64,000 nucleotides of DNA from Sphingomonas changnyeongensis (GTDB lineage Bacteria; Pseudomonadota; Alphaproteobacteria; Sphingomonadales; Sphingomonadaceae): positions 1,496,501 to 1,560,500 of the forward strand of contig NZ_CP047895.1 in the NCBI RefSeq assembly GCF_009913435.1, written 5' to 3'. The notes beneath the pieces were generated by a model that did no database searches, was not told the DNA's origin, and worked only from the letters and a program-made list of their open reading frames with translations. Made by a program: the position numbers and the translations under genes. The first letter of the stretch is position 1. Each line of letters starts with the position of its first letter. This document shows, one piece after another, positions 1 through 64,000 of this stretch.

Positions 1-3000
1 GAGCAGCAGGCAGCTGCGGCGGCCGGAGCTTTGCGCGATCAGACCGGCGGTGCCGCTACCGCGATCGGCCAAGCGGGTGCCGCTGCTGACGGCATGGCGG
101 CCGCCAGCCGAGCTGCGGCTGCGGCCGCGACTGGGCTGGCCGCGGCGCAAGGGCGGGTCGGCGACGCAGGCAGGGCCGCTGTAGCCACCGCCGGCCAGCA
201 GCGTGCGGCTTACGCGCAGCTGGGCCTGCAGGTGCAGGACGTTTTTGCATCGCTGTCGACCGGGACCAGCGTCTTTGCGATCCTTGCGCAGCAGGGTGGG
301 CAGGTCGCTGGTGCCTTGACCGGGCTCGGCGGTGTGGTGGGTCTGTCGCCACTTTCTTCTCAGGGCCGCTGGGTGCAGCTCTGCTCGGCTCGGTCAGCGT
401 AGCCGGCCTGCTTGCCACAACGCTGTTTCGGACCGCCGACGCAGCAAAATCGCTGCAGCGCGAGCAGGTCGCCCTTGCATCGATCGTCGATCAGACGACT
501 GGTCAGCTGCGCCGCCAGATCTCGGTCGTGCAGGCGCTTGCCTTGGCAGATCAGCGCGCGGCGACCTTTGCGCGTCAACGGGCCGATTTTTCCCAACGCC
601 GGACCGCGCTGATCGCGGCCGGCCTCGAGGCCGGCCAGCAGCGAACTTCTGGCGGTGAGCGCGGCTTTGGGATCGCCATCCCCGGTCAGGCGTCGGCGAG
701 CGCCCGAGAGGTCGCCAAGCTGGCCGCCGCCTATAGCCAGGGAGCCATCAACGCCGAGCAGCTGAGCCGGCAGGTGGATCGTATCGCGTCGACCGACCCC
801 AAAATTCAGGGGCTCGCAACCCGGATCAGGCAGCTGGCGGCGTCCACGATCGAAAGTGCGCGCGCAGCAGAAGGCACGCGGCTCGAGATCGCGCAAATCG
901 CCGTCGCGGCAGGGTCGGCAACGGCGGCGCAGAAGCGGCTCGTGGAGGCGCGCCGCGAACAGGAGCCGGTCAATGTTTCATTGATCGAGGCCGAGGCCGC
1001 CCTCGCAGCATCCACCGATCGTGTCTCGCGTGCACGCGAGCAGCTGCGGATCGTGGAGCTTCGCGGGCGGGACGCAGCCAAGGCGGGTGGCGCGGCCGCC
1101 GATGAGTATAGAGCCAATCTCCTCGAAGCGCGCCGCGAGGTAAATGCCGCAGAGGCGGCCGAGGCCCGTGCTGCTCAGGCGCGTCGCATCACCACGATAG
1201 CGACCCGTCAGGCCGCCCAAGCTCAACGCGAACTGGAAACTGCGTTGGTCGGCCTCGAGCGTCGGTTTGATGGCGTGGCGGCGGCGAACCGCGAATACAG
1301 CGAGACCATCGCCGATATCGAACGCCTCAAGAGAACAGGATCGATCAGCGACGACGAAGCTTTTGCGTTGCGTGTAGATGCCGGTGCGCGAAATGCCGAG
1401 CAGGTCAACCAGGCACGTGAGCAGCAAAGGCGGGCGCGGTTAGGCGAGGCGGGACGAGCCATCGTTGAGGGTGCTGATAAGCCTCTCGCCGATCTTGCCG
1501 ATAACGTCACTGCCCGGATGGAGGATGCTGGCCGCGCTGGTGGAGAGGCTTTTCGCGACGCCGGCCTGGATGCCGCTCAGGCAATCTCGCAGGTGTTTGG
1601 CGGGCGTCTTGGGCGGTCGGTCTCTGCCTTGCTCGGGCTCATTCAGGGCCGCAACACCGGCAGCTTCACCAGTGTTGGCGGTCGCGCGGGCGGCGTGCTG
1701 CAGCTGCTGGCCGGTGGCTCGCCATCGGCGGGCGGTGCAGCGCGGCGCACCCAGGATGATACCATTGAGGCTCTCGGCAAAGAGGTCGCGCGGTCGACTG
1801 TCAAGGCGCGATCAAAGGGCGGTTTCGGTGCCGGGGTGGATGAAACGCTCGGAGGCTTCACGCGCGACATAAAATCGATCTTTGGTGAGACGGGGATTTT
1901 CTCGGGCGCGCTTGGGAAAACGCTGGGCAAGGCGTTCGGTGGTGCCACCATTGGCAGTCAGATCGGCAAGCCGGTCACGTCCGCACTGGGCATCAAGGGA
2001 TCTAGCACGGGAGCCCAGCTTGGCGGCGCGGTCGGCGCGTTTCTGCCGATCCCGGGCGGCGAAATCATTGGCTCGATCCTTGGGTCGGTGGTGGGCGGCG
2101 CGCTTAAGCCCACCCGCCGGGCCTCGGCGACCATCGGCCTCGGGGCAGATGGGCTGGAGGTGTCGTCCGTCACGGGCAACAGCCAGCAGCGGCGTGTCGC
2201 CTCGTCGGCAGCTGCCGACAGCGTAATCGGGTCGCTGCAGCGGATCGCCGAGCAGTTTGGCGGCTCGATCACTGGCACGCCGAGCGTGTCTATCGGCGTG
2301 CGCGACAATTCTTTCCGCGTCGATCCGACGGGCCGGGGCATCACCAAGACACGGCGCGGGGCGGTCGACTTCGGGGAGGATCAGGCCGGCGCGATCGCGT
2401 TTGCAACCGCCGATGCGATCAAGGACGGCGTCATCACCGGCATTTCGCCGGCCGTTGCAAAGGCATTGCAGTCCTCGAGCGATCTGGACAAAGCGGTCCG
2501 CGAAGCCCTGAAGGTCGATGAGATCGAGGTGCTGCTGGGCGGCATTGATGCTGCGGTCAACCGGACGTTCCGCGATCTCGAGCGTCAGATCGTGGAGCGC
2601 AATCGCATTGCCGCCAAATATGGGTTTGACCTGGTCAAGCTCGAGGAGCGGAACGCGAAGGACCGTCAAGACGCGCTCGAGCGCGTCCTGGCTGACCGCG
2701 TGGGATCGCTACAGACGCTCCTGCGCGATCTCACCACTGGCGATCTGGCCGAGGGCACGCTTGCAGAGCGTCGCACAAGGCTGCTCGGTGATATTGCGAC
2801 GGCGGAAGCCGATGCAGCAGCTGGCCGGGATGGTGCTGCCCAGCAGGTGGCCGAGCTCCGCCGCAGGCTGATCGAGGTCAGTCGTGAGGCGTTTGGCACT
2901 GCCGGGAGCGAGTTCGCCGCCGACCTGTCGTCCAGCCGTGCGTCGGCCCAGCGGATCATCGATGCCGAGAACCGCCGCGTCCGCGAACAGGCTGATCTCG

Positions 3001-3173
3001 CACGGGCCACGAATGACAAGCTCGATCGCGCCAACGGCCTTGCCAACGAGGGCAACGAACTGCTGATCGAGATCAGCGGCCAGCTGGGGCAGATGGTTGA
3101 CCAGCTGGCGGTGCTGCCAGGCCTGGTCTCGGGCGGGTTTGAACGCTCGACCGGTCGACAGGTGCAGCTGTGA
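1..3173 (+). CDS. Phage tail tape-measure protein, 5'-partial, with one frameshift
   Basis: Tape-measure proteins fill the tail tube and set tail length. The frame is open from base 1, so the true start lies outside the window. The N-terminal part carries the block QLGLQVQDVFASLSTG (from about base 217), typical of tape-measure proteins. It is followed by long Ala/Arg/Glu/Gln-rich helical stretches and a Gly-rich hydrophobic part (about 1900-2130). The frame changes at the G run 339-341: one extra G would join GGVVG to SVATFFSGPLGAALLG without a gap. Downstream the frame is open to the stop at 3171-3173, which overlaps the next start (GTGA). The break matches the many other one-base G losses in this window, so it is probably a sequencing error. 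Identity is fairly certain; the exact phage family is not. Confidence 0.8.
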
Positions 3174-6100
3174 CGGTCCGGACGCTGGTCGATGCGTCGC
3201 CGCGCGATCCGGCCACAGGCGCGCTGACGCCCGTTTTTCTTGGCGGCGGCGGACGTTCGCCGCTCCATCACAACGGCCGTCATTACCGCGCTGGCATTCT
3301 TGCGGTGCCGGTCTTGGCTGCGTCCATCCAGTGGGATGATCGCGGCTGGACCGGCGGCTCGATACCGACCAGCGGGTCGATTATCTTTGCTCCCGCAGAC
3401 AGGCAGCTACTCGACGCGTTGGGCCGGCTGTTCTGGCGCGGCGCAGACCTCGTGATCAGCGTCGGGCCTGACGCCGGGCCGTTCGTGCGCTACCTGACAG
3501 GCACATGCGCATCGGCGCGCGTCGCAGGCCCCAGGCTGATCATCGAGGCTGCCGATCTCTCATCCGGCATTGACCGGCCGTTGGTCACCGCGCGCTTTGC
3601 CGGGTCGGGCGGGCTGGAGGGCGTCGCCGAGGCGGCGGGGCGGCCGAAGCGGCGCAGCTGGGGGCGAGTATTCAATGTCGAGGGCCGCCTGCTGGACAAG
3701 GCCAACTCGATTTATGAGTTCGGCGATCCTGCGCGCCCGCTGCAGGATATCACCGTGGTGCGGGACAAGGGACGCGACGGCGCCCGTGCAGTCCTCCCTT
3801 GGCAGGGGTCCGCCGCAGCCACCTTCGCCGCGCTGCAGGCAGCCTCCGCGCCGGCAGGCGGTGCTCTCGTCGCGCCATCAATCGCCTGTGCCAAATGGTT
3901 TACCGTGCCGGTCGGCCCGGTGACCGCGGATCTGCTCGGCGAGGTGGGCAGCGGCTATGTCGAGCGTCCTGCGGCCATCGCCGAGCGGGTGCTGCAAGCG
4001 GTCGGCGGGCCAGCGATATCTGCGGCCGTCCGCGATGCAGCTGATCTTGCCCGGCCATATGCGGTTGGTCTGCATGTCGGCAGCGAAACCGAAACCGCCG
4101 CCCAGGTGATTGATCGGCTGCTGCTGGGCGTGTCCATGCTCTGGACCCTCGACGCTGCCGGCGCAGTGCGGATATCTCCCATCACCCTTGCCGCACCCAG
4201 CGAGGCCGTGCGGTCGGTGGATGTCACCCGGGACAGGCAGATGCTGCCCAGCCGCGTCCGCCGCGTCGGCTATCGGCGAAATGAGCGCCCGCATTCCGAC
4301 GGCGAGATTGCACTGGTGCTGACCGAGGGTGCTCAGGCGATCACCGCCCAGCTGACCCGGCCGGCGGCCACAGTCACTGCCGGCACCAACGGCGAGGTCG
4401 ATCTCGACGATCTGCCGGCGCTGGGTGGGCGGTTCGAGGTGCAGCTGGGTGGAGTCGCCGTATCGCCGGCTCCCACCTTTAGCGTTGTTGCCGATGCGGG
4501 CCTTGATGCGGTCATTGACGCGGCGGGCAATTATCGGGCGCGGGCCGCCGACCTGGACACCGGCACCGCGCGGTTCCGCGCCCTGTGGAACGGCCTGTCG
4601 TTCGACCGTGAATACAGCCTCAGCCGGGTGCGTCAGGGGCAGCCTGGCATCAGTCCCCCGCTCATCACCGTCTCGGGCACGCATGCCGAATTCCGATATG
4701 ACGGCGCGGGTGCTGCAAAGCCGCAGACCACGCGGCTGACCGCGCGGCGGCAGAACACCGCACTGCAGACGATCTGGCGTGTCTTGCGCGCCGATACCGG
4801 TGAACCGGTCAGCTTCTTTCAGACCGCCGCCGATATGGCGGCCAACGGCTGGGTCGATAGCGCGCCCAGCGATGATGAGGTGGTGCTCGGTCATGTGCGG
4901 TTCGGCTGGCTGTCGGACGCCTATGGCGCGGGTGGCGGCCTGGTTTACGAGGCATGGCTCAACGGCACGTCGATCGTGGACAGATGGTCGTTGGCCCGCG
5001 CGCTTGATGGCGCTGACGGCCTTGATGGTGCCAATGCCTACAATGTCACCCTCGACGGGCTTGCCCGAAACGGCGGCACATTCTCTTACACCGGCACCGG
5101 CGACGGAAATGCGATCAGCGTGGAGGTCGCGGCTCAGGGCCGTGCCTCGGCAGTGGTCGGCCCGGTGCTCGGGACGTTTGGCATCGGGCTGCGCGACCCG
5201 GGCAGCGGGACGATCTATGAGCTTATCCGCTCGCCTGCCGCTTTCTGGGGCAACGGGACGACGATCTGGCGCCACTGGTCTGGCGTGGTCGCGGTTTCGA
5301 CCGGCGTGGCGACGGCTCCCGGGCTTCTCCTCGAAGTCGCCCATGTCGGCACCGAGATGCGAGGCTACATTAATGGGGCCGACATTGGGACGCCGATCGC
5401 CACCGGGATCCCGGCAGATCGGGCGCACCAGCTCTGGGTGCGAGCGGCGGGCGCGGCTGGGCAGCGGCTGGACAGCGTCTCGTTCAGCCGATCCGGTGCC
5501 CCTGGTGCTGCCGGTCAGGACGGCCGCTCGATCACCCCGGCGGCGACCACTATCACGCTGAGCGCCGATTATCTGGGCACGATCAAGCCGGGGCAGCTGC
5601 CGCGCGCTATCCAGTTTGCTTGCTTTGCCGGTGGAGCCGACGTCACGGGACAAACGTCCTGGGCAGTGGAGAGTGTCTCGGCTGACGGCTCGGCGGCCAG
5701 CATCTCGGCCGGCGGGCTGCTGACTGTGTCGGCGCTCGCCAGCACGTCATCGCTGATCGTCGTGCGTGCCATCTATCAGGGCACGGTGCTCCGCGCGCGG
5801 GTGGGGGCGCTGTCGTGCTTGATCCCGCGCCGCCAGCGACCGCGACCAACTTGTCGGTCACCGTGCCGTCTCCTGGCGATGAGTCGACATTCCCGCCCGG
5901 CCCGGACGCGGCTGTCACCGTGTCGGCGAGCCCCGGCGGACAGATCCGTGCTGATATGGGCGCGAGCTATTTTGTGGGTGGTAACGCACCGTTCCCGCAG
6001 ACATTGAGTTGGACCGCCATTGCGAAGCTCGCATATAGGCTGGCCGGCAGCGGCGGGGCGTGGATCGACATCGGCGTCCAGGAGGTCGGCAGCACCGCGC

Positions 6101-6276
6101 AGCGCGGCTGGCTCGCCCCGGGCGAGCCCGAGAGCAACTCGGGCGGCATCAATATCAGCCGGACCCAAGGCGGACTGACCGCCGGCGCGGCCTATGAGGT
6201 CGGCGTCTTCGTGCGCGCCAGCGCCAGCGGGCCGGTCAGCGGGTGGCAGGGCACCATGAGGGCAGGCCATCCATGA
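3170..6276 (+). CDS. Large phage tail / host-contact protein, with one frameshift
   Basis: The GTG start overlaps the tape-measure stop (GTGA). About 1035 residues after frame repair. The N-terminal third resembles phage tail proteins of the baseplate/host-specificity type found just after tape-measure genes. The C-terminal third carries a short collagen-like stretch (GAPGAAGQDG, about base 5500) and beta-rich, Thr/Ser/Gly-rich sequence typical of tail-tip or fibre parts. The frame changes at the G run 5803-5807. With one more G the reading becomes RVGGAVVLDPAPPATATN and runs to the stop at 6274-6276. Without it the frame ends at 6007 in a Cys/Arg-rich tail that looks out of frame. A separate GTG-started gene at 5815 is possible but less likely. 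Tail function is inferred from position and composition. Confidence 0.65.
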
Positions 6277-6782
6277 TCGTAATGCGTCATCGCGCCAGCG
6301 GCGCTCTAGCCGTTGTGACGGGCCTCGGCGGCCATGGCGAGCCTGTGTGGGAGCAGATCGGCCCACTGCCAGCGTGGGTGCCCGCCGATCTGGCTATGGT
6401 CGCGGCCGATGGCACGATCACCGCCGATCTCGACGCGGCGCGCGCGCGGCGCTGGGCGGCGATCAAGGCCGAGCGGGAGCGGCGGCTGCGCGTTGCGCCG
6501 ACCAGCGGCGGGCCGCTCGATGTTGATGAGACCGGGCGGTCGAACATCTTGGGCATGATGCAGGCGCTGGAATTGCTCGGCCCCGGCGTGGAAGAGCCGA
6601 TCGTCTGGAAACGGGCCGATAATGTGCTCGGCCATTACACGCGCCAGCAGTTCAAGTCGGTCGCTCTCGAAGCGCTGGCACATATACAGGCCGTTTATGC
6701 GGTCAGCTTTGCCCTTGAGGCTGCAATCAACGCCGCAACCAGCCTCACGGAAATCGAGGAGGTGGCATGGCCCGACGCCTGA
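6273..6782 (+). CDS. DUF4376-like phage tail protein (possible fibre-assembly protein)
   Basis: 169 residues. The ATG at 6273 overlaps the upstream stop (ATGA), which decides this start over one further upstream. The second half contains AAIKAERERRL followed by a long helical segment ending in a run of alanines, the pattern of DUF4376 domains found in tail-fibre-associated proteins. It sits in a tightly overlapping tail operon, so it should be translated with the tail protein. The family name rests on recognising the pattern, not on a search; a plain phage hypothetical protein is the alternative. Confidence 0.6.
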   Translation: MIVMRHRASGALAVVTGLGGHGEPVWEQIGPLPAWVPADLAMVAADGTITADLDAARARRWAAIKAERERRLRVAPTSGGPLDVDETGRSNILGMMQALELLGPGVEEPIVWKRADNVLGHYTRQQFKSVALEALAHIQAVYAVSFALEAAINAATSLTEIEEVAWPDA

Positions 6783-7027
6783 AAGCTCTGATGATCGAAG
6801 TCGGCGCGGCTCTGTCGCAGCTGCTGCACCTCGTGCTCGGCGGGATGCTGCATGTCGTCGATGACGACATGCCCATGCCAGATCGTGACGAAACTCTGTC
6901 CAGCCGCGTCGGCCGCGCGGCGATCGCGGGCGAGCGCTGGGCGCTGATCGCTGAGCGCGTGATCGACGGCCTGTTCCTGTTGCTCGGCGATGCGCCGGGC
7001 CATTGCCGCAGGAGTATCGGCAAGTGA
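6767..7027 (+). CDS. Small prophage protein, unknown function
   Basis: 86 residues. The ATG lies inside the end of the preceding gene with an upstream GAGGTGG, and the stop overlaps the next start (GTGA at 7024-7027). The N-terminal half is hydrophobic (ALSQLLHLVLGGMLHVV) and the middle is acidic. I do not recognise a family. Its overlaps on both sides argue that it is a real member of the tail operon. The hydrophobic segment could be a membrane or packing helix. Confidence 0.6.
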   Translation: MARRLKALMIEVGAALSQLLHLVLGGMLHVVDDDMPMPDRDETLSSRVGRAAIAGERWALIAERVIDGLFLLLGDAPGHCRRSIGK

Positions 7028-7386
7028 GTGCTGTCGATGCGGGTTTTGCCGAGTATCTCAAGTCGCGCGCGCTGTTCGCCGATCGTCCGTCAGCCAACGT
7101 CACCGGATGGGGCCTGCGCGATACAACCGAGAGTGAAATCCTCTCTCCGATCGCTCTGGCAGCAGACGCTCAAACGGAGGCAGATCGTCAGCTGCAAGTC
7201 CTCGGCAAGCCGCTGGCAATCGACATTCATGTGGTGCCGGGCCGGCGGGTCGATCTGTTTGGCCGGTGCATCACCGTTTCCGCCGGCCGGCTGGGATATC
7301 AGGCAGGGCAGCCGGTTTTCGTGATCGGTGTCGAGCCGGCCGATGATGGCGCAACAACCCGCCTGACGGTGGTGCGCGCCCTATGA
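7024..7386 (+). CDS. Prophage hypothetical protein
   Basis: 120 residues from a GTG that overlaps the upstream TGA (GTGA). An in-frame ATG at 7003 lies inside the previous gene and is less likely. The second half is beta-rich (IDIHVVPGRRVDLFGRCITV ... GYQAGQPVFVIGVEP), suggesting a small all-beta tail or capsid-accessory domain. The stop overlaps the next ATG. No family recognised; a tail-tip accessory role is inferred from its place among tail genes. Confidence 0.6.
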   Translation: MSAVDAGFAEYLKSRALFADRPSANVTGWGLRDTTESEILSPIALAADAQTEADRQLQVLGKPLAIDIHVVPGRRVDLFGRCITVSAGRLGYQAGQPVFVIGVEPADDGATTRLTVVRAL

Positions 7387-8101
7387 TGATCCTGTCCCCA
7401 GAGCCTATCGCGGCGATCACGTCGGGAGCCGAAAATCTGCTCACCGCCAGCCCGAAAGAGGTTTGGTTGGCCGGCGGCGCAAATCCTGTCATCGATATCG
7501 ACCTCGGGGCCGATCGGGCGGTCGATACGGTGTTTCTCGGCTTCACCTCGGCCGGGCCGGCCGTGCAGTGGCGGATCATCGCCGGTGCCGGAGGGGCTGG
7601 CCCAGAATTGCAGCCGCAGCAGCTGGCGACGGCGGCCGATGCCATTTCCGGCCGGCCGCACATGTTGTCGCTGCTCGCTGCTCCGGTGATGGTGCGGCAC
7701 ATTCGGCTCCAGCTGACCGCGCCGGCCGGCCTCATGGCGGGGTGGTTATGGTCGGGCAGCGCTTCGTCGCGGGGCACGAGAGAGGGGCTGGCCGGCAGTT
7801 GCGCGATAGCAGCGTCAAGGAAGACCTGCCCGATGGCGGGTTCGCGATCGTCGAGGGGGTCGTGCGCGCGTCGTTGAAATGGCGTTTCGTCGGGCTTTCA
7901 GACGCCTCCCGTCGTCGCCTCTGGGCGCTGGCTTACCGGCGGGGCGAGACCAGGCCTGTGCTGGTGATTGAGGAGCCGGACAGCGAAGCTGCCGGCGCCG
8001 ATGAACGCATTCACTACGGCTTGTTCGACCGGTTCGATGCCTATGAACGTGCCGACCCGAACGACAATGCGTGGGCGCTCTCGATGACGGAGTGGGTCTG
8101 A
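7383..8101 (+). CDS. Prophage minor tail-like protein, with one frameshift
   Basis: About 239 residues after repair. The ATG at 7383 overlaps the previous stop. The first two thirds (SPEPIAAITSGAENLLTASP onward) read in one frame. The last third (VKEDLPDGGFAIVEGVVRAS ... SMTEWV) reads in the -1 frame. One additional G in the run 7739-7742 gives LMAGVVMVGQRFVAGHERG and joins the two parts. The C-terminal half, with WALAYRRGETRPVLVIEEP, resembles phage proteins encoded near tail-fibre genes; I cannot name the family. The stop overlaps the next ATG (TGATG at 8099-8103). Confidence 0.6.
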
Positions 8102-8250
8102 TGGCGGAAGCCTATTCGTCGCGCGGGGCCTGGTATCTCGGCGACAAGGGAGTGCGGTGCGCTGCGCCATGCGACCCTGCAAACGGAAAGAGCGCAGCGG
8201 GGTGGCTCCCCGAGCGGGCTGGGATGCCTCGCCAAACAGCCTGCCATTGA
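8101..8250 (+). CDS. Small prophage ORF, 49 residues
   Basis: A 49-residue frame begins at an ATG overlapping the upstream stop (TGATG) and ends 11 bases before the endolysin start. It starts MAEAYSSRGAWYLGDKGVR and carries three cysteines (two in CAAPC), with a positively charged, glycine-rich body. The translational coupling and the good fit in the gap favour a real small gene. Function unknown. Confidence 0.45.
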   Translation: MAEAYSSRGAWYLGDKGVRCAAPCDPANGKSAAGWLPERAGMPRQTACH

Positions 8251-8261
8251 AGGGCTGATAT

Positions 8262-8810
8262 ATGACGAACGTCGACCGGCTGATTGATGAGCTTATCGGG
8301 CGCGAGGGCGGCTTCGTCGACGATCCGGCGGATCGGGGCGGGCCGACCCGATGGGGCATCACCGAGCAGGTGGCCCGGGCCTATGGCTACAACGGCGATA
8401 TGCGTCAGCTGGCGCGCGCGACGGCCGTGGAAATCTACCGCAAGCGCTATTGGTCAGGGCCTCGCTTCGATGAGGTGGCAACCATCTATCCTCGTGTCGC
8501 GGCAGAACTGCTCGACACCGGCGTAAACATGGGGCCGGTGGTTGCCGCCCGCATGCTTCAGCGCGGCCTGAACCTCCTCAACGACCAGGCGCGCGCCTAT
8601 CCCGACATCGGCGTTGACGGCGCGGTCGGTCCCATGACGATCGCGGCCCTGCGCCAGTATAAGGCTCGCCGGGGCGCCCGTGGCGAGGACGTGCTGATCA
8701 AGATCCTCGATGGCCTCCAGGTCAGCCGCTACGCGGAAATCACCGAAGCTCGGCCGGCCAACGAGCGCTTCTTTTTCGGCTGGATCGATCACCGGATCGG
8801 ACAGGCGTAA
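8262..8810 (+). CDS. Phage endolysin, GH108 N-acetylmuramidase with peptidoglycan-binding tail
   Basis: 182 residues. Residues 10-25 carry the GH108 signature GREGGFVDDPADRGGPT, with the catalytic glutamate in EGG, followed by RWGIT. The C-terminal half (DIGVDGAVGPMTIAALRQY ... ERFFFGWIDHR) is the PG_binding_3-like domain that usually accompanies GH108. The enzyme cuts the glycan backbone of peptidoglycan to release progeny. No signal peptide is seen, so export would need the holin candidate encoded directly downstream (stop and start overlap at 8808-8812). Family assignment is firm. Confidence 0.9.
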   Translation: MTNVDRLIDELIGREGGFVDDPADRGGPTRWGITEQVARAYGYNGDMRQLARATAVEIYRKRYWSGPRFDEVATIYPRVAAELLDTGVNMGPVVAARMLQRGLNLLNDQARAYPDIGVDGAVGPMTIAALRQYKARRGARGEDVLIKILDGLQVSRYAEITEARPANERFFFGWIDHRIGQA

Positions 8811-9115
8811 TGTTGCCCGAGGATCAAATCGATGCACCGCGCCGGGGCATCTTCGATCGCCTCATCACGAGGCTGTTTGAGCAGCCCGAGGTGGTCATCG
8901 CTTACACTCTGGTCGCGGCTTTCTGTGGCGCTTACTTCCGGCGCCCGACCGATCAGCTGGAGGGCGCGCTCATCGTGGCCTTCACCTCCGCGAGCGCCTT
9001 CTATCTCGGCACAACGGTCGGCGCGCAGCGCGCGGCGAGCCAGGTGGGCGAGGGGCTCGGCCTCACGCGAGCGGCCCTTCGGGGCATGGCTCGCGCCAAG
9101 GACGACAAGTCATGA
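8810..9115 (+). CDS. Putative holin (two-TM membrane protein)
   Basis: 101 residues; the ATG overlaps the endolysin stop. Two hydrophobic segments (about residues 28-43, VVIAYTLVAAFCGAYF, and 52-70, GALIVAFTSASAFYLGTT) are followed by a charged C-terminus ending in KDDKS. Size, topology and position directly after the muramidase are what is expected of a class II-like holin that releases endolysin to the periplasm. No holin family motif is recognised, so the call rests on context. Confidence 0.6.
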   Translation: MLPEDQIDAPRRGIFDRLITRLFEQPEVVIAYTLVAAFCGAYFRRPTDQLEGALIVAFTSASAFYLGTTVGAQRAASQVGEGLGLTRAALRGMARAKDDKS

Positions 9116-9462
9116 TCCGGTCCTCGATCATCCTGTCTCTCGCGCTGATCTGCTCCGCTTGTGCTGCGGTGCAGCATCGCCCGCCGGTCTGGTCATCCGA
9201 GGCAAAAGCCTCGTCTGCCATCGCCGTTGAACGCGCATATCAGACGGCCGCGCTGAGCATTGTCGCCGCCGCTGAAGCAGGAAAACTGTCGGACGCGGAA
9301 CTAATCCGGGCGCAGGGTCTGGACCGGGCGATCTACGCTCAGCTTCAGCGTGCACGGCAGCTGATCGATGCCTCCGATGCCCAAGGTGCCGATGCTCTGG
9401 CCTTGGCCGAGCACCTCTGCGCGGCGTTGCAGGCGATGGCCAAGGCGGCGCACGCGCGATGA
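9112..9462 (+). CDS. Prophage lipoprotein in the lysis block
   Basis: 116 residues; overlaps the previous gene by four bases (ATGA). The signal peptide is MIRSSIILSLALICSACAA, with a lipobox ending at Cys17, so the mature protein should be an outer- or inner-membrane lipoprotein. The rest is helical and Ala/Gln-rich. Its position after endolysin and holin would suit an outer-membrane spanin (Rz1-like). However, it is longer than typical Rz1 and not proline-rich, so that role is only a possibility. Confidence 0.6.
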   Translation: MIRSSIILSLALICSACAAVQHRPPVWSSEAKASSAIAVERAYQTAALSIVAAAEAGKLSDAELIRAQGLDRAIYAQLQRARQLIDASDAQGADALALAEHLCAALQAMAKAAHAR

Positions 9463-9531
9463 TGGCTTGGCGTCCTCAGGTGTCGGATCCCGTTCGGGCG
9501 TCATTGTCGTTTCTTTACAGGGGGTTGTAAC

Positions 9532-9771
9532 GTGTCTGACGTTGTCCCGGCTGAGCAGTTGCAGTTGCTGATCGAGCGGATCGAGCGACTTGAGGCAGAA
9601 AAGAGCGGCCTCGCTGACGATATCCGCGACGTATATGCCGAGGCCAAGGCCAATGGCTATGACGTCAAGACCATGCGGGCGATCGTGCGGCTGCGCCGGA
9701 TGGAAAAGAATGCACGGCAGGAAGCCGATGCATTGCTTCAGACTTACCGTGACGCCCTTGGTCTTGACTGA
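9532..9771 (+). CDS. DUF2312 (GapR-like) nucleoid-associated protein
   Basis: 79 residues from a GTG start. The sequence QLLIERIERLEAEKSGLADD followed by IRDVYAEAKANGYDVKTMR and IVRLRRMEKNARQEADALL matches the DUF2312 family along its length. The family includes GapR, which binds overtwisted DNA ahead of replication and transcription in Caulobacter. It is basic and helical as expected for a coiled-coil DNA clamp. Chromosomal copies are normally host genes, so this one inside the prophage tail end may act on phage or host DNA topology. Family firm, role inferred. Confidence 0.8.
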   Translation: MSDVVPAEQLQLLIERIERLEAEKSGLADDIRDVYAEAKANGYDVKTMRAIVRLRRMEKNARQEADALLQTYRDALGLD

Positions 9772-9819
9772 AATCGACGGGGCAGGCTGCAAGAAATCGC
9801 TGTCGCCGGGGAGTAAATC

Positions 9820-10020
9820 ATGATGGGCATTGATGTTGATCGGCTGTTGGGTGCAGCGCGCCTGATCGGCGCGGCATCGCCAGCCTTCGGCGCCCTTGTC
9901 GAGGTTATCCGCCCGCTGCTGGATGACGGTGCCTCACGTCAGCTCGACGATGCTCTGCGTGACGCGCGCCGGGACAGCGACGACGCTCACCGGGCTGTCC
10001 AGGCGCTCGCGCGTCCCTGA
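9820..10020 (+). CDS. Small prophage protein, unknown
   Basis: 66 residues starting MMGIDVDRLLGAARLIGAAS (the second ATG, 9823, is equally possible); a GGGGAG lies about 10 bases upstream. Helical, with an acidic/Arg-rich C-terminus (DDALRDARRDSDDAHRAVQA). No family recognised. It lies between the GapR-like gene and the DUF2793 gene on the same strand. Confidence 0.5.
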   Translation: MMGIDVDRLLGAARLIGAASPAFGALVEVIRPLLDDGASRQLDDALRDARRDSDDAHRAVQALARP

Positions 10021-10046
10021 TTTTTTGGCGCGGATTTTTTGGCGCG
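10019..10046 (+). repeat. 14-bp tandem duplication GATTTTTTGGCGCG
   Basis: Two perfect adjacent copies of GATTTTTTGGCGCG, the first overlapping the TGA stop of the preceding gene. It lies 35 bases before the DUF2793 start. No hairpin precedes the T runs, so this is not a standard terminator. Confidence 0.7.
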
Positions 10047-10080
10047 CTACACTGAACACAGACAGCGAGGAGGAGATGCA

Positions 10081-10581
10081 ATGACGGATGGAGCAACCCG
10101 GAGACATGCTCTGCCGCTGATCGCGGCGATGCAGGCGCAGAAAGAGCTGACCCACAACGAAGCGCTGGTCAGGCTCGACATGCTGGCCCATGCGGCAGTC
10201 GAGACCGGCCCGCTCGATCAACCGCCCGCTGACCCGCAGCCGGGCCAGTGCTGGCTCGTCGGGTCGGCACCGGAGCGGGAGTGGCAGGATGCGCCCGGCG
10301 CGCTGGCGTGCTGGACCGAGAATGGCTGGCGCCTGTCGCCTGGCATCGACGGCATGGCGGCATGGGTGATCGACCGGCAGCTCTGGGCGGTCCGCACCGG
10401 GGGCGCGTGGCGGATCGGGGAGGGGCGGTTTGCCTCGCTCAGCATCGCCGGCCAGCAGGTGCTCGGCCCGCGCCAGCCGGCCGTGCCGGTGCCGTCCGGC
10501 GGGGCCGTGATCGATGCCGAAGCCCGGGCGGCGATCGCGGTGATCGTGGCGCGGATGGTCGCCCATGGCCTGGTCGACTGA
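10081..10581 (+). CDS. DUF2793 domain protein (phage/GTA-associated)
   Basis: 166 residues. The ATG at 10081 is preceded by GAGGAGGAGATGCA, a strong ribosome binding site, so the in-frame ATG at 10039 is rejected. The N-terminus (RHALPLIAAMQAQKELTHNEAL) and the repeated tryptophans in short beta motifs (GQCWLVG, GWRLSPG, WAVRTGGAWRIGEG) are characteristic of DUF2793 proteins. These are encoded at the end of phage or gene-transfer-agent tail modules in alphaproteobacteria. Probably a particle-surface component. It is the last gene of the prophage segment. Confidence 0.8.
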   Translation: MTDGATRRHALPLIAAMQAQKELTHNEALVRLDMLAHAAVETGPLDQPPADPQPGQCWLVGSAPEREWQDAPGALACWTENGWRLSPGIDGMAAWVIDRQLWAVRTGGAWRIGEGRFASLSIAGQQVLGPRQPAVPVPSGGAVIDAEARAAIAVIVARMVAHGLVD

Positions 10582-10612
10582 CCCCGGACATGATCGTTCC
10601 CGGATGCCAACA

Positions 10613-10644
10613 AGCCGCAGAAATCCGCCGCTATTGCGGCTTTT
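10613..10644 (+). terminator. Rho-independent terminator at the right end of the prophage operon
   Basis: Stem AGCCGCA (10613-10619) pairs with TGCGGCT (10635-10641), followed by TTTT. It lies 30 bases after the DUF2793 stop and before the OmpA-like gene. Confidence 0.65.
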
Positions 10645-10738
10645 ATGCAACAGTTTCAGGATTTGCAGTCTTGCGCGGCAACTATGCAGTCTGTAGTGAG
10701 TTGGGGCTGTCCGAGTGACACCAAGAAAGGGGATTTCT

Positions 10739-11875
10739 ATGCGGAAGCTTGCCATTGCGATGGCGTTGGCCTCCACGGCGATCGCTTCGCCCGCGCTGGC
10801 GAAGGATAAGGCGTGGTATGTGGGCATTGAAGGTGGTGCCCTCCTCGTCGAGGACATCAACTTCGACATCACCCGCGGAACGGGCGCGACCGCGACCCTT
10901 GGCACCAATACCGTCAACCATAAGTATGGGTACGATGTTGGTGGTCTGGTTGGCTACGACTTCGGCGTGTTCCGGCTCGAAGCCGAAGTGGCCTACAAGA
11001 CCGCGACGCTTGAAGGCTATGAGAGCACCGTTTCGACGCCGATCGGCAGCCGCTCGGCCATTCCGAACGTGCTTTATGGCGAAGCCGGTGGTTCGACGTC
11101 GGCGCTCAGCTTCATGCTCAACGGTCTGTTCGACTTCGGTGACGAAGAGGGCCTGAGCGGTTACGCGGGCGGTGGTCTCGGTGTTGCGCGCGTGAGCGCC
11201 GACTATGGTCTGCGTTCGGATACTCCGAGCTTCATCGATGATTCGGACACGCGCTTTGCATGGCAGGCGATTGCCGGCATTCGCGCGCCGATCACCGACA
11301 ACATCGACGTCGGCCTGAAGTATCGCTTCTTCAACACCTCGCGCCTGTCGATGGTCGGCATCAACGGCGATGTGTTTGACGGTCGCTTCCGCTCGCACTC
11401 GCTGCTGGGCAGCCTGATCTTCAACTTCGGCGAACCGGCTGCCCCGCCGCCGCCGCCGCCGCCGCCGCCGCCTCCCCCGCCGCCGCCGCCTCCCCCGCCG
11501 CCGCCGCCGCCGCCTGCTGCGGTCTGCGCCCCGGGGCCGTACATCGTGTTCTTTGAATGGAACGCGTCGGTGGTGACCCCGGAAGCGGCGTCGATCCTCG
11601 ACAATGCGATCACCTCCTACCGTGATTGCGGCAACGCGCAGGTCATGCTTGCCGGCTACACCGACACGTCGGGCACGCCCAAGTACAACCTCGGCCTGTC
11701 GCAGCGCCGCGCCGATGCGGTGAAGGCCTATATGGCCGGCCGTGGCATTCCGGACGGCGTGATCACGACCCAGGCGTTCGGTGAAACCAACCTGCGTGTG
11801 CAGACGGCGGACGGCGTCCGCGAACTGCAGAACCGCCGTGTGGAAATCACCTACGGTCCGGGTTCGGGCATGTAA
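10739..11875 (+). CDS. OmpA-family porin with beta-barrel, polyproline linker and peptidoglycan-binding domain
   Basis: 378 residues; start chosen at 10739 behind AAGAAAGGGG. A signal peptide (MRKLAIAMALASTAIASPALA) is followed by an outer-membrane beta-barrel (about residues 23-230) with alternating aromatic/glycine strands. Then come about 24 consecutive prolines (codons at about 11442-11513) and a C-terminal OmpA-like domain containing LAGYTDTSGTPKYNLGLSQR and NRRVEI. It should anchor the outer membrane to peptidoglycan. The linker is far longer than the short Pro-Ala hinge usual in OmpA and is built of CCG with interspersed CCT/CCC codons. It has its own terminator and is probably highly expressed. 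Confidence 0.92.
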   Translation: MRKLAIAMALASTAIASPALAKDKAWYVGIEGGALLVEDINFDITRGTGATATLGTNTVNHKYGYDVGGLVGYDFGVFRLEAEVAYKTATLEGYESTVSTPIGSRSAIPNVLYGEAGGSTSALSFMLNGLFDFGDEEGLSGYAGGGLGVARVSADYGLRSDTPSFIDDSDTRFAWQAIAGIRAPITDNIDVGLKYRFFNTSRLSMVGINGDVFDGRFRSHSLLGSLIFNFGEPAAPPPPPPPPPPPPPPPPPPPPPPPPAAVCAPGPYIVFFEWNASVVTPEAASILDNAITSYRDCGNAQVMLAGYTDTSGTPKYNLGLSQRRADAVKAYMAGRGIPDGVITTQAFGETNLRVQTADGVRELQNRRVEITYGPGSGM

Positions 11876-11900
11876 TCTGGCCTGATGGCTGGATGATGGA

Positions 11901-11930
11901 GGGCCGGTCGGGAACGACCGGCCCTTTTTT
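11901..11930 (+). terminator. Terminator of the OmpA-like gene
   Basis: A perfect 10-bp stem GGGCCGGTCG / CGACCGGCCC with loop GGAA, followed by six T. Confidence 0.93.
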
Positions 11931-12054
11931 CTTGTTCTCTACCCGGGCGGTGTTCGCCGATTGCATCTGTGCCATGTGGCGTGATTGATTTCAGCCGCCA
12001 CGCTGCACGGCGTGCGCGGCGCGACGACGGCCTTGATGATGGAGGGAGCGGATA

Positions 12055-12591
12055 ATGGCGGTGGGTCGGTTGATGTTCATGGCTGGTTTGGCCGGTCTTG
12101 GTGCCACAGCCATGGCGCCGGTCGCGCACGCCGCCGGCCCGGTGACGCGCGCCAAGGTTGCGCTCACCGGACCCGACGGGCGCCAGCTTGGCGACGCGAA
12201 GCTGCGTGACACGCCATCAGGGCTTGAGGTGACGGTGCGTGGTCGCGGCCTGCCGCCGGGGCCGCATGGCCTGCATCTCCATATGGTCGGGCGCTGCCTC
12301 GCCCCGGACTTTGCCTCGGCCGGTGGGCATTGGAACCCGACCGGCCATGCCCATGGCCGCGATAATCCCCGGGGCGCTCATGCCGGCGACCTGCCGAATC
12401 TCAGCATCGACGCGGATGGCCGGGGCAGATTGCGTTTTGTTGTCCCCGGCGCGCGGCTGATCGGTTCCGGCGGCCTGCTCGATGAGGATGGCGGTGCGCT
12501 GGTGATCCATGCCGGCCCCGATGACTATCGGACCGATCCCAGCGGCAACAGCGGCGGGCGCATCGCCTGTGGCGTGGTTCTGCCGGGCTAG
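12055..12591 (+). CDS. sodC: Periplasmic Cu/Zn superoxide dismutase
   Basis: 178 residues with a signal peptide (cleavage near PVAHAA). Metal ligands are visible in order: HLH in GPHGLHLHMVG, His in GGHWNPTG, His in HAGDLPN, and His plus Asp in VIHAGPDDYRTDPSGNSGG. The two cysteines in GRC and IAC can form the conserved subunit disulphide. It dismutates superoxide in the periplasm. The metal-loop residues are intact, so it should be active. The ATG is preceded by GGAGGG. Stands alone, convergent with the MFS gene. Confidence 0.9.
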   Translation: MAVGRLMFMAGLAGLGATAMAPVAHAAGPVTRAKVALTGPDGRQLGDAKLRDTPSGLEVTVRGRGLPPGPHGLHLHMVGRCLAPDFASAGGHWNPTGHAHGRDNPRGAHAGDLPNLSIDADGRGRLRFVVPGARLIGSGGLLDEDGGALVIHAGPDDYRTDPSGNSGGRIACGVVLPG

Positions 12592-12678
12592 AGCGTCTGC
12601 CCGATCTGCGGACCCGTGCGGTGCCCGCGGGTGACGGTGTGCGCGGTGGGGGCTGTCAGGCCCGTCCCTTGGCCTGGC

Positions 12679-14238
<1,560 letters not shown>

Positions 14239-14328
14239 GCAACGCCCCCCTGATCGGTTCCGGCCGTCATGCGGCCATTTGTCCAAGGGCTAGCAGAGCG
14301 CCGCGCGGCCTGCCAAAGGCTTTCGGCC

Positions 14329-15456
14329 ATGACCGAGCGTTTCTCCTTCCAGATCACCGCCACCGACGGCCGGGCTCGCACCGGCGTGATCGCCATGCGC
14401 CGCGGCGACATCCGCACCCCCGCCTTCATGCCGGTCGGCACCGCCGCCACGGTCAAGGCGATGAAGCCCGGCGATGTCCGCGCCGCCGGTGCCGACATCA
14501 TCCTGGGCAACACCTATCATCTGATGCTCCGCCCCGGGGCCGAGCGTGTCGCCCGGCTTGGCGGGCTGCATGGCTTTATGGGCTGGGACCGCCCGATCCT
14601 GACCGACAGCGGCGGCTATCAGGTGATGAGCCTTGCCGATCTGACCCGCCGGTCGGAGGAGGGGGTGGCGTTCAAATCGCATCTCGACGGCGCGCGCCAC
14701 CTGATCACCCCCGAACGCTCGACCGAGATCCAGCGGCTGCTCGATTCTGACATTGTCATGGCGTTTGACGAGCTGGTGCCGGCGACGTCGAGCCGCGATG
14801 TGCAGGCGGCGGCGATGGAGCGGTCGATGCGCTGGGCCCGGCGCTCGCGCACCGCCTTTCTGGACGGCGGCGCCCATGCCGAGCGCGCGGCCCAGTTCGG
14901 CATCCAGCAGGGCGCGCTCGACGAAGGGCTGCGCCGCGCCTCGGCCGATGCGCTCGTCGAGATCGGCTTTGACGGCTATGCGGTCGGCGGCCTCGCGGTC
15001 GGCGAGGGGCAGGAGGCGATGTTCGGCGTGCTCGATTATGCGCCCGGCCAGCTGCCGGCTGACCGCCCGCGCTATCTGATGGGCGTGGGCAAGCCCGATG
15101 ACATTGTCGGCGCGGTCGAACGCGGGATCGACATGTTCGATTGCGTGCTGCCGACGCGCAGCGGCCGCACCGGCCAGGCGTTCACCCGCGACGGGCCGAT
15201 CAACATCCGCAACGCCCGTTTTGCCGAGGATCAGGGGCCGCTCGACCCCGATTGCGCCTGTCCGGTCTGTGCGCGATGGAGCCGCGCCTATCTGCATCAT
15301 CTGGTGCGCGCCGGGGAAATCCTGGGCGCGATGCTGATGACCGAGCACAATATCTTCTTCTACCAGGCGCTGATGGCCGATCTGCGCGCGGCGATCGCCG
15401 AAGGGCGGCTGACCACGTTCGCCAACGGCTTCCGCGACCGCTATCTCAGCAGCTGA
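14329..15456 (+). CDS. tgt: Queuine/preQ1 tRNA-guanine transglycosylase
   Basis: 375 residues. Exchanges G34 for the queuosine precursor in tRNAs with GUN anticodons. Visible signatures: [10 protein letters not shown] (catalytic Asp), the nucleophile region [12 protein letters not shown], and the zinc site [17 protein letters not shown] with the later His in [10 protein letters not shown]. The start at MTERFSFQI fits family length; an upstream in-frame ATG at 14269 is rejected because it would extend the N-terminus with non-conserved sequence. Confidence 0.95.
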
Positions 15457-15519
15457 TTGCCGGCGTGGGGCCGGATCCCTCCGGCCGTGATGCGGTGGCC
15501 CCGGCAGGGGCCGCCGGTC

Positions 15520-16958
15520 TCAGACCGTGAAGCCGACCGACAGGAACGAAGGAACGGGGCCGTTCCAGCCCTCGTCCGGCTGCGCCGCCTGCACATTGCC
15601 GGCACGGCGCGGGCGTTCGGCCTGATGCGGTGTCGCGGTGCGCGGTGCATCGGCTGGCCGCTCACGGGGCGGTGCGGCCGGTTCGCGCCGGGCCTGTTCA
15701 CGCCGGGCCTGTTCACGCGGGGCGGGCGCGGTGGTGGGCTGCGCCTCGACCGGCTTGCGGCCGCCGCGCCGCGCACGGGCGGGCGGGGGGCGGGCGATCC
15801 AGCCTCGTCGTCCCCGGCATCGCGCGCCGGGGCAGCGGCCGTGCCGCCGGCCTTGATCCGCGCAATCTTCTGGCCGGTCAGCTTTTCGATGTTGGCGACC
15901 GCTTCGCCATCCTCGGTGGTGACGAGCGTGAAGGCCTTGCCGGTCGCGCCCGCGCGGCCGGTGCGGCCGATGCGGTGCACATAGTCATCGGCGTGCCAGG
16001 GCACATCGAAGTTGAACACATGGCTGACGCCCTTGATGTCGAGGCCGCGCGCCGCGACGTCGGAGGCGACGAGGATGTTGATCTCCCCGGCCTTGAACCG
16101 GTCAAGCTCGCGCAGCCGCTCGGGCTGTTCCATGTCGCCGTGGATCTGGCCGACCGCAAAGCCATAGCGCTTCAGGCTGGTCGCCAGTTCGCGCACCGTC
16201 GTCTTGCGGTTGGCAAAGATGATCGCGGTGTTGAGATCGTCAGCGCGCAGCAGGCGGCGCAGCGTCTCGCGCTTGTCCCGGCTGGCGGTTTCGACCAGCT
16301 GCTGTTCGATCAGCGCATTGGCGCTGGCCGGGCGCGCGACCTCGATCGACTTGGGGTTGGTCAGAAACTTGTCCGCCAGCTTCTTGATCGGCGGCGGCAT
16401 GGTGGCCGAAAACAGCAATGTCTGGCGCGTCTTGGGCAGTTTGGAACAGATTTCCTCGATATCGGGCACAAAGCCCATGTCGAGCATCCGGTCCGCCTCG
16501 TCGATCACCAGCAGCTCGCAGCCCGTCAACAGGATGTTGCCGCGCTGGAACAGGTCCATCAGCCGGCCGGGCGTCGCGATCAGCACGTCGACGCCCTTTT
16601 CCAGCGCCTTTTGCTGGTCGCCCATCGACACGCCGCCGATCAGCAGCGCCATCGAAAGCTTGTGATATTTGCCGTATTTGTCGAAGTTTTCGGCAACCTG
16701 AGCGGCCAGTTCGCGGGTCGGTTCGAGGATCAGCGAGCGCGGCATCCGCGCCCGGCTGCGGCCCTGGGCGAGAACGTCGATCATGGGCAGCACGAAGCTT
16801 GCCGTCTTGCCGGTGCCGGTCTGGGCGATGCCGATCAGGTCGCGGCCCATCAGGACCGACGGAATGGCCTGGCGCTGGATCGGCGTCGGGTCGTTGTAAC
16901 CGGAATCGCCGACAGCCTTCAAAAGCTCGTCGGACAGGCCGAGATCGGCAAAGCTCAT
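15520..16958 (-). CDS. DEAD-box RNA helicase, with a frameshift in the C-terminal tail
   Basis: About 479 residues after repair. It carries the Q motif (PTPIQRQAIP), Walker A (AQTGTGKT), PTRELA, TPGR, DEAD (VIDEADRMLDMGF), SAT, ARGLDI and HRIGRTGR. It unwinds structured RNA, as in ribosome assembly or mRNA decay. The helicase core is intact. The basic C-terminal tail breaks at the C run opposite 15785-15790. One more C gives PAPPPARARRGGRKPVEAQP and a tail rich in Arg/Pro/Gln ending PSFLSVGFTV, with its stop at 15520-15522. In the sequence as given the frame instead runs into tgt. Start MSFADLGL at 16958 is the family start. Confidence 0.9.
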
Positions 16959-17071
16959 CGAATTCCCGAGGATAGGATGGCGGCTGTTTCCGCCTGATCC
17001 TTTGGGCCGCGCATGGGCAAAACTCAGGCGAATGTCAAGATTTTCGCGGGTCGTCGGCCGCGGGCGGCCGG

Positions 17072-17524
17072 TTAACGCCGGCGTCGGTCGCGCTTGTCGG
17101 GCACGAGGCGGCGGAAGCGGTCGATCTCGCACGATCCCCCCGCACGGGTGCGGATCGAATCGCGGTCCTCGCAGATGCGTCCGTCGCGCCCCGGGCGCAC
17201 ATAGAAACCCGAATAGAAATTCAGCGCCGGGCAGGCGCTCGACAGCCGGGCGCGCAGCCTTGTCCCGCCATTGAGCAGCAGGTCGACCCCGTCCGGCCCG
17301 ACCTGCGCCCCGGCAAGCGCTGTCGCGTCGATGCAGTCGGGGCCGTCCTTTTCCTTCCAGCGCATCCGCCGCTCCGGCGGTTCGGGGCGGGTGGGAACGC
17401 GGATGATCACGCGCTGCTGGATGTTCAGCTGCGCGATCTGGACACCGCCGGCAGACGGCAGCGCGATGGCCGCCGCCGGCCCGCTCACGCCGAGCAGTGC
17501 CGCGACCATCGCGCCGTTTCTCAT
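17072..17524 (-). CDS. Exported protein of unknown function
   Basis: 150 residues from an ATG at 17524 (MRNGAMVAALLGVSGPAAA), with a signal-peptide-like N-terminus cleaved near AAAIA. The mature part has repeated cysteine-containing segments (GPDCIDATAL, SSACPALNFYSGFYV, DGRICEDRD, GGSCEIDRF), suggesting two disulphides, and a very basic C-terminus. Similar small periplasmic proteins with the FYSGFYV...DGRIC pattern occur in sphingomonads. No function is known to me. Divergent from the FAD oxidase gene. Confidence 0.6.
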   Translation of the reverse strand: MRNGAMVAALLGVSGPAAAIALPSAGGVQIAQLNIQQRVIIRVPTRPEPPERRMRWKEKDGPDCIDATALAGAQVGPDGVDLLLNGGTRLRARLSSACPALNFYSGFYVRPGRDGRICEDRDSIRTRAGGSCEIDRFRRLVPDKRDRRRR

Positions 17525-17660
17525 GCCAGTTGCCCCATGGCCGGTGCGGGTGGCCCAGTCGAGTTTAACGCCGGCTGAACTGATCGGGCGCGCAACCGCG
17601 ATCTGTCTCGGCGAACGGGGCCGGTTTCCGCGCGCGCGGCTTTGCCCTATCAGGTCCGGC

Positions 17661-19154
17661 GTGCCTGCAACGTCCAACTTGACCTCGCCCCTGTCGTCCG
17701 GCCCGATCCCGGCCGCCTTCCTGGCCGCTGCCGCCGAACTGCTCGGCCCTGAGGGGCTGACCGCCGATCACGAGCGCATCGCCCCCTGGCTGACCGACTG
17801 GCGCGGCCGCTATCACGGGCGGGCCGACTGGCTGGCCAGTCCTGCCTCGACCGAACAGGTGGCGGCGCTGATCAGCCTGTGTGCCGCCCACCGCGTCGCC
17901 CTGGTGCCGCAGGGCGGCAACACGTCGATGGTCGGCGGGGCAACCCCGCCCGCCGACGGGTCCGCGCTGCTCGTGTCGCTCAGGCGGATGAACCGCATCC
18001 GCGCGCTCGACGCTGCGGCCGGAACCGCAGTCGCCGAGGCGGGGGTGGTGCTTGAGACGCTGCACGACGCCGCCGGGGCGGCGGGCTGGCGCTTTCCGCT
18101 GTCGCTCGGGGCCAAGGGATCGGCGACCATCGGCGGGCTGTGCGCGACCAATGCCGGCGGCACCCAGGTGCTGCGCTTCGGCACCATGGGGGCTCTGGTG
18201 CTGGGGCTGGAGGCGGTGCTGCCCGACGGCTCGGTGCTGAATGGCCTGACGCCGCTGCGCAAGGACAATCGCGGGCCGGATCTGCGCCAGCTGCTGATCG
18301 GCGCGGAGGGGACGCTCGGCATCATCACCGCGGCGACGCTCAGGCTGGTGCCGCAGCCGGCGGCGACCGCCACTGCCTGGGCGGGGCTGGCCAGCCCGCA
18401 GGACGCGCTCACGCTGCTGCGGCGGCTGGAGGCAGCCGGGCTGGCGGTGGAAAGCTTCGAACTGATCCCGGCGGAGTCGCTTGCGCTTGTCCTCGATCAT
18501 CTGCCCGGCGCGCGCGCGCCGCTTTCCGGGGATCATCGCTGGCACGCGCTGATCGAGGCGACGGGTGACGCAGAAGGCGGGGCGGAAGGCGGGGCGGGCG
18601 TTGCCGATGCGCTTCAGGCGGCGCTGGCGGCGGCGCTGGGCGACGGGCTGATCGGCGATGCGGTGCCGGCGGCGAGCAGCGCGCAGGCGGCGGCTTTCTG
18701 GCGCATCCGCGAGTCGGTGTCGGCGGCGGAGAAAGCCGCCGGGCCGGCCGTGCAGCACGATATCTCGGTGCCGGTCGCGGCGATGCCCGATTTCATGATC
18801 GCGGCGGCCGAGGCGGCGGAGCGGGCCTTTCCCGGCACCCATGCCAGCGGCTTCGGGCATCTGGGCGACGGCAATGTGCATTTCCATGTCCGCGCGCCCG
18901 CCAATGCTCCGGCCGACTGGGTGGCGCGGCAGGGGCCGGCGGTCAGCGATTTCGTCTATGATCTGGTCACTGCCGCTGGCGGGTCGATCTCGGCCGAACA
19001 TGGCATCGGCCAGATGAAGCGCGACGTGTTCGCCCGGCTGGGCGATCCCGTGCGGCTGGCGATGCTGCGCGCGGTCAAGCAGGCGCTCGACCCGCTGGGG
19101 CTGATGAACCCCGGCAAGCTGGTGCCGCTTGCGTCACCGCCCGCCGCGCCATAA
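17661..19154 (+). CDS. FAD-binding oxidoreductase of the D-lactate/glycolate dehydrogenase (GlcD) type
   Basis: About 497 residues from a GTG at 17661. The frame is open further upstream but that part overlaps a divergent gene and lacks conservation. The FAD-binding PCMH domain shows VPQGGNTSMVGGATP and LSLGAKGSATIGGLCATNAG. The C-terminal cap has HASGFGHLGDGNVHFHVR, with the metal/substrate histidines, and ISAEHGIGQMKRD followed by LMNPGKLVP. These are hallmarks of 2-hydroxyacid dehydrogenases of the GlcD/D2HGDH family. The exact substrate (D-lactate, D-2-hydroxyglutarate or glycolate) cannot be decided. Confidence 0.87.
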   Translation: MPATSNLTSPLSSGPIPAAFLAAAAELLGPEGLTADHERIAPWLTDWRGRYHGRADWLASPASTEQVAALISLCAAHRVALVPQGGNTSMVGGATPPADGSALLVSLRRMNRIRALDAAAGTAVAEAGVVLETLHDAAGAAGWRFPLSLGAKGSATIGGLCATNAGGTQVLRFGTMGALVLGLEAVLPDGSVLNGLTPLRKDNRGPDLRQLLIGAEGTLGIITAATLRLVPQPAATATAWAGLASPQDALTLLRRLEAAGLAVESFELIPAESLALVLDHLPGARAPLSGDHRWHALIEATGDAEGGAEGGAGVADALQAALAAALGDGLIGDAVPAASSAQAAAFWRIRESVSAAEKAAGPAVQHDISVPVAAMPDFMIAAAEAAERAFPGTHASGFGHLGDGNVHFHVRAPANAPADWVARQGPAVSDFVYDLVTAAGGSISAEHGIGQMKRDVFARLGDPVRLAMLRAVKQALDPLGLMNPGKLVPLASPPAAP

Positions 19155-19201
19155 GCAGGCGCGCATCGTCTTTTTATCTTTCGACCACCGGAGTTCCTGA
19201 C

Positions 19202-19975
19202 ATGGCGACCGCGCCGCAGCCCACTGGCCTGCCGATCCTGTACAACGACCTTGTCCCGCTGTCGTCCAACGAGCATGCCGACTGGAAGACCCAGACGCTG
19301 ACCGGCGCGCCGTTCCTGAAGAATGTCCATGCGATCCCGGTGACGATCGACGAGTTCGTGCTCGTGCAGCGCCATTATCCGATCATCTTCGCCGATGCCG
19401 AAAATCCGGTGCCGCTGGCGCTGATGGGCCTGAACGAGGGCGTGAACGTGTTTCTGGACGATGCCGGGGTGTTCAATCCGCCGGTCTATGTCCCGGCCTA
19501 TATCCGCCGCTATCCGTTCATGCTCGCCCAGCTCGGGCCGAACCAGGGCGAGCTGTCGCTGTGCTTCGATCCGACCGCCGGGCTGGTGAAGCCCGATGGC
19601 GACGGCGTCGTGCTGTTCGAAAACGGCCAGCCGACCGACGGCACGCGCGCGATCCTGCAGTTCTGCGAGCAGTTCGAAACCTCGGCCCAGCGCACCGGCG
19701 CGTTCATCAAGGAACTGCGCGAGATGGACCTGCTGATGGACGGCGAAGTGACGATCACGCCGGGCGAAAACGGCGCGGCGCCCAGCGTCTATCGCGGCTT
19801 CAAGATGGTCAATGAGGAAAAGCTGCGCGACCTGCGGGGCGATCAGTTGCGCAAGATGAACCAGAATGGCATGCTCCCTCTGATCATGGCGCACCTGTTC
19901 TCGCTCGATCTGATGCGTGACATCTATGCCCGGCAGGCAGCGCTCGGCCTGCTGCCGGCACAGGCCGCCGCCTGA
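19202..19975 (+). CDS. SapC family protein
   Basis: 257 residues. The block HADWKTQTLTGAPFLKNVHA through VLVQRHYPIIFADAE and VNVFLDDAGVFNPPVYVPAY is characteristic of the SapC family, first noted in Campylobacter S-layer loci. The biochemical role is unknown. No signal peptide. The TGA overlaps the next ATG (TGATG), so it is probably co-translated with the cytochrome b561 gene. Confidence 0.85.
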   Translation: MATAPQPTGLPILYNDLVPLSSNEHADWKTQTLTGAPFLKNVHAIPVTIDEFVLVQRHYPIIFADAENPVPLALMGLNEGVNVFLDDAGVFNPPVYVPAYIRRYPFMLAQLGPNQGELSLCFDPTAGLVKPDGDGVVLFENGQPTDGTRAILQFCEQFETSAQRTGAFIKELREMDLLMDGEVTITPGENGAAPSVYRGFKMVNEEKLRDLRGDQLRKMNQNGMLPLIMAHLFSLDLMRDIYARQAALGLLPAQAAA

Positions 19976-20565
19976 TGGCGACGCCCCTCGATCCCGCCCG
20001 GCCCGACCTTTCGGGGCAGATGCGCTATTCGAGGGGCGCGATGGCCTTTCACTGGCTGATCGCCGCGCTCATCATCCTCAACATCGTCGGCGCGGTCGCG
20101 ACCGAGGATATGGAGGGGCCGGTGCGCGGTCTTGCCATGGGCATGCACAAGGCGGCGGGGATGACCGTGCTGGTGCTGAGCGTGCTGCGCCTTGGCTGGC
20201 GGCTCGGTCACCGGCCGCCGCCGCTGCCCGCCGCGATCGGGCGGATGACGGCGCTTGCCGCGCACGGCGTGCATGCGCTGTTCTATCTGCTGATGTTCGC
20301 GCTGCCGATCTCCGGCTGGCTGATGATTTCCGCCGCCAGCCCGCGCCGGCCGTTCAACTGGTTCGGGCTGTTCGACCTGCCCTATCTGCCGGTCGAAGGG
20401 GACAAGGCGCTTCAGGTCGTCGCGCATGATGCGCATGAACTGCTGTTCTACCTGATCCTGGCTTTGCTGGTGCTGCATGTCGCGGGCGCGCTGCGCCACC
20501 ATTTCGCCCATGGCCGGACTTTCCTGTTCCGGATGATGCCGGGGCAGCGCCGCACCGGCATCTGA
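19975..20565 (+). CDS. Cytochrome b561 family membrane protein
   Basis: 196 residues with four hydrophobic segments. Histidines suited to bind two b hemes lie in MAFHWLIAALIILNI, MGMHKAAGMTVLVL, HGVHALFYLLMFALPISGWL and AHELLFYLILALLVLHVAGA. Such proteins pass electrons across the inner membrane, often from quinol to a periplasmic acceptor. Start overlaps the SapC stop. Downstream is the sRNA candidate. Confidence 0.85.
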   Translation: MATPLDPARPDLSGQMRYSRGAMAFHWLIAALIILNIVGAVATEDMEGPVRGLAMGMHKAAGMTVLVLSVLRLGWRLGHRPPPLPAAIGRMTALAAHGVHALFYLLMFALPISGWLMISAASPRRPFNWFGLFDLPYLPVEGDKALQVVAHDAHELLFYLILALLVLHVAGALRHHFAHGRTFLFRMMPGQRRTGI

Positions 20566-20622
20566 TCGCGGCCCGGCATTGGCTGGTCAAATCTTGATCG
20601 GCCGATCCGCAAAACCCCTAGC

Positions 20623-20650
20623 TTGAAGAGCCGGGCGCAATCCCTATCTT
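20623..20650 (+). promoter_or_regulatory. Sigma-70-like promoter of the sRNA candidate
   Basis: TTGAAG (20623-20628), 16-base spacer, TATCTT (20645-20650), predicting transcription from about 20657. It lies in a gene-free gap directly before a structured region that ends in a strong terminator. Confidence 0.55.
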
Positions 20651-20656
20651 AATCCT

Positions 20657-20760
20657 AGCGCGTGGGAGTTCCCCCCTTTTCTCCCCGCGTTGTTCGCGCC
20701 TTCGGGCGTGTTCCTCCCTGAACCTTGGCCGCTCCGCGCATCGCGCGGGGCGGCTTTTTT
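20657..20760 (+). ncRNA. Candidate small RNA with C-rich loops and terminator
   Basis: About 104 nt between a good promoter and a terminator, with no ORF. Predicted folds from base pairing: hairpin 1 (20659-20668 with 20681-20689, one bulge) exposes a 12-base loop containing CCCCCC. Hairpin 2 (20695-20710) is a 6-bp stem closed by a UUCG tetraloop. Hairpin 3 (20710-20723) exposes CUCCCU. The 12-bp terminator stem (20728-20739 / 20743-20754) is followed by six T. C-rich loops of this type resemble the anti-Shine-Dalgarno loops of known alphaproteobacterial regulatory sRNAs. I cannot match it to 6S, SRP, tmRNA or RNase P. Expression is not proven. Confidence 0.6.
20728..20760 (+). terminator. 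Strong terminator ending the sRNA candidate
   Basis: A 12-bp stem (one G-U) with loop ATC followed by TTTTTT. Confidence 0.9.
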
Positions 20761-20792
20761 CTGCGGCGGTGTTTGGGGAAGGGGGAACGCAG

Positions 20793-21671
20793 CTATTCGG
20801 CGGCGACGGCGAAGGGGGCGCGCGGAATGGCCGCCTCCAGCCCGGCGATCATGTCGCGGACGAAATCCTGCACGCGCTTGAGGCCAGCCGGATCGCAGCG
20901 GTCGAGCGCGGCGTCGAGATACAGGCTGCGGTCAAGCTCGATCTGGATCGCGTGCACGCCCCGGCGCGGGTCGCCATGGCGTTCGATCACATGCCCGCCG
21001 GCATAGGGATGGTTTTCGCGCCAGGACAGGCCGGCGCGGGCGGCCGCCGCGATCACCGGGGCCACAAAGGCACGGTGGCAGGTCGCGCCATGGCGCGTGC
21101 CGATGACCAGCCGGGGCGGCTCGGCCCCTGCAAGGGGCGGCATCGAATGCAGGTCGACCAGCACCGCGCAGCCATGCCGGGCGCGCGCACGCGCGACGAG
21201 CGCGGCGAGTGCTGCGTGATAGGGGCGATGATCCTCGGCAATCCGCCGGGCGATGTCGGCGGCGTTCAGCCGCCCGGTCCACAGTTCGCCCAGGCCGTGC
21301 AGCCGGCGCGGCACCAGCCCCAGCCCGCTGCGCACCTTGGGTGACAGGGTGAAGCCGCCGATCAGGCCATGGTCGTCGGTCCCGATCGTGTGCGGCGCGA
21401 TCATCTCGGGGTCGATCTCGGTCTCGGCGCGGTTGAGGTCGATCCACAGCCGGGGACGGCGGGCGATCAGCATCGGAATGCCGGCGACGGCCCGCGCAAC
21501 CTCGTCGATCCGCCGGTCTTCAAGCGCCGCCAGCCTGTCGGGCGGCGGGCGCAGCATCGCCAGCATGGCAGGGGAATAGTCGCGCCCGGCATGGGGCACC
21601 GACATCACGACCGCGCCGGCCGCATCGGCGTCCAGCAGGTCGAAGCTGGCCGGGGGCGGGGGCAGCGACAT
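20793..21671 (-). CDS. N-formylglutamate amidohydrolase family protein
   Basis: 292 residues. Motifs of the family: MSVPHAGRDYS near the N-terminus, RLWIDLNRAE, VLVDLHSMPP (metal ligands) and RENHPYAGGHVIERHG. The enzyme hydrolyses N-formyl-L-glutamate, the last step of one histidine degradation route, although many members lack hut neighbours and may act on other formylated or amide substrates. No hut genes are nearby here, so the physiological substrate is open. Confidence 0.85.
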   Translation of the reverse strand: MSLPPPPASFDLLDADAAGAVVMSVPHAGRDYSPAMLAMLRPPPDRLAALEDRRIDEVARAVAGIPMLIARRPRLWIDLNRAETEIDPEMIAPHTIGTDDHGLIGGFTLSPKVRSGLGLVPRRLHGLGELWTGRLNAADIARRIAEDHRPYHAALAALVARARARHGCAVLVDLHSMPPLAGAEPPRLVIGTRHGATCHRAFVAPVIAAAARAGLSWRENHPYAGGHVIERHGDPRRGVHAIQIELDRSLYLDAALDRCDPAGLKRVQDFVRDMIAGLEAAIPRAPFAVAAE

Positions 21672-21829
21672 GCCCCGGTGCTAGAGGCTAGCCGCGCAGC
21701 CCGCAAGCCGGGGCCGGACGGCAAAAGCCGCACGGACAATGCGGAACGGCTGGAAAAAATTAAGCTGTTGGCGCATAATCGGTTCGCACGGCGCGGCCCG
21801 GAACGGGGGGCGGCCCGGCGGGGATGCCA

Positions 21830-22207
21830 ATGATCAGAATCTTGCTGGCCGAAGATGACGAGGCGATGCGCCAATATCTGCACCGCGCGCTCGAACGGGC
21901 CGGCTATGCGGTGACTGCGGTCGATCGCGGCACGGCGGCGCTGCCGCTGCTGGAAAAAGACCGGTTCGATCTGCTGCTAACCGATATCGTGATGCCGGAA
22001 ATGGACGGCATCGAACTGGCGCAGCGCGCCGCCGCGCTCGCGCCCGACATGCGGGTGATGTTCATCACCGGATTCGCGGCGGTGACGCTCAAGGCCGGCA
22101 AGGCGGTGCCGCAGGCCAAGGTGCTGTCCAAGCCCTTCCACCTGCGCGATCTGGTGCTAGAGGTCGACCGGATGTTCGAGATTGGCAGCGCCAGCGGCCT
22201 GAGCTGA
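21830..22207 (+). CDS. cpdR: Single-domain response regulator CpdR
   Basis: 125 residues; start at the ATG 21830 with GGGG six bases upstream (an ATG two codons earlier is too close to it). A lone receiver domain: acidic pocket LAEDDEAM, phosphoacceptor Asp in LLLTDIVMPEMDGIEL, and Lys in LSKPFHLRDLV. FITGFAAVTLKAGK is close to CpdR proteins. These, when unphosphorylated, prime ClpXP for degradation of cell-cycle proteins in alphaproteobacteria, and are controlled by the CckA-ChpT phosphorelay. No output domain, as expected. Confidence 0.88.
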   Translation: MIRILLAEDDEAMRQYLHRALERAGYAVTAVDRGTAALPLLEKDRFDLLLTDIVMPEMDGIELAQRAAALAPDMRVMFITGFAAVTLKAGKAVPQAKVLSKPFHLRDLVLEVDRMFEIGSASGLS

Positions 22208-22281
22208 AAAAAAGCCGCATCGGGGCGCGCAAAGCCGCTTGCGCCGGTGCGCGGGCTTGGCTAATGGCAGCCCTCCCTTGG

Positions 22282-22356
22282 GGGCGCGTAGCTCAGTGGT
22301 AGAGCACTGTGTTGACATCGCAGGGGTCGCAAGTTCAATCCTTGCCGCGCCCACCA
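22282..22356 (+). tRNA. tRNA-Val (GAC)
   Basis: Acceptor stem GGGCGCG/CGCGCCC, D-arm GCTCAGTGGTAGAGC, anticodon loop TTGACAT giving GAC, T-arm GCAAGTTCAATCCTTGC, and encoded CCA. Followed by a terminator. Confidence 0.95.
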
Positions 22357-22362
22357 TTTGAA

Positions 22363-22397
22363 AACCCCGCCCGCCGGGTCCGGCAGGCGGGGTTTTT
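22363..22397 (+). terminator. Terminator after tRNA-Val
   Basis: AACCCCGCC pairs with GGCGGGGTT across a short G/C-rich loop, followed by a T run. Confidence 0.8.
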
Positions 22398-22589
22398 CAT
22401 GTGGCGGCACCAGCTGGCTGCCCCGGCGGCGATTCGGGTGGATGCGGCGGCTCATCGCGGGCAGGCGGGCATCGTGGTCGGGCGCGTTCTTGTTTCCCGG
22501 CCCTTTTCATTGCGGGTCCGTGCCGCCAGAACCGGCCCCGTGCCGCTCCCGGCATTTCTGCACGCCGTCCACCTTCAGGGAATCGCGCC

Positions 22590-23198
22590 ATGCCCCAGCC
22601 GCTGTCCGCTCCGGCCACGCTCGACGAGGTGCTCGCGCACGGCCTGGCCGAGCTGCGCCGGGGCGTTGCAGACCGGCGGCATGGCTTTCGCACCGTCAAT
22701 GTCGCCAGCATCGCCACCGATGGCGGCCCCGATGTCCGCACGATGGTGCTGCGTGCCGTGGATCCGGTGGCGCGCACGCTGCGCCTGCACAGCGATGTCC
22801 GCAGCGGCAAGATCGCCCAGATCGACCGCGATCCACGGGTGATGGTGCATGGCTATGACGCGCGGTCGCGGCTGCAGATGCGGCTGCGGGGCCATGCGGT
22901 CGTGGACCGCGCCGGGGCTTTGGCCGATGCCGCCTGGGCGGCGTCGCAGCCCATGGCCCGGCTGTGCTACGCTCCCGACACCGTCCCCGGATCGCCGATT
23001 CCGGCCGCGCCGCTGCCGCCCGCGACCGAGGAGGCCGGAGCGCGCGCGCATTTCGCGGTGATCCTGTTCCGTTTCGACATGCTCGAATGGCTGTGGCTGG
23101 CCGCCGATGGCCATCGGCGGGCGCGGTTCATGTGGGATGACGGCGCTGATGCGGCCGCATCCGCTGCGCCCGCACAGGCGATGTGGCTCGCGCCCTGA
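22590..23198 (+). CDS. Pyridoxamine 5'-phosphate oxidase family protein
   Basis: 202 residues; the ATG at 22590 follows CAGGGA. The flavin-binding split-barrel pattern is visible: FRTVNVASIATDGGPDVRTM, VLRAVDPVARTLRLHSDVRS and GKIAQIDRDPRVMVHGYDAR. The substrate-side tail differs from classical PdxH (which ends in RL.P), so it may be a general FMN-binding flavoprotein rather than the B6 oxidase. Stand-alone gene between tRNA-Val and tRNA-Ala. Confidence 0.75.
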   Translation: MPQPLSAPATLDEVLAHGLAELRRGVADRRHGFRTVNVASIATDGGPDVRTMVLRAVDPVARTLRLHSDVRSGKIAQIDRDPRVMVHGYDARSRLQMRLRGHAVVDRAGALADAAWAASQPMARLCYAPDTVPGSPIPAAPLPPATEEAGARAHFAVILFRFDMLEWLWLAADGHRRARFMWDDGADAAASAAPAQAMWLAP

Positions 23199-23386
23199 GG
23201 CAACGCCGGTTTCGCCGCGCCGGTCACTCTGGCCGAATCGTGCCGGGGCAGATCTGACTCGCGCCGGGGGCGCATCGACCGAACAGGTCTGGCGGTTATG
23301 GCGGTTCAGCCCCACAGGTCAGCGGCTACAGCGGAACAACAGCGCCGCTCAGGTTGATGATCGGCTTATCTGTCGGGGAGGGGAAA

Positions 23387-23462
23387 TGGTGGAGCCGAGG
23401 GGGATCGAACCCCTGACCTTCGCAATGCCATTGCGACGCTCTCCCAGCTGAGCTACGGCCCC
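23387..23462 (-). tRNA. tRNA-Ala (GGC)
   Basis: On the minus strand: acceptor GGGGCCG/CGGCTCC (one G-U), D-arm GCTCAGCTGGGAGAGC, anticodon loop ATGGCAT giving GGC, T-arm AGGGGTTCGATCCCCCT, encoded CCA. Confidence 0.95.
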
Positions 23463-23595
23463 ACATTTTCATGCCACCCGGTCCGGGACCGGCAGCCCGC
23501 CGGGCTGGTCCCCGGCGTTTGAGAGCGCCGCCCTTAGACCGGGCGGCGCACCCTTTGCAATCCGATTCTTGAAAAAAATGTCGTTGCGGCGCCGA

Positions 23596-23910
23596 TCAGT
23601 TTTCGTCGCCGTCATCGCCGGTGTCGACGCCCAGATCGTCGTCACCACCCAGATCGACATCCTCGTCCGGCGACACTTCGCCATCGTCGATGTCCAGATC
23701 CTCGTCGCCGACGAGAACTGCATCATCGCCCTTGGCTTCTTCCTTCTTGGGCGCGTCGAACGGCAGCGGCTGCTTCGACTTGAGCACCGGTTCCGGCTCC
23801 CAGGCATAGCCGCAGTTGATGCAGGTGACGGGATCGTCCTTGCCGAGATCGTAGAACCGGGTCGCGCATTTCGGGCAGCTGCGCTTGCTGCCCCATTCAG
23901 GCTTCACCAT
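23596..23910 (-). CDS. FYDLN-acid family protein (TIGR02300-like)
   Basis: 104 residues starting [20 protein letters not shown]. Two CxxC pairs (CPKC, CINC) form a zinc ribbon; the motif FYDLGKDDP and a long Asp/Glu-rich C-terminus define this alphaproteobacterial family. Function unknown; a role in RNA or DNA metabolism has been assumed only from the zinc ribbon. Divergent from aroA. The start was chosen at the conserved MVKPEWG, not at an upstream ATG (23991). Confidence 0.88.
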
Positions 23911-24064
23911 CTGTGGCCGTGCCTCCGAAACCAAAGAAAAAGGGGCGGCGCATCGTGGTGATGCCCCGCCGGACGGGCCGCGCCTTGCCATAGTGCAGCG
24001 GCGCTGTCAAAAACTGCGGCCGCCCTGCGCCGCCTCCCGGCCCGCCGGGCACAGATCAGGGGCA

Positions 24065-25393
24065 ATGAACGTGCATTCGATGAGTTTTGCGGCCGCGCCA
24101 CCACTGAGCGGCACCGTGCGCGTCCCCGGTGACAAGTCGATCAGCCACCGTGCCCTGATGCTGTCCGCGCTGGCGGTCGGCACCAGCCGGATCACCGGCC
24201 TGCTCGAGGGTGAGGATGTGCTGGCAACCGCCGCAGCGATGCGCGCAATGGGCGCGGTCATCGCGCGTTCGCCCGAGGGTCTCTGGACCGTCAACGGCGT
24301 CGGCGTGGGCGGGCTGCTGCAGCCCGAAGCCGCGCTCGACATGGGCAATTCGGGCACGTCGACCCGGCTGCTGATGGGGCTGGTCGCCAGCCATCCGGTC
24401 ACCGCCACCTTCACCGGCGATGCCTCGCTCACCCGCCGCCCGATGGCGCGGGTGATCGACCCGCTGATGCAGATGGGCGCGGACATCACCGCCGCGCCGG
24501 GCGGACGCCTGCCGCTGATGGTGCGCGGCGCCTGCCCGGCCGTGCCGATCCGCTACCGGCTGCCGGTCGCCTCGGCGCAGGTCAAATCGGCTTTGCTGCT
24601 CGCCGGGCTCAACACGCCGGGCATCACCCATGTCGAGGAGCCGGTGCCGACCCGCGATCATAGCGAACGGATGCTCAAGGGCTTCGGGGCCGATCTGACG
24701 GTCGAGGTTGAAAACGGGGTGCGGCACATCCGGCTGCACGGCGAGGCCGAACTGTCGCCCCAGACCATCGAGGTGCCGGGCGATCCGTCTTCGGCGGCCT
24801 TTCCGGTGGTGGCCGCGCTGATCGTGCCCGGATCATCGATCCGGGTGGAAAATGTCGGCATCAACCCGACCCGGTCGGGGCTGTACGAGGTGCTGCGCAT
24901 GATGGGCGCGGACCTCGCCTTCGCCGATCAGCGCGTGGTCGGGGGCGAGCCGGTCGCGGACATTGTCGTGCGCCACAGCGCGCTGACCGGGATCGAGGTG
25001 CCGCCCGAAATCGCCCCGGCGATGATCGATGAATATCCGGTGCTCGCCATCGCCGCCGCCATGGCTGCCGGGCGCACGGTGATGCGCGGGATCGAGGAGC
25101 TGCGCGTCAAGGAATCGGACCGGATCGCGGCGATGGTCGCCGGCCTGCGCGCCATCGGCGTTGCGGTCGAGGAACTGCCCGACGGCATGATCGTCGAGGG
25201 GCGGGGGGGCGATCCGCTGCCCGGCGGCGCGACGATCGCATCGCTGCTCGACCACCGGATCGCGATGAGCTTTGCAGTCGCGGGGCTCGCGTCGCGCGCG
25301 CCGGTGACGATCGACGACATGTCGCCGGTCGCGACCAGCTTTCCCGATTTCGTCACCTTGCTCGACCGGCTGGGCGCAGGGCAGGGGCGGTGA
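24065..25393 (+). CDS. aroA: 3-phosphoshikimate 1-carboxyvinyltransferase (EPSP synthase)
   Basis: 442 residues. Signature segments [40 protein letters not shown], and RVKESDR near the C-terminus (here [12 protein letters not shown]). It joins phosphoenolpyruvate to shikimate-3-phosphate in aromatic amino acid synthesis. GNSGTSTR with Ala following at the glyphosate-sensing loop places it with the class II-like enzymes common in alphaproteobacteria, though this is only a visual impression. Its stop overlaps the GTG of the next gene, and cmk follows, as is usual in the aroA-cmk-rpsA cluster. Confidence 0.95.
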
Positions 25394-26712
25394 TCGCCGC
25401 GCTCTTTGCCATGGCGCTTCAGGCCACAGCCCCCGTCCAGCCGGTTTCGCGCCCGGCCGCCGGCGCTGCCAGGGCATGGCTTGGAGAGGAAGGTGCCAGG
25501 CTCGCCATCGACCCGGCCTGCCACGTGACTGACGAAGCGCTGCTCGCCGCGCGGCCGGACTGTGCGGCGCGGCTGGCGCGCGGCGAAACCGGCGTGTCGC
25601 TGCAACTCGCCGCCGCGCTGGCGGGCAGCTCGCCGCAAGGCTCGGCGCGGGCGCTCGCGATTCTTGAGCGCGCGATTGCTGCCGAAGACCATTCGGCGGC
25701 GCATTATCTGATGGGCGCGCTGCTGGGCACGGCCGAGCGGCTGCCCCCCGATTATGCGCGCGCCCGGCGGCATCTGCAGATCGCCGCCGATCGCGGCAAC
25801 ATCGCCGCTGCCGATCTGCTGGGCCAGTTGCTGATCGACGGCAAGGGCGGTCCCCGCGATGCGGCGGGGGGCATCGCTCTGCTCGACCGGGCGGCAAAGG
25901 CCGGGTTTCCCGGCGCCTCGGTCAAGCTCGCCTTGACGCTGTTGCAGGGGCGGCGGGTGCCGCGCGATGTCGCGCGCGGACTGGCGGTGCTCGACGCGGC
26001 GCAGGCGGCGGGCGACCGGCAGGCGCAGATGCTGCGGGTGATGGCGACCAGCACCAAGGTGCACAACTACCAGCTGCTGCCCGCGCCCGTTCCCGCCCAG
26101 GTGCGCCCCCAGAATTATTCGGTGATCGACAATCCGCGCATCCCCCCGGCCTTCGGGTTCGATGCCGATATGCAGCGGCTGCACGATCTGCCGTTCAGCG
26201 ATCAGGCGGTGCTTGACGATCTGGCACGCCGCGCCCCGACCGGGCCGACGCCCCTGCTGTACGAGCTGGCGCGCCGTCAATCCGGGGTTGACGCCGAACG
26301 GGCGCTCGCCACCTACATGCTTGCCAAGCTGCGCATGACCTATGACGCCGCGCGCTGCGTCGATCCGGCGGCGGACGAGGCGCTGATCGCGTGGGACCGG
26401 CTGGTCGGCCCCGATCTCGCTTTCATGACCCGCTGGCGCGGTGATGCCCGCTACCGTGCCGCAATCGACGCGGCGCTGACGCAGGAGGCGACGCTGCCCG
26501 GCGATGCCGAGCCCTGGTGGGTGTGCCGTGCCGGCATGGCCGCGATGACTGCCGCGATGGGCGGCAATGCCGGGCCGCTGCGCCTGAAGCCGCGTGACAG
26601 CTGGCCGGCGCTGCGCGATGCCGCGCGGACGGCGCTGCGCGATCTGGCAACGGACCGCAAGAATCCGCCCGCCCCGCCGTCCCCGGGGCCGGCCAGCAAG
26701 GACCCGCAATGA
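25390..26712 (+). CDS. Sel1-repeat protein within the aroA-cmk operon
   Basis: 440 residues from a GTG overlapping the aroA stop (GTGA). A weak N-terminal signal-like segment ([18 protein letters not shown]) precedes helical Sel1-like repeats such as [36 protein letters not shown] and [20 protein letters not shown] (about residues 95-220). The C-terminal half is unassigned, with a Cys in RCVDPA and another in WWVCRAG. Sel1 repeats mediate protein-protein contact. Its stop overlaps the cmk ATG, so it is co-translated with essential genes. Not part of the canonical cluster in most bacteria. Confidence 0.75.
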
Positions 26713-27353
26713 TCATCGCCGTCGACGGACCGGCGGCCAGCGGCAAGGGCACGATCGCCCGCGCGCTTGCCCGCCATTATGGCCTGCCGCATCTCGATAC
26801 CGGGCTGCTTTACCGCGCCGTCGGGCAGGCGGTGCTCGATGCCGGCGGTGATCCGGCCGATCCGGACCAGGCGCTGGGCGGCTGCGGCTTTGACGATGCG
26901 CTGCTCGCCGATCCGCGGCTGAAGCTCGATGCGGCGGCGGTGGCGGCCTCGCAGGTGTCCGCCCATCCGGCCGTGCGCGCGGCGTTGCTCCACCGTCAAC
27001 GCGACTTTGCCGCCCGCCCGGGCGGGGCGGTGCTCGACGGGCGCGATATCGGCACGGTGGTCGCCCCCGATGCCGATGCCAAGCTGTTCGTCCGCGCAAC
27101 CTCGGCGATCCGCGCCCGTCGCCGGCATGACGAACTGGCCGCAGCCGGATCGCGGCTGAGCTATGACCGCGTTCTGGCCGACATCAAGGCCCGCGACCTG
27201 CGTGACACGACTCGCGCCAGCGCCCCGCTGCGTCAGGCCGATGACGCGGTGCTGCTCGACACCAGCTATATGTCGGTGGAGGCGGCGGTCAGCCATGCGA
27301 TCGAGATTGTCGAACGCCAGGTCGCGGCGCGCCGGGGTGTTGTGGGCGGATAG
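26709..27353 (+). CDS. cmk: (d)CMP kinase
   Basis: 214 residues; ATGA overlap with the Sel1 gene. The P-loop is VDGPAASGKGTIARALA near the N-terminus, followed by HLDTGLLYRAVG, LDGRDIGTVVAPDADAKLF and the lid region RRHDELA. It phosphorylates CMP and dCMP. In most alphaproteobacteria rpsA follows directly; here a 3-kb insertion on the opposite strand separates them. Confidence 0.95.
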   Translation: MIIAVDGPAASGKGTIARALARHYGLPHLDTGLLYRAVGQAVLDAGGDPADPDQALGGCGFDDALLADPRLKLDAAAVAASQVSAHPAVRAALLHRQRDFAARPGGAVLDGRDIGTVVAPDADAKLFVRATSAIRARRRHDELAAAGSRLSYDRVLADIKARDLRDTTRASAPLRQADDAVLLDTSYMSVEAAVSHAIEIVERQVAARRGVVGG

Positions 27354-27400
27354 AGCGGTTTCGGGTCCGATTCCACCGGCTCTGAATTGCTCTGACCGGT
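27352..27400 (+). repeat. Partial copy of an AGAGCGGTTTC-type intergenic repeat
   Basis: AGAGCGGTTTC directly after the cmk stop matches the first bases of the complete palindromic element at 37681. The second half here is diverged or truncated (ends near GACCGGTCCGCTGG). Confidence 0.4.
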
Positions 27401-27451
27401 CCGCTGGTCGCGCGTCTGCGCCCAGCGTGGGCGGGTGAAACAGCCCCAAGC

Positions 27452-27481
27452 AAAAGGGGCTTCGGATCGCTCCGAAGCCCC
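27452..27481 (-). terminator. Terminator of the 23-residue microprotein gene
   Basis: A perfect 11-bp stem GGGGCTTCGGA / TCCGAAGCCCC with a 4-base loop, followed on the minus strand by TTTT (plus-strand A run 27452-27455). It may also stop cmk transcription coming from the other side. Confidence 0.85.
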
Positions 27482-27508
27482 CCATCACAAAATGACGTCC
27501 AGATCAGC

Positions 27509-27580
27509 TCAACGGATCCCGAAGAACCCGCCGATGAGCGACCAGAAGCCGCGGCCCTGCTGGGCAGTCTTCTTAGCCAT
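27509..27580 (-). CDS. 23-residue amphipathic microprotein
   Basis: A 24-codon frame. It starts MAKKTAQQGRG and continues with the hydrophobic aromatic stretch FWSLIGGFFGIR. Its ATG is preceded by AAGGGGAA at the right spacing, and a strong terminator begins 28 bases after the stop, so it is laid out like a genuine short gene. A basic N-terminus followed by an aromatic/Gly-rich hydrophobic segment suggests membrane association. It lies 70 bases downstream of the CHASE2-EAL gene on the same strand. It is too short for standard gene callers. Function unknown. Confidence 0.65.
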   Translation of the reverse strand: MAKKTAQQGRGFWSLIGGFFGIR

Positions 27581-27649
27581 AATCGTTCCCCTTATCGACA
27601 CGGGCACAGAACATGATTCTGGACCCAAGAATCAGGGTTAACGAGACGT

Positions 27650-29965
27650 TTACGAAATGACAACCCGGAGCTTGCGGGCCGGAATATCTGCCGCCAGCAT
27701 GGCCGTGAGGTCGGCGCAGGGCAGCGGCTTGCCGATCAGATAGCCCTGGGCGATGTCGCAGCCGAGTTCGCGCAGCAAGCGCATCACCGCTTCGTTCTCT
27801 ACGCCCTCGGCGACCACGCGGCGGCCGAGATTGTGTGCCATTTCCAGCGTCGAGCGGACGAGAATCAGATTTTGGGCATTGCGGTCGAGATCGCTGATGA
27901 ACGTCCGGTCGATCTTGACCTCCTGCGACGGCAGGCGGCTCAGATATTCAAGCGTGGCATTGCCGGTGCCGTAATCATCGATCGAAATCTGGACGCCGGT
28001 TGCTGCCAGCTGTTCCATCATCGCGATCTTGGCGGGCGTCGACAGCAGCTCGCCGGTCTCGGTGATTTCCAGCGTCAGCTTGCCCCGGGGCACGCCATAG
28101 CGCGTGAGCAGGGTTTCCACCCGCTGGACCAGATCGGCATCGTCGAGCATCTGCGACGACAGATTGACCGCCATGCCGATGTCATGGCCGGCCGCGCGCA
28201 GCCCGGCGAGATCGCGCAGCGCGGTTTCGAGCACGAAATAGGTCAGCTGGCCGATGCGGTTATGCGCCTCGGCGGCGGCAACGAACTGTTCGGGGCTGAT
28301 CGCGCCGGCGGTCGGGTGCAGCCAGCGCACCAGCGCCTCGGCGCCGATAATTGCCCGCGTCGCCATATCGACCTTGGGCTGATAGGCGACCCACACCTCG
28401 CCGGTTTCGATCGCCTGGCCCAGCCGGCTCATCAGCGACAGCTGCCAGGCTGCCTGGTGCAGCCGCTGCGGGTCGTAGAGCTTCCACACGTCATTGCCCC
28501 GCGCCGCTTCCTCGGCCGAGAGGATGGCGCTGCCGATGCGGCTGCTGAGCGGCCGTTCGGGGTCGGCATCGACGCCGAAGGACAGCAGCAGATCGACCTC
28601 GCGGTCGCCGATGCGGATCGACTGGGCGGTCAGCTTGTGCAGGCCGGTCAGATGGTTGGCGAGTTCCTGCCCCATGGGCTGTGAAGTGAACCAGAGCAGC
28701 GCATCATCGCCGTGATAGATTTCGCTGGCGTCCCCCGACACGCCGATGCGGCGGCGGATCTCGGCATAGATTTCGCGCTCGACCTTGACCTCGAACGAAG
28801 CCGCGATTTCCGAATGGTTGCGTAGTTTGGCCGCGACCAGCGTGCCCGGATTGCGCTCATGATCCTCCTCGAGCGCGACCAGATTGGGCAGGCCCGATGC
28901 GGGGTGATGGCGGCGCGTCTCGCGCTGCCGGCGCAGCATCGTGATCCGATAGGCGACGATCCCGAACAGAAGCGCGCCCGGCACGATGTCGACCTCGACC
29001 AGCAGGTGATCGAGATAGAGCGGCAACACGCCCATGCCCAGCACCGCCGCCGCAACCGTGGCGGCAACGGTCGCGCGGCGCCTGGCGAGCAGGCAGATGA
29101 TCGACAGCGCCGTCCCGAACGCAAAGGCGGGCAGCCAGCCCGGGCGCGTGGGCGTGCCACGGCGCAGCGTCTCGGCACCGACGACATGAAAGAACACGCC
29201 GGGCTTGATCCCCTGCGACAGGATGTTGTGCATGTCGCGGAAGGAGGGGTCCGTCCAGCCGATGAGGACATCCCGGCCGGCAATCTGGCTGGGCTGGACC
29301 CGCATCTTGTAGATGTCGGAAAAGCTGAATGACGGGATCGAGGCGATCCGGATCGACCAGTCGGGGCGGTAATGGCCCTGACCCCGGATGGGGACTGCGG
29401 CCAGCTCGCTCGACACCGAGGGGATGGTCCGTCCCTCGAACCGGTCACTATAGGTCAGATTGGCCGACAGGGTGAACGGCGTCGACAGCCCGTTGAGCGA
29501 GCGATAGGCGGCGACCGCCCTGAACTGCGCGGCGGGGATGGTTTCGACCGCGCTTTTGCCGTCAACCCAGGGACTTGCTGCCCCCAGAAACACCCGGCCA
29601 CGATGCCGTTTCAGCGTTGCGATGAACGCGCGGTCGGCTGCGGGCGTGGTGCCGTCGGCATAGATCCGGTCGAAAAACACCCGCTTCGCGCCCATCGCGA
29701 ACAGATTTTCGATCACCTGCGCATCGACCCTGCGGTCAAAGCCGAACCCGCCCATGTCCGCGCCCGTGCGGTCATCGACGCCGACCACCACGATCGATCC
29801 GCTGGCTGGCTGGCGGCGAACATAGTCGCGCCCGGCCTTGATCACGTCTTCAAGCGGCTCGCCAAACTCGATCGCGCCGCAGATCAGGCTGATGATGAAC
29901 GCCCACAGGAAAATCCGCAGCCGCGGATTGGGCCTGGCGGGCGTGCGGGCGGCGCGTTTGCTCAT
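27650..29965 (-). CDS. CHASE2-degenerate GGDEF-EAL c-di-GMP phosphodiesterase
   Basis: 771 residues. TM1 near residues 17-35, then an extracytoplasmic CHASE2 sensor (IVVVGVDDRTG... DVLIGWTDPSFRDMHN), then two or three further TM segments (about residues 275-345). A degenerate GGDEF follows: HPASGLPNL replaces the usual entry motif and HGDDA sits at the active-site position. The EAL domain looks complete: AEALVRW, NLSSQML, LEITETG, IDDYGTGNATL, KIDRTFI, AEGVENE. It should hydrolyse c-di-GMP in response to a periplasmic signal. Inserted between cmk and rpsA on the opposite strand. Confidence 0.88.
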   Translation of the reverse strand: MSKRAARTPARPNPRLRIFLWAFIISLICGAIEFGEPLEDVIKAGRDYVRRQPASGSIVVVGVDDRTGADMGGFGFDRRVDAQVIENLFAMGAKRVFFDRIYADGTTPAADRAFIATLKRHRGRVFLGAASPWVDGKSAVETIPAAQFRAVAAYRSLNGLSTPFTLSANLTYSDRFEGRTIPSVSSELAAVPIRGQGHYRPDWSIRIASIPSFSFSDIYKMRVQPSQIAGRDVLIGWTDPSFRDMHNILSQGIKPGVFFHVVGAETLRRGTPTRPGWLPAFAFGTALSIICLLARRRATVAATVAAAVLGMGVLPLYLDHLLVEVDIVPGALLFGIVAYRITMLRRQRETRRHHPASGLPNLVALEEDHERNPGTLVAAKLRNHSEIAASFEVKVEREIYAEIRRRIGVSGDASEIYHGDDALLWFTSQPMGQELANHLTGLHKLTAQSIRIGDREVDLLLSFGVDADPERPLSSRIGSAILSAEEAARGNDVWKLYDPQRLHQAAWQLSLMSRLGQAIETGEVWVAYQPKVDMATRAIIGAEALVRWLHPTAGAISPEQFVAAAEAHNRIGQLTYFVLETALRDLAGLRAAGHDIGMAVNLSSQMLDDADLVQRVETLLTRYGVPRGKLTLEITETGELLSTPAKIAMMEQLAATGVQISIDDYGTGNATLEYLSRLPSQEVKIDRTFISDLDRNAQNLILVRSTLEMAHNLGRRVVAEGVENEAVMRLLRELGCDIAQGYLIGKPLPCADLTAMLAADIPARKLRVVIS

Positions 29966-30491
29966 GCCCGGCTGCGCCCCGAACGCCGGTTGGCGGGGGC
30001 CGGGGCAGCCGGTGCCGTGCCGACGGACGGGGCCGCGGCAGCGATGGGCGGGCGTGACATGGCGGGCACCAATAAGGCCAAGTCGTTAATCATGGCTTAT
30101 CCGCCTGAAATAACTGGGCAGGGCGATTGATTGCCGCCTGGCAGCCCCGGCGAAGGCCTGGTGCGCGTGCCGGATACGGGCGCTCAGGCCCAGCCGCGCT
30201 TGCCCGGCGCGGGCTTTGCGGCTATGTGCGGCGCGTCTGACGGAAGACGGCGGACGGAATGGCGAGGCGCGGCGGGATTCCGGCGCGCCCTTTGGCGTTG
30301 AGCATCGGCGGTTGCCCGCACCGGGCTTCCTTCCGTCTCGCGCGCACGTTCCGGACCCGCGCTCTGCCCGCCGGATGCACGTCCGGCACGGGGCCGGGCG
30401 GGCGGATTGGCCTTGGCCCGGCGCTTTGTCGGGCTAGACCGCCGGAGACAACCGGCTGGCCAGCAACGACTGTTGAGGAAGACCTAGCTCT
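29966..30491 (+). other. 526-base gene-free region upstream of rpsA
   Basis: Region between the divergent CHASE2-EAL gene and rpsA. I see no convincing ORF. It holds the rpsA leader, with GAGGAAG 13 bases before the ATG and G/C-rich inverted segments around 30350-30430. An S1-autoregulatory leader is possible but no specific fold could be confirmed by eye. Confidence 0.4.
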
Positions 30492-32198
30492 ATGGCCACG
30501 GCCGCATTCCCCTCGCGCGATGATTTTGCCGCGCTGCTCAACGAAACGCTTGGCGACAATGAAGGCTTTGAGGGCCGCGTCGTCAAGGGCACCGTCACCG
30601 CGATCGAAAACGACATGGCGGTGATCGATGTCGGCCTGAAGTCCGAAGGCCGCGTGCCGCTGCGCGAGTTCGCCGCGCCGGGCCAGAAGGCCGATCTCAA
30701 GGTCGGTGACGAAGTCGAAGTGTTCGTCGACCGCGTCGAGAACATCCATGGCGAAGCGATGCTGTCGCGCGACCGCGCGCGCCGCGAAGCCGCCTGGGAC
30801 AAGCTTGAACATGAATTCGCCGCCGGCAACCGCGTCGACGGCGTGATCTTCGGCCGCGTCAAGGGCGGCTTTACCGTCGATCTCGGCGGCGCCGTGGCCT
30901 TCCTGCCGGGCAGCCAGGTCGATATCCGTCCGGTCCGCGACGTGCAGCCGCTGATGGACATTCCGCAGCCCTTCCAGATCCTGAAGATGGACCGTCGCCG
31001 CGGCAACATCGTCGTGTCGCGCCGCGCCGTGCTCGAGGAAACCCGCGCCGAGCAGCGCACCGGCCTGATCCAGTCGCTGGCCGAAGGCCAGGTGATCGAC
31101 GGCGTCGTCAAGAACATCACCGACTATGGTGCGTTCGTCGACCTGGGCGGCATTGACGGCCTGCTCCACGTCACCGACCTCAGCTACAAGCGGGTCAACC
31201 ACCCGTCGGAAGTGCTGAACATCGGCGACACCGTCCGCGTGCAGATCATCCGCATCAACCGCGAGACGCAGCGCATCTCGCTCGGCATGAAGCAGCTGGA
31301 AAGCGATCCGTGGGAAGGCGCCGCCGCCAAGTATCCGGTGGGCGCGAAGCTGTCGGGCCGCGTGACCAACATCACCGAATATGGTGCGTTCGTCGAACTC
31401 GAAGCGGGCATCGAAGGCCTGGTCCATGTCTCGGAAATGAGCTGGACCAAGAAGAACGTCCATCCGGGCAAGATCGTGTCGACCAGCCAGGAAGTCGATG
31501 TGATGATCCTGGAAGTCGATCAGGACAAGCGCCGCATTTCGCTCGGCCTGAAGCAGGCCCAGGCCAATCCGTGGGAAAAGTTCGCCGAAGAACATCCCGT
31601 CGGCTCGGTGGTCGAGGGCGAAGTCAAGAACGCGACCGAATTCGGCCTGTTCATCGGCCTCGACAACGATGTCGATGGCATGGTCCACATGTCGGACATC
31701 GCCTGGGGCATTTCGGGCGAAGACGCGCTCAACCTGCACCGCAAGGGCGAAATGGTGAAGGCGATCGTTCTCGACGTCGATGTCGAGAAGGAGCGCATCT
31801 CGCTCGGCATGAAGCAGCTTGAGCGTGGCGCTCCGGCGGCTGGCGGCGTGAGCGACGGTTCGCGTCTGCACAAGAACGAGATCGTGACCGTGACCGTGCT
31901 CGAAGTGCGTGACGGCGGCCTCGAAGTGCAGGCCGGCGAAGACGGTGCGACCGGCTTCATCAAGCGTTCGGACCTTGGCCGTGACCGCGACGAGCAGCGC
32001 CCCGAGCGCTTCCAGGTCGGCCAGAAGTTCGACGCGATGGTCACCGGCTTTGATCGTTCGAAGAAGCCGACCTTCTCGGTCAAGGCGATGCAGATTGCCG
32101 AAGAGAAGCAGGCCGTTGCCCAATATGGTTCGTCCGATTCGGGTGCATCGCTCGGCGACATTCTGGGCGAAGCGCTGAAGGCGCGCGAAGGCAAGTAA
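30492..32198 (+). CDS. rpsA: 30S ribosomal protein S1
   Basis: 568 residues with six consecutive S1/OB repeats. The characteristic repeat cores include VDGVVKNITDYGAFVDLGG, SGRVTNITEYGAFVELEAG and VEGEVKNATEFGLFIGLDN, each followed by ISLGMKQ or ISLGLKQ. S1 binds mRNA leaders and delivers them to the 30S subunit. Length agrees with the family. Codon use is strongly biased to C/G-ending codons, as expected for a highly expressed gene. Followed by a strong terminator. Confidence 0.97.
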   Translation: MATAAFPSRDDFAALLNETLGDNEGFEGRVVKGTVTAIENDMAVIDVGLKSEGRVPLREFAAPGQKADLKVGDEVEVFVDRVENIHGEAMLSRDRARREAAWDKLEHEFAAGNRVDGVIFGRVKGGFTVDLGGAVAFLPGSQVDIRPVRDVQPLMDIPQPFQILKMDRRRGNIVVSRRAVLEETRAEQRTGLIQSLAEGQVIDGVVKNITDYGAFVDLGGIDGLLHVTDLSYKRVNHPSEVLNIGDTVRVQIIRINRETQRISLGMKQLESDPWEGAAAKYPVGAKLSGRVTNITEYGAFVELEAGIEGLVHVSEMSWTKKNVHPGKIVSTSQEVDVMILEVDQDKRRISLGLKQAQANPWEKFAEEHPVGSVVEGEVKNATEFGLFIGLDNDVDGMVHMSDIAWGISGEDALNLHRKGEMVKAIVLDVDVEKERISLGMKQLERGAPAAGGVSDGSRLHKNEIVTVTVLEVRDGGLEVQAGEDGATGFIKRSDLGRDRDEQRPERFQVGQKFDAMVTGFDRSKKPTFSVKAMQIAEEKQAVAQYGSSDSGASLGDILGEALKAREGK

Positions 32199-32231
32199 GC
32201 CTTTTCCGCTTTTGGACTGCTAAGTGTTTGA

Positions 32232-32264
32232 TCCGCCGGCCCATTCGGGCCGGCGGACTTTTTT
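32232..32264 (+). terminator. Terminator of rpsA
   Basis: A perfect 11-bp stem TCCGCCGGCCC / GGGCCGGCGGA, loop ATTC, followed by C and six T. Confidence 0.93.
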
Positions 32265-32429
32265 GTGCCTGCCCTCGCGCAGCCGGGGGGGCTTTGATAT
32301 ATCTATCTCCCCGAGTGGCGTAGCGGGCGGGTGTTGACACCGTGATCAGGGGGTCGCGGCGACAATGCACCGGGCGGCGGCCATCCGGCCGTGTCGCATC
32401 ATCGAAGCAAAGCGGGGGATGAAGCGCTT

Positions 32430-32708
32430 ATGATCCGATCCGAGCTGGTGCAGCTGATCGCCAAGGACAATCCGGAGCTGTCGGCGAAGGAAATCGAACG
32501 GATCGTCAGCATCTTTTTCGACGAGATCAGCGACCGTCTGGCCCAGGGCGGCCGTGTCGAGCTGCGCGGCTTCGGCGCCTTTTCCACCCGCGCGCGCGAC
32601 GCCCGTGTCGGCCGCAATCCGCGCACCGGCGATACCGTCGCCGTCGACGCCAAGCGCGTTCCCTATTTCAAGCCCGGCAAGGAAATGCGCCTGCGCCTCA
32701 ACATGTAA
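32430..32708 (+). CDS. ihfB: Integration host factor beta subunit
   Basis: 92 residues starting [18 protein letters not shown]. The HU/IHF signature [19 protein letters not shown], with the arm [20 protein letters not shown] ending FKPGKEMR, is complete, including the intercalating proline after RN. It bends DNA as a heterodimer with IhfA. It follows rpsA as in many proteobacteria. An upstream ATG (32391) is rejected because the family begins at this methionine. Confidence 0.95.
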
Positions 32709-32778
32709 GGCACGGTCGCGGCCGGCCGGCGCACTTGACCGCCGGCCCCGGTCCATCCCACAAGCCGATCGCCGCCGG

Positions 32779-32864
32779 GCGGACGTGGCGAAATCGGTAG
32801 ACGCAGCGGACTTAAAATCCGCTTCTCAACGAGAGTGCGGGTTCAAGTCCCGCCGTCCGCACCA
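32779..32864 (+). tRNA. tRNA-Leu (TAA)
   Basis: Acceptor GCGGACG/CGTCCGC, D-arm with GGTAGAC, anticodon loop CTTAAAA giving TAA, a long variable arm (TTCTCAACGAGAG) typical of leucine tRNA, T-arm GCGGGTTCAAGTCCCGC, encoded CCA. Confidence 0.95.
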
Positions 32865-32942
32865 GTGCGACGCGGCTGGCGTTATCGCAGCCGCCGCATC
32901 GTCCAGCCTTGGCACCCACCCAACCTTGGTGCCCGCCCCGGT

Positions 32943-33407
32943 TCAGCGCCCGCTGCGCAGCGCGTCGGCGGCGTCGCTGGCCAGCCGGTCGGCGCGTTCA
33001 TTGTCGGGGTGGCCGGCATGGCCTTTCACCCAGATCCAGTCGATCCGGTGGGGCGCGGCGGCGTTGACCAGCCTTTGCCACAGATCGGCATTCTTCACCG
33101 GCTTGCGGTCGGCGGTGCGCCAGCCATTGCGCTGCCAGCCGGGCAGCCATTTGGTCAGCCCGTCGAGCACATAGCGGCTGTCGGTCGACAGCCTGACCCG
33201 GCACGGGCGGTTGAGCGCTTCGAGCGCCATGATCGCGGCGGTCATTTCCATGCGGTTGTTGGTCGTCGGCGTCTCGCCGCCCGACATGTCCTTTTCCCGG
33301 TCGCCGAAGCGCAGCACGGCGCCCCAGCCGCCTGGGCCGGGATTGCCCTTGCAGGCCCCGTCGGTTGCGATTTCGACCATGGGCAGGTCGGCACTGGTGT
33401 CGGTCAT
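32943..33407 (-). CDS. rnhA: Ribonuclease HI
   Basis: 154 residues. Catalytic acids are in place: Asp in [17 protein letters not shown], Glu in NNRMEMTAA, Asp in LSTDSRYV, and Asp in NERADRLA, with the His of the flexible loop in KGHAGHPDN. It removes RNA from RNA-DNA hybrids. Its ATG overlaps the repaired thrB stop (ATGA at 33404-33407), so the two are translationally coupled. Confidence 0.96.
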
Positions 33408-34341
33408 CGCCGCGCGTAATGGTCGAGCCGGCGCAAAAAGGCGAGGGGTCCTTGCGCGTCACCAGCGCGTCGGCGGGCGTGTTCAGCCAGTCCCACGCCC
33501 GGGTGAGTAGAAAGCGCAGGCACGCCCCGCGCGCCAGCACCGGCAGCGCCGCCTCCTCGCGCGCGGTCAGCCCATGGGCAGCGGCATAGCCGGCGCGCAG
33601 CGCCGCATCGATCGCCGGATCGAACACGGTGCCATCGGCGCTGAAGCACCAGGCGGTCAGCGTCACCGCCAGATCCCAGGCGCGGATTTCGGTACAGGAG
33701 AAATAGAAATCGATGATGCCGGTCACGCGGTCACCCAGCATCAGCACATTGTCGGGAAACAGATCGGCATGGACGACGGCCTGGGGCAGGTCGGTCGGCC
33801 AGTGCGCGTCGAGAAAGGCGAGCTCGTCCGCCACCCGCGCGCCCAGACCGTCGGCGATCGCATCGAGCTGGCAGCCGCAGCGCGCGGCGAGCGCATGCCA
33901 TCCGGCAAGGCCGAGCGTGTTCGGGCGTTCCAGCGCAAAGCCCGCCAGCGCCCGGTGCATATCGCCCAGCGCCGCGCCTGCCGCCCCCGCCTGCGCCGCT
34001 GTCGGCTGCGCCAGCGAGACGCCGGGCAGGAATTCTATCAGGCAGGCCGGGCGGCCGGCGACCGTCTGGATCTGCGTGCCCGCCCGGTCGCGGATCGCGC
34101 GCGGCACCGGGCAGCCGGCGGCGGCGAGATGATCGGTCAGCGCGAGGAAAAAGGGCAGGTCGGCGGCATCGACGCGCTTTTCATACAGCGTCAGGATGAA
34201 GCGCCCCGCCGTCGTTTCGACCAGATAATTGGAGTTTTCCACCCCCTCGGCAATGCCCTTGGCCGAGATCAGCGTGCCGGCGTCATAGCCGGCGAGCAGT
34301 GCCGCCATCGCCTCGGCGGAAACCTGGGTATAGACAGCCAT
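33404..34341 (-). CDS. thrB: Homoserine kinase, with a frameshift near the C-terminus
   Basis: About 312 residues after repair. A choline-kinase-like fold homoserine kinase: [34 protein letters not shown] (catalytic Asp/Asn) and IIDFYFSC. It phosphorylates homoserine in threonine synthesis. The frame breaks in the C run opposite 33445-33448: KDP is followed by SPFCAG instead of [13 protein letters not shown]. One more C restores the family's C-terminus and a stop that overlaps the rnhA start exactly. As given, the frame would run through rnhA. A sequencing error is far likelier than a real mutation. Confidence 0.92.
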
Positions 34342-34465
34342 CGCCGCCGGTCATGCGGCCTTCAAGGCCAAATGAAAAGCCCCGCGCATCGCCGCCGCGC
34401 GCCGCTTGCCCCGGCACGGTGCCATGCTAAGCATTTGACCAGACAATAATCGGGAGGATTGGGCG

Positions 34466-37400
34466 ATGCGGGATAGACTGGGGCGCTGCTGGGCAGAGCC
34501 GGCACTGGGCGCGCTGGCGGTGGCGCTGGCGGCTGCGCCGGCACTGGCCGCGCCGTCGGGCAAGGACGTCAAGTCGGACTTGACGCCTGCCAAGCCCGCC
34601 GACGCCAAGCCTGCCGATGCCAAGCCCGCCGAAGACGCCGGCGATCCCCGCTTCGCCGCGCTGTCGTGGCGCAATATCGGCCCCAATCGCGGCGGCCGCT
34701 CGATCTCGGCGGCGGGCAGCACCGCGCGCCCGAACGAATATTATTTCGCCGCGGTCGGCGGCGGCCTGTGGAAGACCCGTGACGGCGGCACCAGCTGGTC
34801 GAACGTCACCGATGGCAAGATCCCGACCGGGTCGGTGGGCGGCGTCGCGGTGTGCGAGGCCAATCCCGACATCGTCTATCTGACCACCGGCGAAACCCAG
34901 CTGCGCGGCAACATCCTGACCGGCAACGGCGTCTATAAATCGGCCGATGCCGGCAAGAGCTGGACGCATATCGGGCTGGCGGACGTGCAGAATTTCTCGC
35001 GCGTGCGCATCCATCCCAAGGATTGCGACACGGTGTTCGTCGGCGGCTTTGGCCGCTACGGGGTCGAGAATGCCGATCGCGGCGTCTACAAGACCAGCGA
35101 CGGCGGCAAGAGCTGGCGGCGCACACTCTACCGCGATCCGCGCAGCGGTGCGGTCGACATTTCGATCGATCCTGCCAATCCGCGCATCATGTTCGCCGCG
35201 CTGTGGGAGGCTTGGCGCAAGCCCTGGGGGATGAGCTCGGGCGGGCCGGGCAGCGGCCTGTTCCGCAGCGAGGATGGCGGCGAAAGCTGGACCGAGATCA
35301 CCCGCGCCCCCGGCCTGCCGCAGTCGGGCCTGATCGGCAAGATCGGGGTCAGCGTCTCCCCGGTCGATGGCCGCCGCGTCTATGCGATGGTCGAGCATGA
35401 ACAGGGCGGGGTGTTCGTGTCCGACGATGGCGGGCAGAGCTGGGCGCGCACCAATGACAGCCGCGATCTGCGCCAGCGTGCCTTTTACTATACCCGCATC
35501 GTCGCCGATCCGAAGGTGCGCGACCGGGTCTATGTGCTCAACGTCCAGTTCCACCGGTCGGACGATGGCGGCAAGACCTTTGCCAAGAAGATCAAGGTGC
35601 CGCATGGCGACAATCATGATCTGTGGATCGCCGCCGACGACAATCAGCGGATGATCCAGGCCAATGACGGCGGCGCCAATGTCAGCGTCAATGGCGGCGA
35701 CAGCTGGACTGCGCAGACCTATCCGACCGCGCAGATCTATCGCCTCGGGCTCAGCCATCACCAGCCGCCCTTTGCCTGTGGCGGGCAGCAGGACAACAGC
35801 ACCATCTGCGTTCCGGTGCGCGGCTGGCGGCACCGCGATGTGCTGGGCGGCTATGGTTTTGCCGCGGGCGGCGGCGAAAGCGGCTATGTCGCCAATGATC
35901 CGCGCAATCCCGACATTTTCTATGCCGGCAGCTATGGCGGCACGCTCGACCGGTTCGATGCCCGCACCGGGCAGAGCCGGGCGATCAATGTGTGGCCGGA
36001 CAATCCGATGGGCTATTCGGCCGGCGACCTGAAGGAACGGTTCCAATGGACCTTCCCGATCGTGTTCGACCCGCAGGATGCAAAGACGCTCTACGTCACC
36101 TCCCAGCATGTCTGGCGCAGCACCGATGAGGGGCAGAGCTGGCAGAAGATCAGCCCCGATCTGACCCGGGCCGACCCCGCGACGCTCGGCCCTTCGGGCG
36201 GGCCGATCACCCGCGACCAGACGGGCGTTGAAACCTATGCCACCGTCTTCGCGCTTGCCCCGTCGCGGCGCGAGGCGGATGCGATCTGGGCGGCGTCGGA
36301 TGACGGCCTCGTCCATGTCACGCGCGACAATGGCGGCAGCTGGCAGAACATCACGCCGCCGGGGCTGCCGCCGTTCATCAAGTTCACGACCATCGAGGAT
36401 TCGCCGCACCGGCCCGGCACCGCCTATCTGACCGGGCACCGCGTGCTGCTCGACGATCCCGCGCCCTATGTGCTCAAAACCACCGACCATGGCCGCAGCT
36501 GGACCCGCATCGATGCCGGCCTGCCTGCGGACGAAACCGCGCGCAGCATCCGCGAGGATCCGGTGCGCCCGGGGCTGCTCTACCTTGGCTCCGAACGCGG
36601 CGTCTGGGTGTCGTTCAACGACGGCAGGTCGTGGGACAAGCTGCAGCGCAACCTGCCTGCCGTGCAGGTGTCGGACCTGGGGTGGCGGGCGACGATCTGG
36701 TGATCGCCACCCATGGCCGGTCCTTCTGGGTGATGGAGCGTGTGAACGTGCTGCGCCAGCTCGGGGCGAAGGAGACGGCGGCGCGGCTGTTCGCGCCCGC
36801 CACCGCGCTGCGCGGCCTCGATAGCGGGGCGGCGATCGACTATTTCCTGCCCGCAACGCCTACCAGTCTGAAGATCGAGATCCATGACGCGGACGGGCGG
36901 CTGGTGCGCAGCCTTGACGGGGTGAAGCCCGATGCCAAGCCCAAGAGCGAAGGCGGTGACGATGACGAGGATGACGGCCCCAAGGGGCCGCCGCCCCCGA
37001 CGATGAAGCCGGGGCTGAACCGGTTCAGCTGGGACATGCGCCATCCGGGCTTTGTCGATTTCCCGAACATGATCCTGTGGACCAGCCGCAACCGTGGCGG
37101 GCCGCTGGCGCTGCCGGGGCGTTACCGGGTGACGCTGACCGTCGATGGCCGTCAGCAGAGCCAGATGCTCGACATCGGCGTCGATCCGCGCGTCACCGAT
37201 GCCACGCCGGACGCGCTGCGGGAGCGCTTTGCACTGGCCATGCAGGTGCGCGACCGGGTGAGCCAGGCGAACGAGGCGGTGCTCCTGATCCGCGGCATCA
37301 CCGATCAGGCGCGCGCGCGCGCGGCGACGGCCAGCGATCCGGGGCTCAAGGCGTCGCTCGATGGCCTGATCGCCGGGCTGCGCGCGGTCGAGGGGCGGAT

Positions 37401-37680
37401 CTATCAGGTCCGCAACGAAAGCCGGCAGGATCCGCTCAACTTCCCGATCATGCTCAACGATAAGCTGGCGGGGCTGCTGGGGGTGATCGAAAGCGCGGAA
37501 GCGCGCCCGACCGACCAGACGCGTCAGGCCTTTGCCGAGCTGTCCGGTCAGCTTGACCGCGAGCTGGCGGCGATGGCGGCGCTGCTCGACACTGATCTGG
37601 CCCGCATCAACACGGCACTGGGCGCGGCCGGGCTGGCCCCGATCACGCGCACGCCGCAGGTGCCGAAGCCCGCGGCCTAG
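34466..37680 (+). CDS. Large exported BNR/VPS10-type beta-propeller protein, with one frameshift
   Basis: About 1071 residues after repair. Signal peptide up to ALAAP, then a Lys/Pro/Ala linker with repeated KPADA units (about residues 42-56). The body has many BNR/Asp-box-like repeats (WKTRDGGTSWSNV, YKSADAGKSWTHI, YKTSDGGKSWRRT, FRSEDGGESWTEI, FVSDDGGQSWART) forming a sortilin/VPS10-like propeller. The frame breaks at the G run 36679-36682; one more G gives VQVSDLGVAGDDLVIATHGR and continues to a C-terminal helical domain. Such proteins are annotated as glycosyl hydrolase or VPS10-domain proteins without proven activity. Start ATG follows GGGAGG. Confidence 0.8.
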
Positions 37681-37780
37681 AGCGGTTTCCAGTCAGGTGG
37701 ACCCACCTGACGGTTCGGAAAACGCGGCAAACCGACAAATGAGAGCGGTTGATCTGGCGCAGCCAGATCAACCGCTCTCA
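37681..37780. repeat. Palindromic intergenic repeat with a 19-bp perfect hairpin
   Basis: Begins AGAGCGGTTTCC right after the stop codon, with an inner inverted repeat TCAGGTGG/CCACCTGA. It ends in TGAGAGCGGTTGATCTGGC (37740-37758) paired perfectly with 37762-37780 across a 3-base loop. Structure and first bases resemble REP/RIME-like elements of alphaproteobacteria. Confidence 0.75.
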
Positions 37781-37875
37781 GCCGCGCAGGCGGGGAGGCG
37801 GGGATCTGCCCGGTCCTTCCCGCCTGTGGCTGCCGGCATTCGGATCGCGCGGATCGCGGCTGGCGTCGGTTGCGC

Positions 37876-37907
37876 AAAAAAGGGGCGGCCCGTTGCCGGG
37901 CCGCCCC
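37876..37907 (-). terminator. Terminator of rplJL (possibly bidirectional)
   Basis: Perfect 10-bp stem GGGGCGGCCC / GGGCCGCCCC. On the minus strand it is followed by a T run (plus A 37876-37881); on the plus strand by CTCTTTT, so it can also stop the convergent gene. Confidence 0.9.
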
Positions 37908-37939
37908 TCTTTTCGCTCCGGAAAACCGGACGGTCGAAC

Positions 37940-38317
37940 TTACTTGAGTTCGACGGTCGCGCCGGCTTCTTCGAGCTGCTTCTTGATCTTTTCGGCTTCG
38001 TCCTTGTTGACGCCTTCCTTGACGGCCTTCGGCGCGCCTTCGACGAGCGCCTTGGCTTCGGTCAGGCCGAGACCGGTGATCGCGCGGACTTCCTTGATCA
38101 CGTTGATCTTCTTGCCGCCGTCGCTGACGAGAACGACGTCGAAGTCGGTCTTTTCTTCAGCAGCCGGAGCCGCGGCGCCACCGGCGGCCGGAGCCGCAAC
38201 CGCAACCGCCGCAGCGGCCGAGACGCCCCACTTTTCTTCCAGCAGCTTCGAGAGTTCGGCCGCTTCGAGGACGGTGAGCGCCGAGAGCTGTTCGACGATG
38301 GAATTCAGGTCTGCCAT
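37940..38317 (-). CDS. rplL: 50S ribosomal protein L7/L12
   Basis: 125 residues: N-terminal dimerisation helices ([21 protein letters not shown]), Ala-rich hinge ([20 protein letters not shown]), and C-terminal factor-binding domain ([10 protein letters not shown]... [20 protein letters not shown]). It recruits translation GTPases to the ribosome. Separated from rplJ by 24 bases and followed by a terminator instead of rpoBC. Confidence 0.97.
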
Positions 38318-38341
38318 GTGAAATCTCCAATCGGGTAAAGG

Positions 38342-38857
38342 TTATGCGTTTTCCTTGGTCGCATAGGCGTTGAGCACGCGCGCAACCTGCGCGGCGGGCG
38401 CCTGAGCGATCTGGGCCAGCTTCGTTGCCGGCGCCTGGATGAGACCCACGAGCTTCGCCCGCAGTTCGTCCAGCGAGGGCAGCGAGGCCAGGGCCGTAAC
38501 ACCAGCCGGATCCAGGACGGTATCGCCCATTCCCCCGCCGACGATCTCGAGCTTGTCGGTCGTCTTAGCGAACTCGACGGCCACCTTGGCGGCGGCAACC
38601 GGGTCCTGGGAATAAGCAAGGCCGATCGGCCCGGTCAGCATCGACTGGATGCCGACATAGGCCGTGTCCTGGAGCGCGATCTTGGCAAGGCGGTTCTTGG
38701 CCACCTGATAGCTGGCGCCGGCTGCGCGCATCCTGTTGCGAAGTTCGGTCGACTGCTTGACGGTCATGCCCAGATTACGGGTCACGACCACAACGCCGGC
38801 TTCGGCAAAGGTCTGGCTCAGCTCTTCGACCAGCTCGGTTTTTTGAGCTCGATCCAT
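38342..38857 (-). CDS. rplJ: 50S ribosomal protein L10
   Basis: 171 residues starting [20 protein letters not shown], with GAGGAGA upstream. Conserved parts: [20 protein letters not shown] and [13 protein letters not shown]. The C-terminal helix binds L7/L12 dimers. The roughly 280-base leader upstream has room for the L10 autoregulatory structure. The cotranscribed partner rplL follows. Confidence 0.96.
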
Positions 38858-39138
38858 GCCATTCTCCTCAATGGCCCAAAGGCATATGCCCAGGGGCCGC
38901 GTCATCAGTCCGCGATGGGGAATGGGGCGCGCCGGCACTGGCCCGGCCGGAAAAGGCGGAGCGGTGCAGACCCGATGTCTTTCCCCGTCTAGGCTGGAGA
39001 TTAAGGGGCATGCGCCCCACCAGCTGTCTCGGACGGCAATCAGGCAAAACTCTGCCCGATTGAGCGCGGGCCTTTAGCAGATCCTCAGCCGGCGTCAATC
39101 GTCCCGGTCGCAGGCCAGCCCGGAGCGCACCGGCCCTG
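38858..39138 (-). promoter_or_regulatory. rplJ leader region, probable L10 autoregulation site
   Basis: 281 bases without an ORF between the DAO-family gene and rplJ on the minus strand. It contains several inverted G/C segments (for example GGGGCAT...ATGCCCC near 39011-39022). L10 leaders are common before rplJ; this one is inferred from position, not from a confirmed fold. Confidence 0.4.
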
Positions 39139-40283
39139 TCAGACGCAGGCGGTAGCGAGGCGTTCGGGGTGATCGCGGCCGGTGGCGCGCCGGCCTCGGT
39201 CAGCCCTTCGGGCCAGGCGGTGCCGGTGATCAGCGCCGCGCTGATCTGCGCCATGGCGGGCGCGGTCTGCAGGCCATAGCCGCCCTGACCGGCCAGCCAG
39301 AAAAAGCCCGGCGCATCGGTTGCCCAGCCGGCCACCGGCACACGGTCGGCGGTGAAGGTGCGCAGCCCCGCCCATTTGTGGGTGATGCGGCGCACGTCCA
39401 GACGGGTGATCGCCATCACCCGGTCGGCGGCGATCGCCATGTCGATCTCCTCGGGCTGGGCATCGCCCGGCTGGTCGGGATGCTCGTCGACCGGCGAGGC
39501 GAGCAGCCGCCCGCCATCGGGGAGGAAATAGACATGGTCGGTCGCCGTCTTCACGAACGGCCAGGCGCGCACATCCTGTCCGGGGGACGGATCGAAAGCG
39601 ATGACCGTGCGCCTGAGCGGCGACAGGCCGAGCGGTGCGACCCCGGCCAGCGCCGCCAGCCCGTCGGCCCAGGCCCCGGCGGCATTGATCAGCACCGGCG
39701 CGCTGCAGCGCTCGCCGGTGCCCGTCGTCACCTGCCAGTCGGTCCCGGTCCGGGCGATCGCTGCCACGCGTGCCCCGGTCACCACGCTGCCGCCATGTCG
39801 CCTGACTTGGCGGGCATAGCCGGTCAGCATCGCATGCGGGTCGAGCCGCAGCCCTTCATGATGGACAAAGCCATCGGTGATCGCGTCCGGCCCGAAGCGG
39901 AGCACGGGGCACAGCGCCGCCATGCCGGCGTCGTCCAGCCGTTCGACCTGGTCGGTCAGGCCGCGCGTGATCGCCTCCAGCCTGCCCAGCTCGTCGCGCA
40001 TTTCCGGCGTGGCGACGAACAGCGCCGGCGTCACCCGGCACAGCGCGTCGAACCCGTCGGGCGGGTCGAGGAAAAAGGCGCGGCTCCACGCGGTCATCCC
40101 GCGCACCGTCGCCCCGCCGATGCCGTAATGCGAAAATGTCACGCTGCGGCCCGAACTGTGCGTGCCGGTCGCCGCTTCCGCCTCGAGCACGACCGTGCGG
40201 CCATTGGGCGCGAGCGCGGCCGCCGCCGACAGGCCGGCGACACCGCCGCCGATGATCAGGAACTCCGCCGTGCTGCCGTCCAT
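39139..40283 (-). CDS. FAD-dependent oxidoreductase (DAO family), frameshift near the end
   Basis: About 381 residues after repair. Rossmann motif FLIIGGGVAGLSAAAALA, then EAEAATGTHSSGRSVTFSHY, and the C-terminal FAD contact FFWLAGQGGYGLQTAPAMAQ. It resembles glycine oxidase or D-arginine/D-amino-acid dehydrogenase; substrate unknown. The frame breaks in the C run opposite 39166-39169. One more C gives AAITPERLATACV and a stop at 39139-39141. As given, the frame runs through the rplJ leader and into the rplJ start. One more homopolymer case. Confidence 0.85.
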
Positions 40284-40395
40284 ACCGCCTCCATGGTCAG
40301 GCTAGCGGCTCGCGGCACCCGGCGGCAATCGGTTCCCGGGCTTTGCTCCGTTTTTTCCGGGTCGCCGGGTGAGCCCACCCGGCTTGAAAAACGCT

Positions 40396-42464
40396 TTAGC
40401 CGGCGTCGCCCCCGCCGCCGACCAGCTGGTTGAGCCGGTCGCCGCCGACATGATCGTCGAAGCGCACGCCGATGCGCCGGTCGGCCGACCAGCGCACGGT
40501 CGCGCCCATCATGCCCATCCCGTGCAGCGCGATCCGCACCGGCGTTTCCTCCCAGCCGCCCGGCAGGCTCAGCCCCTCGACCAGCGCGCCGCCATCGGAA
40601 ATGTTGCGGATGATGACGTCGCTGGTGCGCCCGCCCAGCTCCATCCGCGCCCGGCGCAGCACCTTGTAGCGCATCGCCCGCGTCTTGAACCGGCTGACCA
40701 CCTGGGCGATGCCGCCATCGCGGTCGAGCTGCACCCGCACCTGATCGGGGTGAGCGGGACGCCGAATGCAAAGCCCTGGATGTGCGAGCAGCCAAGGCTG
40801 CGGATCAGGTCGATCTCGTCGAGCATCTCGACACCCTCGGCCGTGGTGTCCATGCCCAGCGCATTGGCCAGCGTGACGATCGCCTGGATGATCGCGGGAT
40901 TGCGCGATCCTTCGAGCGCCGCGCCGCGCACGAACGACTGGTCGATCTTGATCTTGTCGAACGGCGCCTTCTGCAGATAGCTCATCGACGAATAGCCGGT
41001 GCCGAAATCATCAAGCGCCAGCCGCACGCCCAGCTTTTTCAGCCGCGCGAACATCGCCGCGCTGCCGCTTTCATCGCCCAGAAACACGCTTTCGGTGATT
41101 TCCAGCTCCAGCCGGTCGCAGGCGATGCCCGAGCGGGCGATGGCGTTCATCACCAGAGCGGGCAGTTCGGGATTGGCGAACTGGATCGGTGAGACATTGA
41201 CCGCGATCCGCACATTGGCGGGCCACCCGGCCGCCGCCTCGGTCGCGCGCCGCAGCACCCATTCGCCGAGCGGCTCGATCAGCCCCGATTCCTCGGCGAT
41301 CGGAATGAACACGGCGGGCGAAATCGGCCCCAGTTCGGGATGGGTCCAGCGCAGCAGCGCTTCATAGCCGACGATGCGGCGGTCTTCGGTGCCGACAATC
41401 GGCTGATAGACGAGGTTGAGCTGGTTCTGCGTCAGCGCGTCACGCAGATCGTCTTCCAGCCTTTTGCGGTGGCGCGCCTCGGCCAGCATCTTGTCGGCGA
41501 AGAAACGGTGGACGCCGCGCCCGCCGGCCTTGGCGGCATAGAGCGCCAGATCGGCATTGCGCACCAGCGTTTCGGCATCGACGCCGTCGGCAGGCGCGAT
41601 CGCGATGCCGATCGAACAGCCGATCGTCACGCTGGTGTCGGCGATGTAATAGGGCTGGGACAGCGACTGGATGATCTCGTTGGCGAGCGCGCCGATCGCG
41701 TGCCGGTCGTCGGTGCCGGACATGACGATCTGAAATTCGTCCCCGCCCAGCCGGCCGACGACAGCGGTGTCGCGCACGCACTGCAGCAGCCGCGAGGCAA
41801 CCTGCTTCAGCAGCTCGTCGCCCGCCGGATGGCCGAGCGTGTCGTTGACCGCCTTGAACCGGTCGAGGTCCATCAGGAACAGGGTCGTCGGCCGGTAGGT
41901 GGCGGCCGACTGGCTGAGCTTTTGCTGCAGGACGAGCTGCATGCGCTGGCGGTTGGCGAGGCCGGTCAGCGCGTCGAACAGCGCCAGCCGGGTGATTTCC
42001 GCCTCCGCACGGCGTTTCTCGGTCAGGTCGCTGCCATGGCCGATAAAGCCGAGCGGATGGCCGAGCCGGTCGAGGATCGGCCGGCCCGAAATCGACCAGT
42101 GATGATCGGGCGACTGGGCGCTGCACACCGGCAGGTCGCTGAACGCGGTGCGCGACGACAGATGAAAGGCCAGCGTGCGGCCGCCCGCATCCTCCCCCTC
42201 GGCGGTTTCGAACAGCGCGGTCAGCGGCATGCCGATCACGCTGTCGCCCGGCGCGCACAACAGCCGCGCGACCTTGTCGGAGATGTAGCGCAGCCGGCCA
42301 TGCTCATCGGCTTCCCAGAACCAGCCGGCGCTCTGCTGCTCGAACTCGCGCACCAGCCGCTCGGCGAAATCGCCGCGCAGCCGCCCTTCCTCGTCCAGCG
42401 GGGCCTGGTTGCTGCCCGGCTGGCGCTTGCGCCCCGTCACGCGCTGGGATGAGGAAAAGAACAT
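40396..42464 (-). CDS. PAS-GGDEF-EAL-PilZ c-di-GMP protein, with one frameshift
   Basis: About 689 residues after repair. A PAS-like N-terminus (GWFWEADEHGRLRYIS ... GFIGHGSDLTEKRRAE), then GGDEF (FDALTGLANR, RLGGDEFQIV), then EAL (YEALLRW, NVSPIQF, LEITESV, LDDFGTGYSS, KIDQSFV, AEGVE), and a C-terminal PilZ-like domain (SRFKTRAMRYKVLRRARMEL ... IRNISDGGALVEG). Both catalytic motifs are intact. The frame breaks opposite the G run 40747-40750; one more base gives FGVPLTPDQVRVQLD and joins EAL to PilZ. Without it PilZ would be a separate 114-residue frame, but no ribosome binding site supports this. Confidence 0.88.
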
Positions 42465-42561
42465 GGGAAACGGACTAGGCTGTGCTGGTAAATGATCGCT
42501 TAGGCCCGCTGGTTAACGCCTGCCCGATCCGGTCCGATCCGGTGCGAACATGGCCGTCCGG

Positions 42562-43290
42562 TCAGCGGCCGAACAGCAGCCAGGGTTTGACCCGGCCGGT
42601 CGGGCGCGGGGTCCCGTCCAGCCGCTCGGCCTTCAGGATCAGGACCGGTTTCAGGATCATCTGGCCGCGCATCGCATCGCGCCCGCCGCCGGTGGGCAGG
42701 GCAAGGATTTTCCTGACCGTGTCCATCCCCGCGACCACCCGGCCGAATGCGGCATAGCCGGGATAGCCGGGCCGGGCGTCGAGCGCGGGATTCGGCCCGA
42801 CCCCCAGGGTGAAATTGCCGCGCGCGCTGTTCGGATCGGTGCCGTGCGCCATCGAGATCGCGCCATCGACATGGCGGATACCGGTCCTGGTCGTCGGTTC
42901 AATCGGGATGGCGGTGAGCGCGCGGCGATGGTCTGTGTCGATCCCGCCCTGGATGAAGCCGAAGCGCGGGTTACTGCGCCGGCGCGAGGCGCGGTAGAAG
43001 CTCGTCCCCTCCAGCCGCCCGTCATCGACATAGGCAAGAAAGTTCGCTGCCGTCACCGGTGCCCGCCGCGTGTCGAGCGCCACGGTGATCGGCCCGAGCG
43101 ACGTGACCAGCCGCACGCGCACAACCGCGGGTTCGGCGGCCGGGCGGGGCCGGGGCGGGGTGGCCGTCCGGGCGGGGGCAAGCGTCGCGCCAAGCAGGGC
43201 AGCCGCGGCCAATGCCAGCACCGGCATCGCACGCCATCCGGCGCGGCCGGTGGACAGGCGGGGCAGGGCAGGGCGCGCAGGGATGGGCAT
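42562..43290 (-). CDS. Exported cyclophilin-type peptidyl-prolyl isomerase
   Basis: About 242 residues from an ATG at 43290. A later ATG (43227) would give a signal peptide without positive charges. The exported N-terminus GWRAMPVLALAAAALLGATL is followed by a cyclophilin domain: LVTSLGPITVALDTRRAPV, NFLAYVDDGRLEGTSFYRA and FIQGG. The active-site Arg and Phe (FYRA, FGFIQGG) are seen. The ending (YPGYAAFGRVVAGMDTVRKI) is typical of bacterial PpiA-like proteins. It catalyses proline isomerisation in the periplasm. Confidence 0.88.
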   Translation of the reverse strand: MPIPARPALPRLSTGRAGWRAMPVLALAAAALLGATLAPARTATPPRPRPAAEPAVVRVRLVTSLGPITVALDTRRAPVTAANFLAYVDDGRLEGTSFYRASRRRSNPRFGFIQGGIDTDHRRALTAIPIEPTTRTGIRHVDGAISMAHGTDPNSARGNFTLGVGPNPALDARPGYPGYAAFGRVVAGMDTVRKILALPTGGGRDAMRGQMILKPVLILKAERLDGTPRPTGRVKPWLLFGR

Positions 43291-43491
43291 CGCCGGCGTC
43301 GATAATCGAGCCGGGCGACGAAGGCGAGCCACCCGCGCGCGCCACCCGGTTGCATTATTCGAACAAGACGGGCCGTGGCGGTAAACCGGCGATTGGCGAC
43401 GAATGCGACGGCTCCCGGCTTGCAAAGTTCAAGGCGCTGCCGCATCGACCGCGCGGACGCCTTGAATTCACACATTAAGGGCAGCTGCGTT

Positions 43492-43632
43492 TTGATCGAC
43501 CCACTCTTTCTTCTCGGCCTTGGCCTGGCCATGCTGCTGTGCGTCGGCGCTGTCATTGGCTATTACACGGTGTTCCGGCCTTGGCAGCGGCGGCGGCTGG
43601 AGCGCGAACATCATCGCAACAAGCGCCGCTGA
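43492..43632 (+). CDS. Small single-span membrane protein
   Basis: 46 residues from a TTG start (IDPLFLLGLGLAMLLCVGAV) with AAGGG about 10 bases upstream. One hydrophobic segment (residues 4-26) is followed by a strongly basic tail (PWQRRRLEREHHRNKRR), so the C-terminus should face the cytoplasm. No family recognised. The composition is too membrane-like to be accidental, but expression is unproven. Confidence 0.45.
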   Translation: MIDPLFLLGLGLAMLLCVGAVIGYYTVFRPWQRRRLEREHHRNKRR

Positions 43633-43764
43633 TCCCGCGCGCAGGGCGGGGTGCGACGCGCCGGGGCGGCCAAAGCCCGGCTTTATCCGCACCAGCCCCG
43701 GCTTGCTTGAAAAGTCGCGGCTGAGCGACGAAAGCGGCGCGGCCATGACCGGATTTCTGCGCCC

Positions 43765-45060
43765 ATGAGGGCCTTGCTCTCGCCCCCCGCCCGCATCCTG
43801 ATCGCCCTTGTCGCCGGGCTTTTGCTCGGCGTCGCCGCCGCGCGGTCCGGCGTTGCCGGCCTGCCCGTGCTGCTGACGCTGGGGGAGACGGTCGGCGGGC
43901 TGTGGCTCGATTCGCTGCGCATGACCATCGTGCCGCTGCTCGTTGCGCTGCTCGTCACCGGCATTGCCGCCAATGCCGAGGCGGCGCGCGCCGGCGGCAT
44001 CGCCGCGCGGGCGGTGATCGCCTTTGCCATGCTGCTCGTCTGTTCGGCAACGCTCGCCGCGCTGATGATCCCGGCGCTGCTCAGCCTGTTTCCGCTGTCG
44101 GCAGAGGCTGCGGCGGCGCTGCGCACTGCGCTGGGGCAGGTTGCGCCTGCGCCCACCGATACGCCCGGGATCGCCAGCTTCCTGCGCTCGGTCGTGCCGA
44201 CCAATCCGGTCGCGGCGGCGGCCAATGATGCGATCCTGCCGCTCATCCTGTTTACCGCCGTGTTCGGTTTTGCCGTCACCCGGCTGCCCGATGCGCCGCG
44301 CCGGCTGCTGACCGATTTCTTCGCCGCCGTGGTCGAGGCGATGCTGATCATCATCAACTGGGTGCTGTGGCTGGCCCCGGCCGGGGTGCTGGCGCTGGCC
44401 TTTGTCGTCGGCGCACGCGCGGGGCTGGGGGCGTTCGGTGCGCTCATTCATTATGTGCTGATCGTCTCCAGCGTCGGGGTGGTGATCTGGCTGGCCGGGT
44501 TCCTGATCGGGACGCTGGGCGGGCGGGTGACGCTGGCCCGTTTCGCCCGCGCCGCCGCGCCGTCCCAGGCGGTCGCGATCAGCACGCAAAGCTCGCTCGC
44601 TAGCCTGCCATCGATGCTGCGCGGTGCCGAGACGCTGGGCATCCCGGTCAGCGCCGCTGGGGTCGTGCTGCCGCTCGCCGTCGCGATCTTCCGCGCGACC
44701 GGCCCGGCGATGAACCTGGCGGTTGCGCTCTATGTCGCGCACTGGGCCGGCATCACGCTCGGCCCGGCGCCGATTGCCGCCGGAATCGCGACCGCATCGA
44801 TCACCACGCTGGGGGCGGTGAGCCTGCCCGGGCAGGTCAGCTTCGTCACCTCGATCGCGCCGATCTGCGCGGCGATGGGCGTCCCGGTCGAGCTGCTGGG
44901 CATATTGATCGCGGTCGAGACGATCCCCGACATCTTCCGCACGCTTGGCAATGTCAGCATGGATCTGGGCGTGACGGCCACGGTCGCGCGCGGCGCGCCG
45001 CGTGCGGCGGTCGACGCGGCGCTTGACGAGCTGGTCGATCCGCACCCGGCCGCGCGCTGA
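43765..45060 (+). CDS. Dicarboxylate/amino acid:cation symporter (DAACS family)
   Basis: 431 residues, mostly hydrophobic. The serine-rich re-entrant loop AVAISTQSSLASLPSMLRG, and SAAGVVLPLAVAIFRATGPA with MNLAVALYVAHWAGI, match the GltP/DctA family. So does GAVSLPGQVSFVTSIAPICA near the C-terminus. It imports C4-dicarboxylates or acidic amino acids with H+ or Na+. The exact substrate is not decided by sequence alone. Confidence 0.88.
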   Translation: MRALLSPPARILIALVAGLLLGVAAARSGVAGLPVLLTLGETVGGLWLDSLRMTIVPLLVALLVTGIAANAEAARAGGIAARAVIAFAMLLVCSATLAALMIPALLSLFPLSAEAAAALRTALGQVAPAPTDTPGIASFLRSVVPTNPVAAAANDAILPLILFTAVFGFAVTRLPDAPRRLLTDFFAAVVEAMLIIINWVLWLAPAGVLALAFVVGARAGLGAFGALIHYVLIVSSVGVVIWLAGFLIGTLGGRVTLARFARAAAPSQAVAISTQSSLASLPSMLRGAETLGIPVSAAGVVLPLAVAIFRATGPAMNLAVALYVAHWAGITLGPAPIAAGIATASITTLGAVSLPGQVSFVTSIAPICAAMGVPVELLGILIAVETIPDIFRTLGNVSMDLGVTATVARGAPRAAVDAALDELVDPHPAAR

Positions 45061-45092
45061 ACCCGCCGCCCGCGCGGCGCGATGACAGAATG

Positions 45093-45106
45093 ATTACAGT
45101 TGTAGT
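45093..45106. promoter_or_regulatory. BlaI/MecI-like dyad TACA-N2-TGTA
   Basis: ATTACAGTTGTAGT contains the TACA-N2-TGTA core typical of BlaI/CopY-type operators. It lies about 240 bases upstream of the UrcA gene. No BlaI regulator is encoded in this window. Confidence 0.3.
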
Positions 45107-45344
45107 CGGTCGACGCTGATCGGTCGTTCGTCCGCTGAATCGGGGCTTTGCCGATGGCCGGCCGCATCCGGTCGAAGCGTCGCTGCGGCGGCGATCCGCC
45201 TTTGTTACCAAGGCAATGCGCGGCGGGCCCCGATGAGCTCCCCGGCCCCTGACGGGCCCGTCGCCACCCCTTCGGGGCGGCCTGTTTTCCCCCTTTTTCG
45301 GGCCGCACCGGTTCCCCGATCCGTTGTTCAGAAGGATATGTGCG

Positions 45345-45695
45345 ATGCGTGTGTTGAAGAGCGCCATGCTGGCCTGCGCCGCCGCCGGCCTGACCCTTGT
45401 CCCGACCCTGTCGCCGGCCTTTGCCGCCGCAATCGAAGTCGCGCCTGTCGGTGATGGCCGGTCGGTTGATGTCGCCTATGGCGATCTCGATCTGTCGACC
45501 GCCAAGGATCAGGCGCGGCTTGCCCGCCGCATCGACCGCGCGGTCGAACAGGTGTGCGGCGCGGTGGCGCGTGCGCCGCTGGCCCAGCGGCAGGCGATCA
45601 GCGCCTGCCAGCAGGACGCCATCACCGCCGCTGGCCTTGAGGTGAAGAACGCCGTCGCCCGCGCCGAAGGCCGGGTGCGCGTCGCGGCGAACTGA
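45345..45695 (+). CDS. UrcA family exported protein
   Basis: 116 residues; the ATG at 45345 follows GAAGGA by eight bases. Signal peptide MRVLKSAMLACAAAGLTLVP ... AFAA, then the family core VDVAYGDLDLSTAKDQARLA and QVCGA with a second cysteine in ISACQQDAI, which likely forms a disulphide. UrcA-family proteins are common small periplasmic proteins in sphingomonads, with unknown function. Has its own terminator. Confidence 0.85.
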   Translation: MRVLKSAMLACAAAGLTLVPTLSPAFAAAIEVAPVGDGRSVDVAYGDLDLSTAKDQARLARRIDRAVEQVCGAVARAPLAQRQAISACQQDAITAAGLEVKNAVARAEGRVRVAAN

Positions 45696-45753
45696 CCGGC
45701 CACGAGAGTCCCGCATTGCGGCCGGTGCGTCGCTGGCCGGCCGCAACCCTGAA

Positions 45754-45785
45754 CGCCCCGGTGCCCTGCACCGGGGCGCTTTTTT
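45754..45785 (+). terminator. Terminator of the UrcA-family gene
   Basis: Perfect 10-bp stem CGCCCCGGTG / CACCGGGGCG with loop CCCTG, then CTTTTTT. Confidence 0.92.
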
Positions 45786-45806
45786 GCGGCCTGCCGTTTT
45801 CAGGTG

Positions 45807-46571
45807 TCAGCGGCCGGTCATCGCCTTGGCTGCGTCCAGATAGGTGCGGCCGATCCGCACCTCCTCGCCCTCGCCCAGATCGGCCCACCACACGCCGCCG
45901 CCGTCATGGCGCAGCGCCTTGATGCGGTCGCGGCGGACGATGGTCGAGCGGTGCAGGCGGATGAAGCGCGCCGGATCGAGCCGTTCTTCAAGTGTGCTGA
46001 TCGTCTGGTGGAGCAGATAGCTGCGCTGGCCGACATGCAGCCGCATATAGTCGCGCTCGGCCTGGATGCGGTCGATATCGGCGGCGGCGATGCGGATCAG
46101 CTCGGCACGGTGGGGCACCCAGAATTCGTCGACATAGCCGCCCGTGCCGCCGGTTCCGGGCGCCGGCTGGGCTCCCCGCCGCGCGATCACCCGCTCGAAC
46201 GCGCGGCTCAGCCGGTCGGGCGCAACGGGCTTCAGCAGATAGTCGAGCGCTGCCAGATCGAACGCCTCGACCGCAAAGCTGTCGAACGCGGTGACGAAGA
46301 TCACCGCCGGGCGGTGCGGCCGCCCGGCGAGCGCGCGGGCGACGTCCATCCCGTCCAGTTCGGGCATCGAAATGTCGAGCAGCACCACTTCGGGCTCGAG
46401 CCCCTCGACCAGCCGCAATGCGGCGGCCCCGTCCGATGCCGTGCCGACCAGATCGATCATCGGTTCACGCGCGCACAGCAACTGCAGCCGCTCGATCGCC
46501 AGCGGCTCGTCATCGACGATCAGCGTCCGGACGGGCCGGGTGTCGGCCTGCTTAGGATCGTCCATTGTCAT
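45807..46571 (-). CDS. LytTR-family response regulator
   Basis: 254 residues. Receiver domain with IVDDEPLA, phosphoacceptor Asp in VVLLDISMPELDGMDV, Thr in FVTAFDSF and Lys in YLLKPV. A C-terminal LytTR DNA-binding domain follows (ERDYMRLHVGQRSYLLHQTI ... FIRLHRSTIVRRDRI). It probably activates transcription when phosphorylated by the overlapping upstream kinase. LytTR regulators often bind imperfect direct repeats; none near here is obvious. Confidence 0.92.
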   Translation of the reverse strand: MTMDDPKQADTRPVRTLIVDDEPLAIERLQLLCAREPMIDLVGTASDGAAALRLVEGLEPEVVLLDISMPELDGMDVARALAGRPHRPAVIFVTAFDSFAVEAFDLAALDYLLKPVAPDRLSRAFERVIARRGAQPAPGTGGTGGYVDEFWVPHRAELIRIAAADIDRIQAERDYMRLHVGQRSYLLHQTISTLEERLDPARFIRLHRSTIVRRDRIKALRHDGGGVWWADLGEGEEVRIGRTYLDAAKAMTGR

Positions 46572-47676
46572 ACACCTCGGGCAGGCAGAGAGTGACGCGG
46601 AAGCCGCCTTCGGGCGGCGCTTCGGTGGTCAGCCCGGCGGCGGCACCGAACCGGGCCTGCAACCGGTCGCGGACATTGGCCAGGCCGATGCCGGCACCGG
46701 CCGCCGCCTTGGCATCCGGTTTCGCGCCCGGCCCGTCATCGCTGACCTCGAGCCGGAGCACACCGGCGTCATGCGCGGCGCGGATGGTGATGGTGACCGG
46801 CCTGGTGCTGCGCGACACGCCATATTTGATCGCGTTTTCAACCAGCGGCTGCAGGATCAGCCCCGGCACACAGGCCCCGCGCAGCGCCGCTGGAATGTCG
46901 ATCTCGGTCCGCAGCCGGTCGGGAAAGCGCACCGCCTCGATGTCGAGATAGAGGCGCTGCAGCCGCACTTCCTCTTCCAGCCGCACATCGTCCAGCGGAT
47001 CGCCCGACAGGCTGGTGCGGTAGAAGGTCGATAGGTTCATGATCATCGCCTCCGCCTCCGTCGCGCGCCCGGTGATGACGAGCGAGGACAGCGAGTTCAG
47101 CGTGTTGAACAGGAAATGCGGATTGACCTGATAGCGCAGCGCGCGGATCTCCGCCTCCTGCGCGGCCTGGGCGAAGGCGGCGATCCGCCGTTCGGCGTCG
47201 CGCACGTCATTGGCATAGGAAATCGCCAGATAGAGCGTCGCCCAGGCGGCGATGAAGAAATAACGCGACACTGCGGTTTCCGCGACGCTGCGGAACAGCC
47301 GCGGCTTTTCGGCGATTTCCTTCAGGATGTTGGGATCGCTGAACAGCGCCTCGGGCTTGTAGAGCGTGAACAGATAGGCGTTGACCAGCCCGATCAGCAT
47401 CGCCGCCGGCACCGCGCAGGCAAAGGCGACCGCGATGCGGGTGCCGAACGGCCGGCGGTCGAAGCGGCGCAGCACCAGATAGAGCAGGAAGGTGATGACG
47501 ATGCCGACCGCCGTCACCATCATCCGCCGTTCGGCCATCTCGCCCTGATTGGGCCAGCCCTGGATCCAGGCCTGGAGCGAGACGATCGCGACGTAGAACA
47601 GCCAGAAGCCGAGGATGGAATAGATCGCAACCTCATGGCCGACGCCGCGCCTGGCGCCGAGAGAAGAGCCGTGCAT
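46552..47676 (-). CDS. LytS/YehU-type sensor histidine kinase
   Basis: 374 residues. Four or five TM segments in the first 150 residues (AIYSILGFWLFYVAIVSLQA, VTAVGIVITFLLYLVL, and others), then the His_kinase motif ALRYQVNPHFLFNTLNSLSS with the phosphoacceptor His, and HATPase_c with LQPLVENAIKYGV and DDGPG and GIGLANVRDRL. It overlaps the response regulator gene by 20 bases, forming a coupled two-component system. The signal is unknown; the membrane domain has no extracellular sensor of note. Confidence 0.92.
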   Translation of the reverse strand: MHGSSLGARRGVGHEVAIYSILGFWLFYVAIVSLQAWIQGWPNQGEMAERRMMVTAVGIVITFLLYLVLRRFDRRPFGTRIAVAFACAVPAAMLIGLVNAYLFTLYKPEALFSDPNILKEIAEKPRLFRSVAETAVSRYFFIAAWATLYLAISYANDVRDAERRIAAFAQAAQEAEIRALRYQVNPHFLFNTLNSLSSLVITGRATEAEAMIMNLSTFYRTSLSGDPLDDVRLEEEVRLQRLYLDIEAVRFPDRLRTEIDIPAALRGACVPGLILQPLVENAIKYGVSRSTRPVTITIRAAHDAGVLRLEVSDDGPGAKPDAKAAAGAGIGLANVRDRLQARFGAAAGLTTEAPPEGGFRVTLCLPEVYDNGRS

Positions 47677-48202
47677 CCGGCCTGTCTAGCGCCGGCATCG
47701 CGGCAGGGCGAGGGGCAGGGCGGCGCTGGTCGAAGGGGCAGACGCGTTGATCGAAGCGGAACCGCGCCGTTGCCCGCACAGCGCCCTTCACACCCGCCCG
47801 CGCAACCACCGCCGCCACGCACGGCCCGCGCCGGGCTGCCGGCCAGGGTGATTCGATCCGCCGCCTGCGCCATGACACCGGGGGAAGAAGACGCCCGCAT
47901 CGATGCCGGCGTCGACCAGTCGATGGACGCATCCGATCCGCCCGCGACATCGGCCCCCGGCGCGCGCCGCGACCCCACCCCGCCGCCCGGAAATGGCGGC
48001 TGACGCAGCGTCCGCCAGTCTCGTCGGCGGGGCGATGCTGCACTGCCGGAAAAGAAGTTTTCTTGCCCAATGCGGCGATTGGTCGAAATCCTGTTGCACT
48101 GCAAAAAACTATTTGCTTCGATTCTGTCCGGAAGGGGCGGTTAACGGGCGATCAACCTCGATGCCCGCAAGATCGCCCCCGACAGCAAGGTCGGAGAAGA
48201 CA
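47677..48202. other. 526-base region without a supported gene
   Basis: Between the divergent kinase and the 183-residue gene. No convincing ORF. An A/T-richer stretch (about 48040-48125) includes the near-repeats GCTGCACTGC and GTTGCACTGC and may hold the promoter of the downstream gene. Nothing else is seen. Confidence 0.4.
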
Positions 48203-48754
48203 ATGGGGCATAGGGTCGGGCCTGCCGCAGGTGCGCTGGCGCTGGTGGAAATGAAAGAGTTCGCCAGCTTCCCCTCGCGCACGCAGCGTTACATCCGCCG
48301 CTCGCTCGACATCGGGCTGGAGCGGGACGATGCGATCAACCTGTGGTCGCGCGATGTGGTCGAGGCGGCCAGCATCAAGGCGCAGATGCGCGTCTATGAA
48401 CGGCTGCCGGGGCTGAGGGCGATGGTGCCCGACGACAGCGGGCTGGACGCGATCGAGCCGTTCATGACGCCTCTGGTCACGGTCAGCGCCTTTGATCTGG
48501 GGCAGGACAGGCTGGCCAGCTTTTCGGCCTATCGGTTTCTGTATGAACGGCTGATCGGCCCGTCGGTGCGGCCCTGGCTGCCCAGCGCCTTCTGCGCGGC
48601 GGCGGCACTGCCGCATCTGCATCCCGACAAGCGCCGCCGGCTGCTTCAGTCGATCAGCGAAGCGGCGGCAACCGCGCCGGGCTGGTCCAGCCGCTCGCCG
48701 GCTTTCTTCCCGCAATGGGTGGAAAAGATCGACACCTCGGCCGCCCGCCACTGA
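48203..48754 (+). CDS. Conserved-looking hypothetical protein
   Basis: 183 residues from an ATG preceded by CGGAGAAG. Predominantly helical, soluble, no signal peptide. Notable segments: FPSRTQRYIRRSLDIGLERD, INLWSRDVVEAASIKAQM and LASFSAYRFLYERLIGPSVR. I do not recognise a family. It stands alone between divergent or convergent neighbours. Confidence 0.6.
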   Translation: MGHRVGPAAGALALVEMKEFASFPSRTQRYIRRSLDIGLERDDAINLWSRDVVEAASIKAQMRVYERLPGLRAMVPDDSGLDAIEPFMTPLVTVSAFDLGQDRLASFSAYRFLYERLIGPSVRPWLPSAFCAAAALPHLHPDKRRRLLQSISEAAATAPGWSSRSPAFFPQWVEKIDTSAARH

Positions 48755-48775
48755 CCTGCGGCGTGGCCTGCCGCC

Positions 48776-49912
48776 TCAGCCGCTGCGGTCCGCCGCAGTG
48801 GCATAGGGCATGATCAGCCGCCCGTCGGGTGCGGCGGTCAGCGTCGTCTGGGTCGGGTAGGCAAACTCCAGCCCGTCGCTGCGAAAGCGCGCCAGGATCG
48901 CCATGCCCAGTGCGTGGCGCGCGGCGACGAAGGTTTCGAAATCGTCCGACTCGACGTCGAACTCCAGCTCGAAATCGAGCGAGCTGGCGGCAAAGCCGAC
49001 AAAGCCGGCGCGCACGAACTGATGCCCCAGCCCCTCGACCAGCGCGCGCAGCAGCGCGGGCAGGGCGGCGGCCTGTTGCGGATCGGTGTGATAGACGAGC
49101 GACAGCAGGAAACGCCCGCGCCGCCGCTCCAGCCGCGACATGTTGCGGATTTCCTTGTCCAGCAGCTGCTTGTTGGAAATCACCCGCTGCTCGCCGCTCA
49201 CCGACCGCAGCCGCGTGGATTTGAGCCCGATGGCCTCGACGGTCGCCGATGTCTGGTCATAGGCGATCGCGTCGCCGCGCCGGAACGGGCGGTCGAACAG
49301 GATCGACAGCGCCGCGAACAGATCGGCGAAAATGCCCTGTGCGGCAAGGCCGATGGCGATGCCGCCAATCCCCAGCCCCGCGACCAGGCCGGTCACATTG
49401 ACCCCGATATTGTCGAGGATGACGATGGTGGCGATGATGAACAGCGCCACCGTGACCAGCAGCCGGATGATGCCGAGCGCGCTGCCCAGCGCGTTGTGCT
49501 GGCCGGCCTCGGTCCGGTATTCGATCAGCCCGATGATGATTTCGCGCGCCCAGAGCGCCACCTGCAGGGTGGCGGCCACGACAAAGGCGATGCGCACCGG
49601 CTCGGCGATCACCGCCGGTGCGTCGGAATAATTGACCACCAGCCGCGCGGCGACCGCAAGGATGAACAGATTGCCGGTGCGGTTGACCGCGCGGCCGATG
49701 ATGGCCGTCCAGCCCTGGCCGGTCGTGTCGCGCCGGCACAGCTGTGACCCGAGCCGGCGCAGCCCGAGCAGCACGCCCGCAAGCAGGGCGGCAGCGGCCA
49801 GCCCGAGCAGCAATCCGGCACCCTGGTCGCGGATCCAGGCGATCAACTGGTCGACAAGGGCCGTGAAGCGGGCGGACAGGCCCGCCCAGTCGGCATCGGG
49901 CGTGGTCGGCAA
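48776..49912 (-). CDS. MscS-type mechanosensitive ion channel
   Basis: 378 residues from a TTG start with AGGAG about ten bases upstream. Four hydrophobic segments, then the pore helix VTGLVAGLGIGGIAIGLAAQ and IFADLFAALSILFDRPFRRG, which are the TM3 and first beta-domain signatures of MscS. The C-terminal vestibule (FELEFDVESDDFETF) is present. It opens on membrane tension to relieve osmotic stress. It follows the BLUF gene by about 112 bases on the same strand. Confidence 0.92.
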   Translation of the reverse strand: MPTTPDADWAGLSARFTALVDQLIAWIRDQGAGLLLGLAAAALLAGVLLGLRRLGSQLCRRDTTGQGWTAIIGRAVNRTGNLFILAVAARLVVNYSDAPAVIAEPVRIAFVVAATLQVALWAREIIIGLIEYRTEAGQHNALGSALGIIRLLVTVALFIIATIVILDNIGVNVTGLVAGLGIGGIAIGLAAQGIFADLFAALSILFDRPFRRGDAIAYDQTSATVEAIGLKSTRLRSVSGEQRVISNKQLLDKEIRNMSRLERRRGRFLLSLVYHTDPQQAAALPALLRALVEGLGHQFVRAGFVGFAASSLDFELEFDVESDDFETFVAARHALGMAILARFRSDGLEFAYPTQTTLTAAPDGRLIMPYATAADRSG

Positions 49913-50024
49913 AAGCGGTTTCTCCTGACATGGTCATGGCCGGGCACAGGGGAATGGGACGGTCCCCGGTGCCGGTCCGTCGGGCAATGCCCGGCGCGCA
50001 GGATCGTTCCGCGTCCGGCCGTGG

Positions 50025-50462
50025 TCAAGACAATGCGGGCGTCGGTGGCTGGCGGGCGATGAAGCGGGTGGCAATGCCCAGAATGCGGTCGGCAGCCAGC
50101 ACACAGGCCGAGCCGCCCCTGCGGAGGCAGGTGAAGGGAGCGATGTGCCGGTCGACGAAATGCGACGGCCCGGAATAGGCCATGGCCCATTGCGCGAACC
50201 GCCGGTCGCCAAGCGGGACGCGTAACAGGATATTGACTTCGCGGTGCCGCCGGTCGGCCAGGATGCGGGACATCAACGGCTCAAGCTGCTCCGACGCGCC
50301 TTCCAGTACCTGCGCGAAATGGCCCCCGGTATAGATCAGCGCGCCGGAAATGTCGGCCAGCCGGTTTGCCTGCGAAGCGGTTGCAACAATATTTGCAACC
50401 TCGCTGCGCGCATCAGCCAGCGCGATCTGCGATCGGCTCACATATATGATCGTCTCGAGCAA
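50025..50462 (-). CDS. BLUF-domain blue-light sensor
   Basis: About 145 residues. A TTG at 50462 (AGGTGAG seven bases upstream, aligning with the second BLUF start) is preferred over a GTG at 50474. Key flavin residues are present: Tyr in IIYVSRS, Asn in QANRLADISG, Gln in HFAQVLEG and Trp in FAQWAMAYSG. It should bind FAD and switch hydrogen bonding in blue light. There is no output domain, only a short C-terminal tail, so it must act through a partner protein. Lies between a degenerate BLUF gene and mscS on the same strand. Confidence 0.88.
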   Translation of the reverse strand: MLETIIYVSRSQIALADARSEVANIVATASQANRLADISGALIYTGGHFAQVLEGASEQLEPLMSRILADRRHREVNILLRVPLGDRRFAQWAMAYSGPSHFVDRHIAPFTCLRRGGSACVLAADRILGIATRFIARQPPTPALS

Positions 50463-50658
50463 GATTTGTCTCACCTGGTCCGGTCTTGTCGGGCATGATC
50501 AACGGCCACCAACAAGCGCCGCAAACCTTGATGGGTAACAGTCAGGGCGCAGGAACATTTTCCGGGCGCGCCAGTTCAACCGGACAGTGCCAGAATAGCA
50601 CATCGGCAAGGATTCAAGAAGCGATATCGCAGTCCGGTGAGCCCGGGGCGGCCAAGGC

Positions 50659-51078
50659 TCAGCTTTCGGTCTGGGCAAGCACGAGTTGAACGATCAGCTC
50701 ACTCAGCCGCCGGGCGGCATCGTCGCGCGACAGCGGCCCGAAATCATCGACCAGAAACCCCCGGATCTGGCGATCGACATAGGTGGCTTCGCCCGAATAG
50801 GCGGTGTGCCAGCCGCCAAAGCCGCGGCTGTCGATCGTTTCGCGCAGGACCAGCCGGTGATGCTGGCCCTGGCGCATCGCGGGCAGCATGGCGATCACGC
50901 CGTCCAGCCCCGCCGGCGGTCCTTCGATCAGTTCGGCACAGTGCGCACCGGTTGAAATCCACGCCCCGGTCAGCTGTGCCGCCGATGTGCGGCCGATGCC
51001 GCCGCAGGGCACGAACGCCGGCCCGATCCGCGCGCCCGCAGTCGGCATCTTGCTGACGAGGATGATCCGCTCGAGCAT
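50659..51078 (-). CDS. Degenerate BLUF-like protein lacking photoactive residues
   Basis: 139 residues. The fold pattern matches the neighbouring BLUF (RIILVSKM, AAQLTGAWISTGAHCAELIE, GFGGWHTAYSGEATYVDRQI). However, the photoactive Tyr is Leu (IILVS), the flavin-binding Asn is replaced (RTSAAQLTG), and the photoactive Gln is Glu (CAELIEG); the Trp remains. It is therefore predicted not to respond to light in the standard BLUF manner. It could be a light-insensitive partner or a repurposed flavin sensor. Encoded 184 bases upstream of the intact BLUF, same strand. Confidence 0.75.
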   Translation of the reverse strand: MLERIILVSKMPTAGARIGPAFVPCGGIGRTSAAQLTGAWISTGAHCAELIEGPPAGLDGVIAMLPAMRQGQHHRLVLRETIDSRGFGGWHTAYSGEATYVDRQIRGFLVDDFGPLSRDDAARRLSELIVQLVLAQTES

Positions 51079-51149
51079 GGCGTGGTTGCGTCGATCCAGT
51101 GAAGAGCCTCGGCTATAGCCGTCTCGATCAGCCCGCCAAGTTCGGGTTT

Positions 51150-51419
51150 CTACACTGTTTCGCCGGTTTCGATCGTCAGCGCCTCGATCACGATCCTGTC
51201 GCCCGCAACAGCGGCCGTGATGTCCGCAACCAGATGCCCGGGCAGTGCGAACTCCTGTTCGCCAAGCACGATGTCCGGTGCCGCGCCGCGATAGTGGAGC
51301 ACATGCCGCGTCCCGGAAAATGTGATGCTGGCCCAGGGGGTTGCCTCAGATGACAGCAGGGTCCAGCCGGGCTGGAGCCGCGTCAGTGCGCGGGCGAGGG
51401 CGCGGTGCGGATCGGTCAT
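51150..51419 (-). CDS. Small hypothetical protein, 89 residues
   Basis: Starts MTDPHRALARALTRLQPGWT; the ATG overlaps the stop of the small HTH-like gene (ATGA at 51416-51419). The C-terminal half is beta-rich (PWASITFSGTRHVLHYRG ... IVIEALTIETGETV). A longer in-frame extension exists but is rejected because the coupling fixes the start. Family not recognised; translational coupling suggests that it partners the 56-residue protein. Confidence 0.65.
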   Translation of the reverse strand: MTDPHRALARALTRLQPGWTLLSSEATPWASITFSGTRHVLHYRGAAPDIVLGEQEFALPGHLVADITAAVAGDRIVIEALTIETGETV

Positions 51420-51586
51420 TGCGGCTGATCCAGAAACGCCTCGATCCGCGCCGTCATGCGCGCGGTCGGCTCGCGGCCGCGGCGCATGTCGAACACCAGC
51501 CGGGGATCGTTCGCGACCGTGCGGCCGAACCGGGTCGGGGCCATTGTGTGGTCGCGCAGATATTTCTCGATTCGCCTGAGGATCAT
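51416..51586 (-). CDS. Small HTH-like protein, 56 residues
   Basis: A 56-residue frame (MILRRIEKYLRDHTMAPTRF ... RIEAFLDQPQ). Its pattern IEKYLRDHTMAPTRFGRTVA followed by DPRLVFDMRRGREPTARMTA resembles the compact HTH-type proteins common in alphaproteobacteria: helix, turn with TRFGR, basic DNA-contact segment. The stop overlaps the next ATG. A perfect inverted repeat lies just upstream of the start (51599-51630), suggesting autoregulation. Too short for many gene callers. Confidence 0.65.
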   Translation of the reverse strand: MILRRIEKYLRDHTMAPTRFGRTVANDPRLVFDMRRGREPTARMTARIEAFLDQPQ

Positions 51587-51598
51587 TGCGAAGACTCC

Positions 51599-51630
51599 GG
51601 ATAGGGCATTGAATAGGCATTTCCCTATCC
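51599..51630. promoter_or_regulatory. Inverted repeat GGATAGGG-N16-CCCTATCC before the small HTH-like gene
   Basis: Perfect 8-bp arms at 51599-51606 and 51623-51630, beginning 13 bases upstream of the ATG at 51586. Position fits an operator or leader hairpin. A second short inverted repeat CATTCTG/CAGAATG lies at 51669-51685. Confidence 0.5.
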
Positions 51631-51731
51631 AGCGCTCATATTCCTATTTGTCTAGGTAGAATCCTAGGCATTCTGCTCCAGAATGGAGTGGATCGGGCGC
51701 GGGCCATGCGGCCGGCACGTCCCGCGCCGCA

Positions 51732-53294
51732 TCAGGGCCGGCGATAGGCGTCCAGCACGGCGCGCAGTTCGGCAATGGCCGCGCGGCGGCGCGCGGGGTC
51801 CGCGATCCGGCCCAGATCGCGGCGCAGATTGACCGCAAGCTCGGCATAGTCGTTCTGCCAGCCGCGGCCGAGCAGTTCGGCGGTGTCGGCGCGCGGGCCG
51901 CCCCGGCGGACGGCCGGGCTGGCCGGGGTCAGCACCCAGGTCTCGCCCAGTGCCGGTGTCGCGACATCGGCAAAGTCCGCGCCCAGCGCCCCGGCCAGCG
52001 CCGCCAGCGCGTCTTTCTCGCCATGGGTCAGGAACAGCGTGCCCGTCACCGGCAGCCGCGCCCGCGCCCAGGCGATCAGCCCGTTCCGGTCGGCATGGGC
52101 CGAATAATCGTCGAGCTGCCGCACCGTCAGCCGCACCGCGACATCATGGCCCGAAATCCGCACCCGCCGTGCCCCGTCAAGGATCGTGCGCCCCAGCGTG
52201 CCGGTCGCCTGATAGCCGATGAACAGCAGCGTTGAGTCGCTGCGCGCCAGATTGTCGATCAGGTGATGGCGGATGCGCCCGCCCTCGCACATGCCCGACC
52301 CGGCGATGATGATCGCGCCCGACAGCCGTTCGAGCGCGCGCGACTGTTCGACCGTCTCGACATAATGAAAGGCGGGATGTTCAAAGACATGGGCATCCTC
52401 GACATCGTCCAGCCGTGCCGCATGGCGGGCAAAGACGCGGGTGATGCGCGTGGCGAGCGGCGAATCGATGAAGATCTGCGCCTGGGGCAGCCGGCCCCGG
52501 TTGATGAGGACGGCCAGATCGAGCAGCAGTTCCTGCGTGCGTTCAAGCGCAAAGCTGGGGATCAGCAGATTGCCGCCGCGCGCCCGCGCCGCCGTCACTT
52601 CGGCGGCCAGCCGGTCGCGGCGCTGGTCGGGGTCGAGCGGGTCGCGCGCCCGGTCGCCATAGGTTGATTCCATGATGACATGATCGATCCCCGAGGGCGC
52701 TTCCGGATCGGCGACCAGCGTTGCGCCGTCCGGCCCAAGATCGCCGGAAAACAGCAGCTTCATGCCGCGGTGATTGATCAGCACCGACGACGAACCCAGG
52801 ATATGGCCGGCATTCCACAGCTCGGCCGTCACCCCTTCGACCGGGACGAACGGGGTGCGCAGCGCGACCGGCCGGAGCAGCGTCAGCGCGCGTTCGGCAT
52901 CGTCGATCGCGTAGAGCGGCTCCACCGGCGGTTCGTCGGCCCGGTCCCGCCGCCGGTTGCGCCGCTCGGCATCCTGTTCGCTGATCCGCGCCGCGTCGCG
53001 CAGCAGATGTTCGAGCAGCTCGGCGGTTTCGGGCGTGCAATGGACCGCGCCGTGAAACCCCGCCGCCACCAGCCGGGGCAGCAGCCCCGAATGGTCGAGA
53101 TGGGCATGGGTCAGGATCACCGCCTCGATCCGGCGCGGGGTGAAGGGAAAGGGCTCTGCGTTCAGCGTCTCGAGGCTGCGCGATCCCTGGAACAGCCCGC
53201 AGTCGATCAGCAGCCGGCGACCGCCAAGATCTAGTTCATAGCAGGACCCGGTCACCGTGCCGGCGGCACCGTGAAAAGCGATGGTGCTGGTCAT
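51732..53294 (-). CDS. Metallo-beta-lactamase / beta-CASP family protein (RNase-like)
   Basis: 520 residues from the ATG at 53294. MBL motifs: FHGAAGTVTGSCYEL, LTHAHLDHSGLLP (zinc ligands), LWNAGHILGSSSVLI and LFSGDLGPDG. Beta-CASP motifs: IPSFALERTQELLLDL, GSGMCEGGRIRHHL and DDYSAHADRNGLI. Members process RNA (RNase J/CPSF73-like). This YsgC/YbcI-type group is widespread but of unclear target. Convergent spacing with glnA, separated by a terminator. Confidence 0.85.
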   Translation of the reverse strand: MTSTIAFHGAAGTVTGSCYELDLGGRRLLIDCGLFQGSRSLETLNAEPFPFTPRRIEAVILTHAHLDHSGLLPRLVAAGFHGAVHCTPETAELLEHLLRDAARISEQDAERRNRRRDRADEPPVEPLYAIDDAERALTLLRPVALRTPFVPVEGVTAELWNAGHILGSSSVLINHRGMKLLFSGDLGPDGATLVADPEAPSGIDHVIMESTYGDRARDPLDPDQRRDRLAAEVTAARARGGNLLIPSFALERTQELLLDLAVLINRGRLPQAQIFIDSPLATRITRVFARHAARLDDVEDAHVFEHPAFHYVETVEQSRALERLSGAIIIAGSGMCEGGRIRHHLIDNLARSDSTLLFIGYQATGTLGRTILDGARRVRISGHDVAVRLTVRQLDDYSAHADRNGLIAWARARLPVTGTLFLTHGEKDALAALAGALGADFADVATPALGETWVLTPASPAVRRGGPRADTAELLGRGWQNDYAELAVNLRRDLGRIADPARRRAAIAELRAVLDAYRRP

Positions 53295-53331
53295 GCGCCG
53301 AGACTGGACAGGGGCGGGCAGCCTGCCAAGC

Positions 53332-53360
53332 AAAAACGCCGCGCATCACGGCGCGGCGTT
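53332..53360 (-). terminator. Terminator of glnA
   Basis: On the minus strand AACGCCGCGC pairs with GCGCGGCGTT across a short loop, followed by TTTT (plus A run 53332-53336). Confidence 0.85.
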
Positions 53361-53430
53361 CTTGTCGTCCGGAGCGGGCGGTGCCGCCCGGATGGTGCAG
53401 GCGGGCCGCGACGGCCCGCCCGCCAACGGC

Positions 53431-54843
53431 TCAGCCGCTGTAATACATGTCGAACTCGACCGGGCTGGGGGTCATTTCCCAGCGCGCGACCTCAGACCGC
53501 TTCAGCTCGATATAGGCCTCGATCTGGTCGCGGCTGAACACATCGCCCTTGAGCAGGAAGTCCATGTCCGCCTCGAGCGAGTCGAGCGCCTCGCGCAGCG
53601 ACCCGCACACGGTCGGCACATTGGCGAGCTCGGCCGGCGGCAGATCATAAAGGTTCTTGTCCATCGCATCGCCCGGATGGATGCGGTTCTGGATGCCGTC
53701 CAGACCCGCCATCAGCAGCGCTGCATAAGCGAGATAGGGGTTGGCGAGCGCATCGGGGAAGCGGAACTCGACGCGCTTGGCCTTGGCCCCTGCGCCATAG
53801 GGAATGCGGCACGAGGCCGAGCGGTTGCGGCTCGAATAGGCGAGCAGCACCGGCGCTTCGTAACCCGGCACCAGCCGCTTGTAGCTGTTGGTCGTCGGGT
53901 TGGTGAAGGCGTTGAGCGCCTTGGCATGCTTGATGACGCCGCCGATATAGTAAAGGCACATGTCCGACAGGCCGGCATAGCCGTTGCCGGCGAACAGCGG
54001 CTTGCCTTCCGCCCAGATCGACATGTGGGTGTGCATGCCCGAGCCATTATCTTCCTTGATCGGCTTGGGCATGAAGGTCGCGGTCTTGCCATAGGCATGG
54101 GCGACCTGATGGACGACATATTTGTAGACCTGCATCCGGTCGGCGGTTTCGACCAGCGTGCCGAAGGTCAGGCCCAGCTCGTGCTGCGCGGCGGCGACTT
54201 CATGGTGATGCTTGTCGCAGGGCAGGCCCATTTCGAGCATCGTCGACACCATCTCGGCGCGGATGTCGACCGCGCTGTCGACCGGCGCGACCGGGAAATA
54301 GCCGCCCTTGGCGCGCGGGCGGTGGCCCAGATTGCCGGCGTCATAGGCGCGGCCGGTGTTGGTCGGCAGCTCGATGTCGTCGATCCGGTAATAGCTGGTG
54401 TTGTAGCCGTTTTCGAAGCGGACATCGTCGAACATGAAGAACTCGGCCTCGGGGCCGACATAGATGGTGTCGCCGATGCCGGTCTGCTTCAGATAGGCCT
54501 CGGCGCGCTTGGCGGTCGAGCGCGGGTCGCGGGCATAAAGCTCGCCGGTCGACGGTTCGACCACGTCGCAGAACAGGATCAGCATCGGCGTGGCCGAGAA
54601 GGGATCGACATAGGCCGCGTCCAGATCCGGCTTCAGGATCATGTCGCTCTCGTTGATCGCCTTCCAGCCGGCGATCGACGAGCCGTCGAACATCAGGCCG
54701 TCGGTCAGCGCGTCCTCGTCCATCACCCCGGCGCACATCGACAGATGCTGCCACTTGCCGTTGGGATCGGTGAAGCGCAGATCGACCCACTCGATCTCCT
54801 CTTCCTTGATGCGCTTCAGAATATCGGCAGCGGTGGTCGGCAT
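53431..54843 (-). CDS. glnA: Glutamine synthetase, type I
   Basis: 470 residues starting [22 protein letters not shown] signatures: [48 protein letters not shown] and [17 protein letters not shown]. The adenylylation Tyr is in NLYDLPPAE. It condenses ammonia and glutamate; activity is set by GlnE/GlnB modification. Encoded directly after glnB on the same strand, the usual nitrogen-assimilation pair. Confidence 0.97.
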
Positions 54844-54957
54844 CAGTCTGTCCTTGGTCAGGCCCCGGGCCGGCATGGCCGGGGCGGGTGGAGGTTGGGG
54901 CGCCGGCGCCCCGGAAAAGGCGGCACCGGCGGCCGCCCCGAAGGATGCGTCCGCGCC

Positions 54958-57645
<2,688 letters not shown>

Positions 57646-57736
57646 CCATCCTCTCCTGCCTGGTGCCGCGATCGTGCGCCGCGGTCATCTGGCCGGGGAG
57701 AGTGCCGAGATCAGTTGTAAATCGCTACTTCTTTTT

Positions 57737-57817
57737 TGCGCCTTGCGGCACCGGGGGGTGTTTGCGTTGCGCCTTGCGGCGCAGGGGGTGTTTGTGCTGC
57801 GCCTTGCGGCGCAGGGC
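57737..57817. repeat. Tandem array of a ~30-bp unit (TGCGCCTTGCGGC...)
   Basis: Three starts of the unit TGCGCCTTGCGGC at 57737, 57768 and 57798 (period 30-31); the third is cut off and runs into the palindromic repeat. Differences between units suggest some age. Confidence 0.65.
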
Positions 57818-57895
57818 GGCACCAGCCCGCACCCCCACCCGGCCTCCCACATGATACTGCCGTTGGGAGGCCGGGTGGGGGAGCGGGCCGGTGCC
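57818..57895. repeat. Palindromic intergenic repeat, copy 1
   Basis: Long inverted repeat with arms around CCCACCCGGCCTCCCA / TGGGAGGCCGGGTGGG and a 14-base loop containing CATGATACTGCCGT. Nearly identical to the copy at 59588. Confidence 0.85.
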
Positions 57896-57940
57896 GCGAT
57901 CCAAACTAAAGACTCCCGCCTTGGCGTAAACGATCCAGCC

Positions 57941-58762
57941 TTACAGATAGGGCTGGTCGAGGCCCTTCGGGCTTTTCGTGAAAATCTCGCAGCCGGTTTC
58001 GGTGATGCCGATCGAATGTTCGAACTGCGCCGACAGCGACCGGTCGCGCGTCACCGCCGTCCAGCCATCGTCGAGCAGCTTGGTGTCGGGCCGGCCGATA
58101 TTGATCATCGGCTCGATGGTGAAGAACATGCCCGGGCGCAGCTCCGGCCCGGTGCCGGGGCGGCCGACATGGACGACCTCGGGCGCGTCATGGAACAGCC
58201 GGCCCAGGCCATGGCCGCAGAAATCGCGCACCACGCCGTAACGATGCCCTTCGGCATGGCGCTGGATCGCGTGCGCGACATCGCCCAGCCGGTTGCCTGG
58301 CCGCGCCTGTTCGATGCCCAGCATCAGCGCCTCATAGGTCACGTCGACCAGCCGGCGCGCCTTGATCGGCACATCGCCGACCAAATACATGCGGCTGGTG
58401 TCGCCGTGCCAGCCATCCAGCAGCGGCGTCACATCGATGTTGACGATGTCGCCGTCCCTGAGCGTGCGGTCAGACGGGATGCCGTGGCACACGACATGGT
58501 TGATCGAGATGCAGCAGCTGTGCGCATAGCCGCGATAGCCGAGCGTGGCCGGCACCGCGCCGGCGCGCAGCATGTGCGCGCGGATCATGTCGTCAAGCGC
58601 CGCCGTCGTTACGCCGGGGACGACATGGGGGGTGATGTCGTCCAGAATCTCCGCGGCCAGCCGCCCGGCCCGGCGCATCCCCTCGAACCCGTCGGGGCCG
58701 TGCAGCCGGATGGCGTTGGTGCGGGCAAGGCTGGCGTCGCTGGCGTCGATATAGCTGGTCAT
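57941..58762 (-). CDS. map: Type I methionine aminopeptidase
   Basis: 273 residues from MTSYIDASDASL (ATG at 58762). Metal ligands: Asp in VNIDVTPLLDGWHGDTSRMY, His in CGHGLGRLFHDAP, Glu in FTIEPMINIG and Glu in SAQFEHSIGIT; substrate His in NHVVCHGIPS. It removes the initiator methionine. Divergent from the CinA-domain gene with a short shared promoter region. Confidence 0.96.
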   Translation of the reverse strand: MTSYIDASDASLARTNAIRLHGPDGFEGMRRAGRLAAEILDDITPHVVPGVTTAALDDMIRAHMLRAGAVPATLGYRGYAHSCCISINHVVCHGIPSDRTLRDGDIVNIDVTPLLDGWHGDTSRMYLVGDVPIKARRLVDVTYEALMLGIEQARPGNRLGDVAHAIQRHAEGHRYGVVRDFCGHGLGRLFHDAPEVVHVGRPGTGPELRPGMFFTIEPMINIGRPDTKLLDDGWTAVTRDRSLSAQFEHSIGITETGCEIFTKSPKGLDQPYL

Positions 58763-58820
58763 CGCCGCGATATAGTCGCGAACGCTTGTCAATCCAACGC
58801 CATTGGATGAAGGAGCGGCC

Positions 58821-59578
58821 ATGACCAGCGAACGCATCTGGACCGCCGGCCTCGTGATCATCGGCGATGAGATCCTGTCGGGCCGCACGCAGGACCGGAA
58901 CATCGCCCAGATCGCCCTGTGGCTGAACCTGCAGGGCATCCGCCTCGCCGAGGTCCGGGTGGTGGGCGACACCGAATCGGCGATCGTCGAGGCGGTGAAC
59001 GCGCTGCGCGCGCGCAACGACTATCTGTTCACCACCGGCGGCATCGGCCCCACGCATGACGACATCACCGTCGATGCGATCGCGGCGGCGGTGGGCGTGC
59101 CGGTGATCGTCCATCCGCGCGCCCGCGCGGTGCTTGAGGCCTATTATGCCAGCCGGGGCGGGCTGACCGAGGCGCGGCTGCGCATGGCGCGCGTGCCCGA
59201 GGGCGCGGACCTGATCGAAAACCGCATGTCGGGGCACCTGGCATACGCTGGGGCAATATCTTCATCATGGCCGGCGTGCCGCACATCACCGCGATGATGC
59301 TCGATGCGCTGTCGGGCACGCTCGAAGGCGGGCGGCCGCTCCTGTCGGCGACGCTTGGCTGCTGGGTCGCGGAAAGCGAGGTCGCCGACCTGCTCCGCCA
59401 GACCGAGGCCGCGCATGACGGCTGCCAGATCGGCTCCTATCCGTTTTTCCGCGAGGGGCGGGTGGGGGCGAACTTCGTCATCCGCTCGACCGATCAGGCG
59501 GCGCTCGACGCCTGCGCCGCCGATCTGGCCGCGCGGCTGGCCGAAACCGGGCGGGACAGCGTGGCCGGCGGGATCTGA
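58821..59578 (+). CDS. CinA-like molybdopterin-binding domain protein, with one frameshift
   Basis: About 252 residues after repair; the ATG at 58821 follows GAAGGAG by six bases. A MoCF_biosynth/CinA N-terminal domain: GLVIIGDEILSGRTQDRNI, DTESAIVEAVNALRARNDYL and FTTGGIGPTHDDITVDAIAA. The frame breaks at the G run 59231-59234; one more G gives MSGAPGIRWGNIFIMAGVPH and continues to GGI at 59578. It lacks the C-terminal nicotinamide-deamidase domain of full CinA. Probably a small-molecule-binding or pyrophosphatase-like protein. Confidence 0.85.
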
Positions 59579-59587
59579 GTTTCGCGC

Positions 59588-59664
59588 GGCACCGGCCCGC
59601 ACCCCCACCCGGCCTTCCACATGATACTGCCGTTGGGAGGCCGGGTGGGGTGCGGGCCGGGGCC
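59588..59664. repeat. Palindromic intergenic repeat, copy 2
   Basis: Same element as at 57818, differing at a few bases (one arm has TTCCA for TCCCA). Followed by an extra hairpin GTGCGGC-GCAA-GCCGCAC. Confidence 0.85.
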
Positions 59665-59751
59665 GCTCGTGCGGCGCAAGCCGCACCACAAACAACCCGG
59701 TGCCGTCCCCGCGCCGGGAGGCGCGCAAAAAACCAACGCCCTTCAGTCGCG

Positions 59752-60987
59752 TTAGCGCGGCAGTCGGCGGAGCAGCGCCAGCGCCAGCAGCGCAAAGCCC
59801 GCCGCGACCAGAAACGCCGCGCCTGACTGCCATGTCGGCGCGCCGGGGCGGGTCGTCTCCGCCATCACCCCGGTCAGGACGAGCGGCGCGATGATCGCGC
59901 CCAGGCCCAGCGCCATGCTGGCAATGCCCTGCACCTCGCCCTGCGTGTCCGGGGTCGCGCGGCGCGACAGCATCGCCATCAGGCTCGGCTGGACAAGCGA
60001 CTGGCCGGCGATGAACGCCAGTGCGGCATAGGCCATCCAGCTTTCCGTGATGAAGGCATAGGCCACAAAGCCGCCAATCGCCGCAATCAGGCCCAGCGTT
60101 GCCGCGTCGCGCTCGCCCAGCCGGTGGACGGCGCGGCCGGTCAGCAGGGTCTGGCTGGCGGCGATGACGATGCCGACCGCAGCCAGGCTCAGCCCGATCA
60201 TCGCGTTGGACCAGCCGAACCGGGCGATGCCGTAAAAGCTCCAGGTCAGCGGATAGACGAGGCTCGCGATTTGCCACAGCGTCAGCACGAACGCGGCATG
60301 GACCATGCCCGGCGCTGCCCGCGCGGCGGCCAGCGCGCCCAGCGGATTGGCCCGCCGCCAGTCGAACCGCCGCCGGTTGGCGCGGGCGAGCGTTTCGGGA
60401 AACACCGTCAGGCCGTAAAGCATGTTGAGCGCCGCCAGCGCCGAGGCGGCGTAGAAAGGCGCACGGTCGCTCAGCTGCCCCAGCAGCCCGCCGATCACCG
60501 GCCCGGCGATGAAGCCGACGCCGAAGGCTGCGCTCACCAGCCCGAACCGCCGCGCCCGCGCTTCGGGCGCGGTCAGATCGGCGATCGCCGCCTGCGCCGG
60601 GGCATAGGATCCGCCGAGCGCCCCTGACAGCAGCCGGCCGATCACGATCAGCATCAGGCTGTCGGCCAGCGCCAGCAGCAGATAATCGGCCGCCAGCCCC
60701 GCAAGCGCCACGATCAGCACCGGCCGCCGGCCGAACCGGTCGGACAGGTTGCCGAGCACGGGCGCGGCGAAAAATGTCGCGATGGCGATGGCCAGCCCCA
60801 GCCAGGCGGCGATGCGGATCGCCCCGGGCAGATCGACGCCGCCGACGCTCATCAACAGCCGCGGCAGCACCGGGATGATCAGCCCGAACCCGATCGCATC
60901 GATGAAGATCGTCACCAGCACGAACCGCACCGCATGCCCGTCGGCGGCAAGGCGCGGCGGCGCAGGGGCGGGGGAGGCGCTGGTCAT
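59752..60987 (-). CDS. MFS exporter of the TetA (DHA1) type
   Basis: 411 residues, 12 hydrophobic segments. TM1 IFIDAIGFGLIIPVLPRLL, loop GNLSDRFGRRPVLI (motif A), LLSGALGGSYAPAQAAIADL (motif B region) and AFGVGFIAGPVIGGLLGQLS (motif C) are close to TetA-class exporters. Many such housekeeping relatives do not confer tetracycline resistance, so a general drug:H+ antiporter is the careful call. No divergent tetR-like gene is visible. Confidence 0.85.
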   Translation of the reverse strand: MTSASPAPAPPRLAADGHAVRFVLVTIFIDAIGFGLIIPVLPRLLMSVGGVDLPGAIRIAAWLGLAIAIATFFAAPVLGNLSDRFGRRPVLIVALAGLAADYLLLALADSLMLIVIGRLLSGALGGSYAPAQAAIADLTAPEARARRFGLVSAAFGVGFIAGPVIGGLLGQLSDRAPFYAASALAALNMLYGLTVFPETLARANRRRFDWRRANPLGALAAARAAPGMVHAAFVLTLWQIASLVYPLTWSFYGIARFGWSNAMIGLSLAAVGIVIAASQTLLTGRAVHRLGERDAATLGLIAAIGGFVAYAFITESWMAYAALAFIAGQSLVQPSLMAMLSRRATPDTQGEVQGIASMALGLGAIIAPLVLTGVMAETTRPGAPTWQSGAAFLVAAGFALLALALLRRLPR

Positions 60988-61038
60988 GCCCCTGCCTAAC
61001 CCGGCTTGGCTGGCGTGGGGAAGGGCGGGCGAAGGGGG

Positions 61039-61604
61039 TCAGTTGGGCACCCCGATCTTCAGTATCCCGGTTTGCCCAGGATGTTGCGCCTTCGGGTTGT
61101 TACGCCAGCAGAATTTCACGCTGACGGGAATCTTCCACTTTCGGGCAATTCGGTCGATTTCCTTCCACGCGTCGGCAGCCGACTGACCTTGAACCGAGAT
61201 GCCGAGGTCAGTGTGATATTTGAAGCCCTCGGTCTCGTAGCGCTCGGCTCTCGCGGGAATTTGCAGCTGGCTTACCAGCCGCTCTCCTTCAAAGCCTTTT
61301 GCCTTCAAATGCGCGATCATTGTCAGGAGCAGGGACGACCAGCGCGGGCTCTGAATGGCTTCGCCATCTACCGAAGCCGCCAGCGGCTTGGTGAACGCAA
61401 GTCCGGGGGCGGAGGCAAACTGGATAACGCCTTCTGCCGTGGGGGGAGTTGAGACTTTGGTTGGTCGTCCCTCTCTATGCCGAGGCTTTCCATTGCCTCG
61501 TGGACGATGCGATCGATCGTTTCGCTGGGCGTCCTTGTGCCCAGCCAGGTTTTCAGCGTGCTCAGGCTCGCGAAAGTCGCGTCGTTCAATCTCACCACCG
61601 GCAT
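61039..61604 (-). CDS. Small regulator-like protein (RHH-like N-terminus), with one frameshift
   Basis: About 188 residues after repair. The N-terminus (MPVVRLNDATFASLSTLKTW ... DRIVHEAMESLG) looks like a ribbon-helix-helix or SeqA-type DNA-binding part: beta strand then two helices. The C-terminal 110 residues (SPRWSSLLLTMIAHLKAKGF ... VKFCWRNNPKAQHPGQTGIL) are conserved-looking but unknown to me. The frame breaks opposite the G run 61441-61446; one more base joins QLPP to TAEGVIQFASAP. GGGAGG lies before the ATG. Two identical palindromes lie upstream. Lower GC than its neighbours and close to a tRNA gene, so possibly acquired. Confidence 0.6.
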
Positions 61605-61631
61605 CGGTCAGCCTCCCGTCACTCGATGATG

Positions 61632-61678
61632 ATATGTTACATATTCTGACGATCTTTCCAATAGGATATGTAACATAC
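61632..61678. promoter_or_regulatory. Two operator-like palindromes ATATGTWACATAT
   Basis: ATATGTTACATAT (61632-61644) and ATATGTAACATAC (61666-61678) are near-identical dyads, 34 bases apart. They overlap a possible minus-strand promoter (TTGGAA, 16-base gap, TAACAT) of the gene starting at 61604. Confidence 0.6.
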
Positions 61679-61686
61679 ACCTGCAT

Positions 61687-62051
61687 TCAGGTGCGCCTGC
61701 GCCCCCCATCGCTGAACGGTTTTCGCGACGGTGGCGGTCATTGAGGCTGAAGAAGGGGGGGCGCTAGCCGGACCTCAGGACGCTTCACCTCAACAGTGCA
61801 TCGATCCGTGAACGCGTTCTAAAGTCGGCCCAAGATCGGCAGGAGCCCTTACCCCGAGTTCGCAGCGCGCACTTCTCGGCCAAATCCTCGTGAGAGCGGA
61901 CTGCATGCCCGTGTCGGCGAAGCTTTCCTGAACGGGCCGAGCGCATCGTCTCCGATTGCGTGCCGGTCGCGTGCAGCACCTCAGTGGCCCACGCATGCGA
62001 TCCGTCTGATCGCGGACAAATCTCCGCGGCATTTCAGGATGTTGAGGGGCC
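61687..62051. other. Gene-poor stretch between the regulator-like gene and tRNA-Gly
   Basis: No supported gene. Codon-like structure is absent in all frames and the base composition is more mixed than in the flanks, as in a degraded remnant. No transposase, integrase or tRNA-end repeat is seen. Confidence 0.4.
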
Positions 62052-62125
62052 TGGAGCGGGTAGCGGGAATCGAACCCGCGCGTTCAGCTTGGGAAGCTGA
62101 CAGGCTACCATTACATCATACCCGC
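62052..62125 (-). tRNA. tRNA-Gly (CCC)
   Basis: Minus strand: acceptor GCGGGTA/TACCCGC, D-arm with AATGGTAGCC, anticodon loop TTCCCAA giving CCC, T-arm GCGGGTTCGATTCCCGC, encoded CCA. Confidence 0.95.
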
Positions 62126-62368
62126 TCGAAGGGCGTATCCGGGGCGCGCCCGGCTGATGCGGCGGCTCAGATAGCGGGCGCTGGCCGGCACGGCAAGGGG
62201 CTGCGGAGGCCGCGCGCGCTTCTGGCAAGCGCAAGCTCGCGACTCGGCCCCGCCGGGGCACCAGCCGCGAATCGGGGAGTGGCCGGGCGACTGGCGCAAA
62301 ACCGCCATTTGCGCACGATTCTGAGCGGCAATCATGCTGCGGCGCAATATTTGTCTACCGAAACGGTA

Positions 62369-62397
62369 TTGAAATAAAATTGCAACATTGCTACATA
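62369..62397 (+). promoter_or_regulatory. Strong sigma-70-like promoter before the exported micropeptide
   Basis: TTGAAA (62369-62374), a 17-base A/T-rich spacer, TACATA (62392-62397): near-consensus elements at ideal spacing, in an A/T-rich island within GC-rich DNA. Confidence 0.65.
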
Positions 62398-62403
62398 CTG
62401 GCC

Positions 62404-62575
62404 CACGCCGGCACTGCCGGTCGACGTTGCGGAGCGCCCACCCCCTTACGCCCGCAGCGTCCCTCCGGACCGCGCGATTGCGCGGACGGAATATCGCCCG
62501 AGCGCGGCCGCTGCCCTCTCTCTCCCCCTTGGCGGTGGCGGGCGCGCTCGGGCCAAAAACAAAGGAGACTGAACG
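62404..62575 (+). other. Long structured 5' leader of the micropeptide gene
   Basis: About 170 bases between promoter and ATG without a supported ORF. It holds a stem CCCGAGCGCG (62499-62508) / CGCGCTCGGG ending shortly before the AAAGGAG ribosome binding site. This could gate translation. Confidence 0.4.
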
Positions 62576-62677
62576 ATGAAGATGATTGCTGCGATCGCTG
62601 CCCTGCTGCTGGGTTTTGGCCTCACCGGCGCCGCCACCTCGGCCTTTGTGCCGCTGAGCGCCGCTGCGGCGTTCTGA
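62576..62677 (+). CDS. 33-residue exported or membrane micropeptide
   Basis: 34 codons with AAAGGAGA upstream of the ATG. The sequence begins MKMIAAIAALLLGFGLTG and ends in AATSAF, VPLS and AAAAF. It is essentially a signal peptide with a short hydrophobic remainder, so it is either secreted or membrane-embedded. A near-consensus promoter and long leader precede it, and a hairpin follows at 62749-62778. No family recognised. Possibly a small stress or membrane-regulating protein. Confidence 0.6.
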   Translation: MKMIAAIAALLLGFGLTGAATSAFVPLSAAAAF

Positions 62678-62748
62678 TCGGGCCTGCCTGATCCTCGGCA
62701 CCTGATCCGGGGCGCCTGACCAAGCCCGCATCTGCGGCAAGACACGCG

Positions 62749-62778
62749 GTGGAGCCGGGCTTTCGCGCCCGGCTCCAC
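62749..62778 (+). terminator. Hairpin downstream of the micropeptide gene
   Basis: Perfect 12-bp stem GTGGAGCCGGGC / GCCCGGCTCCAC with a 6-base loop. It lacks a following T run, so it is weak or factor-assisted as a terminator. Confidence 0.5.
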
Positions 62779-62906
62779 GCCGTGCGTTCGGGTGGTCTGC
62801 GGCCCCGCCGCGCCTCCACCACCATGTTGGCCCTGCCGCGCGTCAACCCCTGATTGACGCCAATCGCCGATGGACGGGCCATGCCTTGCCCGCCTAAATG
62901 CGCGGC

Positions 62907-63764
62907 ATGTCGACCACCTACACCCTCGATACCGCGACCAGCCGCGCCAACCCGACCCCGCAGCCGATGAAGCGGCTGACCGCGCCTGCCATCCGCGCGC
63001 GCAAAGGGGGCGAGCCGCTGGTGATGCTCACCGCCTATACGGTGCGCATGGCGCAGCTGCTCGATCCGCATTGCGACATGCTGCTGGTCGGCGACAGCCT
63101 GGGCCAGGTCGTCTACGGCCTGCCATCGACCCTTCCGGTCAGCCTTGACATGATGTGCGCGCACGGGGCCGCCGTGGTGCGCGGCAGCTATCATGCGATG
63201 GTCGTCGTCGACATGCCGTTTGGCAGCTATGAAACCTCGCCCGAACAGGCATTTGCCAGCGCCGCGCGGATCCTGAAGGAAAGCGGTGCCGCCGCCGTCA
63301 AGCTCGAGGGCGGGGAGGCGATGGCGGAAACGGTCGGCTTTCTCGTCCGGCGCGGCATTCCGGTGATGGGCCATGTCGGGCTGACGCCGCAGGCGGTGAA
63401 CATGCTGGGCGGCCACCGCGTGCAGGGGCGGGACGAAGCGACCGCGCAGCGCGTTGTCGCCGATGCCCGCGCCATTGCCGATGCCGGGGCCTTTGCCGTC
63501 GTGGTCGAGGGCGTGGTCGAACCGATCGGCGTTGCCGTGACGCAGGCGATCGCCTGTCCGACGATCGGGATCGGCGCGTCGGCCGCCTGTGACGGGCAGG
63601 TGCTGGTTGCCGAGGACATGCTCGGCCTGTTCGAGCGCACGCCGCGCTTCGTGCGCCGCTATGCCGACATGGCGGCGCTGATCGACGGTGCCGCCGCCGA
63701 ATATGCCCGCGATGTGCGCGCGCGCAGCTTTCCGGGCGATGCGGAGATCTATGCCCCCAAATGA
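62907..63764 (+). CDS. panB: 3-methyl-2-oxobutanoate hydroxymethyltransferase
   Basis: 285 residues starting [15 protein letters not shown] (an ATG three codons earlier is possible). Family signatures: [34 protein letters not shown] (metal Asp), [30 protein letters not shown] and [14 protein letters not shown] (His, Gly). It makes ketopantoate for coenzyme A. No panC is seen next to it. Confidence 0.95.
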
Positions 63765-63888
63765 CGGGGCAGGGGGACGGTCCCGTTCCTCTGGCCCCTT
63801 TCTCCCAGACCCTTTCTCCCAGCCTCTTTCCCCGCGCGGCCGGCGCGGCTAAGACGGCGGCTGATTTCCCAACCGACGGAGAACTGGC

Positions 63889-64000
63889 TTGGCCCTTCCG
63901 CCGCAGAATAGCGACGCATTCATCCGCGAGGTCGACGAGGAGCTGCGCCGCGACCAGATTTTCGGTTTCTGGGCACGCTATGGGCGCACGGTGCTCGTCG
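63889..64000 (+). CDS. Start of a YfgM/TPR-type tetratricopeptide protein, 3'-partial
   Basis: Begins at a TTG with CGGAG nine bases upstream and runs off the window. The N-terminus ALPPQNSDAFIREVDEELRR followed by DQIFGFWARYGRTVLV matches the family in which an acidic cytoplasmic segment precedes a single TM helix and TPRs. Members are ancillary to outer-membrane protein assembly or secretion. Confidence 0.7.
   Translation, partial: MALPPQNSDAFIREVDEELRRDQIFGFWARYGRTVLV

Follow-up and report, generated by a model that had tools for sequence, protein, structure and literature searches.

Twelve frame breaks at short G runs in a Sphingomonas changnyeongensis genome are very probably consensus errors

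The window analysed here, a stretch of 64,000 nucleotides with a GC content of 68% (G000:C1:1496501-1560500), belongs to the 3.0-Mb genome of Sphingomonas changnyeongensis, which is represented by two contigs. At twelve short runs of G in the window, one base is missing in each case by comparison with intact relatives, and the genes that carry these runs appear split. We are highly confident that these breaks arose in the consensus of a long-read assembly, as an ordinary artefact, and that the genes are intact in the bacterium. This reading is based on the near-uniform losses at G/C runs, their dependence on run length, their spread across the genome, the loss rate in a dispersed palindrome, the splitting of core genes, and the unbroken state of the relatives tested. 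The finding has no biological significance; its significance is that of a data-quality flag on the genome record.

Frame breaks in the window

The nearest relative used as reference, Sphingomonas sp. UBA1000 (G003), covers most of the window in blocks at 85-97% DNA identity; the parts without a match include 15300-15842, 57765-59696 and 61026-62050. Gene models were taken from UBA1000, and 102 of its proteins were aligned, with frame changes allowed, to the window and to three other stretches of the genome (30,355 codons, about 91 kb of coding sequence), 54 of these genes being in the window. The twelve breaks are the following.

Break 1, 339..341, plus strand: phage-type tail length tape measure gene (1 to 3173), TMP_2 / phrog_24; one base short at residue 147 of 1090 against the continuous UBA1000 frame
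Break 2, 5803..5807, plus strand: large phage-type gene within 3170-6276, phrog_8917 (unknown function); residue 743 of 898
Break 3, 7739..7742, plus strand: phage-type gene 7383-8101, phrog_8610 (unknown function); residue 119 of 239
Break 4, 15785..15790, minus strand: DEAD-box RNA helicase gene, Pfam DEAD and Helicase_C
Break 5, 33445..33448, minus strand: thrB (homoserine kinase), adjoining rnhA, TIGR00938; near the gene end, residue 300 of 312, with a TGA stop
Break 6, 36679..36682, plus strand: sortilin/BNR-repeat protein gene 34466-37680, PF15902; residue 721 of 1055
Break 7, 39166..39169, minus strand: FAD-dependent (DAO) oxidoreductase gene, PF01266; near the end, residue 383 of 392, stop reached
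Break 8, 40747..40750, minus strand: PAS-GGDEF-EAL gene with a C-terminal extension; residue 564 of 681, stop TAA
Break 9, 57068..57072, minus strand: PQQ-dependent dehydrogenase / cytochrome gene, PF01011; residue 190 of 689
Break 10, 57445..57448, minus strand: second run in the PQQ gene of break 9; residue 64 of 689
Break 11, 59231..59234, plus strand: MoCF-domain gene, PF00994; relatives are named competence/damage-inducible protein A
Break 12, 61441..61446, minus strand: small gene whose homologues match in two frames

All twelve runs were found where the initial annotation had placed them, and its account of a frame break at each, repaired by one added base, held throughout. Nine sites are spanned by UBA1000, and in all nine the window is one base short and the gene is a single continuous frame in the relative. 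The aligner placed these losses at 338, 5808, 7738, 33443, 36678, 39169, 40750, 57072 and 57449, in 8 of the 54 compared genes, and no other break was detected among those 54 genes in the parts matched by UBA1000. Two sites were established against close intact proteins. For break 4, the alignment spans the full length of the protein P0001 (481 aa) and reaches a TGA, with one base missing near 15778; the identity to P0001 is 97% in the best local alignment and 0.92 across all 481 residues. For break 11, the proteins P0121-P0123 (98-99% in the best local alignment) are continuous, and the window is one base short at 59230, followed by a TGA. Break 12 was established by searching the gene pieces apart, which located the frame change between 61398 and 61476; among the 120 relatives listed, two carry a SepA-family name (NCBI) and most are unnamed or hypothetical. 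At break 7, the loss of a C adjoining the run fits the UBA1000 alignment equally well, so the lost base is not fixed there. The sensible stops reported after repair were seen in thrB, in the DAO gene and in the gene of break 8, whose C-terminal extension had been labelled PilZ by the initial annotation, while the helicase reaches its TGA through the P0001 alignment.

A tail-type phage cluster at 1-10200, with genes for a tape measure, a tail protein and an endolysin-like protein, contains three of the twelve breaks and is present in UBA1000 at 89-93% in two main blocks. The positions of the breaks along the genes are scattered, ranging from 0.09 to 0.98. The break of the EAL-PilZ gene is absent from the 80 best related loci. 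All 80 extend across the site, UBA1000 is among them, and a single locus carries a loss at another position of the gene. A comparison with orthologues, proposed by the initial annotation as a check, showed that the breaks are not shared at the sites compared: the UBA1000 frames are continuous at all nine spanned sites, as are P0001 and P0121-P0123.

Losses by run length, in a palindrome and across the genome

Across the 102 genes, 15 one-base losses and one gain were counted, together with zero in-frame stops in the 30,355 codons. Nine of the losses are those of the window and six are in the other stretches, including one at L106:5370 that sits in a 13-base tandem-repeat difference. G/C runs of at least 4 hold 2.6% of the compared coding bases and 13 of the 15 losses; one further loss is at the GGG of break 1 and one is in a GGGGCC tandem repeat, and 14 of the 15 are at a G/C run of at least 3. 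The sole apparent gain is at L107:2199-2201, early in a gene of 505 aa (residue 9). One-base losses with rare gains at homopolymers are thus the pattern in these genes, as is characteristic of consensus error. When sorted by inferred true run length, with L106:5370 left out, the coding losses amount to 1/248 for G4, 9/51 for G5 and 3/4 for G6, and to 0/47 for C5, 0/10 for C6 and 1/1 for C7. This climb with run length is what is expected of homopolymer deletion errors. The A/T runs of at least 5 showed 0/29 errors, too few for a test (p 0.07).

The genes with a break show no sign of relaxed constraint, the median identity to UBA1000 being 0.957 for both the 15 frame-changed genes and the 87 others. 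A second comparison is provided by a dispersed palindrome of about 82 bp with 34-bp arms and a 14-nt loop, which is REP-like in appearance and has a strong single-strand fold (z -8.5). In this genome it has at least 40 occurrences, 40 of 159 candidates having been scored, with window copies at 57816-57897 and 59586-59666, and 20 places were collected in UBA1000. One arm carries a C5 run and the other the complementary G5, and one window copy is itself unequal.

Palindrome copy, 59586..59666, no strand assigned, between genes: G-run arm one base shorter than the complementary C-run arm

Among 41 copies of this genome, 39 were readable; the C5 run is intact in 39/39 and the G5 run is short in 4/39. 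In a wider scan of the sequence examined from this genome, the G5 arm was short in one additional copy and the C5 arm in none. In UBA1000, nine of the 20 copies were readable, and the counted runs are unequal in three of the nine, which by their letters are substitutions. The G5 loss rate does not differ between coding sequence and palindrome (p 0.57, with the palindrome entered as 5 of 41), which gives no sign of selection on reading frames; the similar rate and the equal constraint both indicate that the losses are blind to it. One unrelated inverted repeat, at L128:7951, has the shorter run in its C arm (C3 facing G4), which counts against consensus error as the cause, and the inverted-repeat scan of the controls gave three repeats with unequal arms.

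A codon-model detector with a junction filter was applied to 682.5 kb of the S. changnyeongensis genome and to 841 kb of controls. Off gene junctions, it made 51 loss-type calls in this genome vs 7 in the controls, and 19 gain-type calls vs 11; it recognises half of the known window sites (6 of 12), and its counts are therefore minimum values. In the previously unused stretches, the 41 loss calls comprise 21 at G, 11 at C, 3 ambiguous and 6 without a G/C run of at least 4. The 17 gain calls in these stretches, all outside the window, comprise 6 at G, 2 at C and 9 at neither, so the statement that every event is a loss, made for the window, is not extended to the whole genome. Among the genes affected, recA is split into pieces that match consecutive parts of one family model. 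Seven of 13 further pairs of pieces are likewise consecutive in one NCBIfam model, namely those of ubiB, mutM/fpg, tlyA, hflX, flhB, a metabolite/H+ symporter and a glycosyltransferase. The remaining six comprise two undecided pairs (a histidine kinase, and one that is CheW-like on both sides), two one-sided and two unmatched. The breaks of hflX and of the symporter were localised to intervals without a G/C run of at least 4, which likewise counts against consensus error. An LSU rRNA model, which found a match in one of six genomes and none in this one, was of no use as an independent test.

Strand of the runs and their state in the relative

Both strands had been described as hit. This is correct for the genes, five of the runs lying in plus-strand and seven in minus-strand genes; it is not correct for the runs themselves, all twelve of which are G on the plus strand (G:C 12:0) regardless of gene strand. 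In the previously unused stretches the excess is weaker (21 G to 11 C, p 0.11), and the G:C ratio in the window differs from that of the rest (p 0.02). Pooling with the verified sites and the palindromes gives 42:12 (p 5e-5), a pooling that was made post hoc and that excludes L106:5370, the ambiguous calls, the calls without a run and L128:7951. The excess of plus-strand G is unexpected under simple strand-symmetric under-calling; consensus error as such is not defined by symmetry. A bias of the replication strands was also considered and rejected, as the junction-filtered G:C ratio over 17 more stretches is 17:8 for a leading and 4:3 for a lagging plus strand (p 0.67), with the origin and terminus placed from sampled GC skew alone. 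If the bias follows the orientation of the contig and neither the gene strand nor the replichore, the consensus step would be its likely source.

The state of the runs in UBA1000 was compared at the nine spanned sites. At 33445 and 57445 the identical run is one base longer in the relative, at 40747 the run is two bases longer, and at 39166 the two runs match in length, an additional C lying alongside in the relative. At the remaining five sites, the stretch is broken by another base in UBA1000; these runs arose in the S. changnyeongensis lineage, through synonymous changes to the extent that the alignments show. Among the runs shared by the two genomes, nearly all are equal: 134 G4 runs are equal and 0 shorter, followed by 22 and 2 for G5, 145 and 1 for C4, 24 and 0 for C5, and 7 and 1 for C6. 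The broken runs are mostly not simply longer runs in UBA1000, and the equality of the shared runs counts against under-calling.

A systematic miscall of a motif was rejected, since the k-mer and substitution spectra over 106.9 kb aligned with UBA1000 show no strongly depleted motif. The same alignment shows a mild deficit of GGGGG (75 against 103) and of GGGGGC (38 against 64). Homopolymers one base shorter than in UBA1000 were also observed at four places taken as intergenic, 20671-20676, 22206, 23466-23469 and 55308, where C7 is reduced to C6, A8 to A7, T5 to T4 and C6 to C5. These shortenings could be due either to the same assembly error or to ordinary divergence.

Origin of the breaks

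The initial annotation attributed the breaks to under-calling of homopolymers. The one-base losses, their rise with run length, the palindrome and the relatives bear this out, whereas the plus-strand G excess and the predominance of equal runs in UBA1000 do not follow from it. In the mechanism that we propose, G runs of about 5 or more in the orientation of the contig, and less often C runs, would be called one base short, and these short-called runs would make intact genes look split. The sequencing platform would be a long-read one, and the consensus or polishing step may have produced the excess of plus-strand G.

The principal alternative is that the losses are real and very recent one-base slippage mutations, in a mutator lineage or in the course of mass gene decay. 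Slippage in runs is a normal route of mutation, and the split genes include mutM and recA; we nevertheless regard this explanation as very improbable. The breaks affect core genes such as thrB, recA and ubiB, G5 runs in genes and in palindromes lose bases at a similar rate, and none of the marks of decay (nonsense changes, mixed indels, relaxed constraint) was found in the 102 genes, given their zero in-frame stops, single gain and equal identities. Programmed frameshifting or transcriptional slippage, by which short runs that are real and functional would still yield whole proteins, can draw on the fact that such runs are slippery in principle and that tail genes are known to use frameshifts. 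Its probability is minimal, as the breaks are scattered along the genes and absent from the relatives tested, a similar loss occurs in the palindrome, and the stretch is interrupted at five of nine sites in UBA1000; conservation of the site in orthologues, which this explanation needs, was observed in 0 of the 80 EAL-PilZ loci and at none of the nine sites spanned by UBA1000, whose frames are continuous there. We give hardly any credence to a reading in which the short runs are real and heritable, the lineage loses one base from G runs preferentially on one strand, and transcriptional or translational slippage restores most of the broken genes.

Consensus error also agrees with published accounts of long-read assembly. 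In excerpts of PMC12007338, deletion errors in a nanopore assembly peak after four to five equal bases, and an excerpt of PMC9262707 states that homopolymer consensus indels often yield frameshifts in gene calling. One-base deletions at short homopolymers, with frames broken, are thus common to the present case and to the errors described in the excerpts of PMC9262707, PMC12007338 and PMC11232133. The base composition differs: in a genome of 59% GC (Kastor, PMC12007338), errors were more numerous at A/T runs and about half as frequent at G/C runs, and the errors in the part of PMC11232133 consulted lean to A/T, whereas here they are at G/C runs, in a window of 68% GC. An excess of plus-strand G is present here and is unmentioned for long-read errors in the excerpts of these three papers. 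A narrow search returned no paper on strand bias with deletions at G homopolymers in nanopore consensus, which is not evidence of absence.

If consensus error is the cause, the rate of 15 losses per 91 kb of coding sequence would, by extrapolation, correspond to several hundred genes wrongly split in the record, despite its stated completeness of 99.35%, and claims on gene loss, pseudogenes or the proteome made from this record would be wrong. The comparison of the two arms of the dispersed palindrome provides a simple check for such errors that requires no reference. A second short dispersed repeat, with many matches in UBA1000, was observed at L107:17320-17430 and L108:16828-16878.
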